Assembly (NCBI RefSeq): GCF_022549785.1
Contig: NZ_JAKZGO010000015.1
Coordinates: 1-64,000 of the forward strand
Length of the DNA: 64,000 bases
Source: Belliella alkalica
GTDB lineage: Bacteria > Bacteroidota > Bacteroidia > Cytophagales > Cyclobacteriaceae
Direction of reading: 5' to 3'
The position numbers and the translations under genes are program-made. Below are positions 1 through 64,000 of the stretch, piece after piece; position 1 is the stretch's first letter, and each line of letters starts with the position of its first letter. The notes under the pieces were generated by a model. It had not been told where the DNA came from. It searched no databases and saw only the letters and a program-made list of their open reading frames with translations.

Positions 1-138
1 TTGCCTTTCAAGAATAATAAGCTCTGATTCGTCAAAAGAACTACCTAATGACTTGACAACTTTATTGATTCTTCCCACTTTTTGGATAATCTGTACACTA
101 AAGCTACCGCTGGAATTCTTTTTGCGTCTTACAAACAT
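1..138 (-). CDS. Transposase N-terminus (IS1634/IS4-like), cut by window edge
   Basis: An open frame runs from an ATG at 138 to the window edge (46 codons). It begins MFVRRKKNSSGSFSVQII and continues with a VGRINKVVKSLGSS stretch. This N-terminus is typical of IS1634-family DDE transposases of Bacteroidota, in which a basic start leads into a K-V-V-K-S-x-G-S-S segment. The catalytic domain lies outside the window, so whether the element is complete cannot be told. I could not identify its terminal inverted repeat between 139 and 268. The family call rests on memory of the N-terminal pattern. Confidence 0.6.
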   Translation of the reverse strand, partial: MFVRRKKNSSGSFSVQIIQKVGRINKVVKSLGSSFDESELIILERQ

Positions 139-292
139 AAACTAAAAATAGTCCGAGACACCCAAAAATACAAAATCAAACAATCTAAGGCAATGAAATT
201 CAAACACTTAATTTTAAACTAAAATACACCCGCACAAAACAGGAAAAAGAGAAAAGCTAAAAAAAGGTTTGCATAAATCAGGCTTGGAACTG

Positions 293-670
293 ATGGATGA
301 TAAGAGAGCTATGCTCATCGAAAAAATTACAAATGTAATAGTCGAAATGGTCCATTATTCTGACGAATTGCCCAAAGTGAATTTTTCCGTTTTTTTGAGC
401 GAGAAGTTAGGGCTTGATTATCACAAGCTCGCTGAGATTTTTTCCAAAACCAAAGGCATTACCATAGAACATTTCATAATCATACATAAGGTAGAGCGAA
501 TCAAAGAACTTATCATTTATGATGAGCTAAATCTGACAGAAATTTCTTACCTCATGCATTACAATAGCGTTTCTCATTTGTCAAGACAGTTTAAGCAAGT
601 GACGGGTTTGACACCTACATTTTTCAAGTCTTTGTCTAGAAGGCAGCGTTTCAACTTAGAGGACCTATAA
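293..670 (+). CDS. AraC-type helix-turn-helix regulator, HTH domain only
   Basis: The protein has 125 residues from the ATG at 293; a TTG at 269 would add eight. The C-terminal ~85 residues form an AraC/HTH_18 domain: IERV-like KVERIKELIIYDELNLTE is the first helix-turn-helix, and SVSHLSRQFKQVTGLTPTFF is the second helix-turn-helix with the family signature. There is no effector-binding jelly-roll or receiver domain, only a short helical N-terminus (ITNVIVEMVHYSDELPKVNF). Small stand-alone AraC proteins of this type are common in Bacteroidota. It is predicted to be a cytoplasmic transcription factor; the ligand and targets are unknown. It is followed by 290 bp that hold an inverted repeat and then the cupin gene, which it may regulate. 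Confidence 0.8.
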   Translation: MDDKRAMLIEKITNVIVEMVHYSDELPKVNFSVFLSEKLGLDYHKLAEIFSKTKGITIEHFIIIHKVERIKELIIYDELNLTEISYLMHYNSVSHLSRQFKQVTGLTPTFFKSLSRRQRFNLEDL

Positions 671-757
671 GATTTTTTTTCCCTCCTCCCTTCATTAAAT
701 TATACAAGATTCTGTTCTAATTATGTAATGATTTCGGCAGCTTAATTGGTGACCTTT

Positions 758-777
758 ATGATATAGCTATATATCAT
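758..777. promoter_or_regulatory. Perfect 8-bp inverted repeat upstream of the cupin gene
   Basis: ATGATATA (758-765) and TATATCAT (770-777) are perfect complements separated by GCTA. The repeat lies in the intergenic stretch between the AraC-type regulator and the cupin gene, about 185 bp before the cupin start. It could be an operator or a short transcript hairpin. No T-run follows, which argues against a terminator. Its role is inference only. Confidence 0.3.
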
Positions 778-960
778 TCCCTTTTGGTTTTGCCTTAATA
801 GTGAATTTTAGCAACGTGTCAATAGAGATGCTTTAATTGTAAACTATTTTATTAAGAAAGCTTCTGTTTAATTCAATCTTTTACAGATTAGGTGAAAAAG
901 CGAAATGTTCATGTAAAACATCTCAAAAGACCTATATCAAATCATCAAAAAATCAAAACA

Positions 961-1305
961 ATGAAAAATCCCGAAGTACTTGAAAAAGGCAAAGTGCATA
1001 TTATCATAGAGATTATAGAATACATTCCCAATGCAGTAGTCAGTAAAACTATTATCAAAAAAACCACCGGCAATGTAACGGCTACATCCATGGCATTAGG
1101 AGAGGAACTAGGGGAAAAGACAACACCTTTTGATACTTATGTTCAAATTATTGATGGTACTGCAGAGGTGAAGATTGAGGATAAGACGTTCTATTTGAAT
1201 TTGGGAGAGGGGATTGTCATTCCTGCCCATTCCAAGCACAGTTTTACAGCCAACGAACAATTCAAGATGATCACTACAGTCATCAAAAGTGGCTACGAAG
1301 AATAG
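961..1305 (+). CDS. Small cupin-domain protein
   Basis: The protein has 114 residues from the ATG at 961. A GTG at 892 would give a 23-residue lysine-rich extension that looks like translated intergenic DNA. One cupin barrel fills the protein: TPFDTYVQIIDGTAEVKIEDKTFYLNLGEGIVIPAHSKHSFTA is split here as the first strand pair (TPFDTYVQIIDG), the turn GEGIVIP and the HSKHSF motif. The first cupin motif, which normally supplies two metal-binding histidines, reads GEKTTPFD and has none, so metal binding is doubtful. It is probably cytoplasmic. The function is unknown; related small cupins accompany stress and redox genes. Confidence 0.75.
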   Translation: MKNPEVLEKGKVHIIIEIIEYIPNAVVSKTIIKKTTGNVTATSMALGEELGEKTTPFDTYVQIIDGTAEVKIEDKTFYLNLGEGIVIPAHSKHSFTANEQFKMITTVIKSGYEE

Positions 1306-1363
1306 CTTCATACTTTAAGAAATAGCACACCCAAACGGACATTGTACTTTCAAATACTAAAAT

Positions 1364-2422
1364 ATGGTAAAAGTAATTAAGCATGGAATTATACTTGACA
1401 AAACCGACAAGGGTTTTGAAAGTGAAGGTGTGCTCAATCCTGCTGCATTCAAGGTTGGAAGCACCATTCATTTGTTTTACAGAGCAGTAGCCAAGGGAAA
1501 TTATTCGACTATCGGTTATTGTAAGCTTTCGACACCTACGGTGATTGAAAGTAGATCTGAAAAGCCAGTTTTACTCCCGCAGTTTGATTATGAATTTCAT
1601 GGCTTGGAAGATCCTCGAATAGTTGAAATTGAAGGAATCTTCTACCTCACCTACACAGCCTACGATGGTGTCAATGCAATGGGCGCCTTGGCGACCTCTA
1701 CAGATTTAGTGAATTGGGAAAAGCGTGGGATCATTTTGCCTCAATTTACATATGAAGATTTCAGACATTTCACGGATCTTGAATGTGCTATAAATGAAAA
1801 ATACATTCGATTCAACGAATATAAGAAAATACAAAAAAGCCAGAAGCAAACAGCTTTTGTTTGGGACAAAAATTTTATGTTTTTCCCGAGAAAAATAAAT
1901 GATAAATTTTGCTTTCTTCATAGGATCAAGCCAGATATCCAAATCGTCGTTGGGTTGGACAAATTGGAGGATCTTACGGTTGAGTTTTGGCAAGAATATT
2001 TTTCCCATTTTGAACACCACATTTTGTTAGCTCCAAAACATCAGCATGAAATAAGTTATATCGGAGGAGGTTGCCCACCTATAGAAACAGAAGCAGGCTG
2101 GCTGATGGTCTATCATGGTGTTCAAGATTCAGTAAGTGGGTATGTATATGCTGCATGCGTCGCTTTATTAGACTTAGATGATCCAAGGAAAGAGCTTTCC
2201 AGACTACCTTATGCATTGTTTTCCCCCGAAGAAGAGTGGGAGACTACAGGTGAAGTAAACAATGTATGCTTCCCAACAGGAGCTATTTTGGATGGAGATA
2301 ATCTTTATATCTATTATGGGGCTGCTGATGAGCGAATAGCAGTAGCCTCGGTAAGCCTCAAGGAGCTTTTAGCAGAATTGGCTGAGTATAATCCAAAAAC
2401 AAAGAAATCACTAACCTTATGA
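1364..2422 (+). CDS. GH130-family glycoside phosphorylase/hydrolase
   Basis: The protein has 352 residues and a five-bladed beta-propeller pattern of the GH130 family, which includes beta-1,2- and beta-1,4-mannoside phosphorylases and hydrolases. Visible marks are FHGLEDPRIVEIEG near residue 82-96 with the conserved Asp of the family, repeated blade motifs such as YLTYTAYDG, and GGCPPIETEAGWLMVYHG near 230. There is no signal peptide, so it acts in the cytoplasm on intracellular oligosaccharides. It is about the usual GH130 length. The stop overlaps the ATG of the following glycosyltransferase gene (ATGA), which shows an operon and suggests a shared mannoside substrate. The exact linkage cannot be read from the sequence. 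Confidence 0.85.
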   Translation: MVKVIKHGIILDKTDKGFESEGVLNPAAFKVGSTIHLFYRAVAKGNYSTIGYCKLSTPTVIESRSEKPVLLPQFDYEFHGLEDPRIVEIEGIFYLTYTAYDGVNAMGALATSTDLVNWEKRGIILPQFTYEDFRHFTDLECAINEKYIRFNEYKKIQKSQKQTAFVWDKNFMFFPRKINDKFCFLHRIKPDIQIVVGLDKLEDLTVEFWQEYFSHFEHHILLAPKHQHEISYIGGGCPPIETEAGWLMVYHGVQDSVSGYVYAACVALLDLDDPRKELSRLPYALFSPEEEWETTGEVNNVCFPTGAILDGDNLYIYYGAADERIAVASVSLKELLAELAEYNPKTKKSLTL

Positions 2423-4773
2423 GAAATTTCATTTCATCTCTTCCGAAATTTTCTAATTTCAAATATCCCAACTCAGAAGGTGGATTTTTATCATTGACAG
2501 ACATCACTTTGACCGAAAACGGATCAAATCTTCCTGAAATCATATTTGTCACATCTTTTCCACCAAGACAATGTGGAATAGCCACTTATACCCAAGATTT
2601 GGTTCAGGCTCTTGAAAACCAATTTGGAGAAAGCTTCAAATATTCAATCTGTGCTTTGGAATCTGCTAAGGAGCAGTTTACCTACGAACAAAAGCCAAAA
2701 TTTGTATTGAATACTGATAATAGAAATTCCTATGCAAAAACTGCTTTCAATCTAAATAGAGACTATAATGTAAAGCTGATTGTGATTCAGCACGAGTTTG
2801 GATTGTTTGCTTCCGAACTGAATGATTTTAACCTTTTTATTTATAGTATTTCAAAACCAATAGTTTTTGTTTTTCATACTGTACTTCCAAATCCGACTGA
2901 AGACATGAGAAGTCAAGTACTAGACATGGCTGCTAATGCCGCTTCAATTGTAGTAATGACACAGAGCGCTAGAGATATTTTGGTAGAAGAATACAATTTA
3001 GAAGCTGAAAAAATCACCATTATTCCTCATGGAACTCATTTGCTATCACCTTTGGAAAGTAATGGTTTGAAGGTGAAATATAACCTTGAAGACAAAAAAG
3101 TACTTTCAACTTTTGGATTGTTAGGGAAGAGCAAATGCATTGAAACTACCTTGAATGCCTTGCTAAGCATCATTCAGCAGCATCCCGATGTGCTGTTTTT
3201 GGTTTTGGGCAAAACACATCCAAACATTGTAAAGGAAGAAGGTGAAAAGTATAGAGATTCATTGCATGAAATAGTCAGAGTATTACAGCTTGAAAAGCAC
3301 GTAAGGTTTGTTAATGAATACTTGCCCTTACCTATTTTATTGGAATATCTTCAACTTACTGATGTTTACCTCTTTACTTCCAATGACCCCAATCAAGCAG
3401 TAAGCGGTACATTTTCTTATGCTGTGAGCTCAGGTAGTCCTGTAATTTCAACCCCAATTCCCCATGCAAAAGAAGTCTTAAGTGGAAATAATGGGCTTAT
3501 AGTAGATTTTGAAAATCCTCAACAATTGGCGAAAGCAGTCATTTCTCTTTTGGGAAATGAAAAATTAAGAGCTGAGATTTCTTCTAATAGTTTTCACAAA
3601 ATGGCATTTACGGCTTGGCAAAATTCAGCAATTGCCCATACTATGGTTTTCAAAAATCTTACTGAAAACGAAATTGAGATTAAATATTCCTTGCCAAAAA
3701 TCAATTTGGATCATATCAAAAAGATGACTACTGATTTTGGGATGATTCAATTTTCAAAAATCGCATCGCCTGATTTGGAATCGGGATATACTTTGGATGA
3801 CAATGCTAGGGCTTTGATCGCCATCTGTCAGCATTATCAACTTTACAAAAATGAAGAAGACCTTTTATTGATTGACAAATATTTAAAATTTGTCAAATAT
3901 TGCATGCAGTTCAATGGAGAGTTTTTGAATTACGTGAATGTAAATGAAGAATTTTCTTTTCAAAATTACCCAGAAAACCTCGAAGATAGCAATGGAAGGG
4001 CTGTTTGGGCTTTAGGCTATGTCATTTCTCTCAATGAAATTTTGCCTGATACATATGTAGATGAAGCGGAAAAAATACTTCAAAAAGCACTGCCTCATTT
4101 AGATAAAATTCACTCGACCCGTGCAATGGCATTTGTCATCAAAGGATTGCATTATCAAAACAAAAATGAAAACACATCTTTGATTCAAAGACTTGGCAAT
4201 AGATTGGTGAAAATGTATGCACATGAAAAGTCAAATGATTGGCATTGGTTCGAAAGTTATCTGACTTATGGCAATAGCCTATTGCCAGAAGCTTTACTTT
4301 GTGCTTATCTAAGTACCAATTTCGAATTGTTCAAAGTGGTTGCCAAAGAAAGCTTTGAGTTTTTGCTTTCCAAGATCTTTATCGATGGAAAAATCAAAGT
4401 CATTTCCAACAAAGGTTGGCATGTAAGGAACGAGACATCTTTTGCTCCCGTAGGAGGAGAGCAACCTATTGATATAGCATATACGATTATGGCTTTGGAA
4501 AAATTTTATCATGTTTTTGGCCTTGAGTCTTACAGTCAAAAAGCAAAAACTGCCTTTAATTGGTTTTTGGGAGACAACCATTTGAATCAAATAGTTTACA
4601 ATCCCTGTACAGGTGGCTGTTATGACGGGATAGAGGAATTCAATGTCAACCTCAACCAAGGAGCCGAATCCACTTTGAGCTACTTGATGGGAAGGTTGGC
4701 TATCAAAAGGCTGCTAGACTTCGAGGAAGAATCAGTGTTTCTGCCCGCAAGAGAAGTTTTTGAAGAATTGTAA
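2419..4773 (+). CDS. GT4 glycosyltransferase fused to a C-terminal helical (alpha/alpha) domain
   Basis: The protein has 784 residues. Residues ~30-420 are a GT-B/GT4 glycosyltransferase: PRQCGIATYTQDLVQAL is the acceptor-side start motif, HGTHLLSP precedes the donor domain, and SGTFSYAVSSGSPVISTPIPHAKE with a following acidic residue forms the nucleotide-sugar site. Residues ~430-784 are a separate helical domain with repeated aromatic/glycine turns (YTLDDNARALIAICQHYQ, DSNGRAVWALGY, GCYDGIEE), resembling (alpha/alpha)6 barrel enzymes. No signal peptide or membrane helix is present. It overlaps the GH130 gene by 4 bp and probably makes or remodels a mannose-containing glycan with it. The function of the C-terminal domain is not established here. 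Confidence 0.8.
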   Translation: MRNFISSLPKFSNFKYPNSEGGFLSLTDITLTENGSNLPEIIFVTSFPPRQCGIATYTQDLVQALENQFGESFKYSICALESAKEQFTYEQKPKFVLNTDNRNSYAKTAFNLNRDYNVKLIVIQHEFGLFASELNDFNLFIYSISKPIVFVFHTVLPNPTEDMRSQVLDMAANAASIVVMTQSARDILVEEYNLEAEKITIIPHGTHLLSPLESNGLKVKYNLEDKKVLSTFGLLGKSKCIETTLNALLSIIQQHPDVLFLVLGKTHPNIVKEEGEKYRDSLHEIVRVLQLEKHVRFVNEYLPLPILLEYLQLTDVYLFTSNDPNQAVSGTFSYAVSSGSPVISTPIPHAKEVLSGNNGLIVDFENPQQLAKAVISLLGNEKLRAEISSNSFHKMAFTAWQNSAIAHTMVFKNLTENEIEIKYSLPKINLDHIKKMTTDFGMIQFSKIASPDLESGYTLDDNARALIAICQHYQLYKNEEDLLLIDKYLKFVKYCMQFNGEFLNYVNVNEEFSFQNYPENLEDSNGRAVWALGYVISLNEILPDTYVDEAEKILQKALPHLDKIHSTRAMAFVIKGLHYQNKNENTSLIQRLGNRLVKMYAHEKSNDWHWFESYLTYGNSLLPEALLCAYLSTNFELFKVVAKESFEFLLSKIFIDGKIKVISNKGWHVRNETSFAPVGGEQPIDIAYTIMALEKFYHVFGLESYSQKAKTAFNWFLGDNHLNQIVYNPCTGGCYDGIEEFNVNLNQGAESTLSYLMGRLAIKRLLDFEEESVFLPAREVFEEL

Positions 4774-5181
4774 AATTCAGGCTTGATATTATCGCTGTTT
4801 CTAAACGTAATTTGCTCCATCATGGGAGTGGTACCCCTTGCTTAGCTTGCGGCTTTGCGGATACTCATATTTTTTTATGTGTATCAGCTTTCTTGCGCGT
4901 AGCCAAATAATAGATTTTTGGAGGATCGATTTGTGTTTCTGTTGACTGTGAACTATTGTCTGATGACGAGTATTCGCAACTTACAAAGCTACTTCTTACC
5001 CAACGTGCAACATTGCGGATACTCATATATTTTTTTGATAAGAATTCTAAATAAACATTGTTCAGGGGGATTTATTTTTAAATTTGCAATCTTATAATTA
5101 AAGAGCAACAGTTTTGGATTTTGAATCTTCCAAATCTAAAATCTACCCGAAAGCAATCGGGGTTAAAATCTAAAATCCAAA
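4774..5181. repeat. 408-bp intergenic spacer with a direct repeat
   Basis: No gene was found. The 16-bp sequence TTGCGGATACTCATAT occurs at 4855-4870 and again at 5013-5028. Each copy is followed by a T-rich run, so the similarity extends to about 22 bp. The stretch near 4840-4860 (GCTTGCGGCTTTGCGG) resembles the degenerate GC-rich repeats common between genes of this phylum. Just before hisH, at 5145-5163, lies a hairpin with CCCGA and TCGGG arms. The gene-proximal part is rich in AATCTAAAATC-type repeats like the other his spacers. Confidence 0.6.
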
Positions 5182-5775
5182 ATGCAAGTAGCAGTCATCA
5201 AATACAATGCAGGCAACGTCCAATCTGTTCTTTACGCATTAGAAAGGCTTGGTGCAGAAGCGATTTTGACAGATGACCTAGATCAAATCTCAAAAGCTGA
5301 TAAAGTTATCTTTCCCGGTCAGGGAGAAGCAAGCACAGCGATGAGATATCTGAAAGAAAAGCAGCTAGACCAATTGATTCCAAATCTTAAACAACCCTTT
5401 TTTGGTGTTTGTCTTGGGCAGCAATTGCTTTGTGAGCATTCCGAAGAGAATGACACAGCATGTTTGGGTGTGTTTCCTGTCAAAGTCAAAAAGTTCATAC
5501 CTGAAAATATAGCTGATTTCAAAGTTCCCCACGTAGGTTGGAACAATCTCTTTGATCTCAAAACCCCATTGCTCAAAGGTCTCAGTGATGAATCCTTTGT
5601 ATATTATGTTCATAGCTTTTACTGTGAACTTAGTGATTATACCATCGCTTCGACTAACTATGTGCATGAATTTGCTGGGTTGATGCACAAAGACAACTTC
5701 TACGCCATGCAAGCCCATCCCGAAAAGAGCGGCTTGGTAGGAGAAAGGATCTTGAAGAATTTCCTTAGCTTGTAG
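5182..5775 (+). CDS. hisH: Imidazole glycerol phosphate synthase, glutaminase subunit
   Basis: The protein has 197 residues, normal for HisH. It is a class I glutamine amidotransferase: FFGVCLGQQLL carries the nucleophile Cys near residue 77, and the C-terminal HPEKSG carries the catalytic His and Glu. It delivers ammonia from glutamine to HisF for imidazole ring formation in histidine biosynthesis. The start IKYNAGNVQSVLYALERLG is typical. It is the first of four his genes here, followed by hisA, hisF and hisIE. The upstream gene pair is unrelated, so hisG, hisD, hisC and hisB must lie elsewhere. Confidence 0.95.
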   Translation: MQVAVIKYNAGNVQSVLYALERLGAEAILTDDLDQISKADKVIFPGQGEASTAMRYLKEKQLDQLIPNLKQPFFGVCLGQQLLCEHSEENDTACLGVFPVKVKKFIPENIADFKVPHVGWNNLFDLKTPLLKGLSDESFVYYVHSFYCELSDYTIASTNYVHEFAGLMHKDNFYAMQAHPEKSGLVGERILKNFLSL

Positions 5776-6098
5776 GAAGTACGAAGTGATAAGTACAAAG
5801 AAGCGAGAGACTAGAAGCGAGAGACTAGAAACGAGATGCGAGACGAAGTGTCAAGAAACGCGAAGCGAGAAACAAAAAGCTAGATTCAAGACAGGACTAA
5901 GCCACCTCGATCCCGAAAGCATTCGGGAGAAGCTTGTCCCGCAGAATTGCGGGGAGGACTCCCAACCTTAAAACTTTCCAACCTTCCAACAATCTTGTAA
6001 TTTTAAAATCCGCCACGGCGGACAAGTTCTTCCAATTTTCAAATCTACCAATCTAAAATCACCAATCTAAAATCACCAATCTAAAATCTACAATTAAA
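5776..6098. repeat. hisH-hisA spacer built of purine-rich repeats, hairpins and pyrimidine-rich repeats
   Basis: No gene is supported; a 61-codon open frame at 5786-5971 is repeat translation. The spacer begins with a purine-rich tract that repeats GCGAGAGACTAGAA (5802-5860). It continues with two GC hairpins, TCCCGAA/TTCGGGA (5911-5928) and TCCCGCA/TGCGGG (5937-5954), and then a TCCGCC/GGCGGA palindrome (6009-6022) followed by ACAAGTT. It ends with three tandem copies of CCAATCTAAAATC-type sequence before the hisA ATG. The stretch 5972-6010 is nearly repeated at 7010-7053 before hisF. Confidence 0.7.
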
Positions 6099-6812
6099 AT
6101 GTATATCATACCCGCAATAGACATCATCGACGGAAAATGTGTTCGGCTTACCCAAGGCGACTACAATCAGAAGAAAGAATACCATGACAGCCCATTGGAA
6201 ATGGCTAAAAGATTCGAGGATGCTGGAATCAAGAGGTTACATTTAGTGGATTTGGATGGTGCTAAAGCAAAGAAAATTATCAATAAAGAAGTTTTAAAAT
6301 CCGTTACTTCAGGCACATCCCTTCAAGTAGATTTTGGAGGAGGTGTACAGTCTGATGAAGATATAGCCTTGGCATTCGAGTTGGGAGCGTATCAGTTGAC
6401 AGGAGGAAGTATAGCAGTGAAAAATCCAAGCATGTTTGAATCTTGGATTGCAAAATATGGAGGAGAAAAAATCATCCTTGGAGCTGATGCAAAAAATAGG
6501 AAAATTGCTATTTCAGGTTGGGAGGAAACTACATCCATGGATTTGATAGACTTCATTAAGGATTATCACGCCAAAGGGATCAGCTACGTGATCTGTACTG
6601 ATGTAGCCAAAGATGGTTTGCTTCAGGGGCCATCAGTGGACTTGTACAAAGAGATCCTTCAAGAAATCCCAAATATCAAATTGATTGCAAGCGGTGGTGT
6701 GTCCAATGTCAAAGACCTCGAAGAACTTCAAAAAACAGGTGTGTACGGAGCCATAGTCGGCAAAGCCTACTACGAAGGAAGAATCAGCCTTGAAGAGCTA
6801 GCTGCTTTTTGA
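6099..6812 (+). CDS. hisA: ProFAR isomerase (phosphoribosylformimino-AICAR-P isomerase)
   Basis: The protein has 237 residues, a single TIM barrel of normal HisA length. The first strand YIIPAIDIIDGKCVRLTQGD carries the catalytic Asp near residue 8. The second acidic residue lies in YVICTDVAKDG near residue 167, and LIASGGVSN holds the phosphate-binding glycines. It catalyses the Amadori rearrangement of ProFAR to PRFAR, the substrate of HisF/HisH. It sits between hisH and hisF in pathway order with 323 bp and 260 bp spacers on either side, unusually long for a his operon. Confidence 0.95.
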   Translation: MYIIPAIDIIDGKCVRLTQGDYNQKKEYHDSPLEMAKRFEDAGIKRLHLVDLDGAKAKKIINKEVLKSVTSGTSLQVDFGGGVQSDEDIALAFELGAYQLTGGSIAVKNPSMFESWIAKYGGEKIILGADAKNRKIAISGWEETTSMDLIDFIKDYHAKGISYVICTDVAKDGLLQGPSVDLYKEILQEIPNIKLIASGGVSNVKDLEELQKTGVYGAIVGKAYYEGRISLEELAAF

Positions 6813-7072
6813 GAAGCTAGAGACGACTAGAACTACCTTAAAGGGGCAATTAAACTACTTCTTGATTCAGTATTCGGAGTTCAAAATTCTAAATTAAAAA
6901 TGTCGAATATCGAATGTCAAACGATGAATTATGAAGTGCAGAAGATTAATTATTCCTATCTTCTTATAATTTAAAAATCTTCCAATCTCGCTTAAGCTAA
7001 CCTTACAACCTTACAACTTTCAAACTTTCCAACAATCTTCTAATTTTAAATCTTTCAATTCCCCAATCCAAA
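6813..7072. repeat. hisA-hisF spacer with the same modular repeats
   Basis: The spacer has a short purine-rich GAGAAGCTAGAGACGAC-type tract right after the hisA stop. The middle is rich in AATTCTAAATTAAAAATG-like runs. The final ~65 bp (7010-7053 and on to the ATG) are a pyrimidine-rich tract that nearly repeats 5972-6010 from the previous spacer (TTTCCAACAATCTT-TAATTTTAAA). No open frame was supported. Confidence 0.6.
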
Positions 7073-7828
7073 ATGCTGACAAAAAGAATCATCCCCTGCC
7101 TAGATATCAAAGATGGCCGTACGGTCAAAGGAGTTAATTTTGTGGAGTTAAGAGATGCAGGTGATCCTGTAGAATTAGCTAAGATATATTCAGATGAAGG
7201 TGCGGATGAATTGGTGTTTTTGGATATCACTGCAACTGTGGACAAGCGAAAAACTTTGGCAGAGCTCGTGACCAAAGTAGCGAAAGCCATCAATATACCA
7301 TTTACCGTGGGAGGAGGGATCTCAACTGTGGAGGATGTGAAAATTTTGCTAAACGCAGGGGCCGATAAAATTTCAATCAATTCCGCAGCAGTAAAAAATC
7401 CAGACATCATCAATGAAATGGCGCTTGAATTTGGGAGCCAATGTATTGTGGTGGCTATAGATACAAGAAATGTCGATGGAATTGACTTTGTGCATACACA
7501 TGGAGGAAGAAAAGCAACTATCTTGCAAACACAAGCTTGGGCACAAGAAGTCTGTGAACGAGGTGCTGGAGAAATTCTCTTGACCTCCATGGACCATGAT
7601 GGTACAAAAGCAGGCTTTGCCAACGAAATTACCGCAGAAATATCCAGCATGCTTTCCATCCCGGTAATTGCATCTGGAGGAGCAGGAAATATCGGACATT
7701 TCAAGGATGTATTTACCTTTGGAAAAGCAGATGCTGCTTTGGCCGCAAGCATTTTCCATTTCAAAGAAATTCCAATTCCCGAATTGAAGGCCTATCTTAG
7801 CGGTGAATATATTGCGGTTAGAAAATGA
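7073..7828 (+). CDS. hisF: Imidazole glycerol phosphate synthase, cyclase subunit
   Basis: The protein has 251 residues and a complete HisF TIM barrel. The catalytic Asp near residue 11 is in [16 protein letters not shown], the second Asp near 130 is in [13 protein letters not shown], and [11 protein letters not shown] is a phosphate-binding loop. With HisH it converts PRFAR plus ammonia into imidazole glycerol phosphate and AICAR. The ATG at 7073 gives the family-typical MLTKRIIPC start. The partners hisH and hisA lie upstream. Confidence 0.96.
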
Positions 7829-8070
7829 GATTTGAGATTTGAGACATGAGATACAAGATGCAAGACTCAAGACAGAGAGAGGCGAGAAGCTAGAAGTTAG
7901 AAACGAGATAGCGAAGATGTAATCAACCCCGAATGGGCCTGCCTGACGTAGGCAGGGTCTAACCATGAGTAACTTGTCCGCCGTGGCGGAGCCCCGTGTG
8001 AAACACGGTGGTAAATAAATTCAAATCCCATTAAACCTACGACCCTAATGGGGTCGAATTCTAGATAACA
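7829..8070. repeat. hisF-hisIE spacer with four GC hairpins
   Basis: Purine-rich GAGATTTGAGA/GAGACATGAGATAC repeats follow the hisF stop (7829-7915). Four hairpins follow: CCTGCCT/AGGCAGG (7938-7956), TCCGCC/GGCGGA (7977-7990), CCGTGT/ACACGG (7994-8008) and CGACCC/GGGTCG (8040-8056). The stretch 7970-7990 is an inverted copy of 6009-6029, with 20 of 21 bases complementary. No T-run follows any hairpin, so none looks like an intrinsic terminator. Confidence 0.65.
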
Positions 8071-8679
8071 ATGAACAAACTGAAAATAGATTTCGAAAAA
8101 GTAGATGGCCTTGTGCCTGCAGTAATTCAAGATGCAGACTCCAACATAGTTTTGATGTTGGGCTACATGAACCAAGAAGCTTTGGACATCACTTTGGATA
8201 CCAAAAAAGTAACGTTTTTCTCCAGAACAAAAAACAGACTTTGGACGAAGGGAGAAACTTCAGGAAATTTCCTGAATGTCGTTTCCTTGACTGTGGACTG
8301 TGACAATGATACAGTCTTGGTCAAAGCCAGACCAGTTGGACCTGTTTGTCATACTGGTGACGATACCTGTTTTTCCGAAGAAAATAGAAGCAAGACCTTC
8401 TTCATAGATGAACTTAGAGCCATCATCAAAGACCGTAAAAACAATCCTACTGACAAATCCTACACAGCATCTCTTTTTGCCAAAGGCATCAATAAAGTAG
8501 CCCAAAAAGTAGGGGAGGAAGCTGTGGAGATTGTGATCGAAGCTAAAGATGACAACAAAGAGCTTTTCATGGGAGAAGCAGCTGATTTACTCTATCACTA
8601 CTTAGTGCTATTGGAAGCAAAAGGCTACGAGCTTGATGAAGTCATGGATGTGTTGATAGATAGACATCAGAAGAAATAA
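8071..8679 (+). CDS. hisIE: Bifunctional phosphoribosyl-AMP cyclohydrolase / phosphoribosyl-ATP pyrophosphatase
   Basis: The protein has 202 residues and a two-domain HisIE. Residues ~1-105 are HisI: FFSRTKNRLWTKGETSGN is followed by the metal-binding cluster CDNDTVLV and PVCHTGDDTCF, with its three cysteines. Residues ~110-202 are HisE: KVGEEAVEIVIEAKDD and EAADLLYHYLVLL carry the acidic Mg-binding residues of the MazG-like fold. It performs steps two and three of histidine synthesis. Only 2 bp separate its stop from the next gene, a LytTR regulator. Confidence 0.96.
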   Translation: MNKLKIDFEKVDGLVPAVIQDADSNIVLMLGYMNQEALDITLDTKKVTFFSRTKNRLWTKGETSGNFLNVVSLTVDCDNDTVLVKARPVGPVCHTGDDTCFSEENRSKTFFIDELRAIIKDRKNNPTDKSYTASLFAKGINKVAQKVGEEAVEIVIEAKDDNKELFMGEAADLLYHYLVLLEAKGYELDEVMDVLIDRHQKK

Positions 8680-8681
8680 AA

Positions 8682-9548
8682 ATGCTGGCTTTTCTGAAGC
8701 AACCTTATCCTTGTGAAACCACCAATTGGAAAAGTATAATTCGTTTAGCTTTTCTGATTGGTCTTTTTGTTGCTAGCTTTTTATTGATTTTTCAACCATT
8801 TGGTCTGCAACAGATCCCAACAGCTTATAAATTTCCCTTGATCACGGGCTATGGTATTGTCACCTTTATGTGTATGCTCTTTTTTAATGGTGGGGTCAAG
8901 TGGCTTTTTTCAAGTTATTTTGATGAATCTACCTGGACCACAGGGAAAGAAATCGTACAAAATCTGAGTATTTTGGGATTGATTTCATTTGGAAATTTTA
9001 TCTATACTGTTTGTATAGGTGGGGTCACTTTGACACTACATTCCTTTTCATTATCCATCGCCTTCACTTTTGCTGTGGGTGTATTTCCTGTGTTTTTCCT
9101 AGTGATTTACAGGTATAACAAACTGCATGACAAGTACACTACAGCAGCGGCTGTAATGGAGAGCAATATTTCACAGTCGAACCTTGAATTTGCTAAAAAT
9201 GATCCTTCTACGATTATTTTACAATCACAATATGGCCAAGATGATATGGAAATCAAGTTGTCTCAATTGTATTATATGCAATCCGCTGACAATTATGTGG
9301 AAGTGGTATTCCAAGGTGAAGAGGGGATTAAAAAGCAATTGATCAGAAATACGCTTTCGGAGATTGCCGCTCAATGGAGTCATGTTGGAATCATACAATG
9401 CCATAGGTCATACTTGGTGAACATTCATCAAGTCAAACGCATTACTGGAAATGCTCAAGGATATAAACTTTTTTTGGATGAAGGGAAAATGATAGTGCCA
9501 GTTTCGCGCAAATTCGGTAGTAAAGTCAAGGAATTTTTGAGTGAATAG
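8682..9548 (+). CDS. Membrane-anchored LytTR DNA-binding regulator
   Basis: The protein has 288 residues. Four hydrophobic helices lie in residues ~20-150 (for example IRLAFLIGLFVASFLLIF and FTFAVGVFPVFFLVIYRY). A LytTR domain follows at ~185-285, marked by LYYMQSADNYVEVVF and HRSYLVNIHQVKRITG. There is no receiver domain, so the membrane part presumably senses the signal directly. Membrane-bound LytTR proteins are common in Bacteroidota. It starts 2 bp after hisIE and is probably cotranscribed. Whether it relates to histidine metabolism is unknown. Confidence 0.85.
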   Translation: MLAFLKQPYPCETTNWKSIIRLAFLIGLFVASFLLIFQPFGLQQIPTAYKFPLITGYGIVTFMCMLFFNGGVKWLFSSYFDESTWTTGKEIVQNLSILGLISFGNFIYTVCIGGVTLTLHSFSLSIAFTFAVGVFPVFFLVIYRYNKLHDKYTTAAAVMESNISQSNLEFAKNDPSTIILQSQYGQDDMEIKLSQLYYMQSADNYVEVVFQGEEGIKKQLIRNTLSEIAAQWSHVGIIQCHRSYLVNIHQVKRITGNAQGYKLFLDEGKMIVPVSRKFGSKVKEFLSE

Positions 9549-9636
9549 CTTTGTCATTTATCCCTAAACTTGCTACAAAGCCCTATTTTGTGCAATGAAG
9601 GTAGGTTTGAGCTACATTTGAAATAAAAAAAATCAA

Positions 9637-10302
9637 ATGGAAAACTTACTTAAAATCACACTTTACTTTCATGTAGCTTTTGGATTTACAGCATTGCTGG
9701 CAGGTGTTTTGGCCATTTTCTTCCCCAAAGGTGGCAAGAATCATAATGTATCTGGAATCGTTTATTATTGGTGTATGATAGGTATAGGTACCACAGCATT
9801 TGTGATTGCAATTCCAAAAGGAAATATGTTTCTGTTGATGATTGGGGGATTTAGCACTTATATGACTCTGACAGGACGGAGGTATCTACAATTGAGAAAA
9901 AGTAAGCTTCCAAAATTTTCAAATTTAGACTTGTTCTTTCGCATTGTTGCTTTGGCTACTATCTTGATACCAATCATCTATTTTGGAATCAATGGCGTAG
10001 CTGATTTAGGAGACTTTGGGATTGTATTTACAGTATTTGGATTTTTTCTTTTATCAATGCTTTGGATGGATTTTAAAGCAGGTGATAAGTTACATACATT
10101 TTCCAAAAATTGGTTTCTAGGAATGCACATCAGCCGTATGATGGGCGCATTTATAGCTACCTTCACAGCTTTTCTTTTGATTAATTGGCAAAGTGACCCC
10201 GTATTCATTGCTTGGCTATTGCCTACTGTGATTTTTACTCCTGTTATTATTTATTACCAAAGGAAGTTTAAGACCAAAAGTAAAACTGCTACATTATCTT
10301 GA
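9637..10302 (+). CDS. Multi-pass membrane protein of unknown function
   Basis: The protein has 221 residues with six or seven predicted hydrophobic helices (for example YFHVAFGFTALLAGVLAIFF and AFIATFTAFLLINW). Its layout resembles the small DUF2306-like membrane proteins of Bacteroidota, with a conserved early His in the first helix (LYFHVAFGF) and a GMHISRMMGAFIA segment near 165. No enzymatic motif was recognised. It lies 88 bp after the LytTR gene and could be its target. The upstream DNA has no clear terminator. Confidence 0.6.
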   Translation: MENLLKITLYFHVAFGFTALLAGVLAIFFPKGGKNHNVSGIVYYWCMIGIGTTAFVIAIPKGNMFLLMIGGFSTYMTLTGRRYLQLRKSKLPKFSNLDLFFRIVALATILIPIIYFGINGVADLGDFGIVFTVFGFFLLSMLWMDFKAGDKLHTFSKNWFLGMHISRMMGAFIATFTAFLLINWQSDPVFIAWLLPTVIFTPVIIYYQRKFKTKSKTATLS

Positions 10303-10381
10303 AGATAAAATATTTCATTGGATCAAAGCTACCAGAGATGAGAACTAGAATTTGAACCAATAAAAATCCTGAGGTTCTTCC

Positions 10382-10734
10382 CTAATATAAAAAGCCGAAT
10401 AACCAAAGCGGAATTTTACTTCCTGCGCCACTTTTAATGCCATCTGCAGCAATAAAAGCGTTTAGAATTCCTTCGATTTGGTGTTTGGTTTTTGTGGGGC
10501 CACCAAGTTCGAAAACGTAATTGCTATCCAATATCAAATCTCCAAACTTAAGGGATGTGGTTTGAAAGGGCTTTCATGCATATGTTGCAGCATAAGCGTA
10601 GTTTTCCCAGTCCCTCTATGACCTAATATCACAATCAGTCTTTATGTCCAATCAATCTTGTCACTTAAATATCTTTTGAATTTTGGAGGTGTGGCTATCA
10701 GTTTCCTCTTAAAAAATTCAATTAACCTTTCCAT
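10382..10734 (-). pseudogene. Decayed AAA_14/DUF4143 ATPase gene, internally deleted
   Basis: Read from an ATG at 10734 downwards, the sequence encodes an ATPase start with a Walker A motif (GHRGTGKTT). It is interrupted by an in-frame TAA at 10642-10644, where the intact paralogue has Gln in IDWTQ. After the residues LMLQHMHES the frame jumps directly to the family's C-terminus (SLKFGDLILDSNYVFELGG ... IPLWLFGFLY, stop at 10382-10384). The intact gene at 53110-54291 has the same ends (SPKYGDFMVDDAYVFEVGG ... IPLWLFGMLY) with nearly 290 more residues between. This is therefore a nonsense plus large-deletion pseudogene. The repeats upstream are retained. Confidence 0.85.
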
Positions 10735-10745
10735 TTTGTTCTCCC

Positions 10746-10812
10746 GATAAAACAAAAGCACATAATGTTTTTTGTATAAAACAAAATGCGAGATTGTTTT
10801 TTAGAAAACAAA
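10746..10812 (-). promoter_or_regulatory. Iterated AT-rich repeats upstream of the decayed ATPase gene
   Basis: Three copies of a TTTTGTTTTAT-like unit lie directly upstream of the pseudogene start. On the + strand their AAAAC cores have the C at 10753, 10782 and 10809, giving spacings of 29 and 27 bp. The middle unit in gene orientation, TTGTTTTATACAAAAA, closely matches TTGCTTTATATAAAAA before the intact paralogue at 53 kb. The array probably binds a regulator of this gene family, possibly the ATPase itself. Confidence 0.55.
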
Positions 10813-10843
10813 AAAAATCCACCCTAAACCAAGGGTGGATTTT
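10805..10843 (-). terminator. Intrinsic terminator of the MBL/rhodanese gene
   Basis: A perfect 12-bp stem (10814-10825 with 10832-10843, core ATCCACCCT/AGGGTGGAT) has a 6-nt loop and is followed on the minus strand by a T-rich run. It lies 33 bp beyond the stop of the MBL/rhodanese gene. Confidence 0.85.
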
Positions 10844-10875
10844 AACAAACCAATTTACCTATCTAAATCAAATTT

Positions 10876-12255
10876 TTAAGCGCTCCAATCAGCCCAACCA
10901 CCCGAATAGTTTTGAATATTATCAAATCCATTGGCAGTTAAAACAGAGTAAGCGATAGCTGCTCTTGCTCCACTTTGACAGTGGATGATCACAGGCTTAT
11001 CTTTGGAAATTTTGTCTAAGTTTTTGTCAAGCTTACCTACGAAGTGATTTTCTGCACCTTCGATATGTCCTTTTTTGAACTCAGCGGCACCTCTTACATC
11101 TACAATCTGTGTGTCTCCTTTTTCTATAGCTGCCTTGACTACCTCTTTTGAAATTGGCTCAAATGTTGAGAGATTTCCACTTTCAAATTCTGCCAATTGA
11201 CTTGGTGTGATATAGCCGATTAAATTGTCTAGACCTATGCGCATCAATTTCCTAGTCAAGTCCTCTATCTGTGCATCTTCTGCGATCAACACGAAGTTCT
11301 CTTCATAAGTCAAATACCAGCCCATCCAAGATGAAAAGGAATTGTTGTTGCTGATGCTGAGTGTTCCTTTGAGGAATCCTTTAGCATAATCTTGCCATGG
11401 TCTAGTATCGATTACTTTTAGTCCTTCTGATTTTACTTGATCAAAATCAGCCTTACCAAGGTTTTTTACCTGAGGAACTTCAGTTAAAAGTTTTCTATCG
11501 ACCTTATTCAGCTTTTTCATCATTGCAAAGTACCTTGGTGGTTCAGGTTGATCTGCCAAGAGTTCTTTGCTAAAAGCAACTTTATCATTCAAAAGTTGTA
11601 ATGCCCAGTTTCTGATTTTCTCGTATCCCACTGTTGTACTTGGGACAGCCCCTAGAGCTTTACCACAGGCAGAACCTGCACCATGACCCGGCCATACTTG
11701 GATGAAGTCTCCAAGCTTCGCAAATTCATGCAAAGAATCATACATCTGTGCCGCACCTATATCCTGTGTACCCTTTATGCCTGCTGCCTGTTCGAGTAAA
11801 TCCGGTCTTCCAACATCACCTACGAACACAAAATCTCCCGTAAATAACATCACAGGTTCACTCGAGGCAGGCTTATCTGTCAGTAGGAAGCTTACACTTT
11901 CAGGAGTATGTCCAGGTGTGTGGATTACTTCGAAATTCAAGTTTCCCAATTTTATATTGTCACCACCTTTGATTTTATTGTGAGGGAATTCGTACTTCCA
12001 GTTTTCATCCCCTTCGTCAGAAAGGTACATTTCTGCACCTGTCAATTCAGCCAATTCTCTGGCACCACTCAGGAAATCTGCATGAATGTGTGTTTCGAAG
12101 ATATGGGTGATCTTCATGTTGTTGGCTTTAGCAATCTGAAGGTAAGTGTCAACATCTCTTTTTGGATCGATTACTGCAGCTATTCCACCTGCTTGACATC
12201 CTATTACATAACTGGCTTGTGCCAAACTCTTATCATAAACTAATTCGAAAAACAT
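10876..12255 (-). CDS. MBL-fold hydrolase with two rhodanese domains (persulfide dioxygenase-like)
   Basis: The protein has 459 residues. Residues ~1-240 are a metallo-beta-lactamase fold of the ETHE1/persulfide dioxygenase type: ETHIHADFLSG, then HTPGHTPESV, then FTGDFVFVGDVGRPDL. Phe replaces the last His of HxHxDH, which fits the single-iron site of persulfide dioxygenases rather than a dinuclear zinc site. Two rhodanese domains follow. The first (~265-355) lacks the catalytic Cys (VLIAEDAQ at that place). The second (~370-459) has CQSGARAA with Cys. It probably acts in cytoplasmic sulfide/persulfide oxidation. It is monocistronic with its own terminator. Confidence 0.88.
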   Translation of the reverse strand: MFFELVYDKSLAQASYVIGCQAGGIAAVIDPKRDVDTYLQIAKANNMKITHIFETHIHADFLSGARELAELTGAEMYLSDEGDENWKYEFPHNKIKGGDNIKLGNLNFEVIHTPGHTPESVSFLLTDKPASSEPVMLFTGDFVFVGDVGRPDLLEQAAGIKGTQDIGAAQMYDSLHEFAKLGDFIQVWPGHGAGSACGKALGAVPSTTVGYEKIRNWALQLLNDKVAFSKELLADQPEPPRYFAMMKKLNKVDRKLLTEVPQVKNLGKADFDQVKSEGLKVIDTRPWQDYAKGFLKGTLSISNNNSFSSWMGWYLTYEENFVLIAEDAQIEDLTRKLMRIGLDNLIGYITPSQLAEFESGNLSTFEPISKEVVKAAIEKGDTQIVDVRGAAEFKKGHIEGAENHFVGKLDKNLDKISKDKPVIIHCQSGARAAIAYSVLTANGFDNIQNYSGGWADWSA

Positions 12256-12537
12256 GTCTTTTTATTTTTTATGTTTTGTTTTATTCAATCTTTAGAAAGC
12301 AAAATGAGACGTTTAATCTCGTTTACTTTTACAATGATAGGGATAATCAATTAGGGTATTTGTGATAAAAATTACTTTTCTGAAAATTGACTAAGGTCTG
12401 GATGGATAGGTAATGCTTATATTTCTCCTGATTGTTCACTATAGAGTAAATTACAGGAAATATTAATAGTACAGAATTATTTAAACAGCAAAGATGGTTT
12501 CTTGTGATTATTGGAATAATAAGATTTGCTAGGCTGA

Positions 12538-14958
12538 CTAAAACCTATAGCTATACCCAAACCTGAAAACCTGTGTTTCAAAATAATCATTTGACCTTAG
12601 GGTGAAATTATTTCCTTCCAATCGGTACCTGATGATCAGGGTGTTGAAGATGTCACTTGCATTGAAGAAAAGTTCTCCATTTCCATCTTGGATTTTCTTG
12701 TTGACGCCACCATCGACATGATAGCGTGCAAGGATTTTGCCTTGGGGTACGATATCAGGAGCGAGATAGATCGCACTCAACTGGATGTTTAGGCTATTTG
12801 CAAGCTTGAAAAGGCCATTGATTTTTACATTTCCTGTAATTGCACTTTCTTCATTTCTGCTGAATGTGATATCAGTCGGGTAGGCATTTTCAAGCGAAAA
12901 TGCACCGATTCTATTTTGATACACATTCGTATTTGCATTCAAGGTGAATTTTTCTCCGATTTTTTGGGAAAGTACCAGCTCCACTCCCGAGTTCCAGCCT
13001 CGGTCAGCATTTTGATCTATCGTAACCAATCTGTTTGACCCCGGGATTTCAGTGGTGATCCTCGTCAGGATATTGGTAGATGCCCTGTGGTAGACAGCGC
13101 CATAGAAATATCCAAGGTCATAGGATTGTTTGTAGCCTACTTCGACAGATTGGGTAAATTGAGGTACCAGTGTAGGATTACCAATGCTGAGGATTTCTGG
13201 ATCTGCGTAAGTTGGGAAAGCCCTCAGGTTTTTTTCTTCGGGTCTATCCACTCTACGATTGTAGAAAACGCTGAAATTGCTTTGTGGATTGATATTGTAA
13301 GTAGCTCTCAAGCTGGGGAATGGTTCAAAATAATCAAAACCTGCACTTTCAAAAACAGCATGGTTTGGGTCTACCAAATAGTCAACTTTCACATATTCCA
13401 CCCTTAGTCCAGCTTCCAATTCCCAGTTGTTTTTTTCGTGGATATAATTACCATAGACAGCCGATAGCCATTCTTGATACTCAGCACTTCCAGCAAGTCC
13501 CGGATCTAATATTGAGTTGTTTCCTGGACTGAAGGTGATAAGGTTTGGGAAAACTCTCGCCCTTTGCTTTGTTCCTAGTTCCATTCTTCCAGCACGAAGC
13601 GGTTTTTGGTAATCTAAAGTAAGGTCATAGATATTCTCATCTGCTATCAAGGCAGTAGTGTCAGTTCCTACAAAGTCCAATTCTTCATTGGTAAAGAAAA
13701 ATACCTCATCTTTTCTTCGGAAAGAGTAATTGAAAGCGGAAGTAAGGTGATGTCCTGGCTGCTTGAAGTTGTATCGATGGGTAATTGAAGCAAATAAAGT
13801 TTGATTGACTTCATTTTCAAAATATTGCCACAAGCGTTGCCTTTGATCTGTCACGGCATTTTCATAGAGAATATCGCCCAAGTCTGTATATTCCCTATAG
13901 TTGAATAGTCCGGAAAATGTGATAGAGTGCCTTTCGTTTGGATTCCAATCAAAGCCAGTTTTTAGGTTATAAATCGGTTGGGTTCTGTTCTCTATATATT
14001 GTTGGCGAATTTGTGTGCCATCATCAAAGACTCGGTCTGTAAACTCGCTTTTCATCATTTGTTTGTGCCAAAGTACATCTCCTTGAAAAAACACATTAAT
14101 GTTGCCTTTTCTATAATTAAGAGAGGCAGATGGATTGAGTTTTGGCGTGAATCGATATTGGTCTCTTAGGCCAGCTAAGCTTTCCCTTTTCTCTATCATA
14201 TTTCCCAATCCACCGATCATTCCTACTTTTCCATTCCAACCTTCTTCTTTTTCTTTTTTGAAAATAATATTGATCACACCTGCATTTCCTGTAGCATCGA
14301 ATTTGGATGATGGATTGTTGATGATTTCTATTTTTTCAATAGATGAAGCAGGGAAATTTTCCAAACCTGATTGTGCGCCGATGCCAGTGATTGCTGTTTG
14401 TTTTCCATCCAAAAGAATGGCTACTTTGTCACTACCACGAAGAAATACTGTCCCATTCTGATCTATCGTGATTCCAGGGAGGTTTTGGAGCGATTGTAGT
14501 ACAGATCCTCCCAATTGACTGATATTATCTTCCAACGTAAAGGTTTTTTTGTCTAAAGCTGAAGATACTTCCTCTCTCTGACCAGATACGATCACTTCTT
14601 GCAGTTCCTCAGAGTTTTCCGAAAGGAGTATGTTTCCCAAATCAAGGTAATCACTTAAGCGGCCTATTTCTAGAAAATTGGATTTTGAGCTATAACCAAC
14701 AAAAGAATAATTGATAATGTATTTACCGGATTTGATGGCAGGAAGCGAAAATCTACCTTCATCACTAGAGACAGTCCCTGATATAAAACTGCTGTCTGCA
14801 GAAGAAAGCACGATGATATTGACATATGCTAAAGGTGATTTGTCCTTTTCATCCTTTATCATTCCTGAGACTACGACGTTTTGCGCAAAAATTTGCGTGG
14901 TCGTAAGGATAAATATAGCAATTAAAACACTCAGAGATTTCCAGTAATTTGATGACAT
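12538..14958 (-). CDS. Outer-membrane TonB-receptor-like beta-barrel protein
   Basis: The protein has 806 residues. A signal peptide (~1-25, ending IFAQN) precedes a carboxypeptidase-regulatory-like domain (~28-110: VSGMIKDEKDKSPLAYVNI). A plug-like region follows (~115-230: SSALDKKTFTLEDNISQLGG and FLRGSDKVAILLDGKQ), and then a large barrel that ends FRFGYSYRF with the terminal aromatic. It belongs to the OMP_b-brl_3 outer-membrane family of Bacteroidota. The substrate is unknown; no SusD partner is adjacent. The gene is preceded by 532 bp without genes. Confidence 0.88.
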   Translation of the reverse strand: MSSNYWKSLSVLIAIFILTTTQIFAQNVVVSGMIKDEKDKSPLAYVNIIVLSSADSSFISGTVSSDEGRFSLPAIKSGKYIINYSFVGYSSKSNFLEIGRLSDYLDLGNILLSENSEELQEVIVSGQREEVSSALDKKTFTLEDNISQLGGSVLQSLQNLPGITIDQNGTVFLRGSDKVAILLDGKQTAITGIGAQSGLENFPASSIEKIEIINNPSSKFDATGNAGVINIIFKKEKEEGWNGKVGMIGGLGNMIEKRESLAGLRDQYRFTPKLNPSASLNYRKGNINVFFQGDVLWHKQMMKSEFTDRVFDDGTQIRQQYIENRTQPIYNLKTGFDWNPNERHSITFSGLFNYREYTDLGDILYENAVTDQRQRLWQYFENEVNQTLFASITHRYNFKQPGHHLTSAFNYSFRRKDEVFFFTNEELDFVGTDTTALIADENIYDLTLDYQKPLRAGRMELGTKQRARVFPNLITFSPGNNSILDPGLAGSAEYQEWLSAVYGNYIHEKNNWELEAGLRVEYVKVDYLVDPNHAVFESAGFDYFEPFPSLRATYNINPQSNFSVFYNRRVDRPEEKNLRAFPTYADPEILSIGNPTLVPQFTQSVEVGYKQSYDLGYFYGAVYHRASTNILTRITTEIPGSNRLVTIDQNADRGWNSGVELVLSQKIGEKFTLNANTNVYQNRIGAFSLENAYPTDITFSRNEESAITGNVKINGLFKLANSLNIQLSAIYLAPDIVPQGKILARYHVDGGVNKKIQDGNGELFFNASDIFNTLIIRYRLEGNNFTLRSNDYFETQVFRFGYSYRF

Positions 14959-15490
14959 TCAGTTCTTAATTTGAAGGTTGTATTGACTTTTGATGGAAAA
15001 AAAAGGCTACATATGTAGTAAATCTAGCACTTTAATTTAAGTAAAAGTAGGTTTTGATTTTGAAGAAATATAGAATACAATTTGAGCAATGTTTCATTTT
15101 CGCCTACCCTTGCGTTTTTTTGAAGTGATTACGCTTCTATTGCTTTTTCATAGCTTAGATAGCAATCTAGCCTACAAAAGCTATGTCTTTTTTTTACTAA
15201 TCTTTTGTATGGTTACGGTCTAGAATTTTGATTGTCATTTATGCAGCATGAATAGATGAACCAATCTCAAGCGCTATAAAAACATCAATTTTAAATTAGA
15301 ATTGACAATTGAAATATCGAGGATCTATCCTGTCAGTAATTACAAAATAGTGGCTTCGCACGTGAAATAATAAAAGCTAAAAGTAGATGCTGAAATTTAT
15401 TTTTAGGAAAAATAAAAAAAATGTGTAAAAAACACCTATAATTAACTATTAATTAATGAATTTAAAGTTTGTTGTTTTTAATTTAGGGGC
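14959..15490. other. 532-bp intergenic region between divergent genes
   Basis: No open frame, RNA gene or strong hairpin was found. The region is AT-rich and must hold the promoters of the leftward barrel gene and the rightward lipoprotein gene. The last 80 bp before 15491 are almost pure A/T, with ATTAACTATTAATTAATG-type tracts. Confidence 0.5.
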
Positions 15491-16027
15491 ATGAATTCAA
15501 TAGTCAAATACGTAACAATTATAATGATTGCTCTTTGTTTCTCATGTGAAGAGGGAAATGATTTTATTCAGTTGGGTATGGAATACCAAGGTGGGAAAGT
15601 TTTCTATTTAGACAAATCAGGTAAGCATGGATTGATTGCGGCACCAGAAGATTTTTCGGTTTTAGCTCCTTGGGGATGCATAAATAGAGTTGCTCCCGGT
15701 GCAAACTTTACGCATTTTGGTGTGGGCAAAAATAACACGAATGTAATTCTTGAATATTGTGATGGGTTCAATGCAGCTAGGTTGTGTTCTGAGTTAAGTG
15801 TTGGTGGATTTGAAGACTGGTACTTGCCAAGCAAAGATGAATTGGAGATTATGTTTCAAAATAGAGGCCATATTGGGAATATGCGAAATGGAGTTTACGA
15901 ACCATATTGGTCATCTTCTCAATATGAACCTACTTTACAGGCATTTATTCTTGATTTTGGAAATGGACTTTCATTTCCTCAAGACAAGGCAAATTTGTAT
16001 TGGGTGAGAGCTATTCGAAGTTTTTAA
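15491..16027 (+). CDS. Lipoprotein with a DUF1566/Lcl-like domain
   Basis: The protein has 178 residues. A lipoprotein signal ends in the lipobox ALCFSC, with the lipid-bearing Cys near residue 19. The mature part shows the features of the DUF1566/Lcl C-terminal fold: GGKVFYLDKSGKHGLIAAPED, ARLCSELSVGGFEDWYLPSKDEL and a terminal YWVRAIRSF. Such domains resemble C-type-lectin-like surface modules and occur in many Bacteroidota surface lipoproteins. It ends immediately beside the oppositely oriented metalloprotease gene with no gap. The ligand is unknown. Confidence 0.75.
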   Translation: MNSIVKYVTIIMIALCFSCEEGNDFIQLGMEYQGGKVFYLDKSGKHGLIAAPEDFSVLAPWGCINRVAPGANFTHFGVGKNNTNVILEYCDGFNAARLCSELSVGGFEDWYLPSKDELEIMFQNRGHIGNMRNGVYEPYWSSSQYEPTLQAFILDFGNGLSFPQDKANLYWVRAIRSF

Positions 16028-18484
16028 TCAATATTCGAAATCGCAATTCATATCGTCAGAGCCAATCGGAGCTCCGTCGGGTGTACTGATTGCAACTGGA
16101 GCACTAATAATTTCTGGAAGGTTTAAGAATTTATTGATTTTATCAGCTAAATACATTTTATGATTGTTGTCAATATCACTACCTTTTTTAGTGTCTTTAC
16201 TACTATATAAGCTCAATTCATTTCTGTTGATCTCCTTGAGAAATGCCCTCGCTTCAGCTTTAACCAAAGAATTTGCTCTTGAATCTTGTGCGAGATTTAC
16301 CAAATGGTCGATTAGCTTATTTTGGGTCATCAGTTTCAATTGAAGGTGGTATGCATTACTCTCTTCCTTTCCAAAAACCTTCGATCTGATTGATTCAAAA
16401 CAATCAGCTAAACTTGGCAATGTACTATCAAAAGCACTTTGTTGTAGAATTCTATTTGACCGAGCGGCATCAAAAAGAAACCCAAATGTCATATCAACCA
16501 CATTTTCCGCAGGAGCTATAGGGTCAAAGTTTGGACCTGTTCTAGATGGGAAGGTTTCCCGATTTCTTCCGTATCCCATTGGTCTTGGAGGGATCAGATT
16601 GATGATGTGATCCGGTAATGCCAGATTTTCTGGACTGATTACATTGATAAGTGCCCCAAGAGCCTCTTTTTGGGATTTGGCATCTAGCCTGCTTTGTTTC
16701 CTTTGATTATCTCCTTTGACTTTGTAGGTGTAATCCATTCCTCCAATAAGCTTTGAAGTTGCTTCTACCTGGTATCGATGCATCAAGTACAATGGAGCCA
16801 AGACTTCTTCCGTCAATGCTTCAGGTGTGTTTTCTTCGATAGTATTCAGTCCAAATGTTCTGAGTTTTGCTTTCCTGATCTTCATCATTCTTTCAAGCTC
16901 TTCGGTAGCAGATGTGCCATTGTCCCATAGGTGTGCTTGTGGGTGGCTACCACTTGCATTTCTAGAATCCGAATCGGAAATAAAAGTATGTCCAGCAGCA
17001 TAAGTATCTTCAAGCAATTTGTTCAAATAGGCTTTTTCATCTTGATCTGCAGGGGTGATGTCGTAGCCGTATCGGATAGCCCATTTGTCCCAATCCCCGA
17101 TCTTGTCATCATAAGCTTTGGAAAAGTCCAGATTTCCATCATCATCCATGGTGATGTATGGGTATGGGTAATCCATCACAGAAGCTCTGTTGGTAGGAGA
17201 GGAGGCATAGCTGTGAGCCAATCCGATGGTGTGGCCGATTTCATGGGCAGAGAGCTGCCTCAATCTAGCCAATGCCATTTCCAACATTTTTGGATCTTTT
17301 GGTTTTCCATCCTCAAATGGCTGCAAAAGTCCCTGAGCAATCAAATAATCCTGACGAACTCTCAAAGATCCCAAACTGACATGTCCTTTGAGGATTTCTC
17401 CAGTTCTCGGATCTCTCACTGACGAGCCATAAGACCAGCCTCTGGTGGATCGATGAACCCACTGTATGACATTGTATCGAACATCCATCGGGTCGGCACC
17501 TTCAGGCATCAATTCCACCCTGAAGGCATCTTTGAACCCAGCAGCCTCAAAGGCTTCATTCCACCAATTTCCGCCTTCTATCAAAGCACTTCGCACAGGT
17601 TCTGGTGTTCCTCTATCCAAATAATAGACTATTGGTTCCACAGCCTCAGAAAGTGCTGCAGAAGGATCTTTCTTTTCCAATCTGTGACGGGAAATAAACT
17701 TTTTCTCCATTGGTTCTCCTATAGCAGAGGTGAAATCCAAGTAGTTGATGTGGAAATAGCCCGCTCTTGTATCAAATTCCCTTGGTTTATATTGGTCGTC
17801 AGGAAGCTCGATGAATGAATGTCTTTGCCTCACGGTGACTGCTTCTGGAGAAGGGGTTACCGATCTAATATATCCTCCAGCTGGTGTTCCTGTGACTGTA
17901 ATGATAGCTTCCACTTCTGTATTTTGCGGGAAATTCTTTGTCATTGGTTCATGAATGGCACTTCTGGAATTGTCTAGTCTATATGTTCCCTGTCTAGCTG
18001 ACCCAAGTTTTTCTGCAACTTGATGTGCATCCTGTAAGTAGAAATTGGTAGCATCTACGATGTATTTTTCACCATCTTTTTTGTTGATTTCAAAACCCCA
18101 AAGGACAGATTCTGCAAAAGCATCTTTGACAGATTTTACTTCATCTGGATTGTGACTGAATGCCCTAAAGTCATAATTTATATGCACTAATAGAAGCTTG
18201 TTACCAGCTTTTCTAAATTCTACAACTCTCGTCCTGCCCAATTGTCCACGATCTAGCCCAATGTCATTGGAGCCAACTCCAGCAGGGAGAGAATTGACAT
18301 ATAAAAACTCTTGATCCAGTTTTTCTATTTCCAAATAGATTTTCCCTTTGTCATCGTCCAAATAGAAATTAAAGAAACCTTCTTTCTTATCCAGTTTGGA
18401 AAGATCCAGTTGCTGGGCAAAACTGCTGAAGAGGAGGAAAAACAATGTGGGAATCAGTAAATAGATTTTTTTCATAAACTTCAA
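16028..18484 (-). CDS. Secreted zinc metalloprotease (DUF5117/DUF4953 family)
   Basis: The protein has 818 residues. A signal peptide ends near SSFAQQ; the ATG at residue 4 is an equally good start. The N-terminal domain (~25-200) matches DUF5117 (YLEIEKLDQEFLYVNSLPAGVGSNDIGLD is seen in part). A metzincin-like zinc site HEIGHTIGLAHS near residue 415 follows, with three His and Glu intact. The long C-terminal part includes SVMDYPYP, a Met-turn-like motif. This large family of exported Bacteroidota proteases is little characterised. The stop lies directly against the lipoprotein stop at 16027. Confidence 0.85.
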   Translation of the reverse strand: MKFMKKIYLLIPTLFFLLFSSFAQQLDLSKLDKKEGFFNFYLDDDKGKIYLEIEKLDQEFLYVNSLPAGVGSNDIGLDRGQLGRTRVVEFRKAGNKLLLVHINYDFRAFSHNPDEVKSVKDAFAESVLWGFEINKKDGEKYIVDATNFYLQDAHQVAEKLGSARQGTYRLDNSRSAIHEPMTKNFPQNTEVEAIITVTGTPAGGYIRSVTPSPEAVTVRQRHSFIELPDDQYKPREFDTRAGYFHINYLDFTSAIGEPMEKKFISRHRLEKKDPSAALSEAVEPIVYYLDRGTPEPVRSALIEGGNWWNEAFEAAGFKDAFRVELMPEGADPMDVRYNVIQWVHRSTRGWSYGSSVRDPRTGEILKGHVSLGSLRVRQDYLIAQGLLQPFEDGKPKDPKMLEMALARLRQLSAHEIGHTIGLAHSYASSPTNRASVMDYPYPYITMDDDGNLDFSKAYDDKIGDWDKWAIRYGYDITPADQDEKAYLNKLLEDTYAAGHTFISDSDSRNASGSHPQAHLWDNGTSATEELERMMKIRKAKLRTFGLNTIEENTPEALTEEVLAPLYLMHRYQVEATSKLIGGMDYTYKVKGDNQRKQSRLDAKSQKEALGALINVISPENLALPDHIINLIPPRPMGYGRNRETFPSRTGPNFDPIAPAENVVDMTFGFLFDAARSNRILQQSAFDSTLPSLADCFESIRSKVFGKEESNAYHLQLKLMTQNKLIDHLVNLAQDSRANSLVKAEARAFLKEINRNELSLYSSKDTKKGSDIDNNHKMYLADKINKFLNLPEIISAPVAISTPDGAPIGSDDMNCDFEY

Positions 18485-18540
18485 TTTTTCAAAGGTTAAG
18501 ATACAAAATGAAGAAATGCTTCACTTACCGATTATGGAAA

Positions 18541-20640
18541 TTATCTGTTAAATTGATATCTGAGTTGAAAAATAGCCTCTGTTTGCCTATTTCCCTCAAT
18601 TGTTTGTAGTCCAGAGCCTATTCTTTCCCTGTCTGAATAGATTGTTCTGGAAAATCTCGCCCAGATGGTCAATTTTTGACTCACCCGATATTGCGCAAGG
18701 GTGTAGTAGCGCATTCCCTGTCCTTGAAGAGCAGGTATTGAAAACGCCCAAAGAACATTCCGCTCGTAGATATATTGCCGATTGTCATAATTGTCTGTTT
18801 GGAAAAGGACAAATCGGGTAGAAATTCTCCATTTATGATAATCTGCATTCAGGTCTTGACTGATAGCAAAGCCTTTTGTGATTTTGTTGTCAAAATCAAA
18901 CCTGCTTCCCATCACCCTAGATTTTATACTCCAATTTTCATTTACCTTATAATCCAAGTTGATCACATAGTTCCACTTTTTTCCTTGGCTAAGTTGGTAT
19001 GTTGACTGGTAAGGTCTTGTTTCACTGACGTTTCTTGCTTTGGATTCTTCTCTGAATTGAAAAAAAAGCAAGGTGGCTTTTGATGGTCTGTAGGTAAATC
19101 TTGTCAGCCATTCATGACCTTGGGAAGGTGCGTATGTTCTGAATTTTATCCAAGGGAACTTGAACTGATCATAATAAATGGACCAATTGTATCTGATGTT
19201 AGGACGAAAATTTAAGCCCAAATAGATCCCTCTTTCATTGATTGGCCTGGTATTTTCAGAGAACGCATTTCCATAAAATGTGTGAAAGTTCCGATCGAAT
19301 TTTCTCCAAAGCATTGAGAAATCTATGTTTTTCCCCAAACTACTCATCAGACCGAGCACGGAGCCAAAGCCACCACTTTTTGATCTGGCAGATTCTCCAA
19401 ATAGATAATAGTTCTGAAAATTGTATGAAAAATAAAGGCTTTGGATATAATTCTCCTGCCCTGAGAACTCAAATTGATTGTAAATCTGTGGATTTCTCTG
19501 AAAGTTTTGACTGTATTTTGTGAATAAAGTATTTATTCCAAGCTGTAGTTTTTTGTTTTGATGAGTGTATTGAATGTTTCCTCCGAGGTTTTGCTCTCTC
19601 ACTTGGTCTTTGTAGGCGATTTCGGTAGTGGTTCGGTGAAGTCCTGAGAGCTGAAGTGAGGTGATGACTAGATCATCTTGCTCTAAGGTGTCTAGGATTG
19701 CTTGGACGTTTCCATCGCGGGGAGCTAGGGAAGCGATCAAGGTGGTTTCAATGTTTTTATGCTTGTATGTCGCTCCGACACCTCTGAAAAAACCAAATTC
19801 CATAGCTCCAGTATATGGCCTAAGGCCTATGCTGCTTCTTCGGACTGTTGTGATAGTTTCTGCACCTTTACCAACCGAGAAACCTGCCCCATATACCAAT
19901 CCTTGACCAAATTGGGCTTGAAAATCTCCAATCGTAAATGTTTTCCATTTTTTCTGGTTATAAAGTGTGAAATGATATGACAAAAAATTGAAGCCATATC
20001 TTTTTGTGCTTGGATCCCAGACAAACTCTTCTCCTGGGTCTTTGTCTATTGTAAACCCTAGGCTGAAATCCTTGCTGTGCTGAATCCTAAATCGAGCATA
20101 AAGATTATTCGGATCTCCCAAATACCGACTAGTCAACCGGCCATTGCTTAAAGTATCTGGTGGAGTAAATCCCCTTCTAGTCTCCAAAACCCTATTTTGC
20201 CTAAAAATAAAATGGGCATCTCTTTCTTTGGTAATCCTTTCCCAAAGTGGACGATTGCTTGATTCTGACCTATCTTCCAATGTGACAAATGGAATGATTT
20301 TGTAGATGGTTTGAAGATCAAATCCAGGAATGGCTTGCAGTTCATATATTGATATCAACTCACCGAATGCTTTTCTATATTCAAAAAATGACTGAATTTG
20401 GTAAGGGTTTAAAATGTAGATGGACTTTAATTCCTCAGGGTTGGTTTTGTTGAGGTGAATGGGATTGAGAAATAGCTGAAGGAGCCCTTCATACATGTTT
20501 TCGTAATCTTCATCATCTTGTTGCATTGCAAAAAGCTCCTCGATCAACTTCTCGATGTTGATTTCATCTTTCCTGTATGTTTGTGCATTTAATACGGATA
20601 AATGAAAGAGAATCAGATATGTCAGCCACCATTTTTTCAC
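18541..20640 (-). CDS. Helix-hairpin-helix plus beta-barrel outer-membrane protein
   Basis: The protein has 699 residues from a GTG at 20640. This start gives a clean signal peptide (KKWWLTYLILFHLSVLNAQ) and overlaps the upstream stop as GTGA, which shows translational coupling. A longer frame to 20793 would run backwards through the upstream gene. Residues ~45-120 carry two ComEA-like helix-hairpin-helix units (LNKTNPEELKSIYILNPYQIQSFFEYR and IYELQAIPGF are the two hairpins). The rest is an alternating-strand barrel ending IFQLRYQFNR. The family is a conserved Bacteroidota envelope protein of unknown function. Its pairing with a PorV-like barrel suggests a joint complex. Confidence 0.75.
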   Translation of the reverse strand: MKKWWLTYLILFHLSVLNAQTYRKDEINIEKLIEELFAMQQDDEDYENMYEGLLQLFLNPIHLNKTNPEELKSIYILNPYQIQSFFEYRKAFGELISIYELQAIPGFDLQTIYKIIPFVTLEDRSESSNRPLWERITKERDAHFIFRQNRVLETRRGFTPPDTLSNGRLTSRYLGDPNNLYARFRIQHSKDFSLGFTIDKDPGEEFVWDPSTKRYGFNFLSYHFTLYNQKKWKTFTIGDFQAQFGQGLVYGAGFSVGKGAETITTVRRSSIGLRPYTGAMEFGFFRGVGATYKHKNIETTLIASLAPRDGNVQAILDTLEQDDLVITSLQLSGLHRTTTEIAYKDQVREQNLGGNIQYTHQNKKLQLGINTLFTKYSQNFQRNPQIYNQFEFSGQENYIQSLYFSYNFQNYYLFGESARSKSGGFGSVLGLMSSLGKNIDFSMLWRKFDRNFHTFYGNAFSENTRPINERGIYLGLNFRPNIRYNWSIYYDQFKFPWIKFRTYAPSQGHEWLTRFTYRPSKATLLFFQFREESKARNVSETRPYQSTYQLSQGKKWNYVINLDYKVNENWSIKSRVMGSRFDFDNKITKGFAISQDLNADYHKWRISTRFVLFQTDNYDNRQYIYERNVLWAFSIPALQGQGMRYYTLAQYRVSQKLTIWARFSRTIYSDRERIGSGLQTIEGNRQTEAIFQLRYQFNR

Positions 20641-21461
20641 TTTTTCTGAAATAAGTATCCGAATGAAAAATGGTGAGTATTTCCCAAATATTGATTTTGG
20701 GTCATTGCATAATCGATGACGAAGTTTCTTGGTCGAAATCCAATCCCAAAGAAAAGGTTGCTTGGGTTGGTATTGAAGCCACTTCTCATCCATAGCCTAT
20801 CCATCAGATTGTACTCTAGGCCTAGTTTGATCAATGGGTCAAGCAGAATGTCTTTTTCAGCCTCAATGTTCACCATAAGTTTTTCCGAAGGTCTATAGGA
20901 TATTCCTGACCTAACTACGGTAGGTATTCTATCAAATGAATTTTTACTTAATTTGGAATTGCTGAGGTTGTAAATATGTGCACCAAAAAATAGATTTGGA
21001 CTGAGCTCTGCCATTCCACCAAATTCGATGACGGGACTTCCAGTCCTACCAAATCCATCAATATTGGTTTGAAAATAGTTTATTTTTAGACCTAAACTTG
21101 CAATTCCCAGCTGATTTGCAATTCCGATTCCGAGGGTGTTTTGATTGAAATGTTCTCCGCCAAAGCTTGAGGCGCTGATTCCATATCGAAATTTCTCTGT
21201 ATGGAGCGCAACTCCTGCGGCAATAGTTGTGAGTTCGTTGAGATTGAATCGATGATCGTATCCTACCATAGCAGAGGAGGATTCCAGTCTTCCCAAAGCT
21301 CCGATATTATTAAATAGAGACCATGAGTCTGCAATGGTGAGATTTGCATTTCCCATACTCATGCTTCGAGCCCCTTTAGGAAGTGTTTCTATTCCACTCT
21401 GAGCATTTATTCTCAATGAAGAAAAGCACACTAAAATAATCGATAATAGGACTTTAACCAT
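20637..21461 (-). CDS. PorV/PorQ-like outer-membrane barrel
   Basis: The protein has 274 residues. A signal peptide ends near RINAQSG. The mature start GIETLPKGARSMSMGNANLTIAD, followed by SLFNNIGALG, is the pattern of FadL-like PorV/PorQ barrels, and the protein ends in a barrel strand HHFSFGYLFQKK. PorV-type proteins work with the type IX secretion system, but this one is shorter and could be a general barrel. It is the first gene of a coupled pair with the HhH-barrel gene (4-bp overlap). Confidence 0.7.
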   Translation of the reverse strand: MVKVLLSIILVCFSSLRINAQSGIETLPKGARSMSMGNANLTIADSWSLFNNIGALGRLESSSAMVGYDHRFNLNELTTIAAGVALHTEKFRYGISASSFGGEHFNQNTLGIGIANQLGIASLGLKINYFQTNIDGFGRTGSPVIEFGGMAELSPNLFFGAHIYNLSNSKLSKNSFDRIPTVVRSGISYRPSEKLMVNIEAEKDILLDPLIKLGLEYNLMDRLWMRSGFNTNPSNLFFGIGFRPRNFVIDYAMTQNQYLGNTHHFSFGYLFQKK

Positions 21462-21582
21462 TTGATAAAAAATTAAACTAAAAACATTCTTTTAATTTAA
21501 GTTTTATTCAAAAAAAAGAAAAGTAATTAAACGGACATAAACGTTTAAATCACGATTGTGCCGAAATCAAATTGTTTTTTTG

Positions 21583-23040
21583 CTAAAATGGAGCCTTGAA
21601 GTTGAAGAAAAAATTCCCCTCATTATAGTTGTTCATTGAATATTCAAATCTAAAGACAATGTCATAGAATATTACCAAGTCAATGCCTGGACCATATCCA
21701 ATTAAATGCGAATTTGTCAATCGCCGATTTTCGGGAATATCGTTTCGGTCATTCACATAACCTTGGTCAAAGTTTGCGCTTAAATATAGTCTTAATGGAA
21801 ACGTAGAGAATCCGTCTAATGGACTAATGTTGGAGATATCATATTCAATGTCTAAGAATTTGAAGCGCAAACTATTTTTATGAACGATTGATTGTTGTCC
21901 ATCAATTACATTGAGTTCATATCCTCTTACAAAATTTGGGTTGTAACCTATTCCTCTTACGGATGTAAATGGTTGTCTTTTGCCTAAAAATGCGTTTAAA
22001 GTAAGTCCAGTTGCGAAGTGAAATCTATCGTTGAATTGTAGATAGCGATTTGCGATAGCTGTAAATTCCCAATCTTTGAAATCATCAGAATTGAATAATC
22101 CATATTTTGTGACTCCAAAATTCAACAGCGCACCATTCGTAGGGTAGGAGTTGTAATTTCTTCTATCATGTCTAAAGTCATATCCTATAGAAAAATAACT
22201 CAATTTGGTATCGTCATGAAGGAAGTAATTTGGATTTTGATCAAGTACATCTTCATTGATCCTTATGTTGGTATATGCCAAATTGACATTGTGGAAATTG
22301 TAGAAACTCCCCCTATATGTATAGCGTAGCCTTGAATTAAAAAATCTTCTTAAAACGTCCTCTTCTTCGTTTGTAAAAAATTCTTGTTTATTTTCTGCAG
22401 ATCTTACTGCAATTGTCTTGTTGGTGACATAAGCAAATTGTGTTGTAAGACCATGTTTTTGATTTCTATCAATATATGGAAAACTGTATAATAAATCGTA
22501 GGCTTGCGTAAACCCAAATTGTGTACTTACACGCAGTTTTTCATTTCTGCCACCCACATTGTTATGATAGAACCTCGCTCCGTAGTTAACTCTCTTGAAA
22601 CTTCTGTTTTGGTTTGTCCACCATTCTGAAAAGTTCCTGTCTGCCAATTCAAAAATGATAGAGGGTATAAAGTACCGTCTTTCATTGACTGAGATTAAAA
22701 TTTCAATTTGTTCCTCCCCAGTGATAAGTGGTGTGATTTCAACAGTGTTGAATAGTTGCAGGTTAAAGATCTTTTTCTGATCAGCGGATAGGATAGCCAA
22801 CAAATCATCCCAATCATAGGTGATTCCGGTTTCTATGTTCAATTCACGGAGGATGATGTTTTTTCTGGTTTTTTCATTTCCAATCACAAAAATATTATTG
22901 ATAACAGCCTTCTCTGGAACATCCAAATTTATATTTTGAACACTCAGTGAATCGATGATTTGTGCATTGCTGTATGTAGGCAATACCAGAATCATCATGA
23001 AGAGAAATATGATGCTGAAATAATGATATTGCTTTTTCAA
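21583..23040 (-). CDS. BamA/TamA-like outer-membrane protein with POTRA domain
   Basis: The protein has 485 residues. A signal peptide ends near TYSNAQI. One POTRA-like domain (~45-120: INNIFVIGNEKTRKNIILREL) precedes an Omp85 barrel (~150-485) with the motifs YDFRHDRRNYNSYPTNGALL and RGYELNVIDGQQ, and it ends in FFFNFKAPF. With one POTRA it is too short for BamA and closer to the reduced Omp85 proteins of Bacteroidota. The probable role is assembly or export of outer-membrane proteins or lipids. The gene stands alone on the minus strand. Confidence 0.78.
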   Translation of the reverse strand: MKKQYHYFSIIFLFMMILVLPTYSNAQIIDSLSVQNINLDVPEKAVINNIFVIGNEKTRKNIILRELNIETGITYDWDDLLAILSADQKKIFNLQLFNTVEITPLITGEEQIEILISVNERRYFIPSIIFELADRNFSEWWTNQNRSFKRVNYGARFYHNNVGGRNEKLRVSTQFGFTQAYDLLYSFPYIDRNQKHGLTTQFAYVTNKTIAVRSAENKQEFFTNEEEDVLRRFFNSRLRYTYRGSFYNFHNVNLAYTNIRINEDVLDQNPNYFLHDDTKLSYFSIGYDFRHDRRNYNSYPTNGALLNFGVTKYGLFNSDDFKDWEFTAIANRYLQFNDRFHFATGLTLNAFLGKRQPFTSVRGIGYNPNFVRGYELNVIDGQQSIVHKNSLRFKFLDIEYDISNISPLDGFSTFPLRLYLSANFDQGYVNDRNDIPENRRLTNSHLIGYGPGIDLVIFYDIVFRFEYSMNNYNEGNFFFNFKAPF

Positions 23041-23301
23041 TTTAACCCTTAATTATAATAACCCGGCAATTATAGATGTTTTCATTTGCATTAAACGCTA
23101 TTTCTATAGTTAAATTCAAATTTTTAATAAAATTGTTAAAAATTTAGATTTTATAGATATTCTATTAGGGCCAAGATTCAATGTTTTCGTATTGATTTTT
23201 CAGCTTTATTATTTTCATGAATGTTTATCTTGGTTTAGAATCAAACAAAAGGAATTATTTGATATAATCTTTATGTTTGAATCTAAATTCAAATAAATAA
23301 G

Positions 23302-23523
23302 GTGAAAACAATCATAAGAAAAATCGCAATATTTCCAGTGTTGATTTATCAATACCTGATTTCTCCACTTTTTCCCGCTACTTGTAGATACACTCCAACT
23401 TGCAGCACCTATATGAAAGAAGCCATCATGAAGCATGGTGTACTCAAAGGTGGGTGGCTAGGAATCAAAAGAATAGCAAGTTGCCATCCTTGGGGAGGTC
23501 ACGGGCATGACCCCGTTCCCTAG
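23302..23523 (+). CDS. yidD: Membrane protein insertion efficiency factor YidD
   Basis: The protein has 73 residues from a GTG start. It matches the short YidD family throughout: the N-terminal helix [18 protein letters not shown], then [11 protein letters not shown], then the ending [19 protein letters not shown], with the conserved cysteines. It assists YidC-dependent insertion at the inner membrane. The stop overlaps the stop of the convergent lgt gene by 4 bp. Confidence 0.93.
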
Positions 23524-24629
23524 ATTTTTTCTTTTTCTGGTTTCAATCCCTTTTTGGAAGCCAACAACACCAAAACTATTCCTCCGATAACTAATGGAAT
23601 ACTCAGCGCCTGCCCCATATTTAGAGTTAAGCCTTCTTCAAACTCTACTTGATTCTCTTTGAAATATTCCCAAATAAACCTGAATCCGAATACTGAAATC
23701 AAAAATAATCCTAGAAACAACCCATCCGGCAATCTTTCTTTGTACTTGTTCCAAACGAGATACAAGCCAATAAATATCAAAAGGTATGTAAGTGCCTCGT
23801 AGATTTGGGTAGGATACCTAGACTTTCCAAATGTCTTTACTGTAGCTAAGTAATAGCTTCCTTTATCTACCAATTCAAAATTTAAATCTGAATTTGGATC
23901 TTCGGCTAAATATTTCTGGGAGCTTCTGAAATTGTTGAGAATATACATTACATCAGTCTCCAAAGCATTTTTCAAATCAGATTCTTCATAACTACCTTTT
24001 TCAATTTTGATGTCAAAATTGACTGGTACTATTCCATTTCCGATCAGTTCGTTTTGTCTATCTGCGGGTTTGTATGCATTCACTTCCATAATCGGTACTC
24101 TCAATGTTTCCAATGCCTCTTCAGTATCTCTAGCAAATACAAATCCGCTGTCAGTTCCAGTTTCTTTTCCACCGATCTCTGAATTCATTAAGTTTCCAAC
24201 TCTAATCAAAGCACCTGTCATTGCCACGACAATTACGATTCTATCTACAACCCAAAGGTAAGATTGACCTGGTGTTTTTTTGGAATACATGTATAATGCT
24301 ATCAGGATAGCAATTGCTGCTCCATGACTCGCAAGCCCACCTTCCCAAATTTTCAGGATATCGATAGGATTGCTAAGGTATTTTTCTGGCTCGTAAAAAA
24401 AGACGTGTCCTAATCTTGCGCCAATGATCGTCGCCAAAACCATATAAATGGTTAGTTTGTCAACCAATTGCTCATTTTGGCCTTCTTTTCTAAAGATATA
24501 GACCATTATTTGTTGTGAAATGATAAAGCCAAGTGCAAAAAATAAACTGTACCATCTTAATCTTTCAAATCCAGAGAAAACAGCTGGGTCTGGACTCCAG
24601 ACAACATAATTTAAAATACCTTGTATCAT
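23520..24629 (-). CDS. lgt: Prolipoprotein diacylglyceryl transferase with an insertion
   Basis: The protein has 369 residues, against about 260-300 in most bacteria. The core is intact: [14 protein letters not shown] holds the essential His, [12 protein letters not shown] the Lgt signature with its Arg, and [10 protein letters not shown] the next membrane segment. The extra ~85 residues (about 150-260) form a hydrophilic segment between the signature and RYPTQ. Lgt attaches diacylglycerol to lipobox cysteines, and this window encodes several such lipoproteins. The insert is probably a lineage trait of Bacteroidota Lgt. Confidence 0.93.
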
Positions 24630-24734
24630 TTTAATTTTTTATTCTTTGTCAAATATGTCGATTATCAATGATTATGCGACATTAATTTCATAAAATTTTA
24701 AACTCAAAATAGTTTTGAATCCTTAAATTGAAAC

Positions 24735-26582
24735 TTAAACCTCATCAAGTGATTTGAGTTCTTCTTCGTATCCTCCTGACAAAATAGGGAATCTATACCA
24801 AGATTTTGGATCAACACTATATTCGTCCAAGTGGAATGCTGGAGCAAGTCTCTCTCTCTTCCACTGATTCCTAGACCAGAGTCTAAAGAATTTTTTTATA
24901 TATTCTTTTAGAATCTTTGACTCAACCTCAATCTCATCTTTCAATATATAATAGACGTCCAAGGGTGACCTTTTGTCTCGAATTGCTAATTTTTCTATTT
25001 CCAATATCACAGAATATGGCATTAAATCTTGCTCGTCTGTCTGATGGTTTTCATTAGGTCTAAGCTCGGCTGTGGGTTGTAACGCATTGACTTTTTTAAG
25101 CATTGGGTGTCCTAGCTCTGTCTCTGCCCATCGGAGCCATTGAAGAATAAAGTATTTATCAACTGATGCTATCGGCGAGATACTACCACTTGTGTCTCCA
25201 TCCATTGTTGTATAACCCACATCCCCCTCACTTCGATTGGAGGTGGTTAGCAGCAATGCATTTTCAATATTGGCAAGCATCCATATAATAGGAGATCGTG
25301 TCCTTGCTTGGATATTTTGTAGTGTTATATCGTCCTTCTCCCATGTTAGCTTCCTACCTATAGCTTTTTCAATCTTTGCTGTGTATGATTTTACTTCTTC
25401 TGAAATTTCCCAATTATAAAATTTCGCGCCAATACTTTCAGCTAAAGCTTTTGCACTATTGAAAGTGGCATATGAGGAATTGTCAGAAGCTTGATACGCC
25501 GTTGTGAAAATTTGATTGACTATTTCTTTCACAGGACTGTCTGTCATTGGGATCAATACAATCCCTAGTTTTTTTGTAAATCCAGAAAGACCCAATTCAG
25601 CAATACCTCTTTTGACCATTTCAGCTACCAAAATAGCTATACTTGATGAATCTGCACCACCACTAAGAGATAGGACAAAACCTCTGCTTCGACTTTTTCT
25701 CATATAGTCAAAAAGCCCCAAAGATGCTGCCTGTGCAAACTCTTCATTTTTGTTATGATTACTTTCTATTTCAGGATAGCTTTCTTGGTTTTTATCAAAG
25801 TGAAAATACAATACCTGAAAATCAGAAAATGAAAGAAGTTTGTTTTTTAGATGTAGTTTACCACCCTTAGCCACTAATATTTCTCCATCAAAAATCATCC
25901 TTCCGGCTTCATTTCCTAGAAGATTGACATAGAAATATGTAGCGTCAAGCAGGGTAGATGATTCGCGAACCAATTCTTCCCGAAGGATGCTTTTTCCCAT
26001 TGCAAAATGGCTTGCACTTGGATTGAAAATAACATCTACTTTTCGATCCTTCAGTCTATAACCAGGTCTTGCCTCACCTCTCCAAGCATCTTCACAGATT
26101 TCGAATCCATAGCTTACATCCTTTTTTTGAAAAACCAAGTCGCCCAAAGGAACTTCTTTGCCAAAAAAATCAAAAGTGATCACTTCATTTGCAGTCCAAG
26201 GAGTAAACCATCTAAATTCATAATGTACCCCATCGATAGCCATAAATTGCTTCGCTACAAAACCTTTGAGTTCAGCATTTTCGATTATAGCTACGCAATT
26301 GTAAACTTTTTCTTGAATTCTTACGGGCAAGCCTATTACAGCTGTAATGTTTTCGCAAATAGGAATTAGCTTTTGAAGTTGACTCAGAGCTTTCTGAGGA
26401 TACCAATAGCTCAAAAATAGATCCTCACTGCCATAACCTGTGATGGTTAGTTCTGGAAAGCAAATAAGATCAGCATTGTCTTTCTGAGCTACTTTGATGG
26501 AATTGGAGATGTTTTGAAAGTTACCTTCCCAATCTAAGGGTGTTTGGTTAACTGTGGCGCAGGCGATTTTCAATATTGGCAT
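24735..26582 (-). CDS. nadE: Glutamine-dependent NAD+ synthetase
   Basis: The protein has 615 residues. The N-terminal nitrilase-type amidase domain (~1-270) shows the Glu in CFPELTITGYG, the Lys region and the Cys in YGFEICEDAW. The C-terminal NAD synthetase domain (~300-600) has the P-loop LSLSGGADSSS and the later TTSNRSEGDVGYTTMDGD. It converts nicotinate adenine dinucleotide to NAD+ with ammonia drawn from glutamine. The next gene in the direction of reading is lgt, 105 bp away, and rnc lies upstream, 44 bp away. Confidence 0.95.
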   Translation of the reverse strand: MPILKIACATVNQTPLDWEGNFQNISNSIKVAQKDNADLICFPELTITGYGSEDLFLSYWYPQKALSQLQKLIPICENITAVIGLPVRIQEKVYNCVAIIENAELKGFVAKQFMAIDGVHYEFRWFTPWTANEVITFDFFGKEVPLGDLVFQKKDVSYGFEICEDAWRGEARPGYRLKDRKVDVIFNPSASHFAMGKSILREELVRESSTLLDATYFYVNLLGNEAGRMIFDGEILVAKGGKLHLKNKLLSFSDFQVLYFHFDKNQESYPEIESNHNKNEEFAQAASLGLFDYMRKSRSRGFVLSLSGGADSSSIAILVAEMVKRGIAELGLSGFTKKLGIVLIPMTDSPVKEIVNQIFTTAYQASDNSSYATFNSAKALAESIGAKFYNWEISEEVKSYTAKIEKAIGRKLTWEKDDITLQNIQARTRSPIIWMLANIENALLLTTSNRSEGDVGYTTMDGDTSGSISPIASVDKYFILQWLRWAETELGHPMLKKVNALQPTAELRPNENHQTDEQDLMPYSVILEIEKLAIRDKRSPLDVYYILKDEIEVESKILKEYIKKFFRLWSRNQWKRERLAPAFHLDEYSVDPKSWYRFPILSGGYEEELKSLDEV

Positions 26583-26626
26583 AAGTGTAGATCAGATGTT
26601 AAAACACTAAATCCAAAGGATGTGTT

Positions 26627-27367
26627 CTAAATAGGGATATTTAGTTTTTCGCAAGCATTTTTTGAAGCTTCTTGTTCAGCTTTTTTCTTTGTGGCCCCTT
26701 TTCCTTCTGATATTGATTCTTCATTAATATTGATTTGTACCAAAAATTCTTTGAACCTCTGATTTCCAGATACTGATATCAATTTGAAATCAATTTCTTT
26801 AGATTCTTTTTGGGACCACTCTATCAATTTACTTTTGAAATTAGTAGTAGTACTGATGATATCATCTACATCAAAATGGATGATTATTCTTTTGAGAATA
26901 AATTTTTTTGTAAAGGCATATCCTCTGTCCAAATATATAGCACCTACCAATGCTTCTAGCGTGTCTCCGTAAATAGATTTGTGAGCATTTATATTTTTGC
27001 CCTTCATCTCTTCATTGACCAATTTTGCGAGTCCAATTTTTACTGCAATCTGATTAAGGGCTTCTCTATTTACTATTCTTGACCTTGTCTCAGTAAGAAA
27101 ACCCTCATCTCTGTAGGGGAATTTTATAAATAAAAATTCAGCGACGATAGTTCCTAGTACTGCGTCACCAAGGAATTCTAATCTTTCGTTAGAAATTTTA
27201 AGCCCATTGATGCTATCTTCAGCTACAGAAGCGTGTTTGATAGCTAGCTTGTATAACGATAAATTAAAAGGCTTACTACCCACCATATGTTTTATGGAGG
27301 CAGCAAGCCTTTTTTCATTTTTGTTATACAGAAGTGCTTGTAATCTGAGTAAGCGTGATAGTCTCAA
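26627..27367 (-). CDS. rnc: Ribonuclease III
   Basis: The protein has 246 residues. The RNase III signature NERLEFLGDAVLG with its acidic metal ligands lies near residue 60-75. A second acidic site follows in YGDTLEALVGAIYLDRG. A double-stranded RNA-binding domain occupies ~170-246 (KSKLIEWSQKES, then GATKKKAEQEASKNA). It processes rRNA precursors and structured mRNAs. It is 2 bp from fabF in the same direction, a common acpP-fabF-rnc arrangement. Confidence 0.95.
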   Translation of the reverse strand: MRLSRLLRLQALLYNKNEKRLAASIKHMVGSKPFNLSLYKLAIKHASVAEDSINGLKISNERLEFLGDAVLGTIVAEFLFIKFPYRDEGFLTETRSRIVNREALNQIAVKIGLAKLVNEEMKGKNINAHKSIYGDTLEALVGAIYLDRGYAFTKKFILKRIIIHFDVDDIISTTTNFKSKLIEWSQKESKEIDFKLISVSGNQRFKEFLVQININEESISEGKGATKKKAEQEASKNACEKLNIPI

Positions 27368-27369
27368 GG

Positions 27370-28623
27370 TTACTCATCGATTTTTTTGAAAATGATAGAA
27401 CAGTTGTGTCCTCCAAATCCAAAAGTATTACTTAAAGCAGCTCGAACTTCTCTTTTTTGAGCCTTGTTGAATGTCAAATTTAGTTTGCTATCCAAGTTTT
27501 CATCATCAGTGAAGTGATTGATTGTTGGAGGGACAAGACCATTTTTGACAGATAGGATGGATGCAATTGCTTCAATTGCTCCAGCAGCACCTAGAAGGTG
27601 ACCTGTCATTGACTTTGTACTGCTAATATTGAGTTTGTAAGCATGCTCTCCAAATACTTTTTGGATAGCTTTTACTTCACTCACATCTCCAAGTGGGGTA
27701 GAAGTACCATGTACATTGACATAATCGATGTCTTCAGGAGTAAGGCCAGCATCTTCCAGAGCGAATTTCATAACATTTGCAGCTCCTTCTCCTTCTGGAT
27801 GAGGCGCTGTAATGTGATGAGCATCGGCTGTCATTCCGCCACCTACCAACTCAGCATAGATTTTGGCTCCACGCGCTTTGGCGTGTTCGTATTCTTCAAG
27901 GATAATAGCCCCCGCACCTTCTCCAAGTACAAATCCATCTCTGTCATTGTCAAATGGTCTTGAAGCTGTTTTTGGGTCATCGTTCCTTTGAGAAAGAGCC
28001 TTCATGGCATTAAAACCACCAATTCCAGCTTCCGTTACTGCAGCTTCCGAACCACCAGATATAAATATATCGGCTTTGCCCAATCTGATGTAATTGAATG
28101 CATCAATAAGAGCGTTGGTTCCCGAAGCGCAAGCAGATACTGTGACAAAGTTAGGGCCTTTGAATCCATATTTTATGGATAGGAAGCCTGCACTGATGTC
28201 AGCAATCATTTTCGGAATGAAAAAAGGGTTAAATCTCGGTGTGCCATCACCATTGGCGAAATCAACTACTTCGTCTTGAAATGTCTTGAGTCCACCAATA
28301 CCTGAACCCCAAATAACACCTGCTCTATGCAGGTTTGTTTTTTCAAGATCTAATCCAGAATCTTTCATGGCTTCCTCTACAGCAATCATTGCATATTGCG
28401 TGAATGGATCCATTTTTCTAGCTTCTTTTCTGTCGATAAAATCTTCCACATTGAGGTTTTTGACCTCACAGGCAAATTGTGTCTTGAAAAGTGAAGCATC
28501 GAATCTAGTAATAGGCGCAGCACCGCTCACACCATTACTAAGACCATCCCAAAATTCTGGAACGGTATTACCTATTGGTGTGAGGGCACCTAAACCTGTT
28601 ACTACAACTCTTCTTAAATTCAT
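27370..28623 (-). CDS. fabF: 3-oxoacyl-ACP synthase II
   Basis: The protein has 417 residues, normal FabF length. The active-site Cys lies in TVSACASGTNALIDA near residue 165. The two His are in VHGTSTPLGD and KSMTGHLLGAAGAIE, and the C-terminal GFGGHN motif is intact. It catalyses chain elongation in type II fatty-acid synthesis with malonyl-ACP. It lies between acpP (23 bp upstream) and rnc. Confidence 0.96.
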   Translation of the reverse strand: MNLRRVVVTGLGALTPIGNTVPEFWDGLSNGVSGAAPITRFDASLFKTQFACEVKNLNVEDFIDRKEARKMDPFTQYAMIAVEEAMKDSGLDLEKTNLHRAGVIWGSGIGGLKTFQDEVVDFANGDGTPRFNPFFIPKMIADISAGFLSIKYGFKGPNFVTVSACASGTNALIDAFNYIRLGKADIFISGGSEAAVTEAGIGGFNAMKALSQRNDDPKTASRPFDNDRDGFVLGEGAGAIILEEYEHAKARGAKIYAELVGGGMTADAHHITAPHPEGEGAANVMKFALEDAGLTPEDIDYVNVHGTSTPLGDVSEVKAIQKVFGEHAYKLNISSTKSMTGHLLGAAGAIEAIASILSVKNGLVPPTINHFTDDENLDSKLNLTFNKAQKREVRAALSNTFGFGGHNCSIIFKKIDE

Positions 28624-28645
28624 AAATGAATTTTAAGTGATTATC

Positions 28646-28882
28646 TTATTTTACGTTTGCTTCCAGGTAGCTGATAGCTTGACCTACTGTACCGATTTGC
28701 TCGGCTTGATCATCTGGAATAGAAATGTTGAATTCTTTTTCGAATTCCATGATGAGCTCTACTGTATCCAGAGAGTCAGCACCTAGATCGTTGGTGAAGC
28801 TAGCCTCAGGAGTAACTTCAGATTCTTCTACGCCTAACTTATCAACGATAATGGCTTTTACTTTTTGTGCAATTTCAGACAT
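28646..28882 (-). CDS. acpP: Acyl carrier protein
   Basis: The protein has 78 residues and is highly acidic. The phosphopantetheine attachment Ser is residue 37 in [10 protein letters not shown]. Four-helix ACP length is normal. It carries acyl chains in fatty-acid synthesis with FabF, encoded next. The gene heads the acpP-fabF-rnc-nadE run on the minus strand. Confidence 0.97.
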
Positions 28883-28910
28883 TTTGTGATCAGTTTATAT
28901 TAAAACACTC

Positions 28911-28943
28911 CGCAAAGAAATATATTTAAAACCTTAAAGCCAA
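28911..28943 (-). promoter_or_regulatory. Candidate promoter of acpP
   Basis: On the minus strand TTGG (28943-28940) lies about 20 bp before TTTCTTTG, one base off the Bacteroidota -7 consensus TAnnTTTG. The distance to the acpP start is about 30 bp. This is a consensus match only. Confidence 0.3.
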
Positions 28944-29032
28944 AAAAAACGCCTAAGTAAATTTAAGATATTCTCTAACTGCAGTAAAGTTGAAGGATTA
29001 TTTTTAACTTTGTTTTTCAAAATTCTTCCTCA

Positions 29033-29461
29033 ATGAAGAAAACAAAATTACTCGTAGAGCACCAGTATGAATTTGAACTTTTAGGCTTTGTTGCCCCTAT
29101 TAAAGACTATAAAATGGCTTGGGCGGTGAACAATTGTCTGAAAATTAGGTTGGTCAAAACGAACGATTTTGAGCTCCAATTTCTCGATGATTCCAAATTG
29201 AAAATTTCTCAATATATTCTTGAAATAGATCATGGATTTATTCAACTTTTGAAAAATCGATCATTTAACGATAATGGAAATGTTCATTATCTAATTCCTG
29301 AACTCAAAATCATGGATTACTTTATGCTCATACAAGACCTTACCTTCGATTTGAATATTAATGCTTATATTGAGCAACTTTCCAAGAGTACTTTAATTCA
29401 AAATGTAGTGAAATTGGAAGTCTCAAAAATAAAATCAAAAGAAAACCTGTTAACCTATTAA
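29033..29461 (+). CDS. IPExxxVDY family protein
   Basis: The protein has 142 residues. It contains the family-naming motif as LIPELKIMDYFMLIQD near residue 88-103 and starts with KKTKLLVEHQYEFELLGFV. It has no signal peptide or membrane helix. Its function is unknown. The gene is typically adjacent to acpP-fabF-rnc and pyk in Bacteroidota, as here. It lies divergent from acpP with 150 bp between and 14 bp before pyk. Confidence 0.85.
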   Translation: MKKTKLLVEHQYEFELLGFVAPIKDYKMAWAVNNCLKIRLVKTNDFELQFLDDSKLKISQYILEIDHGFIQLLKNRSFNDNGNVHYLIPELKIMDYFMLIQDLTFDLNINAYIEQLSKSTLIQNVVKLEVSKIKSKENLLTY

Positions 29462-29475
29462 AACAAAAATTATCC

Positions 29476-30906
29476 ATGAGTGTACCTTTCTTTAATAAAA
29501 CAAAGATTTTGGCTACAGTTGGCCCTGCCTCTAACAACGAAGAGACTTTATTGAACCTAATCAGAGCTGGAGCAAATGTCTTTAGATTGAATTTTTCACA
29601 CGGAAACCATGAAGGGCATGCAAATGTCATTGGCATGATTCGTAAAATAAACAAGGAAAATAATCTTGCTATTGGTATTCTCCAAGATCTTCAAGGTCCC
29701 AAAATTAGAGTTGGTGAAGTTGAAAACAACGGAGTTGAAATAATCCCAGGAAATCCGATTACCATCACAAATGATCCTGTTGTAGGAACTTCTGCATTGG
29801 TAAGTACAGTCTACCAAAACCTCCCAAATGATGTCATCCCAGGAGATAGGATTTTGATCGATGATGGCAACTTGGAATTGGTGGTAAATAGTTCGGATGG
29901 AAAAAATGTGAATTGTACCGTCATTCATGGAGGGCTCTTAAAGTCAAGAAAAGGAATCAACCTACCAAATACAAAAGTGTCTGCTCCTTCTCTTACCGAA
30001 AAAGATCTTGAAGATTTGGAATTTGGTCTTGCCAATGAAGTGGATTGGATTGCACTTTCTTTTGTGAGATCTGCTGAGGATATTTATGATCTTAGAAGAA
30101 GAATCGAAGCAGCAGGAAAGGTTTGTAAAATCGTTGCGAAAATTGAAAAGCCCGAAGCATTAGACAACATAGACGAAATTATCGCAGCAACCGATGCTAT
30201 AATGGTAGCTAGGGGCGATCTTGGCGTAGAGGTTCCGATGCAGATGGTGCCGCTTTGGCAAAAGAAAATGGTGGAAAAATGTAAATTGGCTTGTAAGCCA
30301 GTAATCATTGCGACTCAAATGCTCGAAAGCATGATCGTCAATCCTAGGCCTACGAGAGCAGAGACAAATGATGTTGCTACAGCTGTATTGGATGGTGCAG
30401 ATGCTGTGATGCTCTCTGCTGAAACTGCATCGGGAAATTTCCCTGTTTTTGCAGTCAAAGCAATGTCTTCCATAATCACTTATATTGAAGAAAACGCAGA
30501 TATTTATCACAACCTTTACAAAATTCCAGAAGACGATAAAACTTTTTTCTCCAACAACCTTATACTGATGGCTGCTAGACTTTCCAGAAATGTCAAAGCT
30601 AAAGCGATAGTTGGTATTACCTCCTCTGGATTTACTGGATTTAGAATTTCATCACATAGGCCTTCGGCGAATATTTTTGTTTTTACTAGGAATATTCCTT
30701 TAATCACGCAGTTGAGCTTAGTGTGGGGCGTAAGAGCTTATCATTACGAAAGTAATGTGTCTACTGATGCTACTTTTAATGACATAGAAAGTCAATTGAA
30801 AGCAGACGGTCATGTAAGAGAGGGTGATGTTATCATCAATACTGCTAGCATGCCGCTAAAAGCAAAAGGAAAAACAAATATGTTGAAAATACATGTGGTA
30901 GAGTAG
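29476..30906 (+). CDS. pyk: Pyruvate kinase
   Basis: The protein has 476 residues. Motifs in order are KILATVGPASNN at the N-terminus, RLNFSHGNHEGH, KIRVGEV, the catalytic Lys in IVAKIEKPEALDNIDEII, MVARGDLGVEVP and IATQMLESMI. It catalyses phosphoenolpyruvate plus ADP to pyruvate plus ATP in glycolysis. The gene is cotranscribed with the IPExxxVDY gene and closed by the terminator at 30933. Confidence 0.97.
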   Translation: MSVPFFNKTKILATVGPASNNEETLLNLIRAGANVFRLNFSHGNHEGHANVIGMIRKINKENNLAIGILQDLQGPKIRVGEVENNGVEIIPGNPITITNDPVVGTSALVSTVYQNLPNDVIPGDRILIDDGNLELVVNSSDGKNVNCTVIHGGLLKSRKGINLPNTKVSAPSLTEKDLEDLEFGLANEVDWIALSFVRSAEDIYDLRRRIEAAGKVCKIVAKIEKPEALDNIDEIIAATDAIMVARGDLGVEVPMQMVPLWQKKMVEKCKLACKPVIIATQMLESMIVNPRPTRAETNDVATAVLDGADAVMLSAETASGNFPVFAVKAMSSIITYIEENADIYHNLYKIPEDDKTFFSNNLILMAARLSRNVKAKAIVGITSSGFTGFRISSHRPSANIFVFTRNIPLITQLSLVWGVRAYHYESNVSTDATFNDIESQLKADGHVREGDVIINTASMPLKAKGKTNMLKIHVVE

Positions 30907-30932
30907 TTTTTATAATGCTTATTCTATAAATC

Positions 30933-30968
30933 AATAGGTTACCATGCAATGGTGACCTATTTTTTTTG
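30933..30968 (+). terminator. Intrinsic terminator after pyk
   Basis: The arms AATAGGTTACCA (30933-30944) and TGGTGACCTATT (30950-30961) pair with one T-G wobble around a 5-nt loop. Eight consecutive T close the structure. Confidence 0.85.
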
Positions 30969-31089
30969 GAATTTACCGTTCAAGGTAAAAAATCAACAGA
31001 TCAACCTTTTCAATACCCTGCTGATCCATGTCTATACATCCATTTTTTGGTTGATGCGGTTTTAATCCCGAACATAAACTATATCAACT

Positions 31090-32523
31090 ATGAAAAAATT
31101 ATTTAATTTATTGCTTTTAGGCACATTTGTGCTTTTCGCTGTATCATGTCAAGAAGATGAGCCTGCTCCGCAACCAGCACCAGATTTAGTACAAGCTGCA
31201 AATGCAGCTGGCTTGACCACGTTATTAGCTGCTGTCGATGCAGTTCCATCTTTAGGTTCTACCCTTTTAGGAGCGCCTGCTATCACAGTTTTTGCTCCAA
31301 GCAACCAAGCATTTGCAAATGCGCTTACAGCATTCGAAGCAACTGATCTTAATGATCTTGTTTCAAAATTAGGTGGTGTTTCAAACCTAGAAATAGTGTT
31401 GGGCTTTCACGTGGTCCCAGCAGTTGCCTTTGCAGCTGATTTGAACCCAACAAACTCTTTCACAACTGTTTCTGGACAGACACTCACAGTTGCTAGAACA
31501 GGTGGTTCTGTTACTATCACTGATGCTGCTGGCGAGACAGCCAACGTAGTAACCGCAGATGTGGAAATAGCAAATGGTGTTGTCCATGTTATTGATAGAG
31601 TATTGTTGCCAGAAATCGAATTGCCAACTGAGCCGGCTCCGAATTTGGTAGATGCAGCTACTTCTGCTGGTTTGACAACTTTGTTAGCTGCAGTAGGTGC
31701 AGTAGAAGACCTTGGGGGGACTTTACTTGGATTAGATGCGATCACTGTATTTGCTCCTAGCAACGATGCATTTTCAGCTGCTCTAACAGCTTTTGGTGCT
31801 GCTGATTTAGGTCAATTGGTAACCAAAATTGGTGGCGTAGGAAATTTGGAAACAGTCCTAGGATTTCATGTAGTTCCTGCCGTAGCTTTTTCATCTGATT
31901 TGGCCGCAACCAATACCTTTACAACTGTATCTGGACAGCAGCTTACAGTCAATGTATCTGGATCTAATGTAACTGTCATAGATGCCGCTGGAAATACAGC
32001 AAATGTAGTAACTCCAAATGTCGCTATTGAAAATGGCGTGGTGCATGTAATCGATAGGGTTTTATTGCCGGAATTGGATTTGCCAAATGTAGTTGAAGCA
32101 GCTACAGCTGCCGGTCTTTCTGTTTTACTAGAAGCAGTCACGGCGGCGAATCTTGGTGGAGCATTATTGGAAGCTGAAGCTATCACCGTGTTTGCGCCTA
32201 GAAATGAAGCATTTGTAGCTTTGCTTGAAGAGTTGGATGTTGATGATTTGCCAGGGTTGATTGAATTGTTAGGCCCTGAAGCTGTTACCAAAGTATTGCA
32301 GTTCCATGTAGTGCCGGCAGTTGCATTCTCTTTTGACCTAGATGAAGGACCGCAAACAGTTCCAACTTTGGCAGGAGAAGAGCTTACAGTGACTAGAACA
32401 GGAAGCAATGTGACAGTAACAGATGCAGCAGGTACTGTTTACAATGTAGTAATAGCAGATGTTGCCATTGAAAATGGAGTGGTTCATGTTATTGACGGAG
32501 TACTATTGCCAACTTTAGATTAA
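31090..32523 (+). CDS. Lipoprotein with three fasciclin (FAS1) domains
   Basis: The protein has 477 residues. A lipoprotein signal has the lipobox LFAVSC (Cys near residue 20). Three FAS1 repeats follow, at about 30-175, 180-330 and 330-477. Each carries TVFAPSNxAF or TVFAPRNEAF, then VLGFHVVPA or VLQFHVVPA, and ends with IENGVVHVID-type box 2. The repeats are strongly similar to each other, so tandem duplication is likely. FAS1 domains mediate adhesion in surface proteins. The gene is monocistronic with a strong terminator. Confidence 0.92.
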   Translation: MKKLFNLLLLGTFVLFAVSCQEDEPAPQPAPDLVQAANAAGLTTLLAAVDAVPSLGSTLLGAPAITVFAPSNQAFANALTAFEATDLNDLVSKLGGVSNLEIVLGFHVVPAVAFAADLNPTNSFTTVSGQTLTVARTGGSVTITDAAGETANVVTADVEIANGVVHVIDRVLLPEIELPTEPAPNLVDAATSAGLTTLLAAVGAVEDLGGTLLGLDAITVFAPSNDAFSAALTAFGAADLGQLVTKIGGVGNLETVLGFHVVPAVAFSSDLAATNTFTTVSGQQLTVNVSGSNVTVIDAAGNTANVVTPNVAIENGVVHVIDRVLLPELDLPNVVEAATAAGLSVLLEAVTAANLGGALLEAEAITVFAPRNEAFVALLEELDVDDLPGLIELLGPEAVTKVLQFHVVPAVAFSFDLDEGPQTVPTLAGEELTVTRTGSNVTVTDAAGTVYNVVIADVAIENGVVHVIDGVLLPTLD

Positions 32524-32536
32524 TTTAAATTTCATG

Positions 32537-32572
32537 CAACAGAAGGTTTTAGAACCTTCTGTTGTTTTTTTT
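32537..32572 (+). terminator. Intrinsic terminator after the fasciclin gene
   Basis: A perfect 12-bp stem, CAACAGAAGGTT with AACCTTCTGTTG (32537-32548 and 32553-32564), has a 4-nt loop and is followed by eight T. Confidence 0.92.
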
Positions 32573-32626
32573 AAGCATAAATTTTTCAATCTTAGATAAT
32601 TACTTTGGATTAACCCTAATAATTAA

Positions 32627-33667
32627 ATGTTTAACAGCCGCTATAGATATCTTTTGCCAGGTTTTTTGGCATTGTATTCCTTTGTGAATATCCTTGTGCT
32701 AGATGGAGATAGATTATATCAGGCAGAATTGGCACAGGATAAGCTATTTTTCATCATTTTTATCCTATGTTATGCAGTTTGGTTTGTCAATTCGCTAATT
32801 GAAAAACAAAGACATCGTATTGACTCTAAAATCAATCCGTTGATAATACATTTTGGTCTAAGTTTGCTTGGTGTAGGGATGATTAGTTCTATTTCCGTTT
32901 TGATTACGGGGGAAATATTGGGGTCTCCTTTCTCGTTCACTTTTCAAAACCTTTTGCTTACAAGTGGCTTTGCCTTCCGGATCAACTTATTTTTGAATTG
33001 CGTCAATGCAATATTTTATTTTAGCAAAAGATATAGAGAAAAAGCCGTGGAAGCTGAGAAACTTCATTCTTTGAATATTGAGGCGCAATTGACTACCCTC
33101 AATTCACAAATGAACCCTCACTTTTTTTTCAATAACCTCAGTACCTTATCCTCTTTGATCTACGAAAACCCAAAACTTGCTGATGAATATCTTCAAAAAT
33201 TATCTCAAATCTACAGGCATATTCTCACCAATAAAGACAAGGAACTTGTGCCTTTGAGTGAAGAGTTGGCATTTTTAGATAATTACATCACATTGTTGGG
33301 AATTAGATTTCAAAAATCTTTAAATTTTGATTTGAAGATTGATAATACATGTAATGATCTACTTTTGCCTCCTTCTGTTCTTCAGCTTTTGGTAGAAAAT
33401 GTAGTCAAACATAATTATTTTACAGAAAAAGAACCACTTTCTGTTACAATCTCCAATGACTGTGAAACTATCAAAATTCATAACAAAAAGCAGAAAAAAG
33501 AAGTAGTAGAATACTCTTCTGGAATTGGACTTCAAAACATTTCCAATAGATATTCATTTCTAGATAAGGAGATCCAAATAATTGATACAGAAAGTTATTT
33601 TCAAATTAGCCTTCCTTTGATCCATGAAGATAGTAATAGTAGAAGACGAACCACTGACCCTGAATAG
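32627..33667 (+). CDS. LytS-type sensor histidine kinase
   Basis: The protein has 346 residues. Four hydrophobic helices lie in ~5-140. A His_kinase/LytS module follows: the phospho-acceptor His in NSQMNPHFFFNNLSTL near residue 165, a PPSVLQLLVENVVKHNYF N-box near 255, and GIGLQNI as the G-box. There is no separate sensor domain. The gene overlaps the next, a LytTR response regulator, by 44 bp, so the two form a pair. The signal is unknown. Confidence 0.9.
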   Translation: MFNSRYRYLLPGFLALYSFVNILVLDGDRLYQAELAQDKLFFIIFILCYAVWFVNSLIEKQRHRIDSKINPLIIHFGLSLLGVGMISSISVLITGEILGSPFSFTFQNLLLTSGFAFRINLFLNCVNAIFYFSKRYREKAVEAEKLHSLNIEAQLTTLNSQMNPHFFFNNLSTLSSLIYENPKLADEYLQKLSQIYRHILTNKDKELVPLSEELAFLDNYITLLGIRFQKSLNFDLKIDNTCNDLLLPPSVLQLLVENVVKHNYFTEKEPLSVTISNDCETIKIHNKKQKKEVVEYSSGIGLQNISNRYSFLDKEIQIIDTESYFQISLPLIHEDSNSRRRTTDPE

Positions 33668-34397
33668 AATCAGAAATATTGTAACAGAACAAAATGCTGA
33701 AAACCAAATTGTAGGAACTGCTCAGAGCATCAAAGAGTTAAAAGAAGTCTTAGATAGTGATGTAGAGATTGATTTGCTACTTTGTGACATACATTTGGCC
33801 GATGGCTTAAGTTTCAATGCACTCAAAGGGAGGGAAATCACCTTTCCGATTGTATTCGTAACGGCGTATGATCAATACGCAATTCAATCATTTGAGCACA
33901 ATTGCGTAGATTATATTCTCAAGCCTATTCAAGAAGAGAGACTTTTGAAGGCTTTTGAGAAGGTCAAAAATCTTAGAAAAGAAAGTGTAGATTTATCTCA
34001 AATCAATGCTGAATTTATCAATAAACTTATCCAAGGGTATCAGGAGAAAGTTTTCAAAAAAAGGTTTTTGACAAAATCGGGAAATAAAATTCGCTTTGTA
34101 AATGCTGAAGATATCGCTTATTTTTATTCTCAAGATGGTTTGACTTATGTTTTTGAAAGAGAGACAAGAAAAAAATCGGTGATTGATAATACATTGAATG
34201 ATCTAGAAAAAAACTTACTTGATCCCTGTAGTTTTTTCAGAATAAGTAGATCGGTAATTATCAATTTGGATGATCTTTTGGAAATGAAATTGATTCAAAA
34301 TGGCCGAATGAAGCTTTTGATGCACACTCAGCCAGAAACTGACATCATTGTAGCAAGGGATAGGTTAAATGATTTTAAAAATTGGATAAATCAGTAA
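33624..34397 (+). CDS. LytTR-family response regulator
   Basis: The protein has 257 residues. The receiver domain occupies ~1-120, with the phosphorylation Asp in LLLCDIHLADG near residue 55 and Lys in YILKPIQEER. The LytTR DNA-binding domain occupies ~150-255 (IRFVNAEDIAYFYSQDGLTYV and FFRISRSVIINLDDL). It is the cognate regulator of the preceding LytS-type kinase. One base separates its stop from the next small gene, a possible target or accessory. Confidence 0.92.
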   Translation: MKIVIVEDEPLTLNRIRNIVTEQNAENQIVGTAQSIKELKEVLDSDVEIDLLLCDIHLADGLSFNALKGREITFPIVFVTAYDQYAIQSFEHNCVDYILKPIQEERLLKAFEKVKNLRKESVDLSQINAEFINKLIQGYQEKVFKKRFLTKSGNKIRFVNAEDIAYFYSQDGLTYVFERETRKKSVIDNTLNDLEKNLLDPCSFFRISRSVIINLDDLLEMKLIQNGRMKLLMHTQPETDIIVARDRLNDFKNWINQ

Positions 34398-34398
34398 T

Positions 34399-34764
34399 AT
34401 GAAAAAAATTATTTTTGCTAGCGTTTTTGTGTTTGCAATTTGCAATTTTGGGTTTTCCCAGACATCTGAAAAAGTAAACCTAGACTCTCTAATGAATCAC
34501 GTCCTTACTCTAGAAGAAAATCTGTATCAAATCAATCTAAACCTACATCAATCGCAAAAGAGGCTCAAGACAGGAATTTTTATAGCCACTGTGGGGTACT
34601 CCGTTACGATTCTTGGGGGGCAATTATTGGGTACAAGACCACAACTGGGCAAAACTTTACTGTACACTGGCGGTGCAATTGGGATAGGAGGCACAGTGAC
34701 GCTTGTCAGTGGTTTCAATAGGATTTCTCTTGGTCCACCTAGGAAACCGATTCGGTATCAATAG
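34399..34764 (+). CDS. Small exported protein of unknown function
   Basis: The protein has 121 residues. A signal peptide ends near NFGFSQT. A short helical segment (~28-55: LDSLMNHVLTLEENLYQINLN) is followed by two hydrophobic glycine-rich stretches (GIFIATVGYSVTILGGQLLG and TLLYTGGAIGIGGTVTLVSG). It is probably an envelope protein. I do not recognise the family. It lies 1 bp after the LytTR regulator and is likely cotranscribed. Confidence 0.6.
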   Translation: MKKIIFASVFVFAICNFGFSQTSEKVNLDSLMNHVLTLEENLYQINLNLHQSQKRLKTGIFIATVGYSVTILGGQLLGTRPQLGKTLLYTGGAIGIGGTVTLVSGFNRISLGPPRKPIRYQ

Positions 34765-34766
34765 AT

Positions 34767-36329
34767 CTACTCTTTTGGCCCGATAGGGGATACCATCAAT
34801 ACGCTTTCCTTATCAACCATCACAGCTCCAGGAGCAGCACCTTTTACCTTCCTGACATATTTTACGGGAGTGTACATCACGGGGGCTAATGTTTCATTCT
34901 TGTTTTTGGAATAATATGCAGCCAATTCTGCGGCTCTCTCGATGACTGTTTTTGGGAATTTTACCCCGGATTTAAATTTAATGATTACATGTGAGCCAGA
35001 CACATCTTTGGCATGTAGCCAGAGATCTTCCTTCCATGCAAAATATCTCAACATTTCGTCATTTGACTTTGCAGATTTTCCTACCAATACTTCAAAACCA
35101 TCTACTTCAAACCTTTTGTATGGAACTTGCTCCTGTTTTTCTTTCTCCTGAGAGACGAGGTTGTTGGATTTCACAAAAGATCTCAATTCCTTAAAATGTG
35201 AAATGGCCATAATCTCTTCGAGCATAGATGATGATTTTTTTAGCAACTCTTCCTTATCATGTATGTTTTGATAGATCTGATCAATTTCTATTTTTCTATT
35301 TTTTGATTTCCTATATAAATTTTCAGCAAAAAGCTGTGGACTCAGACCTCTTTTTAGTTTGATGATTTGATCCTGCTGCGTATAGAAATTGAAAAGGCTA
35401 ACTTCTTCTGCATTTTTATCAATTTGATGAAGATTGGCCATGATGACATCGGCGATTTGTGCAGGGGAAATTTCTGATTCCAAGATGTTAAGTTTCTCTG
35501 TAGACTTTTGAATGTAGGAATTGGATTTTTTCTTTTGATCTTCAAAAGTTTTGACCCAATGGTGTTTTTCTTTTTCAAAAGCTTGGACTACTACCAAATA
35601 CCTAAAAAGTTCATTTGTGGCTTCAATGGGATCGATTGTTTGGAGCTTATAGTTTTCCTCAAGCAAAAGACTTAAGAAATGATCTTTTTCTTTTTCGATT
35701 ATTGAAAACAATGGACTTTCTAACATGTCAAGTAACAATGTCATCAACTGCCATTTATCTTCAATGTCAGCGTCGATATAGCCTCTTTGCTTCAGCCATT
35801 CCCTCGGGATTTTCCCCAAAGTAGGTAGGAATTTTGAAGCATTGCCCTCAAAATAGTCGAACTGTGTTCTGCTCAAATCCAAGTTTTTTGCAAGGTCTTC
35901 GATTTTTATCTGCCAGTCATCTTTAAGATCATTTCGGAATAGTTTGAACGGTAGATCTTCTTCCGATTTATAGAACAGCAAATTACTCCTGGTGCCATGT
36001 AATTTGAAAAGGATTTTGAACCCAAGAGTCAATGATACTACAAAAGCTCTTTCAAATGCAATCGTTTTAACACCAATGATTTTCTGCCCAATTAGCTCAG
36101 GGAATAGGCTTACAGTGTTTTTTTTTCCTCTTTTGAAATCATCTGGAAATGCAAGGCAGGAAATGCTTGGGAGTAAATTGGCTCGGATGTAGCTATCTTG
36201 CGAATCCTTGGTACAACCTATGATTAGTTCATTTTTGTTTTGTGAAAAAATCTCAACAATCTCCGCTCCTGAAAACATTTTTTCAAGTGCAGGACAAAGG
36301 AATTTTAAGAAGTGGTAATTGAGGTGCAT
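34767..36329 (-). CDS. rqcH: NFACT-domain protein, RqcH/Rqc2 homologue
   Basis: The protein has 520 residues. The N-terminal NFACT-N region is followed by a long coiled coil (~250-390) and a C-terminal NFACT-R domain (~410-520) with DEMLRYFAWKEDLWLHAKDVSGSHVI, the hallmark of the family. RqcH recruits tRNA to stalled large ribosomal subunits and adds alanine tails to nascent chains. The canonical N-terminal motif is degenerate, as is common in Bacteroidota. The start lies inside the end of the PhnP-like gene (25-bp overlap). Confidence 0.85.
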   Translation of the reverse strand: MHLNYHFLKFLCPALEKMFSGAEIVEIFSQNKNELIIGCTKDSQDSYIRANLLPSISCLAFPDDFKRGKKNTVSLFPELIGQKIIGVKTIAFERAFVVSLTLGFKILFKLHGTRSNLLFYKSEEDLPFKLFRNDLKDDWQIKIEDLAKNLDLSRTQFDYFEGNASKFLPTLGKIPREWLKQRGYIDADIEDKWQLMTLLLDMLESPLFSIIEKEKDHFLSLLLEENYKLQTIDPIEATNELFRYLVVVQAFEKEKHHWVKTFEDQKKKSNSYIQKSTEKLNILESEISPAQIADVIMANLHQIDKNAEEVSLFNFYTQQDQIIKLKRGLSPQLFAENLYRKSKNRKIEIDQIYQNIHDKEELLKKSSSMLEEIMAISHFKELRSFVKSNNLVSQEKEKQEQVPYKRFEVDGFEVLVGKSAKSNDEMLRYFAWKEDLWLHAKDVSGSHVIIKFKSGVKFPKTVIERAAELAAYYSKNKNETLAPVMYTPVKYVRKVKGAAPGAVMVDKESVLMVSPIGPKE

Positions 36330-37096
36330 GTTGCAATATCTATTTTCAATCCATCAAAAGCTAATTTGATATGTTTGGGTAACTTTGCTTCTACTTCTGA
36401 ATGAGTTCCTAGTTTGTGACTAATATGGGTGAAATATGCTATTTCAGGATTGATTTTTTTGACCATCAATATAGCTTCATCTAGAGTGAAATGTGAAATA
36501 TGATGGTTGATTTGAAGTGCATTCAAGACCAATACTTTGGTTCCCTTGATTTTTTCAAGCTCTTCGTCAGTGATGGTTTTGGCATCTGTGATATAAGTAA
36601 AATCACCAATCCTAAAACCCAAAACAGGTAAGCGATAATGCATTACCTCAATGGGGGAAAATTTAACTCCCTCCACATCAAAATCCAGTTCTTTTGTGAT
36701 TTCATGCGTGATTACCTGTGGAACTCCAGGGTACTTCACTTTTTCAAAAATATAGGAAAACTCTCTTTTGATTTGGTTCAGAACCTGCTTGGTGCCGTAT
36801 ATTGGCATGTCTTTTTGAAGCATAAAGTTGAATGGACGAATATCATCCAAGCCTGCTGTATGATCTTTGTGTTCATGGGTAAAAACCACAGCGTCAAGAG
36901 AACTGATTTTTTCACGAAGCATCTGTGTTCTGAAATCAGGCCCTGTATCGATCACGATACTTTTTCCTTGTACTTCAATGTAAATGGCACTTCTAAGCCT
37001 TTTGTCTCTGAAATCCAAAGATGCGCATACGACACAATTACACCCAATGACTGGCACTCCCTGTGATGTTCCTGTCCCTAAAAATGTAACTTTCAA
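36305..37096 (-). CDS. PhnP-like MBL-fold hydrolase
   Basis: The protein has 263 residues. The start VTFLGTGTSQGVPVIGCNC and the GCNCVVCAS cysteine cluster mark the PhnP branch of metallo-beta-lactamases, in which the cysteines bind a structural zinc. THEHKDHTAGLDD gives the active-site HxHxDH, followed by IDTGPDFR and FTYITDAK. It is probably a cytoplasmic phosphodiesterase of cyclic phosphate or nucleotide-type substrates. It overlaps rqcH and the upstream 91-aa gene, which indicates an operon. Confidence 0.85.
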   Translation of the reverse strand: MKVTFLGTGTSQGVPVIGCNCVVCASLDFRDKRLRSAIYIEVQGKSIVIDTGPDFRTQMLREKISSLDAVVFTHEHKDHTAGLDDIRPFNFMLQKDMPIYGTKQVLNQIKREFSYIFEKVKYPGVPQVITHEITKELDFDVEGVKFSPIEVMHYRLPVLGFRIGDFTYITDAKTITDEELEKIKGTKVLVLNALQINHHISHFTLDEAILMVKKINPEIAYFTHISHKLGTHSEVEAKLPKHIKLAFDGLKIDIATCTSITTS

Positions 37097-37368
37097 AGCT
37101 TCAGTTGGGTTTGTTGTAATTCCCCTAAGAATTCTTGGTTTTTCCTATCTTCGAAGTCCTTCGGGTTCAAATTCAACTCCTTAACAATATCTATCAAGGT
37201 GTTGATTTTTCCTTCAATGGTGTAATACTTGTTGATGATGACGACTTTGTTCTCCTTTAGGATACAATATCCCGACTTGAAACTTCCTTTTTCATATCTC
37301 AATATATATTCAGATGCTGCAAAAAGGTTTTCAAGTTTGTCAAGAAAGTTTTTTGTATATCTGATCAT
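37093..37368 (-). CDS. Conserved small protein of unknown function
   Basis: The protein has 91 residues, is basic and soluble, and contains YEKGSFKSGYCILKENKVVIINKYYTIEGKI split over the central strands. The C-terminal half is helical with DFEDRKNQEFLGEL. It overlaps the PhnP-like gene by 4 bp (ATGA). Small proteins of this type are found next to PhnP-like genes in the phylum. No function can be assigned. Confidence 0.6.
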   Translation of the reverse strand: MIRYTKNFLDKLENLFAASEYILRYEKGSFKSGYCILKENKVVIINKYYTIEGKINTLIDIVKELNLNPKDFEDRKNQEFLGELQQTQLKL

Positions 37369-37386
37369 CTCATATCGAACTATAGA

Positions 37387-37764
37387 CTAAGCCAAATGTT
37401 TTTTGACAGTGGCTAGAAGATGATCATAATCTAGAGGTTTTTGAATGTAATCATCCAATCCTGCTTTTTTGAAATCATCAAGTGTGTAATTTTTGTAGTT
37501 ACCTGTAATTGCAATTATAGGGATATTTGCTTTTTTGGTATCTGATAGTGCCCTCACAGCCTTGGTACATTCTATACCATCCATAATTGGCATATTGATA
37601 TCCATTAAGATTAAATCGAAATCATCGGCTGCGAGTTTATCCAAAAGTTGTTTTCCATTCTTTACAGCAGTAATATGGTAATTTTCAAACATCAATACAT
37701 TTTTAGTTAGGTTGATAATTACAGAACTATCTTCAGCTACTAAAACTTTTTTATTTTCAATCAT
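37387..37764 (-). CDS. Single-domain response regulator receiver
   Basis: The protein has 125 residues, only a receiver domain. The acidic pocket is in VLVAEDSSVII, the phosphorylation Asp in LILMDINMPIMDGIE near residue 55, and Lys in YIQKPLDYDHL. There is no output domain, so it acts in phosphotransfer or by protein contact. It overlaps the REC-Hpt gene by 4 bp. The cognate kinase is not in the window. Confidence 0.9.
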   Translation of the reverse strand: MIENKKVLVAEDSSVIINLTKNVLMFENYHITAVKNGKQLLDKLAADDFDLILMDINMPIMDGIECTKAVRALSDTKKANIPIIAITGNYKNYTLDDFKKAGLDDYIQKPLDYDHLLATVKKHLA

Positions 37765-38519
37765 GGATTCAAAATTTGCAGGGTTTGTAATTTCTTTTTG
37801 AAGGAATTTAAATTATCCAATAAAGTTAAATAATCTTTTAAAGTATTTTCAAAAATCTCACTTTTTATGTTTTTTTCAAATTCTTTTGCTGAATTAAAAA
37901 TCTTTAATGCACCTAATGTACCAGAATTCCCTTTAATTATATGAAGTTTGTCACCTATATTTTCAAATTGACCAGTATTTATTAGTTCATTTATTTCAAA
38001 TAGTAGCATTTCAGTTTCATCAATAAACTCATCATATACAGTTTTTATATTCTCTATACTATTGTATTTGAGAAGTTGATTTAAAGAATTGAGATCAAAA
38101 TCTATACTTTCAGTTTCTTTTTCTGGGTTGTTGGGATATTCTTTTTTTTGGCTATCAATATGGTAAGATATTGTTTCCAGGAATACTTTTGGTTTTATTG
38201 GTTTTGGTATAAAATCAATAAAACCTGTAGAAAGGAAATATTCTTTGTCGTTTTGATCAGCGTAAGCGGAGATTGCAATAATTGGTGCCGCAGTTAACTG
38301 CTCGTTTTTTATTTTTTTTAATGCAGATATTCCGTCCATTACTGGCATTTGAATATCCATTAGAATTAAATCAAAATGATTTTCTACAATTTTATCTATT
38401 GCAATTTTTCCGTTTTCTGCAGTATCGTACTCGTACATTTGTCCAATAATGTGTTCGAAGACTCTTCTATTTAGAACATTATCATCAACAATGAGAACCT
38501 TTTTGCTTTTCATCTTCAA
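37761..38519 (-). CDS. Receiver-Hpt phosphorelay protein
   Basis: The protein has 252 residues. The receiver domain occupies ~1-120 (Asp in LILMDIQMPVMDGIS near residue 55, Lys in FIPKPIKPKVF). An Hpt domain follows at ~150-252, with the phospho-acceptor His in GDKLHIIKGNSGTLGA. With the overlapping single receiver it makes a two-gene phosphorelay without a kinase. It lies 50 bp from the divergent miaA start. Output is unknown. Confidence 0.9.
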   Translation of the reverse strand: MKMKSKKVLIVDDNVLNRRVFEHIIGQMYEYDTAENGKIAIDKIVENHFDLILMDIQMPVMDGISALKKIKNEQLTAAPIIAISAYADQNDKEYFLSTGFIDFIPKPIKPKVFLETISYHIDSQKKEYPNNPEKETESIDFDLNSLNQLLKYNSIENIKTVYDEFIDETEMLLFEINELINTGQFENIGDKLHIIKGNSGTLGALKIFNSAKEFEKNIKSEIFENTLKDYLTLLDNLNSFKKKLQTLQILNP

Positions 38520-38569
38520 ATATTGGTAATTTTGTTTTGAATTTTGGATTAAACGAAATAAAAACCTTG

Positions 38570-39478
38570 GTGGATTTTAATAGATATTTAATTGTGATTG
38601 TCGGTCCGACAGCTGTAGGCAAGACTGAATTATGCATAAATTTAGCCAAAATATTTAACACAGAAATAATTTCTTGTGATAGTCGTCAATTTTTTAGGGA
38701 AACTAAATTAGGAACAGCAAAGCCTACTGCTGGTGAATTAGCACAAGTTAAACATCACTTTATCGATAGCCTTTCAATTCAGGATAGTTATGACGTCAAG
38801 TCGTTCGAGAAAGACGCCTTAGTACTGTTAGAGGATCTTCATCAAAAGCATAAATTAGTAATAATGACAGGAGGCTCTGGAATGTATGTCGACGCCATTT
38901 GTAATGGTTTTGATGATATTCCTGATATAAATTCTGCAATAAGGTTTGAGATTATCTCTGATTATGAAAAATACGGTCTTGAGTTTTTACAAAATGAAGT
39001 AGAAAAGTATGACCCGTTTTACTTTCAACAAGTTGATCGTCAAAATCCACAACGGTTGATGCGTGCTCTTGAGGTAATCAAAGGTACTGGAAAAACTTTT
39101 AGTAGCTTTAGAGTGAAAAGGAAGACAAAAAGACCATTTCAAATAATCAAGATTGGTTTGGAGTTGGATCGTGAAGTCCTTTACAATAGAATAGATTTAA
39201 GAATGGATCTGATGATTGAATCAGGGCTTTTTGAAGAAGCAGAGACCTTGTATCCATTTAGGACATTGAATGCGCTACAGACAGTGGGATATACGGAAAT
39301 CTTCGGATACTTAGAAGGGAAGTATGATAAAGAGGAGGCTGTGAGACTTTTAAAAAGAAATTCGAGAAGATATGCCAAAAGGCAAATGACTTGGTTTCGG
39401 AAAGATGAAGAAATCAAGTGGTTCTATCCAAATCAGGAACAAATGATCCATCAATATATTTTAAATCAGATTGGTTGA
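38570..39478 (+). CDS. miaA: tRNA dimethylallyltransferase
   Basis: The protein has 302 residues from the GTG at 38570; TTG at 38567 or 38537 are also possible, and no ATG fits. The P-loop IVGPTAVGKTELC lies near residue 10-22, followed by SCDSRQFFRETKLGTAKPT and TGGSGMYVDAI. MiaA adds the dimethylallyl group to A37 of tRNAs reading UNN codons. The 3' end overlaps the convergent small gene by 13 bp. Confidence 0.93.
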   Translation: MDFNRYLIVIVGPTAVGKTELCINLAKIFNTEIISCDSRQFFRETKLGTAKPTAGELAQVKHHFIDSLSIQDSYDVKSFEKDALVLLEDLHQKHKLVIMTGGSGMYVDAICNGFDDIPDINSAIRFEIISDYEKYGLEFLQNEVEKYDPFYFQQVDRQNPQRLMRALEVIKGTGKTFSSFRVKRKTKRPFQIIKIGLELDREVLYNRIDLRMDLMIESGLFEEAETLYPFRTLNALQTVGYTEIFGYLEGKYDKEEAVRLLKRNSRRYAKRQMTWFRKDEEIKWFYPNQEQMIHQYILNQIG

Positions 39479-39822
39479 ATATTAAAGATTTTTGCGACAA
39501 AACTGTAAGGTCTTTTGGCAACAAGATTATTGTAGTGGATTCTAATCAATTTTGCTTCTTGAATCGGTTTCTTTATTTGGGAATTGTAAAATCCGAGTTG
39601 ATCATCTTTCAACTCGGATTTTGCTTTTTTATAGAGGTTATTGATTTTTTCAAAAGAAGGGGTTTCACCAGATGCTTCAGGACTTATCTGACTCAAACCA
39701 GTCCAAGTTGCTACACAAAGTGTATCGAATTGTTTCTTTTTGGATTTCAAAGATTGGCGAACTACCATGATGAATAGTAAAACAGCCCCCCCAAGCGTAA
39801 GGAAAATCGGAATAAAACCCAT
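39466..39822 (-). CDS. Small membrane-anchored protein of unknown function
   Basis: The protein has 118 residues. An N-terminal hydrophobic helix (IFLTLGGAVLLFIMVVRQ) anchors it, and a basic helical region of ~90 residues follows. No known domain was recognised. It lies 5 bp downstream of pfkA on the same strand and is probably cotranscribed. The end overlaps miaA by 13 bp in convergent orientation. Confidence 0.55.
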   Translation of the reverse strand: MGFIPIFLTLGGAVLLFIMVVRQSLKSKKKQFDTLCVATWTGLSQISPEASGETPSFEKINNLYKKAKSELKDDQLGFYNSQIKKPIQEAKLIRIHYNNLVAKRPYSFVAKIFNIQPI

Positions 39823-39827
39823 ATTGA

Positions 39828-40802
39828 TTAAATACTTAAGATTTCAATTAATTTAAGATGATCTCCTTTGATTGGTTTTGTTTTACCAATACAGTCTTCA
39901 AAGGATGTGTACGTTACATCTCCATTTACTACACCAGCCATACAGTTTGACTCTCCATTGATTAGACCTTCTACTGCAGCCATACCACATCTGGAGGCCA
40001 AAACACGGTCTCGAGCAGTTGGGTTTCCTCCTCGTTGTATATGACCAAGGGTTGTTACTTTAAATTCCTTGTCTTCGTCATTGACTTTGTCTTTTACTTT
40101 TTCCATGATCAATTCTGCATTCCCCTCTTCATCACCTTCAGCCACTACAATGATACTAGATGATTTGGATTTTCTGAGGTTTTTCAAAGATTTGACTACT
40201 TTCTTCAGATCTGTTTCAGTTTCTGGCACCATTACAAACTCTGCACCTCCTCCAATACCACACTCTACAGCAATATAACCGCTGTCTCTACCCATTACTT
40301 CAACAAAAAATATCCTGTCATGTGCTGCAGCAGTATCCCTAATTTTATCTATTGCTTCCAAAGCAGTATTGACTGCCGTGTCAAATCCAATTGTATAATC
40401 CGTTCCATAAATATCATTGTCAATAGTCCCAGGACATCCAATTGTCGGTATGCCAAATTCTTCGAAGAAAAGTTTGGCCCCAGTAAAAGTGCCATCACCG
40501 CCAATAGCCACAATGCCTTCTATTCCAAACGCTTTTAATTGCTCATATGCTTTTTGACGACCTTCTTTTGTACGGAAACTTTCACTCCTCGCCGATTTGA
40601 GAATTGTACCTCCTCTTTGTATAATGTTGCTTACAGAATGGGACTGCATACGTTTGATATTCCCATTGATCATTCCATCATAACCGTAAGTGATGCCATA
40701 CACTTCAATTCCGCGAAAAATCGCAGTACGAACTACTGCTCTTATACATGCATTCATTCCAGGAGCATCACCTCCAGAAGTAAAAACTGCAATTTTTTTC
40801 AT
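39828..40802 (-). CDS. pfkA: ATP-dependent 6-phosphofructokinase
   Basis: The protein has 324 residues from the ATG at 40802; an upstream ATG at 40868 would add 22 residues that do not fit the family. Motifs: VFTSGGDAPGMNACI, IVAIGGDGTFTGA, TIDNDIYGTDYTIGFDTA with the catalytic Asp, VEVMGRDSGYIA and LGHIQRGGNPTARDR. It phosphorylates fructose 6-phosphate in glycolysis and complements pyk in this window. Confidence 0.96.
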   Translation of the reverse strand: MKKIAVFTSGGDAPGMNACIRAVVRTAIFRGIEVYGITYGYDGMINGNIKRMQSHSVSNIIQRGGTILKSARSESFRTKEGRQKAYEQLKAFGIEGIVAIGGDGTFTGAKLFFEEFGIPTIGCPGTIDNDIYGTDYTIGFDTAVNTALEAIDKIRDTAAAHDRIFFVEVMGRDSGYIAVECGIGGGAEFVMVPETETDLKKVVKSLKNLRKSKSSSIIVVAEGDEEGNAELIMEKVKDKVNDEDKEFKVTTLGHIQRGGNPTARDRVLASRCGMAAVEGLINGESNCMAGVVNGDVTYTSFEDCIGKTKPIKGDHLKLIEILSI

Positions 40803-40883
40803 ATCTATTAATAGGTTTTTCGAGTTCCAAAAATACTCATATTTGAACGTCTTTGTTATCAAAAACAAAAAAGTTTGTAATAA

Positions 40884-40926
40884 TTAAAAAAAATGGACTG
40901 CTAATTTTTTATTAATTGCAGTCCAT
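40884..40926 (-). terminator. Intrinsic terminator after ssb
   Basis: The arms ATGGACTGC (40893-40901) and GCAGTCCAT (40918-40926) are perfect. An inner TAAT/ATTA can extend the stem, and on the minus strand the hairpin is followed by a run of T (40885-40892). Confidence 0.8.
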
Positions 40927-40934
40927 AAATATAG

Positions 40935-41285
40935 TTATCCTACAGAATTTGGTTTTTCACCAAGAAGTAAAATCTCGTCAGCGACGACTTCGGATATATA
41001 TTTCTTGTTACCATCTTTGTCTTCATAGCTTCTATTGGTGAGTTTTCCAACAATACCAATTTCCGAACCTTTGTCAGCATATCTTTCAAGTATTGACGCT
41101 GCTTTGTCCCATGCAATTACATTGTGCCAAATGGTTTCCTCTACCTTTTCTCCTTTGGCATTTTTGTAGCTCTCGTTTGTCGCAAGGCGAATACTGGCTT
41201 TTATCTTACCGCTATCAAATTGATTAATTTCTGGTTTGGCTCCCAATCTCCCGATTAGTTGAACCCGGTTTCTGATTCCACTCAT
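40935..41285 (-). CDS. ssb: Single-stranded DNA-binding protein, short form
   Basis: The protein has 116 residues, only the OB fold: NRVQLIGRLGAKPEI, ASIRLATNESYKNA, TIWHNVIAWDKAA and VGKLTNRSYEDKDGNKKY. The usual acidic C-terminal tail (DDDIPF) is missing; the protein ends EKPNSVG. It is probably an accessory SSB rather than the replication SSB. It is monocistronic with a terminator. Confidence 0.9.
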   Translation of the reverse strand: MSGIRNRVQLIGRLGAKPEINQFDSGKIKASIRLATNESYKNAKGEKVEETIWHNVIAWDKAASILERYADKGSEIGIVGKLTNRSYEDKDGNKKYISEVVADEILLLGEKPNSVG

Positions 41286-41461
41286 ATTTCTAAAATTTGG
41301 TTAGCATTGTAAAAAAGAAGATTTATTCCTTTAAAATATTTTTAAGATTTAAAACCCAATTTAATCAGAACTTCATTTTTATTTTATTCTTAAACGTTTA
41401 TATACGATAATCCTAGCTTTTTTTATTAGATTTCAATTACAACCACTTAATTTCAATTATC

Positions 41462-42745
41462 ATGAAGAGAATTTTTACATTTCTTTTGTTTATTACTTTA
41501 TCGATTCAAACAGTTTTCGCTCAAAAAACATACATACAAGCTGGTAGCCTATTGGATGTCAAAACAAACAAGATGCTAAAAGAAAGAACAATTGTGATAG
41601 AGAATAACCTGATTGTTGAGATTCAAAATGGTTTTGTAGATGGGGGTGAGGGTGATTTTATGATAGATTTAAGAGATAAGACAGTCATGCCAGGGTTGAT
41701 GGATATGCATGTGCATCTTGAAAATGAAACAGGCCCAAGAAGGTATTTAGATAGGTTTGTAGAAAATGAGGCAGACATCGCATTCAACTCTTTGATTTTT
41801 GCCAAGACGACTTTGATGGCAGGATTCACTACGGTGAGGGATTTGGGAGGGACAGGAGTAAATATTTCATTGAGAAATGCAATCAATTCGGGAAAAGTAG
41901 ATGGCCCTAGAATCATCACATCAGGGAAATCAATAGCACCAACAGGAGGCCATGCTGATCCAACTAACGGTATGAAAAGGGAATTGATGGGTGACCCAGG
42001 GCCAGAGTCAGGGGTGATCAATGGGGTAGCAGATGCAAGAAAGGCTGTAAGACAGCAGGTGAAGTATGGAGCAGATGTAATAAAAATCACTGCAACTGGA
42101 GGTGTATTGAGCGTAGCAAAGGATGGGAATGCACCTCAATTCCAACAAGATGAAATCAATGCAGTGATCGAAACAGCAACTGACTTTGGGATTCATGTGG
42201 CTGCACATGCCCATGGTGATGAAGGGATGAAACGAGCAATTATAGGAGGAATTCATTCGATCGAACATGGTACTTACATGTCAGATGAAACCATGGAAAT
42301 GATGATAAAAACCGAAACTTGGTATGTTCCTACAATCACAGCTGGCAAGTCTGTGGCTGAATATGCCAAAATCCCAGGTTACTATCCTGCTCCGGTAAAA
42401 GCAAAAGCTGAGACTATTGGCCCTTTGATTCAGGACACTTTTGGAAGAGCATATAAAAAGGGAGTTAAAATAGCCTTTGGTACTGATGCAGGAGTATTTC
42501 CTCATGGTGAAAACTACAGGGAGTTTATTTATATGACTGAGATGGGGATGCCAAATTTGGAGGCTATCCAATCCGCTACTTTGAGAGCTTCCCAATTACT
42601 AGGAATGGAAGGTCAGCTTGGATCTATAGAAAAAGGTAAAATAGCAGATATAATTGCCGTTGATGGAAATCCTGAAGAAGATATTGAGGTTATGAAAAAT
42701 GTAATTTTTGTGATGAAAGAAGGGAAGGTTTATAAAAAAGATTGA
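41462..42745 (+). CDS. Secreted amidohydrolase (imidazolonepropionase-like/M38 superfamily)
   Basis: The protein has 427 residues. A signal peptide ends near QTVFAQK. The amidohydrolase core has the metal-binding MDMHVHLE near residue 77, the bridging Lys in YGADVIKITATGG, His in HVAAHAHGDEG and HSIEHG, and Asp in AFGTDAGVFPHG. The family includes prolidase-like dipeptidases of the Xaa-Pro type and imidazolonepropionases. It is exported, so it acts in the periplasm or outside. No copy of the 44-60 kb promoter motif was seen upstream. Confidence 0.88.
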   Translation: MKRIFTFLLFITLSIQTVFAQKTYIQAGSLLDVKTNKMLKERTIVIENNLIVEIQNGFVDGGEGDFMIDLRDKTVMPGLMDMHVHLENETGPRRYLDRFVENEADIAFNSLIFAKTTLMAGFTTVRDLGGTGVNISLRNAINSGKVDGPRIITSGKSIAPTGGHADPTNGMKRELMGDPGPESGVINGVADARKAVRQQVKYGADVIKITATGGVLSVAKDGNAPQFQQDEINAVIETATDFGIHVAAHAHGDEGMKRAIIGGIHSIEHGTYMSDETMEMMIKTETWYVPTITAGKSVAEYAKIPGYYPAPVKAKAETIGPLIQDTFGRAYKKGVKIAFGTDAGVFPHGENYREFIYMTEMGMPNLEAIQSATLRASQLLGMEGQLGSIEKGKIADIIAVDGNPEEDIEVMKNVIFVMKEGKVYKKD

Positions 42746-42824
42746 TTAGAAGAAGATAATAAAAAATATCTATAATAATATTTCCTGAATAGCAAAAATC
42801 CTGTTAATTTATATCGTTGTTAAG

Positions 42825-44873
42825 ATGTTAATTATGAGGTGTTTCGTAAAGCTATTGGTTGAGTTTTTATTTTTGATACTTGCGTTGGTTTCAACCTCAG
42901 CCATTGCAATGGCGCAAACTCCTCTAATTGATAGTTTGCAGCATATTATTTCTCAAAACAAGAGAGATACACTTCATGCCAAAGCTTTGTTTAATATGGG
43001 TGCGACTCTGGAGAGATCTGATATCAAGCGCTCTATAACTACTTACAAGAAACTTTTTGAATTGGGAGGTAATCCTACGATTGAGAAATACAAAGCTTTG
43101 GCATCAATAAGGTTAGGAGGTAATTATTCTGCGACAGGAGAATTGGATAGTGTAGCTTTTTATTTCGGATTGGCAAAAAGGTTTCTGGAAACAAATCCTG
43201 AGGATCAAATGACTGCTTATACCTATTATAATGGTCTGGGGATTCATTTTGGGAGAATAAGTGAATACCCAGAAGCATTGGAAAACTATAGAAATGCGCT
43301 AAATCTTGACCATAATGTAATAGGACAGAATAATGTGGCTGGACTGTTTTTGAACCTAGCCAAAGTTTATGGGCAGTTGGATGATGGAAAGTCAAAAATC
43401 GATGCTATTTACAAAGCTTTGGAGATTTTTGAAAAAACCCAGAATCAGACGGGTTTGGCATTTGTTTACAATGCCTTGGGGACAGTTTATTATGACTTGA
43501 AAAATTATGATGAATCGGAGATTAATTTATTAAAATCATTGGGATACAGAAAATCTCTGGGTGATAAAAGAGGAGAGTCATTAGTCATTGGTAATATTGC
43601 GAATATCTATATGGATCGAGGGGAGCATCAATTGGCAAAGGAATATTTTACCCTTGCAATGGAAATCCAGGAAAGTCTCGGCCTCAAAGAAATGGTGGGA
43701 ATACAACAGATCAACTTGGGCAAGAATTACGAGAAAATGGGTGAGTATCCACTCGCGTTGCAGCACTTTCAGCAAGCACAAAAGACCTTGGCAGAAGCAG
43801 GAATCAAAAACCATGACGCTATCATTCTTGCAGATATGGGGAATGTTCAGCGGCTTTTGGCTCAACAAAAAGAAGCCTATCAAAACCTTTTGGCTGCCAC
43901 AAAATCCGCGACCGAACAAAAAAATCACAGCAATTCTATAGTTGCCTACAAGAATCTTAAAGAGTATTACCAAGAACAGGGAAGGTTTGAAGAAGCCCTG
44001 GAAGCACAGTCAAAAGAATATGCCTATAGAGACTCTGTAGGAATGGGAGGATTACAAACCCAACTCAAAGAACTCGAATCTAGGTATGCTTTGGATTTGA
44101 AAGAAAATGAAATTGGCCTGCTAAAAGCAGAAAAAGAGCTTAGTAACTTAGAGCTGGAAAGGAGAAAAGTCAATCAACAGCTGATCTTGTCCGTCTCTAT
44201 TTTTCTGATTTTAATTGCAGGGATTTTGGTCAACAAATACAGGATTGTCGGTAAAGCAAATAGGCTTTTGGAAGTGGAAAGACTGAGGAATTCACTAGCA
44301 AGAGACTTGCATGATGACTTAGGTAGTGCACTTTCAAGTATCCATATCCTTTCCCAAATGGCTCTCCAAAAAGAAGTGCCTTCTACTAATCATCTATTTT
44401 CCAAAATCAATGCCCAAACAGCATCAATGATGGATAAGCTCAGTGATATCGTGTGGTCCATTCACCCAAACAATGACAATACAGATCAATTGCTAAGCAA
44501 AATGCAGGAATTTGCAGGAGAGATCCTTGAGCCAAAAGGAATCAACTATAGCTTTGAAATAGTTGAAGGAGCGATGGATATTAAACTGGACTTGGAGAAA
44601 AGAAGAAACATCTTTTTGATATTTAAAGAAGCAGTCAACAATGTTGCAAAATATGCAGATGGAAAACATCTAAAAATCAAGTTGGAGGTAGAGAATGGGG
44701 CTTTGGAATTGTTGATCAAGGATGACGGAAAAGGTTTTGATATGAATTCGATCAAAAAAGGGAACGGTTTATTCAATATGCACCAAAGGGCCGAGATGAT
44801 GGGGGGTGATATGGTAATTGAAAGTTTTCCCCATACGGGAACTTCCATTCAGCTGAGAACACCTATCACATGA
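42825..44873 (+). CDS. TPR-repeat sensor histidine kinase of the NarL partner type
   Basis: The protein has 682 residues. A signal peptide or first helix (to ~30) is followed by about seven tetratricopeptide repeats (~40-390), a coiled coil, a membrane helix (LILSVSIFLILIAGILVNKY), and a HisKA_3 module. Its phospho-acceptor His is in LARDLHDDLGSALSSIHIL, the N-box in FKEAVNNVAKYADGK and the G-box in DDGKGFD. The periplasmic TPR segment is probably the sensor. The partner LuxR-type regulator follows 204 bp later, behind its own motif-bearing promoter. Confidence 0.92.
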   Translation: MLIMRCFVKLLVEFLFLILALVSTSAIAMAQTPLIDSLQHIISQNKRDTLHAKALFNMGATLERSDIKRSITTYKKLFELGGNPTIEKYKALASIRLGGNYSATGELDSVAFYFGLAKRFLETNPEDQMTAYTYYNGLGIHFGRISEYPEALENYRNALNLDHNVIGQNNVAGLFLNLAKVYGQLDDGKSKIDAIYKALEIFEKTQNQTGLAFVYNALGTVYYDLKNYDESEINLLKSLGYRKSLGDKRGESLVIGNIANIYMDRGEHQLAKEYFTLAMEIQESLGLKEMVGIQQINLGKNYEKMGEYPLALQHFQQAQKTLAEAGIKNHDAIILADMGNVQRLLAQQKEAYQNLLAATKSATEQKNHSNSIVAYKNLKEYYQEQGRFEEALEAQSKEYAYRDSVGMGGLQTQLKELESRYALDLKENEIGLLKAEKELSNLELERRKVNQQLILSVSIFLILIAGILVNKYRIVGKANRLLEVERLRNSLARDLHDDLGSALSSIHILSQMALQKEVPSTNHLFSKINAQTASMMDKLSDIVWSIHPNNDNTDQLLSKMQEFAGEILEPKGINYSFEIVEGAMDIKLDLEKRRNIFLIFKEAVNNVAKYADGKHLKIKLEVENGALELLIKDDGKGFDMNSIKKGNGLFNMHQRAEMMGGDMVIESFPHTGTSIQLRTPIT

Positions 44874-44881
44874 TTCCTCTC

Positions 44882-44930
44882 TATCACATGATTGTGGTAT
44901 TTATAGTTATTAAAATAAGTCGGATCTTTA
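44882..44930 (+). promoter_or_regulatory. Motif site and -7 element before the response-regulator gene
   Basis: TATCACATGATTGTGGTATT plus T lies at 44882-44902. GATCTTTA, a -7-like element, starts at 44923, 21 bp after the last motif base. A half copy (TATCACATGATT) also lies at 44864-44875, overlapping the kinase stop. It suggests that the regulator controls its own gene. Evidence is the shared motif and spacing. Confidence 0.6.
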
Positions 44931-45077
44931 ATGCCTATTATTGATATTAATGAATGTTTTTTGATATTAAATAGATGTTTTGCTGAGGATGAGGATCATG
45001 ATCAGTGATAATATCTATGAATATCCAGTATCTACAAATATCTCTTTTGCAAAACAAAAACCAATCTGAGAAAAGTA

Positions 45078-45704
45078 ATGATCAAAGTGCTCCTATACGA
45101 AGACAATGAGCTCCTCCGTGAAAGCATCAGCAGTATGGTGTCGTTGAATGGAGAATTAGAGCTTTTGGGGACTTTTCCACATGCCAACGATTTGGAAGAT
45201 CAATTGAAAATTTTTCAGCCTGAATTGATTCTAATGGATATAGAAATGCCAGGGAGGAATGGAATTGAAGCTACTAAAATCATCAAAAAACTTGCTCCAT
45301 CGACCCTGATATTGATTTTGACGGTATTTGATGATTCTGAAAATGTGCTAAATGCCATCAAAGCCGGTGCTTCAGGGTACTTGTTGAAAAAGCACATAGC
45401 AGCTAAGATTTTTTTGGCAGTAGAGGAAATTCTGGAAGGTGGTGCCCCTATGTCTCCAGCTGTAGCAAAGCTGGTGGTTCAATCCATGCAAAAAGCCGGT
45501 AACGCTCAAAACTACGGACTCACTGAACGGGAGAAAGATGTTTTACTGTCACTTAGTAAAGGAAACAGTTTTAAGTTGATCGCAGCTGAATGTAAAATCA
45601 GTATCGATACGGTTAGGACCCACATCAAGCATATTTACGAAAAGCTTCAGGTACATTGCCAAACAGAGGCAGTTTCTAAGGCTATTAATGAAGGGTTGGT
45701 TTAA
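45078..45704 (+). CDS. NarL/LuxR-type response regulator
   Basis: The protein has 208 residues. The receiver occupies ~1-118, with the phosphorylation Asp in LILMDIEMPGRNGIE near residue 53 and Lys in YLLKKHIAA. The LuxR helix-turn-helix at ~145-205 reads LTEREKDVLLSLSKGNSFKL and SIDTVRTHIKHIYEKL. It pairs with the TPR kinase upstream and is the leading candidate to bind the 21-bp motif found in its own promoter and before five other genes or remnants. Confidence 0.93.
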   Translation: MIKVLLYEDNELLRESISSMVSLNGELELLGTFPHANDLEDQLKIFQPELILMDIEMPGRNGIEATKIIKKLAPSTLILILTVFDDSENVLNAIKAGASGYLLKKHIAAKIFLAVEEILEGGAPMSPAVAKLVVQSMQKAGNAQNYGLTEREKDVLLSLSKGNSFKLIAAECKISIDTVRTHIKHIYEKLQVHCQTEAVSKAINEGLV

Positions 45705-46041
45705 AGACTTTTGAGGTCTTTTTTGACCTCGACGGTTTTATCGGGAAACACAAAATGCTAAAGGTTGATTCTTGGTAAATAAGACCTTCGGGGTTTTGGA
45801 AACCCCAAAGGTCGGGTACTGCAAACCTTTGAAGTCTTTTTGTGACCTCGAAGTTTGAAGAGTAGCAGGCGTTTGAGATTGATTAAAAAAAGATATGAGT
45901 AAATACGATTAGATAACTTGTCCCGAGTATCGGGATTAGGATATTGGTTGAGACCTGTCAGGTCTAATCCCATGATTAGGGTATTGTGAAAGATTTTTGA
46001 AAGCTGTAACTTGTGTAAGTGATTGAAAATAAAGTGTTAAG
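45705..46041. repeat. Spacer with three hairpins and a motif site
   Basis: GAGGTC/GACCTC (45713-45730) around six T is a weak terminator candidate. A 14-bp near-perfect stem GACCTTCGGGGTTT with its complement (45783-45813, 3-nt loop, one mismatch) resembles the abundant GACCTTCGGGGTTT-type intergenic hairpins of this lineage. TCCCGAGTATCGGGA lies at 45921-45935 and AGACCT/AGGTCT at 45951-45965. The promoter motif follows at 45966. No gene was seen. Confidence 0.65.
45966..46014 (+). promoter_or_regulatory. Motif site and -7 element before the cytochrome gene
   Basis: The motif copy ATCCCATGATTAGGGTATTG ends at 45986. TAACTTGT (46007-46014) is a -7-like element 21 bp after it. The cytochrome start is 28 bp further. 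The right half ATTAGGGTATTG is exact. Confidence 0.6.
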
Positions 46042-47592
46042 ATGAAAATCAAAGAATGGCTTTCTAGACTCCCCTTGTGGCTTTATGGCTGCATGCTGCT
46101 ACCTCTACTCGCTTTTGGGTTGAGCAAACAAGTTGTTTCCTATTTTTCTTTTTCAGATATCCCCCGCATCTGGACGGATGAAGCCATGAAGGATTGGGAG
46201 CTGCCCAATTCAAATCCGGAATATTCAGCACAGCCAGTATCGGAGGAGTTTTATTATAATCTCCCTGAAAGGGTCATCTATAAGACTTATCCTGTCTACC
46301 ATCCTGACCATGAACCGGAAGGGTATTGGGAATGGTTGCATGAACTAGAGGCAGAGATTGTATTGGATGAAAGTAAATTGCTGACAGAGGAGGATTATAT
46401 CAAGGCAGGAGAACTACTTTTTGATTATCCAATTGACACTTTGGGTGCAGTGATCAGTACAAAGCATGTCCGCAATATTGATTTTTATACTGCTACAGAA
46501 ATGCCCTTGACTCCTGAGGGTATCATGCCATTTGCCCAGTGGGTAGTAGCTGGAAAGGGGAAGGTTTACCTTGGCAATCTCTCTTGTGCCATGTGCCATA
46601 CCCGCGTGATGGATGATGGTTCACTACTCAAAGGTGCGCAGGGAAACTGGCCTGGTGACAAGGCTTTTGCTTTTGCCTTGGAAACTGACGGTGCTTCTGA
46701 AAGGGCTATACAAAATATCACCAGTTTTTTGTTTGCAAGTCCTTTTGCCGAAGGTGACCCCCATGGCAAACTCTTGGCCACTGGAAAAGAAGCCATCCTG
46801 GAAGCTTATAGGGCTGTCCCAGAAGGCGCATTTGGTAGGCAAGGAACCAGTATCCTCTTTCCTCCCCAGGCGCCAAACCTGATAGGGGTCAAGGACAGGA
46901 AGTACTTGGATCACGGAGGCCTAGGACAGCACAGGAATATCGAGGACATGATGCGGTATATTTCCATGAACCAGGCTTTGGATTTCCTAAATTTCTATGG
47001 TGATTACAATCCAATTGGTTTGACCAAAGAAAGGCTCAATAGCGGAGAACCTATTTTTTTTCCAGGTACTTATGACCGGCACTCAGATGCCCAGCTATAT
47101 GCTTTAGCCAAATATATTTATTCACTCAGTCCACCTGAAAACCCGAATAAACCATCTGAATTGAGCGAAAGTGGTAAAATCATTTTTGCCGAGCAAGGTT
47201 GTGTAACCTGCCATACCCCACCGCTTTTTACCAACAATAAACTGACTCCCACGGATGGGTTTGAGGTGCCTGATGCACATTATGACAAGTATGATATCTT
47301 CGGTATTTCTGTGGGTACAGATCCGGGATACACCATGAAGACCAGAAGAGGGACGGGTTATTACAAAGTACCTTCTTTATTGGGTTTATGGTACAGGGGA
47401 CCATTCCTGCATGATGCTTCCTTAGCCAATTTGGAGGACTTGTTTGATCCGGCAAGATTGAAAGATGATTATGTACCTACAGCCTTCAAGCCCCATGATG
47501 TGAAGACCAAGGCGGTCAAGGGACATGAATTTGGGATGGAGTTGAATGAAATGGACAAGAAGGCGTTGATTGCTTATTTGTTGACGCTTTAA
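46042..47592 (+). CDS. Membrane-anchored di-haem c-type cytochrome
   Basis: The protein has 516 residues. An N-terminal membrane helix (LPLWLYGCMLLPLLAFGL) is followed by two haem c sites, CAMCH at residues 182-186 and CVTCH at 387-391. The pattern is that of di-haem cytochrome c peroxidase/MauG-like proteins, with VPSLLGLWYRGPFLHDASLANLEDLFDP in the second half. It would act in the periplasm as an electron carrier or peroxidase. It is followed by a YceI-like gene and preceded by the promoter motif. Confidence 0.85.
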   Translation: MKIKEWLSRLPLWLYGCMLLPLLAFGLSKQVVSYFSFSDIPRIWTDEAMKDWELPNSNPEYSAQPVSEEFYYNLPERVIYKTYPVYHPDHEPEGYWEWLHELEAEIVLDESKLLTEEDYIKAGELLFDYPIDTLGAVISTKHVRNIDFYTATEMPLTPEGIMPFAQWVVAGKGKVYLGNLSCAMCHTRVMDDGSLLKGAQGNWPGDKAFAFALETDGASERAIQNITSFLFASPFAEGDPHGKLLATGKEAILEAYRAVPEGAFGRQGTSILFPPQAPNLIGVKDRKYLDHGGLGQHRNIEDMMRYISMNQALDFLNFYGDYNPIGLTKERLNSGEPIFFPGTYDRHSDAQLYALAKYIYSLSPPENPNKPSELSESGKIIFAEQGCVTCHTPPLFTNNKLTPTDGFEVPDAHYDKYDIFGISVGTDPGYTMKTRRGTGYYKVPSLLGLWYRGPFLHDASLANLEDLFDPARLKDDYVPTAFKPHDVKTKAVKGHEFGMELNEMDKKALIAYLLTL

Positions 47593-47604
47593 ACATTGAT
47601 ATTG

Positions 47605-48231
47605 ATGGATATTGGATATTTAGATATTGTTGTAGCCCCGTGGGGATCGTTACGTAAATGTTGCGTTCGTCGCGAGAACTTTAATTACTTAAGTGGGAAA
47701 ATTGACTTTAGAAGTCGTTTGTTAATATTAACGCTAATATTCTTTTTGATAGTGCCGTTTCTACTTTCTGCACAATCTTTCAAGCCAGAAAATCCCATCC
47801 AATTCAAAATCAAAAACGCAGGGATTACTGTGGATGGATTGATCTCAGACTGGGAAGTAATGGTTGATTTTGATCCAAAGAAGTTGACTCAATCGAGTAT
47901 TCGAGGAAAAGCAAACCCAGAGAGTATCCAAACTGGAATCAAGTTAAGGGACAAGCACCTACATGGACGAGAGTATTTTCATATCGAAAAATTTCCTTTC
48001 ATCAGTTTGGAATCAAAGTCTTTTCGGTCTAAAGGGAAAAATGCTTTTATTGGGATTTTTGAGTTGCAGATCAGGGGTGTGAAAAGAGAACTTGAAATCC
48101 CATTTACTTTGTCCCAAACAGGAAAACAGCAGATGTTTAAAGGTGAGTTCACAATTGATCGCTTGGATTATGGGTTAGGTGAAAAGAGTCTGGTGCTTTC
48201 GGATGAAGTGAGGGTGGTGGTGGAATTTTAG
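47605..48231 (+). CDS. Exported YceI-like lipid-binding protein
   Basis: The protein has 208 residues from the ATG at 47605. The signal peptide is RLLILTLIFFLIVPFLLSAQ, so a TTG at 47719 that starts just before it is equally likely. The first ~40 residues would then be untranslated leader. The mature domain is YceI-like, a beta-barrel for isoprenoid or quinone-type ligands: FKIKNAGITVDGLISDW, KLRDKHLHGREYFHIEKFP, and GIFELQIRGVKRELEIPF. It lies directly after the cytochrome gene, a common pairing for periplasmic electron transfer. Confidence 0.75.
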   Translation: MDIGYLDIVVAPWGSLRKCCVRRENFNYLSGKIDFRSRLLILTLIFFLIVPFLLSAQSFKPENPIQFKIKNAGITVDGLISDWEVMVDFDPKKLTQSSIRGKANPESIQTGIKLRDKHLHGREYFHIEKFPFISLESKSFRSKGKNAFIGIFELQIRGVKRELEIPFTLSQTGKQQMFKGEFTIDRLDYGLGEKSLVLSDEVRVVVEF

Positions 48232-48387
48232 AATTTAGATTTAAGAATTTAGATTTTAGATTCACGCACCCAGCATTTTTTAGGTAGACGCTGTCCCGAA
48301 CATAGGGAGGACACGGAGAATAAAAAGAATAGAATTCCATTGCTCCTGCCACGATCATCTCTTGGCTCGCTGCGTGAAATAATATTC

Positions 48388-48631
48388 TCAAGCAGTAGAA
48401 TCCTCGATTGGAATGATTTTATCCAGTTCATTTATTTTTTGGTATTGTTCTTCCTCAAGATCATAATCATTCTGTAACCTTAGCCAAAACTCGGGGCTTG
48501 TTACTATGAACTTGCTCAATCGTTTGAGGAATAAAAGTCTCCTTGGCCAATCTGTAAGCAGAAATTTCTAGTGGAATTAGAAACTCTTCTATTAAAATCT
48601 CTCCTTGATGCATATTTTTAAGCCTATTCAT
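48388..48631 (-). pseudogene. Broken HigA-family antitoxin
   Basis: From an ATG at 48631 the frame reads MNRLKNMHQGEILIEEF and ISAYRLAKETFIPQT, the usual N-terminus of HigA-type XRE antitoxins. The next codons should be the rest of the helix-turn-helix, but about 27 codons are missing and the frame shifts. The expected C-terminus, SPEFWLRLQNDYDLEEEQY, is present in another frame and ends at 48388-48390. No HigB toxin gene is adjacent. This is the remnant of a lost toxin-antitoxin locus. Confidence 0.75.
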
Positions 48632-48684
48632 TTTTTTATTACTAACAAAATTCATCAATTATACTCAGTATAAAAAATCCGGTA

Positions 48685-48746
48685 TATCACATGATCGGGG
48701 TATTTTTGATGCTTTTTATTTGACTAGTTTTAGGGAAATAAATTTG
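48685..48746 (+). promoter_or_regulatory. Motif site and promoter elements before the gluzincin-like gene
   Basis: TATCACATGATCGGGGTATT plus T lies at 48685-48705. TAGTTTTA (48725-48732) lies 20 bp after it. A second, canonical-looking pair, TTTG (48719) and TAAATTTG (48739-48746), lies slightly downstream. The start codon is at 48780. The motif thus covers the region upstream of or over the -33 box. Confidence 0.6.
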
Positions 48747-48779
48747 AGTTAACCCTTTAACTTTGAACCTTTTAAATAC

Positions 48780-49676
48780 TTGATGATGAAAATAAAGTTT
48801 TTGATACTTTATGTGTTTTTGCTGGGATTTTACACCTTTAGCAAAGCCCAAGATAAACCTTTACTCGTGGAATGGAGTATTGGCGAAACGGCTGTTTTTT
48901 ACAGCCAGGATCAGGAAGTTTCTGCCCAGTTTTCAGGTGAAATCTGTTATGAAGCCAACAGTTTTTTCAAAAGAACCTTAGAGGACTTGGAAGTTGAATT
49001 CAAGATCTATGTGCTTTCTAAGGAGGATTGGTCACATTACACTGACCCAAATTTGATTTATGGAATGCCTCACTTTATTCCTAACGAAAAAAGATTAGTA
49101 GTTGCGGCAGAGGATAATACATTTTGGAGGATGCAGCTTCCTGACTTTTCTTCATTATCCTCACCTTACAAGGAGCTTTTTCCAATGACTTATAGTCTAA
49201 ATGATGAAGTAAGTAGCAGGTACTTTTTTGATTTATTGCCTGTCCACGAACTCGGGCATGCATGGGCTTCTAAAGCAGGTCTTAATACCCAAAGAAACTG
49301 GCTTTCAGAAATACTGTGCAACCTGATGCTACATACTTTTATTGCGGAAGAAAGAGGTGAATTCCTTGGGGCTTTAGAACTTTTACCCATGTATTGGTCC
49401 AAAGAAGACCAATCCAATTATACCTTCAGATCCCTTGAACAGTTTCAAGACAATTATTGGGAAATAGGAACGCAGTCCCCTCGGAATTATGCCTGGTATC
49501 AGTACAGGTTTCATGATGCTGCTAGGAAGCTTTATAATGAAGGTGGGGCAGATGTGTTGATCAATCTTTGGTTGTTTCTTTTGAATAACCAAGAGACTTT
49601 GGACGATGATGCATTGTTGTCCGGATTACGTGATGATGTGCATCCTTTTTTTGAAGAATTATGGAGTGAATGGTAA
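48780..49676 (+). CDS. Exported gluzincin-like metalloprotease
   Basis: The protein has 298 residues. A signal peptide ends near TFSKAQDK. The zinc-binding motif HELGHAWASKAG lies near residue 157-168, and the Glu in NWLSEILCNLM, 20-odd residues later, fits the third ligand of gluzincins. The rest is unfamiliar and has many aromatic residues. It probably cleaves peptides outside the cytoplasm. It shares the motif-bearing promoter and the direction with the dipeptidase gene 87 bp downstream. Confidence 0.7.
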   Translation: MMMKIKFLILYVFLLGFYTFSKAQDKPLLVEWSIGETAVFYSQDQEVSAQFSGEICYEANSFFKRTLEDLEVEFKIYVLSKEDWSHYTDPNLIYGMPHFIPNEKRLVVAAEDNTFWRMQLPDFSSLSSPYKELFPMTYSLNDEVSSRYFFDLLPVHELGHAWASKAGLNTQRNWLSEILCNLMLHTFIAEERGEFLGALELLPMYWSKEDQSNYTFRSLEQFQDNYWEIGTQSPRNYAWYQYRFHDAARKLYNEGGADVLINLWLFLLNNQETLDDDALLSGLRDDVHPFFEELWSEW

Positions 49677-49763
49677 TAGCTTTCTAGAGATAATGATTCT
49701 TTTAGAAAACTTTATCAATGAATTATGAAATTGGCAATTGCCTTAATAAAAACTATTGGTTTT

Positions 49764-51038
49764 ATGAACTTTGAGCAAGTTAAAATTTATAGGTTGATTT
49801 TAATCTTTTTGATTTCCTGCACTAGCCATGTAGAGCTAAGTCATGAAGATTTGGTTGCCAAAGTACTGAGGGAAGCTCCGCTGATTGATGGACACAATGA
49901 TTTATTGATCCATTATTTCTGGTGTAAAGCATGTCCGAGAGAGTTGGATGACTATAAATTAGATACCATTTCGGATGGCCATATTGATATTGCCCGACTT
50001 CGTAAAGGAGGTGTGGGGGCACTGCTGACCAATATTTTTGGTAGAGGGAAGGAGATGAATGAATATCTGCAAGGTTGGGACTTGATCTATAGAATAGAGG
50101 AGAAGTATGCTGATGATTTCAAAGTAACAGTTACTTCTTCTGAAGTCAGGCAGGTGATGAAAAGTGGCAAGATTGCCATCATTCCATCCATGGAGCATAC
50201 CTATGAATTGGTGGATGATCTGGGGAGATTGAGGACATTATACCGATTGGGTTTACGCTCTGTGATTTTGGCTTATAACAACAATAACATTGCGGATGGG
50301 GCTTTCGATGAACCCATTCATGATGGTCTGAGCGATTATGGGAAAGAGTTGGTATTGGAAATGAACCGCCTTGGTATCATGATCGACCTTTCCCATATTA
50401 CAGAAAAAGGAATGCTGGATGTACTGGAAATCACGAGGGCTCCTGTCATATTCAGCCATGCCAATGCAAGAGCCCTTACCGATACCGAAAGAAATGCCTC
50501 AGATCAGGTACTTTTGAAATTGAAGGAAAACGGAGGATTGATTATGTTGACTCCTGTCAACTATTTTACCACTCAAGAAGCCCATGATTATTTTTTGGTG
50601 AAGCTTGATAGCATGGGTAAGGCCTTTCAAGAAAAATACCCTAATCCTGACCAGATGTCTGACGAAGAAATTGAATTTGCTGATGCTGAATGGGATGCTT
50701 GGGAAGCAGCCAATCCACATCCTAAAGTAACGGTCAAGGATTTTGTTGATCATTTTGATTATGTGAAAAATTTGATCGGTGTAGATCATTTAGGTATTGG
50801 AAGTGATTTTGATGGCATGAGTTACTTGATTGAGGGGATAGAGGATGCAAGTACATTTCCGAATATCCTTTTGGAGTTGGCCAATAGAGGTTGGACAGAA
50901 AAGGAGCTGAAAAAGGTGACCCAAGAGAATTTTTTAAGGGTCTTTGAAGCAGTGGAACAAAAGTCCGCTGAAATACAGAAAATTGAAGGGCCTAGAATTG
51001 CTAAAGTGACATCTGAAAAAATGCAAAGGGTACCTTAA
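49764..51038 (+). CDS. Lipoprotein dipeptidase (renal dipeptidase type, M19)
   Basis: The protein has 424 residues from the ATG at 49764, which gives a lipoprotein signal with lipobox LISC. An ATG at 49725 would add 13 residues. The M19 fold has all metal ligands: HNDLL (HxD), the bridging Glu in IIPSMEHTY, and the His residues in DLSHITEKG and FSHANARAL; GIGSDFDGM closes the site. It hydrolyses dipeptides, often with D-residues at the second position. It follows the gluzincin-like gene. Confidence 0.9.
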   Translation: MNFEQVKIYRLILIFLISCTSHVELSHEDLVAKVLREAPLIDGHNDLLIHYFWCKACPRELDDYKLDTISDGHIDIARLRKGGVGALLTNIFGRGKEMNEYLQGWDLIYRIEEKYADDFKVTVTSSEVRQVMKSGKIAIIPSMEHTYELVDDLGRLRTLYRLGLRSVILAYNNNNIADGAFDEPIHDGLSDYGKELVLEMNRLGIMIDLSHITEKGMLDVLEITRAPVIFSHANARALTDTERNASDQVLLKLKENGGLIMLTPVNYFTTQEAHDYFLVKLDSMGKAFQEKYPNPDQMSDEEIEFADAEWDAWEAANPHPKVTVKDFVDHFDYVKNLIGVDHLGIGSDFDGMSYLIEGIEDASTFPNILLELANRGWTEKELKKVTQENFLRVFEAVEQKSAEIQKIEGPRIAKVTSEKMQRVP

Positions 51039-51055
51039 ATTACGGATTAAATTAA

Positions 51056-52618
51056 TCATTCATTCACAGTTCTTCTTATTGCTTTTCCAGGTCTCGCGTC
51101 TAACACCAAATCTCCATTTTCAATGATCAATTCACCATTCACAAGTACGAATTTCATTCCAACAGCAGGCAATTGAGGCTCTGTGAAAGTTGCCTTATCC
51201 TGTACAGTTTTTTCATCGAAAATTATGATATCAGCATCCATTCCAGTTTGGATTCGTCCCTTGTATTTCATCTGATCTACAGATTGCTCTAAAATCTTTG
51301 CTGGATACAAGGAGGATTTGGCAATTGCTTCCATCATACTCAAGACCCCTCTTTCTCTTACATAATGACTCAACAGCCGGGTAAAGGTACCGGCACTTCT
51401 TGGATGTGCGAAGGCATTTTCATTCAAAGGCCAAATGTTATCATCAAAATAGTCATCTGTCTCAATATCTACCCAAGGCATAGCATCCGAAGCAATTACT
51501 CCTCCGGGAAATAAAACAGATTCATCCAAAATAGACTCGTCTCTCGGCATATACAAAAACCTAAAAACCACAACAGAACCAGGCTTTTCATTCCTGACCT
51601 TTTGAAATTCATCTTCAGTTAAAGGCTTTCCATTTAATTCAATCTGCTCAGCCTTGATATCTTTTTTTTCTCTTGCCTCTTCGTTGAAAAGAGCAGCACC
51701 TATTGTTGTGCTCGAAGCTCCATATGTATAACTTTCAGTAGTAATAGGAAGTCCTGAGTTTTGGGCGCTTATGATCATGCTTTTTGTCGTTTTCACATCT
51801 CTCAAACTACTACTGTTTAGATGGCAGATATGGCTCTGACTACCAGTAGCAGCAGAAAATGCAATGATTTGCCCAACATATTCCGCAGCAGATTTGGGAT
51901 CATTAGGGAAATCTCCGCTGATATGTGTAAATGTTGGGACACCATAATCAGACGCCAATTGATGAACGGCCAAAAGCTCCTTGAATCCACCACCTGGAGC
52001 ATAACCAGCATTGATTCCAATACCAATTGAGCCTTGTTTAATCCCTTCTTCTTCTATCAGTCGGATAATATTTTCTATTTGGGATGGACTTGCAGCATCT
52101 CTTACCCAGCTTCTTAATGAAAATGCTTCCTGAAACCATTTCAAATTTGGCTCCATAGGTATATCTTCTAAAGTTTCAATTCTTGCAAAAGTCCATGCGG
52201 CTGCTGTTCCATAGTTTAGTATTCTTCCTTGCTCTTCCATTTGTTTGTACCACGGATCCACGGGCAAGATGCCGGACTCTAACTCAAGGGCAGTAGTTAC
52301 TCCATCAAAAGCCTGCATGCGATCAGCTGTTAAAGTTTGCCCATGAGCATGGAGATCAATAAAGCCGGGTGCTACCACCAGCCCTTCCGCATCGATTGTT
52401 TTTAATCCTTCTATTGTGCTTTCTGTAATGATTTTAATTGACCCATTTTTGATTCCTATATTTCTTATTCCATCTAGCTCAGTTTCCGGATCAATAACTC
52501 TCCCATTTAAAATTACAACATCAAAATCATTATGATTTTCTCCTTTTGGTGTACAATAGCCAAATATCAATAAGAGGGAAAATAAAATAAGTACGTGGTT
52601 TGGGAAGTGAATTTTCAT
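51056..52618 (-). CDS. Lipoprotein amidohydrolase of the D-aminoacylase family
   Basis: The protein has 520 residues. A lipobox LIFGYC near residue 22 anchors it to a membrane. The amidohydrolase core starts VILNGRVIDPETELDGIRNIGI and has FIDLHAHGQ with HxH near residue 90. Further ligands are in FTHISGD and SQSHICHLN, and VIASDAMPW carries the catalytic Asp. The family comprises N-acyl-D-amino-acid deacylases. It is oriented against its neighbours. A degenerate relative of the promoter motif at 52638 faces away from it. Confidence 0.85.
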   Translation of the reverse strand: MKIHFPNHVLILFSLLLIFGYCTPKGENHNDFDVVILNGRVIDPETELDGIRNIGIKNGSIKIITESTIEGLKTIDAEGLVVAPGFIDLHAHGQTLTADRMQAFDGVTTALELESGILPVDPWYKQMEEQGRILNYGTAAAWTFARIETLEDIPMEPNLKWFQEAFSLRSWVRDAASPSQIENIIRLIEEEGIKQGSIGIGINAGYAPGGGFKELLAVHQLASDYGVPTFTHISGDFPNDPKSAAEYVGQIIAFSAATGSQSHICHLNSSSLRDVKTTKSMIISAQNSGLPITTESYTYGASSTTIGAALFNEEAREKKDIKAEQIELNGKPLTEDEFQKVRNEKPGSVVVFRFLYMPRDESILDESVLFPGGVIASDAMPWVDIETDDYFDDNIWPLNENAFAHPRSAGTFTRLLSHYVRERGVLSMMEAIAKSSLYPAKILEQSVDQMKYKGRIQTGMDADIIIFDEKTVQDKATFTEPQLPAVGMKFVLVNGELIIENGDLVLDARPGKAIRRTVNE

Positions 52619-52771
52619 GGGAAAAAAGGTTAAGTTATATCAATCATTAGGGATATTAAGTACTGCTCTGGAAATGATGGTTTCAATACTTATATTTTTC
52701 CGACTTTAAAATAATAAATATTTCGATAAATAACTGAAAAATTTCAAGAATTAATCTGATGGTGTAATTCA

Positions 52772-52792
52772 CCTCACATCATTAGGGTATTG
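52772..52792 (+). promoter_or_regulatory. Orphan copy of the promoter motif before the deiminase remnant
   Basis: CTCACATCATTAGGGTATTG with a following G is almost identical to the copy before the intact agmatine deiminase gene (56164), and the match continues through GTAG. No -7 element lies 20-21 bp downstream because the remnant's coding DNA starts 9 bp after the motif. Confidence 0.6.
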
Positions 52793-52800
52793 GTAGCTAA

Positions 52801-53013
52801 ATGAATTTTTTGGTTACAAATGGCGTAGTGGTGACATCTTCCTATGCCAGAGATGAAGCTTTTGTCAAGCGGGAAAAGGAAGTAGAAGCATTATTCAAAC
52901 AAGCATTTCCCGGACGTGAAATCGTCTTTGTTGATGCCATGCAGATGAATTGGCAGGGTGGAGGCATTCATTGTAGTACACAACAGGAACCCAAAAGGAG
53001 AGGGGTGAAGTAA
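52801..53013 (+). pseudogene. C-terminal remnant of an agmatine deiminase-family gene
   Basis: The 70-residue frame matches the end of the intact protein at 56337-57626: NFLVTNGVVVTSSYA corresponds to NFLISNDKVLLPTYL, and the catalytic-Cys motif GGGIHCSTQQEP to GGGIHCYTKQVP. Nothing of the first ~360 residues remains; the promoter motif lies 9 bp upstream. The best reading is an internal deletion fusing a promoter region to a gene end. It differs clearly in sequence from the intact copy, so it derives from an older paralogue. Confidence 0.8.
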
Positions 53014-53029
53014 AGCAGGGCTTACATCA

Positions 53030-53110
53030 TGCTTTCTTGAAAAACTATTTTATAAAAATGCTTTTTGTAAAAACTATTTTGTAAATTTGCTTTATATAAA
53101 AACTATTTTA
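53030..53110 (+). promoter_or_regulatory. Three 29-bp iterated repeats upstream of the ATPase gene
   Basis: AAAAACTATTTT occurs at 53040, 53069 and 53098, exactly 29 bp apart, each preceded by a TGCTTTnnTn block. The third copy runs into the ATG at 53110. Such an array over the start codon fits cooperative repression. The core TTGCTTTATATAAAAA is shared with repeats before the decayed paralogue at 10.7 kb. Confidence 0.7.
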
Positions 53111-54291
53111 TGGAAGTGCTGATCAAAAAGTCTGAAAGGAAAGCAAAGTCTGTCAAGGAAAAGCAAAAGAGGTATTTGTACCATCAAATTGATTGGACCC
53201 AAAGTTTGATTTTGATCTTGGGTTACCGAGGTTCAGGGAAAACCACCCTTTTACTGCAATATTTGTCAACTTCCGATAAGAAAGGCATTTACCTTAGCCT
53301 TGATGATTTTTATTTCGAAACGCATAGATTGGTAGCGTTTGTGAATGAACTCTATGAATTAGGATATCGGCTATTTCTTTTGGATGAAGTCCATAGGTAT
53401 GCATTTTGGTCAAAAGATCTCAAACAGCTATACGATGATTATGATGATATTCAAGTCATTGCGACAGGATTCTCTATCCTTGATATTTCCAGAGGTAATG
53501 CTGATCTTTCAAGAAGGGCATCTGTTTATCATTTACATGGTCTTTCTTTTAGAGAGTATCTGAATTTTCAGTACCGAACAGATCTTTCAAGCTTTACTTT
53601 GGATGATATTTTGACCAAGCACCATGCTCTGGCTCCTGAACTGTTGGATAATATACCTGTCCAGTCCTATTTTCAGGATTATTTGAAATTTGGTTATTTC
53701 CCTTTCTTTCTGGAATCCAAAATCGGGTATTCACAAAAACTTCAGGAGACAATCCAACTGGTGATTGATACGGATATTGCTCCTTTTGAAGAGTTGCAGC
53801 ACAGTACAGTTCGGACTTTAAAAAAGCTACTAGTTGTCCTAAGTGAAAGTGTTCCGTTTACACCCAATATCAACAAGTTGGCAGAAAAATTAGAAACTCC
53901 TCGAAATACTATATTGAGATTGTTGGACATTTTGGATCAGGCCCAAATCCTTAAGCTGCTTAGGTCTGCTACAAAAGGAATCAGCTATCTTCAGAAGCCC
54001 GATAAAATATACCTTCAAAACCCCAACTTTATTCATCTCTTTTCGCCAACTATGGCCAATGTGGGAAATGTCCGTGAAACTTTTTTTATTAATCAACTGA
54101 GTGCAGTTCATAAAGTGACAAGTCCAAAATATGGGGACTTCATGGTGGATGATGCTTATGTATTTGAGGTAGGGGGAGGCAGCAAAACCACCGACCAGAT
54201 CCAAGGGGTCCCCAACGCTTACCTTGCCCTTGACATCGAAAGTGGAAATGGCAAAAGAATCCCTTTATGGCTATTTGGAATGCTGTACTGA
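53110..54291 (+). CDS. AAA_14/DUF4143-type ATPase
   Basis: The protein has 393 residues. Walker A GYRGSGKT lies at residues 38-45 and Walker B LFLLDE at 88-93, followed by VHRYAFWSKDLKQLYDDY. The C-terminal domain has a winged-helix part (~240-300: NINKLAEKLETPRNTILRLLDIL) and ends with the family-typical SPKYGDFMVDDAYVFEVGG and IPLWLFGMLY. The family is widespread and multicopy in Bacteroidota and archaea; its role is unknown. The winged helix could bind the upstream repeats. A broken paralogue lies at 10.4 kb. Confidence 0.88.
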   Translation: MEVLIKKSERKAKSVKEKQKRYLYHQIDWTQSLILILGYRGSGKTTLLLQYLSTSDKKGIYLSLDDFYFETHRLVAFVNELYELGYRLFLLDEVHRYAFWSKDLKQLYDDYDDIQVIATGFSILDISRGNADLSRRASVYHLHGLSFREYLNFQYRTDLSSFTLDDILTKHHALAPELLDNIPVQSYFQDYLKFGYFPFFLESKIGYSQKLQETIQLVIDTDIAPFEELQHSTVRTLKKLLVVLSESVPFTPNINKLAEKLETPRNTILRLLDILDQAQILKLLRSATKGISYLQKPDKIYLQNPNFIHLFSPTMANVGNVRETFFINQLSAVHKVTSPKYGDFMVDDAYVFEVGGGSKTTDQIQGVPNAYLALDIESGNGKRIPLWLFGMLY

Positions 54292-54340
54292 TTGTGAGTT
54301 GTAAACAGACGTTCAGTAGAAGGTTTTTATATGAATGTTT

Positions 54341-54388
54341 TGAATGAAAAATCATTCATTGAAACCAATTTCATACATTAATGAATGA
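54341..54388 (+). promoter_or_regulatory. Two palindromic operators upstream of hipB
   Basis: TGAATGA and TCATTCA (54341-54347 and 54352-54358) form a perfect 7-bp palindrome with a 4-bp centre. TCATACAT and ATGAATGA (54371-54378, 54381-54388) form a second of the same sequence family with one mismatch. A third copy overlaps the hipB start codon. They are the likely HipB binding sites. Confidence 0.65.
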
Positions 54389-54475
54389 TATTTCACTCAA
54401 ATTGTTTTTATTGATTCGAATAAAATTTATATATTTGTATGAAAAATAAGTCATAATAGCTAGATTAATATTATA

Positions 54476-54495
54476 ATGAATGACTTTTCATACAT
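54476..54495 (+). promoter_or_regulatory. Palindromic operator over the hipB start codon
   Basis: ATGAATGA (54476-54483), whose first three bases are the hipB start codon, is followed after CTTT by TCATACAT (54488-54495). This has the same half-site type as the two upstream palindromes, so HipB may block its own translation start region. Confidence 0.6.
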
Positions 54496-54820
54496 ATCAT
54501 ATATAAGTGATGGAGCGCTTCTCAAAAAAATAGGTGGCTTTGTCAAATCCCGTAGGATTGAGCAAAACCTCACGCAAGACGAGGTGGCAGAGCGGGCTGC
54601 GATCAGTCGGTCTACGCTTAGTTTACTGGAAAGGGGAGAGAATATTGCCCTGACCAATCTATTGAAAGTTTTGCGGGTATTGGATGCACTGTATGTGTTG
54701 GAGCATTTTCAAGAGGTTAAGCCTATAAGTCCTATGCAGCTCGCCAAAGAAGACGAAGTGAAATGGAAAAGGGCTTCCAAAAGCAAAAAGTCTTCACCTA
54801 AAGATGATCTGGGATGGTAA
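54476..54820 (+). CDS. hipB: HipB-type antitoxin with XRE helix-turn-helix
   Basis: The protein has 114 residues. An XRE helix-turn-helix lies at ~20-75: KSRRIEQNLTQDEVAERAAI and SRSTLSLLERGENIALTNLL. A lysine-rich tail (~95-114) may contact HipA. HipB represses the operon and neutralises HipA. Its stop lies 7 bp into the hipA frame. Three palindromes upstream are candidate operators. Confidence 0.85.
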   Translation: MNDFSYISYISDGALLKKIGGFVKSRRIEQNLTQDEVAERAAISRSTLSLLERGENIALTNLLKVLRVLDALYVLEHFQEVKPISPMQLAKEDEVKWKRASKSKKSSPKDDLGW

Positions 54821-56100
54821 GGACGGCATTTGTCAAGCTCTGGGGTCAGCGCATAGGTGCGGTGGTATGGGATGAAAGTCAGGAGTTGGCTTTTTTCGAA
54901 TACGACCGAAGGTTTGCCTCAGGGAAACTGGATATCTCCCCTGTTCGGATGCCGCTGGGAACTCGCATTTACAGCTTCCCGGAATTGAGGAGAAATGCAA
55001 CATTCAAAGGTCTTCCTGGCTTGTTGGCGGATTCCTTACCTGATCGCTATGGGAATGAATTGATTAATGGCTGGCTTGCCCGCAATGGTAGGCCAGAAAA
55101 CTCCCTGAATCCTGTAGAATTACTTTGTTTCATCGGAAATAGAGGCTTGGGTGCTTTGGAGTTTGAGCCTTCTACGCTGCCGGCTCAAGAGCAAGGGCAA
55201 TTATTGGAGCTATCGAGTCTGATCGAAACTACCAAAAAGTTGTTGGAGAGCAGGGAGCAATTTGAAATGCACACAGACCAAGGTATGCGAGATGTCATGC
55301 TGAATGTATTGAAGATGGGAACTTCAGCAGGAGGGGCAAGACCAAAAGCCATCATTGCATACAATGAATCCACAGGGATGATCCGCTCAGGACAGACTTT
55401 GCAGGAGACTGGATTTGAACACTGGCTGATCAAGTTTGACGGGGTCAATGACACGCAGTTTGGAGAGACATTTGGTTATGGACGAGTGGAGATGGCCTAC
55501 TATGCCATGGCGATAGATGCGGGTATTGAAATGGCTCAAAGCAGGTTGATTGAAGAAGAAGGCAGGGCACATTTTATGACCAAGCGCTTTGACAGGGTGA
55601 ATGGAACGGATAAGCTTCACATGCAGACTTTTTGTGCTTTGCAGCATTTTGATTTTAACAATGTCAGTAGCTACAGCTATGAACAGCTGTTTCAGACCAT
55701 GCGCCAACTGCGGCTTACCTATGCCGAGGCAGAGCAATTGTTCCGAAGGATGGTATTCAATGTACTGGCCCGTAACTGTGATGATCATACCAAAAACTTT
55801 GCTTTTCTGATGGATCAGGAAGGTAAATGGAGCCTTTCTCCTGCTTACGATATCTGCCATGCTTACAGACCGGATAGTGTATGGGTCAGTCAGCATTGCC
55901 TGAGCATCAATGGTAAAAGGAAAGATTTTGTGCTGGACGATTTTTTAACGATTGCCAAGCAAAACTCTATTCGAAATCCTCAAGGCATTATCCAGGAAGT
56001 ACAGGAGATTGTTTCCAATTGGATGGACTATGCTGGAAAGTATAAAGTGAATTCAAAGCTTGCTGAAGCTATTGCCACTACTTTGGTTAAGATGGTGTAG
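54814..56100 (+). CDS. hipA: HipA-type serine/threonine kinase toxin
   Basis: The protein has 428 residues, normal for HipA. The glycine-rich loop GTSAGGARPKAI lies near residue 170. The catalytic loop is RNCDDHTKNFAF near residue 315 (NxxDDHxKN type), followed by the metal site in SPAYDICHA. HipA kinases phosphorylate glutamyl-tRNA synthetase or related targets and induce dormancy. It overlaps hipB by 7 bp. The catalytic residues are intact, so the toxin appears functional. Confidence 0.93.
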   Translation: MVRTAFVKLWGQRIGAVVWDESQELAFFEYDRRFASGKLDISPVRMPLGTRIYSFPELRRNATFKGLPGLLADSLPDRYGNELINGWLARNGRPENSLNPVELLCFIGNRGLGALEFEPSTLPAQEQGQLLELSSLIETTKKLLESREQFEMHTDQGMRDVMLNVLKMGTSAGGARPKAIIAYNESTGMIRSGQTLQETGFEHWLIKFDGVNDTQFGETFGYGRVEMAYYAMAIDAGIEMAQSRLIEEEGRAHFMTKRFDRVNGTDKLHMQTFCALQHFDFNNVSSYSYEQLFQTMRQLRLTYAEAEQLFRRMVFNVLARNCDDHTKNFAFLMDQEGKWSLSPAYDICHAYRPDSVWVSQHCLSINGKRKDFVLDDFLTIAKQNSIRNPQGIIQEVQEIVSNWMDYAGKYKVNSKLAEAIATTLVKMV

Positions 56101-56163
56101 CTGTTGTTTTTTTTAATCAGGTGTGTCACTTAATGGAGTTTTTTGACTTTTTAAATGGATAGC

Positions 56164-56212
56164 TATCACATCATTAGGGTATTGGTAGTGTTCTGAATTT
56201 CATGGAATTTTA
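56164..56212 (+). promoter_or_regulatory. Motif site and -7 element before the agmatine deiminase gene
   Basis: TATCACATCATTAGGGTATT plus G lies at 56164-56184, and GAATTTTA (56205-56212) is the -7-like element 21 bp after it. This is the best copy of the motif in the window. The start codon is 124 bp further, beyond a repeat element. Confidence 0.65.
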
Positions 56213-56221
56213 AGGGTGATA

Positions 56222-56320
56222 TTTCACGCGGCGACCGCAACGATAAAACGCAAACCTTGTCCCGGATCTCGGTAGAGCGCAACGGGAGAGATTTAAAATC
56301 GCCGCGTTCGCTGCGTGAAA
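56222..56320. repeat. 99-bp palindrome-ended repeat element in the leader of the deiminase gene
   Basis: TTTCACGC (56222-56229) and GCGTGAAA (56313-56320) are exact inverted ends. The complementarity continues inwards as GCGAnCGC. The interior carries CTTGTCCCGGATCTCGG, akin to the hairpins in the his spacers and at 45.9 kb. The end CGCTGCGTGAAA also occurs at 48368-48379. It lies between the -7 element and the ATG, so it would form most of the mRNA leader. Confidence 0.55.
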
Positions 56321-56336
56321 CAAAAATCCTCAAATC

Positions 56337-57626
56337 ATGAAAAACCTAACATTATTTGTCTTTTTGATAGTTGTAATTTCTTCCTGCAAGAAAGAGCAAA
56401 GGGATCCTGCACTATTTTACTATCCGGCTGAATGGGAACCACAGGAAGCTATGTTAATGGGTTGGACGGAAAGGCAACCGGAGTTTTTTCCATTGGTTGT
56501 CGATTTGGCACGCGCACTTGAAGGTTCTACATCTGTCATTTTTGTATCAGATACCAGTGAAAATCCTGTGGTTTTCAAAGAATACCTATTGGAAAATGGC
56601 TTAGATACTGCAGCATATACTTTTATATCTTTACCCGTATGGCAAGCTGTGGCACTAAGAGACGTTGGCCCGGTGTATCTGGTCAATGGGCTGGGGGACA
56701 CAAAAGCAGTGGACTATAGCTGGTCATTTCAGGATTTTTTCGAACGGTTTTTAATCGAGAAAGGTGTGGATCCGGACACAGCTAAGGCCGATGCTTCATT
56801 TTTCAACAGAAATCAAAAAACGGACAGTTTGATAGCTGCAAGAGAGGGACTAGAGGTGCTTGTCTCTCCTTTGAATTTAGATGGTGGTGCAATAGAGGTG
56901 AATGGGAAAGGAAGTATTTTGTTGAATGAGGATTGGATGTTTAAGGTTAATCCGGAATTGTCCAAACTCAGCATTGAAGAGGAACTCAAGCGTACTTTAG
57001 GGGTCCATCATTTTATTTGGGTAGGAAAAGGTTTGGTCGAAGATAGTGATCCAACGGAATTCATTGTTCCTGGATATGTTGCCATTGGTACCGCCGGTCA
57101 TACCGATGAATATATCCGATTTGCCAATGCGAATACCATTTTGCTGGCTTGGGTGGATGAAGAAGAAAAAGATGTACATCCTGTTCATGCTGAAAACTAC
57201 CGAAGGCTACAGGAAACGTATGATATTTTGGTCAAAGCAAAAGATCAGGATGGAAAACCATTCAAGATCATCAAAGTTCCTTTACCGGATCTGCGGTACA
57301 GGTCTAATATTGTTGTAGAGGGCTGGGCAATAAGTGATTCGACTATTGGGAACAAGTATTTTCTCCCCCACCAAAAGGTGGCATTAGGAGATACCCTGCA
57401 ATACCTTTCTGCTTCCTCTTACCTCAATTTTTTGATTTCCAATGATAAGGTGCTCTTGCCAACTTATTTGGCAGTTGATAGCTCTGCTGAAAAAGAAGAA
57501 CACGTCAAAGAGATTTTTTCAAGCTTATACCCTGATAAACAATTGGTCTGGATAGATGCTACAGTTTATAATTGGGGAGGTGGAGGAATACATTGCTATA
57601 CCAAACAGGTACCTAAAGCTAATTGA
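56337..57626 (+). CDS. Lipoprotein agmatine deiminase / peptidylarginine deiminase family
   Basis: The protein has 429 residues. A lipobox VISSC near residue 17 anchors it. The PAD_porph fold has the marks NLDGGAIEVNGKG near 180, GHTDEYIRFA near 260, and the catalytic Cys in GGGGIHCYTKQVP near 422. It hydrolyses guanidino groups of agmatine or peptide-bound arginine, releasing ammonia. As a lipoprotein it acts outside the cytoplasm. It has a motif-bearing promoter and precedes a peptidase gene by 48 bp. Confidence 0.88.
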   Translation: MKNLTLFVFLIVVISSCKKEQRDPALFYYPAEWEPQEAMLMGWTERQPEFFPLVVDLARALEGSTSVIFVSDTSENPVVFKEYLLENGLDTAAYTFISLPVWQAVALRDVGPVYLVNGLGDTKAVDYSWSFQDFFERFLIEKGVDPDTAKADASFFNRNQKTDSLIAAREGLEVLVSPLNLDGGAIEVNGKGSILLNEDWMFKVNPELSKLSIEEELKRTLGVHHFIWVGKGLVEDSDPTEFIVPGYVAIGTAGHTDEYIRFANANTILLAWVDEEEKDVHPVHAENYRRLQETYDILVKAKDQDGKPFKIIKVPLPDLRYRSNIVVEGWAISDSTIGNKYFLPHQKVALGDTLQYLSASSYLNFLISNDKVLLPTYLAVDSSAEKEEHVKEIFSSLYPDKQLVWIDATVYNWGGGGIHCYTKQVPKAN

Positions 57627-57674
57627 GAATCAAAGTTTTTAATGAATTGATAAAAACCATAAAATATTAATAAA

Positions 57675-59771
57675 ATGAACACAAAATTTACATTTCTTAT
57701 TTTTGGGCTATTGCTAATCATAAAACCTTCACTCGCTCAAAACCCCTTACTTGAAACCTTCAACACCCCTCACGGGATCATTCCTTTGGAAAAGGTTGAG
57801 GCGGAGCATATTTTACCTGCCTTTAATGTTGCCTTGGAAGAAGACAGGAAGCAGGTACAGGCCATTATTGATAACTCAGAGACCGCAACATTCAACAATA
57901 CCATCGCCGCATATGCGAAGATTGGGAGAAATACAGGCATGATATCAGGCTATGCAAATGCAATGGCTGCTGTCAATGGCAATCCCGAGATATATCAGAC
58001 GGTAGGCATGGTCAGCCACCTAAGCAGCGCCTTTTCTAATGAATTGCTTTTCAATGAAAAACTTTTCGAGAGGGTAAAGGAGGTTTATCTACAAAAGGAA
58101 AGCTTGTCATTGACTTCGGAGGAATTGACCCTGTTGGAGAACTATTACCTCTGGTTTGCCCGTAATGGCAATGATCTTTCAGGTAAGGATAAAGAGCGTC
58201 TGAAAGAGGTCAGGGGCCGCCTGAGTGAATTGAGCACTATCTTTGGTCAGAATGCTATACAGGACAGGGACCGCACATTTTTCCACCTTACACAGGAAGA
58301 AGACCTGGCCGGATTGCCCGAAAGGATAATTGCTTCAGCTGCAGAATATGCGAAGAGTAAAAATACTGATGGATGGGCTTTCCCAATTTCAGGCCCTTCA
58401 ACAGGAGACTTCATGAGGTACGCAGATAACAGAACATCAAGAGAAAAGCTTTTGAAGTTATCGTGGCAAATCGGAAACAACCCCAATGAATTCAATAATC
58501 TTGAAATTGCCAAAGAGCTATTGAACCTTCGTCTTGAAATGGCCCAACTGCTAGGTTACAACTCTTTTGCCGAATATGAGCTTGAAGAAAGAATGGCAGA
58601 AACGCCAGAGCAAGTAATGACTTTTCTTGACACATTCAAGGACAAGGTAAAACCCATAGCAGAAAAGGAAATAGAAAATCTGCATGCATTTGCCATTTCT
58701 CAAGGCTTTGATGATGTGATCCGACATTGGGATTTTGCTTATTTCAACAGGAAATACAGGGAGGGGATTTTTGAATTTAACACCGACGAGGTTAAGCCTT
58801 GGTTGCCTGTGGGACATGCCATCGAGGAAACTTTTTCTATGGTATCTGAAATGTGGGGGCTGGAGTTCAGGGAAAACCAAAGCTTGCCAAAAATGCATCC
58901 CCAAATGCTTCCATACGAGGTGTTTGACGCAAACGGTGACGTAAAAGCGGTATTATATCTTGACCTTTATGAGAGAGCAGGAAAAGTAGGTGGAGCATTT
59001 GCCGGGGCAATCCGTGCACAAAATAAAGAAAGCGGGCAAAATGAAATTCCTTTGATAGGCCTTGTGTGTAACTTTAGAAATCCTTCCATAGATAATGAGG
59101 CATTTTTGAGCTTAGGTGAACTCAGTACTTTTCTGCATGAATTGGGACATGCCTTGCATTATATATTGTCAGATGTAACCTATAGAAACCTATCTGGTAC
59201 AAACTTAAAGTACAGTGATTTTGTAGAGGTTCCTTCCATGTTGCTGGAAAAGTGGGCTTATGAACCGGATTTTCTGGCAAGGGTGGGCAGGCATTACCAA
59301 ACAGGTGAAGCGCTCCCACAAGAAATGATTGATAAAATCATACGCAATGAAAAGGAAGGCAGGGCACTTTCAGAAATGCGGTTAACTATTGCTGATGCTG
59401 CCCTCGATATTGCCCTTCACGATATGAATATGCCTTTTGAAGGTGATCTTTGCGGTTGGGAAAGGGACTTTACCCAAAACTATTCCTTGTTTCCTTCGGT
59501 AGAAGACGCATGCTATATCCCATCATTTCGTCACATATTTTCCAATGGGTATGCTTCCGGTTATTACACCTATACTTGGTCAGACATGATGTCTTGGGAT
59601 ATTTTCAATGAGTTTAGAAAGAATGGCATTTTCGATCCAGCCATAGCCAAAAGACTGGAAAAGGAGATATTGTCGAAAGGCGGTACTGTTCATCCAAGGG
59701 AGTTATTCAAAAACTTTATGGGTAGGGATATGAATATAAATGCATTTTTGGAGAGTTTTGATGATCAATAG
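57675..59771 (+). CDS. M3 family metallopeptidase (Dcp/oligopeptidase A-like)
   Basis: The protein has 698 residues. A signal peptide ends near PSLAQNP, so the enzyme is exported. The zinc motif FLHELGHALHYIL lies near residue 485, and the third ligand Glu is in YSDFVEVPSMLLEKW about 30 residues later. The full N-terminal helical half and a C-terminal YTWSDMMSWDIF motif match peptidyl-dipeptidases. It removes dipeptides from peptide C-termini. It is cotranscribed with the agmatine deiminase gene. Confidence 0.93.
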   Translation: MNTKFTFLIFGLLLIIKPSLAQNPLLETFNTPHGIIPLEKVEAEHILPAFNVALEEDRKQVQAIIDNSETATFNNTIAAYAKIGRNTGMISGYANAMAAVNGNPEIYQTVGMVSHLSSAFSNELLFNEKLFERVKEVYLQKESLSLTSEELTLLENYYLWFARNGNDLSGKDKERLKEVRGRLSELSTIFGQNAIQDRDRTFFHLTQEEDLAGLPERIIASAAEYAKSKNTDGWAFPISGPSTGDFMRYADNRTSREKLLKLSWQIGNNPNEFNNLEIAKELLNLRLEMAQLLGYNSFAEYELEERMAETPEQVMTFLDTFKDKVKPIAEKEIENLHAFAISQGFDDVIRHWDFAYFNRKYREGIFEFNTDEVKPWLPVGHAIEETFSMVSEMWGLEFRENQSLPKMHPQMLPYEVFDANGDVKAVLYLDLYERAGKVGGAFAGAIRAQNKESGQNEIPLIGLVCNFRNPSIDNEAFLSLGELSTFLHELGHALHYILSDVTYRNLSGTNLKYSDFVEVPSMLLEKWAYEPDFLARVGRHYQTGEALPQEMIDKIIRNEKEGRALSEMRLTIADAALDIALHDMNMPFEGDLCGWERDFTQNYSLFPSVEDACYIPSFRHIFSNGYASGYYTYTWSDMMSWDIFNEFRKNGIFDPAIAKRLEKEILSKGGTVHPRELFKNFMGRDMNINAFLESFDDQ

Positions 59772-59782
59772 AATAGGTTTAT

Positions 59783-59935
59783 ATGAAATACCTAAACTCC
59801 CGCTTTTACTTGATTATCACCATCCTGCTTCTGCTATTGGTGTTGTTAGGCTTTGGTCCTAGGTTTTATCTGCGACCTTTTTTCGATCAGCCAAGGCATT
59901 TGCAAATGGCGCAATTGCCTATCTATTTGATATGA
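59783..59935 (+). pseudogene. Truncated N-terminus of a small membrane protein gene
   Basis: A 50-codon frame starts 11 bp after the M3 peptidase stop: MKYLNSRFYLIITILLLLL continues with VLLGFGPRFYLRPFFDQP and stops just after LPIYLI. This resembles the first helix and loop of multi-pass membrane proteins of the phylum, whose next helix would follow LPIYLI. The rest is missing, so it is read as a decayed gene. It could alternatively be a genuine single-helix protein. Confidence 0.45.
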
Positions 59936-60072
59936 AAAAGCTAAATAAAGACTGTAAAAATAAGTAGAATCAAAAGCACTGCATTCAGGTAAATCCTGTT
60001 TTTTCAATTTTGAAGGCTGGAGTTGAGTAGTTAAACATAGTCAGTTTTTTCAAGATATCAAAACTATTTTTT

Positions 60073-60121
60073 TATCACATCATTATGGTATTTCTCTCTA
60101 TTTCAATGAGATGTATCTTTG
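60073..60121 (+). promoter_or_regulatory. Motif site and -7 element before the serine hydrolase gene
   Basis: TATCACATCATTATGGTATT plus T lies at 60073-60093, and TATCTTTG (60114-60121), a perfect TAnnTTTG, starts 21 bp after it. The start codon lies 144 bp further. The surrounding 59936-60264 stretch (329 bp) holds nothing else recognisable. Confidence 0.65.
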
Positions 60122-60264
60122 AGTAGGTCAAAAAAAATAGTTTTTATAAAGTTTTGAGCTAAAGAGAATTTCTGGGCTGACACGGTTTTAAGTGTTGGGA
60201 AATGTAAAGTTATTAAACCGAATCTTTTTATGATCGGAATAAAAAAAAACTAATCACAAAAAAA

Positions 60265-61494
60265 ATGTCAAGAAAATTAACAAATCTAACAGATATCATG
60301 GCGAACCTTAAGGTTTCGGATAGTGAAATCAAAAACCACCAAATCAATCCTGAGAATATTAGAAACATTCAGACAGATACAGGATTTGAAGAAGTCAAAG
60401 CTCCTCGATTGGCAACTTTTACACGTAGAAAAAGTAAGCCGAAACTGGATTCAAATAAGTTTGTAAATAGCATTCATGATTATTTCAAAGGAAAAGTACC
60501 AGGATATGCTTTTCAATTGAGAAAAGGAGGGCTGCCTAATCAAACTCTGATATGGGATTGGGCTAGGAGACCTGTAGATGGAGGGAAAGGTTGGACATTG
60601 GATACGAGAATGCATGTCGCAAGTGTAAGTAAAATGATCACAGGTATCGCAATGTATAAGTTGCTTTCCGAAAAGAAAATTTCTCTTGACGCTGCCATTA
60701 TCAATTACCTTCCTACATATTGGAAAAAAGGGAACAATGTGGACAAAATCACCTTTAGAAATCTCCTGAATCATACCTCAGGGTTTGACACAGGAGATTC
60801 CAAATCTGATTTCAGCACGATGAAATCCAGAGTCAGTGCAGGTGTATCACTTACTGGAACTGTAGCTTTGGGAAAAGGAAAATATGCAAACATGAATTTT
60901 GGATTATGCAGGATCCTGATTCCCATTATCAATTCAGATATCAACAAGAACACACGATTCAATCTTCTGCCTTTTGGGGCAGCGATGGAAGATTCAATTT
61001 GGGATTCCGTCACGATTTCGGCTTATCAAAAATATGTGCAATCAAAAGTTTTCAATCCAGCAGGAGTGAAGCCAGCAGGATTTGTGCCTATGCCCTTTAT
61101 TGGTGCTTTAGCCTATAATTTGACTCCGATCAATAAGAAGGGCTGGGATTCAGGTGATTTGAAATCCATGAGTGGAGGGGCATCATGGAGGCTTTCTATC
61201 AATGAGGTATTGGATGTTATGAATCATTTGAGAAGAAAAGGTACCATTCTATCAAAAATTAGAGCCAATTATTTGCTAGAACAAAAATTGGGACTTGATT
61301 GGAATGTTGAAACCATGGCTGGAAAATGGTACTCCAAAAATGGCCGCTGGACAAATATAAGTGTAGGAACAGAGCAATGTGTTGCTGCATTTTTACCTGA
61401 AGATTATGAATTGGTGATATTCGTGAATGGGCCATTGCCAAGCCCTGGCCTAATGGGTACAATGTATGATCTATATACAAAATCACTTGTGTGA
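60265..61494 (+). CDS. Beta-lactamase-fold serine hydrolase with N-terminal extension
   Basis: The protein has 409 residues. The catalytic SxxK motif is SVSK near residue 119 in VASVSKMITGIAMYK. The second motif is YANMNFG near residue 211, and the family-typical LLNHTSGFDTG lies between them. A third KTG-like motif is not obvious. About 75 residues precede the domain: charged, without a signal peptide (NLKVSDSEIKNHQINPENIR). Related class C serine hydrolases are usually exported. Cellular location is therefore unclear. It carries its own motif-bearing promoter. Confidence 0.75.
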   Translation: MSRKLTNLTDIMANLKVSDSEIKNHQINPENIRNIQTDTGFEEVKAPRLATFTRRKSKPKLDSNKFVNSIHDYFKGKVPGYAFQLRKGGLPNQTLIWDWARRPVDGGKGWTLDTRMHVASVSKMITGIAMYKLLSEKKISLDAAIINYLPTYWKKGNNVDKITFRNLLNHTSGFDTGDSKSDFSTMKSRVSAGVSLTGTVALGKGKYANMNFGLCRILIPIINSDINKNTRFNLLPFGAAMEDSIWDSVTISAYQKYVQSKVFNPAGVKPAGFVPMPFIGALAYNLTPINKKGWDSGDLKSMSGGASWRLSINEVLDVMNHLRRKGTILSKIRANYLLEQKLGLDWNVETMAGKWYSKNGRWTNISVGTEQCVAAFLPEDYELVIFVNGPLPSPGLMGTMYDLYTKSLV

Positions 61495-61967
61495 TATGCC
61501 TAACTGATACAATTTTTTGTGGACTTGACTATTTTGGAAATGTTTGTATGGTTAAAATTAGGGTGATTTGTTTTTAGAAAGAGGCTTTAAAGACCAGACA
61601 GTAATCAGCTTTCTGAAAATTAGAAGATCAAAAAGTTTAAGTCCCATTATCCCTGTTTGGATGGGTTGTGTTAATTGATTAAGTCATTGATTAACACAAC
61701 CTATTTTTGCATGTTTACCATTCAGTCTTTACACTTCAAATTGACGTATCAACTTGTATGTTTAACACATTTTTAATTGCTATCTTGCTTTTGGCAATTG
61801 ACATAATTACTGCAATTCATGGAGTAGAGTTTAAGGATGCAAATCAAAACCCGTATGTTGTTAATTTCAGGGAATTGATGTGAGGCTTTTAAGTATTGTA
61901 GATCTTATAATGACAAAAAAAGCATCAGGAAGATTTAAGGATTTAGATGATTTGGAAAATTTGAGAA
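61495..61967. other. 473-bp intergenic stretch with two tiny frames
   Basis: Two short frames occur: 61758-61883 (41 codons, hydrophobic start LIAILLLAIDIITAI) and 61880-61981 (33 codons from GTG, ending KASGRFKDLDDLENLRSDEV). They overlap by 4 bp, and the second overlaps the flavodoxin start by 11 bp. They match no family I know and may be decayed coding DNA; the second has a faint helix-hairpin-helix look. A terminator lies at 61664. Confidence 0.4.
61664..61708 (+). terminator. Intrinsic terminator candidate after the serine hydrolase gene
   Basis: GGTTGTGTTAAT (61664-61675) and ATTAACACAACC (61690-61701) are a perfect 12-bp stem with a 14-nt loop, followed by TATTTTT. It lies 170 bp after the serine hydrolase stop. 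Confidence 0.65.
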
Positions 61968-61970
61968 GTG

Positions 61971-62555
61971 ATGAAGTATAGCAAACTAAAAGTATTTGTA
62001 TTTTTTATCGTTCTATTGACTTCTATAGAATTGTCTTTTGGCCAATCTTCGCCTACTATCCTTATTGCCTACTATTCTGAATCCGGTAAAACCCAATCCA
62101 TGGCTGAGGCTGTCGCTAAGGGAGTTGATGAAATTGAAAAAGTGGATTTTATCCTAAAACCAATCTCTGAAGTCAAGATCGATGAGGTTTTAAATGCATC
62201 TGCAATTATCCTGGGTTCGCCTGTGTACAATGGGAATGTAGCTCCTGAGATTCAAGAATTCATCAATTCTTGGCCTTTCGAAGGGAGACCACTGAAAGAT
62301 AAAATCGGAGCTGTCTTCGTTACAGGTGGTGGTTTTTCGATTGGCGAAGAAGCTGTAATGATGAGCATGATTCGATCTATGATGATTCATGGTTTGATCA
62401 TAGTAGGAGGAGATTCGGTAGAATCAGCTTTTGGGGCTTCGGCGATTACAGGGGAAGGTGATTTTGATGGGGGAGAAATTCAGGATATTTTTCTTAAAAA
62501 GGCTGTTGGCTTAGGGAGAAGAATAAGTGCAACAGTTGTAGACCGGTCTAAGTGA
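61971..62555 (+). CDS. Exported flavodoxin-fold protein
   Basis: The protein has 194 residues from the ATG at 61971. A Sec-type signal peptide (KVFVFFIVLLTSIELSFGQ) is followed directly by a flavodoxin fold. The FMN phosphate loop is AYYSESGKTQSMAEAVAKG, and further FMN loops are GSPVYNGNVAPE and TGGGFSIGEEAVM. It is WrbA/flavodoxin_2-like. Flavodoxins are normally cytoplasmic, so export to the periplasm is unusual. Its partner is unknown; no redox gene is adjacent. Confidence 0.8.
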   Translation: MKYSKLKVFVFFIVLLTSIELSFGQSSPTILIAYYSESGKTQSMAEAVAKGVDEIEKVDFILKPISEVKIDEVLNASAIILGSPVYNGNVAPEIQEFINSWPFEGRPLKDKIGAVFVTGGGFSIGEEAVMMSMIRSMMIHGLIIVGGDSVESAFGASAITGEGDFDGGEIQDIFLKKAVGLGRRISATVVDRSK

Positions 62556-62820
62556 TTTTTAATTAAAAAGGGAAGGATAGTTAGATTTCCTCTTCGCGGT
62601 ACATATAATTAATTTCAAAACGTGATTATTTGCAATGACAGCAATAGTTGGGTGTTCCCTTAAAATCATGCGGATAAAATTATTAGTCGATTAGTTATTT
62701 GTGCTTAGATAATCGATTGATTTAAACTACCTCAATGAGGTTGGCTTTTGATAAGAAAGCGGTAATCATATTTTATAAAACTTTGTTTTACCTCTTTCTA
62801 TACATTTATTTCACTCTTAG

Positions 62821-63729
62821 TCAATCATGCCTTGATCCTTTGATTACTTGGAAGGTATGCAAAATGGCAGGAAAAATTGCATCCATTGATTCTTCAGCTC
62901 CTTTGGTAGACCCAGGCAAGGCAAGAACAACACTTTCACCAATTATACCGGCAACACTTCTTGATAACATTGAATATGGAGTTCTCATTTGTCCATAACT
63001 TCTGATAGCTTCTTCTATTCCATAAATTTCTTTCTCCAAAAGTGGTTTTATGGCCTCAGGAGTAACATCTCTAGGAGAAAGGCCTGTACCACCTGTATAG
63101 ATAATCAAATCGATTTGTTGGCTTGAAAATGAAATTAATTTTTCTTGGATCTCATCAATTTCATCAGGAACTATGATATATTCGACAGTTTCGATGTTGT
63201 AAGCATTTAGTTTTTTTGATATTGCTAAGCCAGCTTTATCTTCTTTTTCTCCAGAAGAAATAGAGTCAGAACACACAATTACTGCTGCGCGAAGAGATTG
63301 ATTATGGAATTTAAAGGAACTTTTCCCACCTTTTTTTTCAATCAGCTTGATCTGTTGGATTGTGATGTTTTTATCTAAGGGCTTTAACATGTCATATATG
63401 GTGAGAGCAACTACTGAAGCGGCATGCATAGCCTCTACTTCTACACCTGTTTTGTATATAGTATGGATTTCTACCCGAATGTGAATCAGTAAGTCAATGA
63501 TTTCGAAAGTAATTAATGTGTATTCTATGGGCAGGGGATGGCAATCAGGAATCATGTCTGATGTCTTTTTGGCTGCAAATAGACCTGCTACTTTAGCCAT
63601 TTCAAAAACATCACCTTTAGGTACTTTTTTTTCAACTACAGCTTTTATAACATCCTCATGGCTTACTTCAACAACTGCTTGAGCTGTGGCGATTCTTAAA
63701 GTTGATGATTTATGTGTGATGTTTATCAT
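62821..63729 (-). CDS. moaCB: MoaC-MoaB fusion, molybdenum cofactor biosynthesis
   Basis: The protein has 302 residues. Residues ~1-150 are MoaC, cyclic pyranopterin monophosphate synthase: KVAGLFAAKKTSDMIPDCHPLPI and GVEVEAMHAASVVALTIYDM. Residues ~160-302 are MoaB/MogA-like: AAVIVCSDSISSGEKEDKAG and YTGGTGLSPRDVTPEA with the molybdopterin-binding glycines, and LALPGSTKGAEES. Fusion of these two steps occurs in several Bacteroidota. Other moa or moe genes probably lie beyond 64000. Confidence 0.92.
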   Translation of the reverse strand: MINITHKSSTLRIATAQAVVEVSHEDVIKAVVEKKVPKGDVFEMAKVAGLFAAKKTSDMIPDCHPLPIEYTLITFEIIDLLIHIRVEIHTIYKTGVEVEAMHAASVVALTIYDMLKPLDKNITIQQIKLIEKKGGKSSFKFHNQSLRAAVIVCSDSISSGEKEDKAGLAISKKLNAYNIETVEYIIVPDEIDEIQEKLISFSSQQIDLIIYTGGTGLSPRDVTPEAIKPLLEKEIYGIEEAIRSYGQMRTPYSMLSRSVAGIIGESVVLALPGSTKGAEESMDAIFPAILHTFQVIKGSRHD

Positions 63730-64000
63730 GTTTTACTTTTTTTTCTTAATCATAATCTAAAATCTATGGAGTTAGAAATTAGATATTCAATGCTTTAGAG
63801 TAAATTTTTTATCATTATGGCTTCCCATTTCTTGATCTTATTTTTTGATTTATCTAATCAAATAAGTTTGTTAGAAAACTTTCTTTTTCATCTATTAGTG
63901 TCATTTGAATAGAAAGCCTTGAATCAATAATCTTATCAGAAATATAATAACTACACCTAAAGGTACATCTGCCAATGGGTGAAATCATATTAGGAGCATG
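63730..64000. other. Region upstream of moaCB up to the window edge
   Basis: On the minus strand a frame is open from the edge to a TAG at 63854-63856 (48 codons plus stop). It contains MISPIGRCTFRCSYY, which weakly recalls radical-SAM cysteine motifs but lacks the third Cys. A second frame would read HPLADVPLGVVIIFLIRLL and is broken by a TGA. Neither can be assigned. The 120 bp between 63730 and 63853 are AT-rich and probably hold the moaCB promoter. Confidence 0.3.

Follow-up and report, generated by a model that had tools for sequence, protein, structure and literature searches.

A 20-bp motif that occurs six times in a 64,000-nucleotide stretch of Belliella alkalica DNA (the window) is predicted from sequence to be the operator of a NarL/FixJ-type response regulator (RR) encoded at 45078-45704. 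Through this operator, the RR would activate its own gene and the genes of the island around it by a class II mechanism (probability about 0.8). The site, its phase, its strand, its imperfect symmetry, its confinement to the locus and its linkage to the RR were all observed by computation. The motif copies are as follows.

44864 to 44875, + strand: partial copy of 12 bp, TATCACATGATT, which overlaps the kinase stop and lies 18 bp upstream of copy 1
44882 to 44901, + strand: copy 1, through which the RR gene is predicted to be autoregulated; -7 box at 44923
45966 to 45985, + strand: copy 2, preceding the c-type cytochrome gene; -7 box TAACTTGT at 46007
48685 to 48704, + strand: copy 3; -7 box TAGTTTTA at 48725
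52772 to 52791, + strand: copy 4, relic, without a -7 box
56164 to 56183, + strand: copy 5, exact consensus; -7 box GAATTTTA at 56205
60073 to 60092, + strand: copy 6; -7 box TATCTTTG at 60114

The original prediction placed all six copies on the + strand and between genes, and our results confirmed this. Each copy has 0-2 mismatches to TATCACATSATTAGGGTATT and is intergenic when judged against the listed open reading frames, copy 1 beginning 9 bases after the kinase stop at 44873. No further full-length copy had been seen in the window by eye, and the 4.95-Mb genome indeed contains no other at up to 3 mismatches (6 forward and 0 reverse matches; 0 and 1 for the reversed-pattern control). Dinucleotide shuffles gave an expectation of 0.02 copies, and none of 100 shuffles reached six. 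The suggestion of a regulon was supported, but not as a genome-wide one: at up to 3 mismatches the motif is confined to one 15-kb island, and the copy at 52772 is a relic ahead of a truncated deiminase gene. The genes behind copies 2 to 6 are listed below.

46042 to 47592, + strand: c-type (di-heme-like) cytochrome, predicted target; a YceI-like gene is next (47596-48231)
48780 to 49676, + strand: HELGH (HExxH) protein, probably exported, predicted target, the HExxH motif being recognized by eye; an M19 dipeptidase gene is next (49725-51038)
52801 to 53013, + strand: C-terminal remnant (70 codons) of a PAD_porph (deiminase) gene; it matches 56337-57626 at 38% over 65 aa
56337 to 57626, + strand: PAD_porph / agmatine-deiminase-like protein, predicted target; a peptidase M3 gene is next (57675-59771)
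60265 to 61494, + strand: beta-lactamase-fold (PF00144) protein, predicted target

Pfam and NCBIfam profiles gave no match for the HELGH protein, and no clustered homolog of the beta-lactamase-fold protein was found in the other compared loci. The regulator and its kinase are encoded on either side of copy 1.

42825 to 44873, + strand: sensor histidine kinase with TPR repeats, HisKA_3 and HATPase domains and one membrane segment (about 449-476)
45078 to 45704, + strand: NarL/FixJ-type RR with a receiver and a GerE/LuxR HTH; the protein proposed to bind the motif

The RR matches PF00072 (8.7e-20) and PF00196 (1.5e-15), and it has the N-terminal receiver with Asp and Lys and the C-terminal GerE HTH by which the NarL/FixJ family is recognized. 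The phospho-acceptor D54 is present together with T82 and K104, and these residues are near-invariant across 61 rows. Its recognition helix is S175-IDTVRTHIK-184, and VraR, DesR and NarL are its closest solved relatives by sequence. The TPR histidine kinase is the partner of the RR, and the hydrophobic segment at the N-terminus of the kinase is a probable signal peptide.

The symmetry of the site was also analysed. The motif can be read, with moderate confidence, as an imperfect dyad of 20 bp, with T3, C6, T8 and A10 in the upstream arm and T11, A/G13, G15 and A18 in the downstream arm. Complementary pairs amounted to 4.92 of 10 versus 2.73 in shuffles, and the centre scan gave 0.49 at the proposed centre and 0.47 at a centre 4 bp upstream. 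Pairs 4/17, 5/16 and 9/12 are seldom complementary (0.14, 0.08 and 0.15), and 9 of 59 self-sites have at least 7 complementary pairs. Base conservation in the self-sites is partly due to selection, since the sites were chosen with the matrix. Perfect 20-bp palindromes were found at 4 distant RRs.

The five -7 elements named in the original prediction lie exactly where it put them, 20-21 bp past the motif, and the copy at 52772 has none. The TAnnTTTG consensus is described as the primary sigma type of -7 element (PMC7366714). A box of this type follows the site by 20-21 bp at 83 of 88 sites in the compared loci, versus a background of 10%, and none of the 88 sites is on the opposite strand. Under a stricter criterion (A..TT at offset 19-22), only 43 of 59 self-sites passed. 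The best upstream windows of RR orthologs have T at +26 in 59/59 and at +27 in 57/59, and they lie at -60 to -94 in 58/59. The motif had been assigned to the -33 region. Its 3' edge does abut -33, but it is not restricted to that region, the centre of the 20-bp dyad being near -42 as inferred from the position of the -7 box. A class II operator of the NarL/FixJ family would be expected to be a dyad for a dimer, with its centre about -41.5 or -42.5 from the transcription start.

A class II activator or an alternative sigma factor had been offered as the reader of the motif, and only the activator is well supported. An alternative (ECF) sigma factor that used the motif as its -33 element would account for the fixed orientation and the fixed distance to a second element that were observed here. 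Both elements should then differ from the ordinary ones, but the second element is of the ordinary primary-sigma TAnnTTTG type. Symmetric variants such as CATCGCATGATGATGCGATA are unexpected for a sigma element, and no sigma factor was found among the 20 locus proteins scanned with Pfam, which are a subset of the open reading frames. Because the box remains of the housekeeping type and the site is probably an imperfect dyad, the alternative sigma factor is unsupported and very improbable.

In the mechanism we propose, the TPR histidine kinase would sense a cue, probably periplasmic, and then phosphorylate the RR, and a dimer of the RR would bind the 20-bp imperfect dyad. Since the site has its centre at about -42 and its downstream arm borders on -33, the RR could touch the primary sigma factor, at promoters whose only recognisable element is the TAnnTTTG -7 box. 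The RR would in this way activate its own gene and, within this clade, an island of hydrolase and redox-protein genes, each with an operator copy of its own. Direct binding, activation rather than repression, and the signal are the parts that we infer. Autoregulated regulators are frequently repressors, and the placement beside -33 also fits a steric block, in which the bound RR would keep the sigma factor from the promoter until the signal relieves it. However, the near-invariant spacing to the -7 box suggests that the regulator replaces the -33 contact, while a repressor would be expected to allow variable spacing. Repression is thus the less probable reading, and we consider it unlikely.

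The motif tracks one protein, the RR at 45078-45704. In the search of relatives, a site at up to 2 mismatches was found in 8 of 59 genomes. Seven of them are exactly the seven genomes with an RR ortholog of at least 57% identity, and in the eighth (G045) there is a single site and no RR at this level. Five genomes of the same genus gave neither the motif nor an RR ortholog. Among 390 family genomes there were 126 motif matches, of which 92 share a contig with an RR ortholog. Every one of these 92 is on the RR strand and at most 25 kb away, and 38 are at most 450 bp upstream of the RR. Motif and RR (at least 49% identity) occur together in 46 of 60 motif genomes (Fisher p 3.5e-27, with genomes treated as unrelated). 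The group concerned includes the culturable environmental bacteria Cecembia, Indibacter, Mongoliibacter and Mongoliitalea. A matrix scan had been proposed as a check, and within the range to which it was applied the outcome favoured the regulon: the matches went with the starts of genes and with the regulator rather than with coding sequence.

Another regulator of the island might bind the motif instead, either an AraC-type protein (F11, in 9 locus pieces) or a HipB-like XRE protein (F7, in 11). An AraC gene was not found at the window locus, nor a HipB gene in the examined stretches of G031 and G035, but the RR is present in 16/16 genomes compared. In 24 of the 26 genomes with a single match on an RR contig, that match lies upstream of the RR. 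These results make another binder hardly credible.

Further RR orthologs support the assignment to the RR. An upstream matrix match above the 99% shuffle level was found for 53 of 60, and the remaining 7 have a more symmetric variant upstream, judged by eye. L075, L076, L077 and L086, which are among the closest named RRs, have sites about 340-430 bp upstream and were blank in one scan because it covered only 250 bp. In G178 and G245, the only match at up to 1 mismatch lies 6.8 and 9.2 kb past the RR, and the site upstream of the RR is more mismatched. The only site in G033 is weak and follows the RR gene, and for the G008 RR ortholog (50%) no site within 5 mismatches was found in the stretch examined. 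We also inspected 20 of the 126 family-wide matches, namely those off RR contigs and off multi-site drafts. No RR match was found in the 2.7-4 kb around 19 of them; around the remaining one there is a 30% match, which lies on the opposite strand. The box is in phase at only 3 of the 20, so most of these matches look like chance, and the control with the reversed pattern (0 in the family scan) understates the background. Of these matches, the one in G166 (L247), ahead of a 448-aa frame in an RR-bearing genome, may be a real second target.

The RR shares its receiver and GerE HTH architecture with VraR, LiaR, NarL, DesR, DegU and RcsB of the NarL/FixJ family, but it has its own operator sequence, a Bacteroidota -7-type promoter, a TPR kinase partner and a target set within a single island. 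HTH-domain dimers on DNA have been described for RcsB, NarL and DosR (PMC5829831, PMC9263151). The lux box of LuxR is a 20-bp inverted repeat centred at -42.5 (PMC3376562), which the RR site resembles in geometry but not in sequence. LuxR binds an acyl-homoserine lactone, whereas the RR has a receiver and no autoinducer-binding domain, so identity with the lux box was rejected. FimS/FimR of Porphyromonas gingivalis is likewise a kinase and response regulator pair of Bacteroidota, with fimbrial targets unlike those of the island. FimR binds its target promoter directly (PMC1974823), and the accessible text of that paper, in which 'consensus' and 'binding site' do not occur, gives no operator consensus for it. 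The window kinase was rejected as FimS, as it scored 80 bits (E 9.2e-23) versus a cut-off of 600 for NCBIfam HK_Porph_FimS.

Operator variants were compared with the recognition helix. ATACG...CGTAT palindromes take the place of the motif at 13 of 25 more distant RRs with Lys181/Glu184, versus 1 of 37, the 25 loci being counted as unrelated. Each of five genomes has two RR paralogs with their own variants, ATCAC with T181 and ATTAC with A181. Residue 181 ranked first of 143 columns against motif bases 4-5, and 4th, 6th and 4th in three other readings. A tree built without the DNA-binding domain showed few independent changes, and the covariation of residue 181 with the operator has exceptions among close orthologs. 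Given these mixed ranks and few changes, covariation at residue 181 within orthologs is suggestive only. A dyad-plus-box scan that used no half-site knowledge gave a weak general signal (mean 10.27 versus 9.66, p 0.004, 67 RRs below 50% identity), although the maximum score was reached by 4 of 79 RRs and by 0 of 847 control upstream regions. An 80th RR was left out as too close to a contig end. The unbiased test that gave the ATACG...CGTAT result resolved no half-sites for RR classes other than Lys181/Glu184, and palindromes such as ATCCC..GGGAT and ATTAC in distant RRs are by-eye picks. T181 is tentatively equated with NarL V189 and RcsB S184, from the sequences, the NarL contacts and an equal-length NarL match range. 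No useful literature was located on the base-contact residues of NarL; RcsB S184 is described as contacting a base (PMC5829831).

A wider reading, to which we give somewhat less than even odds, is that the Bacteroidota NarL-type RRs paired with a TPR kinase belong to one large family whose members regulate themselves via 20-bp dyads in a fixed TAnnTTTG register. Operators could then be read off the protein, since residues 181 and 184 would recognise the middle of both arms (Thr: ATCAC; Ala: ATTAC; Ser: ATCGC; Lys+Glu: ATACG). One Cyclobacteriaceae clade, in which we found 3-8 matches per genome, would have multiplied its lone self-operator as hydrolase genes gathered beside it.

To our knowledge, operators of Bacteroidota NarL-type regulators have hardly been described, and our literature search found no paper on this one. 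Here a regulator, its site, the promoter register and the predicted targets were obtained together. They allow a test of whether a few residues in the recognition helix suffice to predict the operators of many related regulators. They also offer a look at how a one-gene autoregulatory circuit turns into a multi-promoter regulon. If the wider reading is true, the regulon would have been caught while growing out of an autoregulatory site.

The motif follows one protein, the NarL/FixJ-type response regulator (RR) encoded at 45078-45704, which is the first gene past motif copy 1. The histidine kinase encoded before the RR contains TPR repeats and, besides a hydrophobic segment at its N terminus, one more membrane segment. 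The original prediction placed six copies of the 20-bp motif on the + strand, at 44882, 45966, 48685, 52772, 56164 and 60073, and all six were counted there (shuffles predict 0.02, and none of 100 reached six). They were the only matches at up to 3 mismatches in the whole 4.95 Mb genome, in which the reversed pattern gave 0 forward matches and 1 reverse match. The -7 boxes were located exactly where they had been predicted (44923, 46007, 48725, 56205 and 60114), and 52772 was indeed the exception without a box. By eye, TATCAATCATTAGGGATATT at 52638-52657 is possibly another decayed operator copy that has lost one base and gained another. Inverted-repeat-like fragments ('gacctgtcaggtct' and 'gaggtcttttttgacctc') were seen at 45700-45965, between the RR stop and motif copy 2, and similar letters precede the copy-2 site in several relatives.

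To follow the motif across relatives, 59 genomes were searched, the window's own included. At up to 2 mismatches it was found in eight. Seven of these make up the complete set of genomes with an RR ortholog of at least 57% identity; the eighth (G045) had one site and lacked an ortholog of this kind. Neither the motif nor the ortholog was found, at these thresholds, in five further species of the window's genus. For the RRs of 50-56% identity, a site lay upstream of the RR in G022 (3 mismatches) and after it in G033 (5 mismatches), and G008 had no site at up to 5 mismatches in the stretch around the RR examined.

A family scan of 390 genomes, allowing 1 mismatch to ATCMCATSATTRGGGTATT, gave 126 matches in 60 genomes, and linkage was counted with the top 81 RR matches, which are of 49-100% identity. 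Ninety-two matches shared a contig with such an RR; all had the RR's orientation and lay no more than 25 kb from it, 38 of them in the 450 bp upstream of the RR gene. A further 20 were in genomes whose RR sits on another contig, including 14 in four draft assemblies with at least 3 matches each (G027, G078, G101 and G107), and 14 were in genomes without the RR. The latter 14 and the six from outside the four drafts were inspected. An in-phase -7 box was present in 3 of these 20, a rate close to the 10% background, and most of them are therefore probably chance matches; the reversed-pattern control (0 matches) thus understates the background. The RR was present in all 15 genomes with at least 2 matches. 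When one match was on the RR contig, it was 56-93 bp upstream of the RR in 24 of 26 genomes, and 6.8 and 9.2 kb past it in the other two (G178 and G245). We consider the motif, with a probability of about 0.82, to be the putative operator of the adjacent RR, for class II activation of its own gene and of the island genes. That another regulator of the island binds the motif is very improbable.

The 450 bp upstream was examined for 60 of the 81 RRs, in addition to 19 already in the analysis; G177 and G217 were left out. The matrix score was above the 99% shuffle level (9.1 bits) in 53 of the 60 regions, five of them scoring between this level and the top shuffle (14.8 bits). Six of the remaining seven RRs had a more symmetric variant of the CATCGCATGATGATGCGATA type at -71 to -74, and in the seventh (L225) a symmetric variant was found by eye. 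With L225 excluded, the site upstream of the RR gene itself (self-site) began between -60 and -94, relative to the aligned RR start, in 58 of 59 cases and at -142 in one. Among 80 named loci, the site was in the same place for 7 of 7 RRs at 54-67% identity, including Chitinophagaceae and Mucilaginibacter (p <= 0.0052 for each, versus random windows from the same loci).

Over the 59 self-sites, C6, T8, A10, G15 and A18 were invariant and T3, A7 and T19 nearly invariant; the sites were chosen by matrix, so base conservation is partly selection, and the register to the -7 box played no part. Position +26 was T in all 59 sites and +27 was T in 57 of them; 43 passed a stricter A..TT test. The mean number of complementary pairs was 4.92 of 10, versus 2.73 (sd 0.18) in shuffles, with a second centre nearly equal. 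Complementarity was almost universal at pairs 3/18, 6/15 and 10/11, frequent at 2/19 and 8/13, and rare at 4/17, 5/16 and 9/12. The centre scan gave 0.49 at the proposed centre and 0.47 at a centre 4 bp upstream, thus the symmetry in close orthologs is moderate. We take the proposed position as the probable centre of an imperfect dyad because of more symmetric relatives: at least 7 complementary pairs in 9 of 59 self-sites, and perfect 20-bp palindromes at four distant RRs, in an identical register (matched by 0 of 847 control regions). Perfect 20-bp palindromes such as TATCCCTAAATTTAGGGATT, with the same spacing from the -7 box, are found upstream of RR relatives at L112, L128 and L135 (records labelled Chryseobacterium).

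The compared loci contained 88 sites of at least 20 bits in 16 genomes. None was on the opposite strand, and 4 were inside ORFs, which are probably spurious. The A..TT of the box was 20 or 21 bases past the motif in 83 of 88 sites, versus 268 of 2640 four-offset windows elsewhere, and 52772 together with its G007 and G125 counterparts, all in the same context, accounts for three of the five exceptions. A passage of PMC7366714 describes the TAnnTTTG consensus as the -7 element. With this element centred at -7, the site would span about -52 to -33. The lux box, as given in a passage of PMC3376562, has the same geometry (an inverted repeat of 20 bp with its centre at -42.5, here near -42), from which we infer that these promoters may be subject to class II activation.

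The target was defined as the first ORF (at least 90 aa) past each of the 88 sites, and families were named from one representative each.

First ORF past the compared-locus sites
RR itself: 16 of 88
PAD_porph deiminase-like protein: 16 of 88
c-type cytochrome: 12 of 88
HExxH protein: 9 of 88
family of about 170 aa, no name: 8 of 88
amidohydrolase with TPR tail: 8 of 88

The target set varies between species and the operator is kept; peptide or amide hydrolysis may be the common theme. The HExxH family (48780-49676 in the window) has no Pfam or NCBIfam match, and the G007 and G125 loci hold two copies each. A HipB-like/HipA toxin-antitoxin-type pair without its own motif lies inside the island (54476-56100; HipA: PF13657/PF07804), with the HipB-like family in 11 locus pieces and HipA in 15. 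In nine of the 16 loci the RR has an AraC-type regulator beside it (L067 6112-6942), and none was found in the window locus.

A 70-codon reading frame downstream of 52772 is 38% identical over 65 aa to the C-terminal part of the deiminase encoded at 56337. Copy 52772 is a relic, and it is the single exception because the -7 region of the promoter and most of the gene are missing. An AAA_14 ATPase gene (53110-54291) follows the relic and has homologs in 4 other locus pieces.

Sixty-two of the 68 RRs below 50% identity (the other 6 were skipped) were classed by residues of the recognition helix, and all 1024 five-base half-sites were tested. The top half-site for Lys181/Glu184 RRs was ATACG, found in 13 of 25 upstream regions versus 1 of 37 others. 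With the relatedness of loci ignored, p was 6.8e-6 uncorrected, about 0.007 corrected for 1024 half-sites, and 0.035 if the five residue classes were also counted. Among close orthologs, the arm was ATCAC in 37 of 38 RRs with Thr181 and ATTAC in 7 of 10 with Ala181, and ATCGC or an ATAAC-type arm was present in 8 of the 11 with Ser181; ATCAC is retained in six Ala/Ser181 rows. On a tree built without the DNA-binding domain, the residue-181/arm changes were few events. Five genomes (G289, G295, G315, G333 and G408) have two RR paralogs each, ATCAC/Thr181 and ATTAC/Ala181. RR T181 presumably aligns with RcsB S184. A passage of PMC5829831 reports that RcsB S184 contacts a base.

In the open-licence literature, a search for the motif letters gave no paper on this operator (its one match concerns adipocytes), and no paper was found that describes autoregulation of NarL-type regulators paired with TPR kinases in this phylum. 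This kind of system is already known; to our knowledge, the new elements here are the regulator, its operator and the island. If any part goes beyond the known kind, it would be the operator code. Tentatively, residues 181 and 184 might read the operator arms in a self-regulating Bacteroidota family, whose self-operator might have multiplied in one Cyclobacteriaceae clade.
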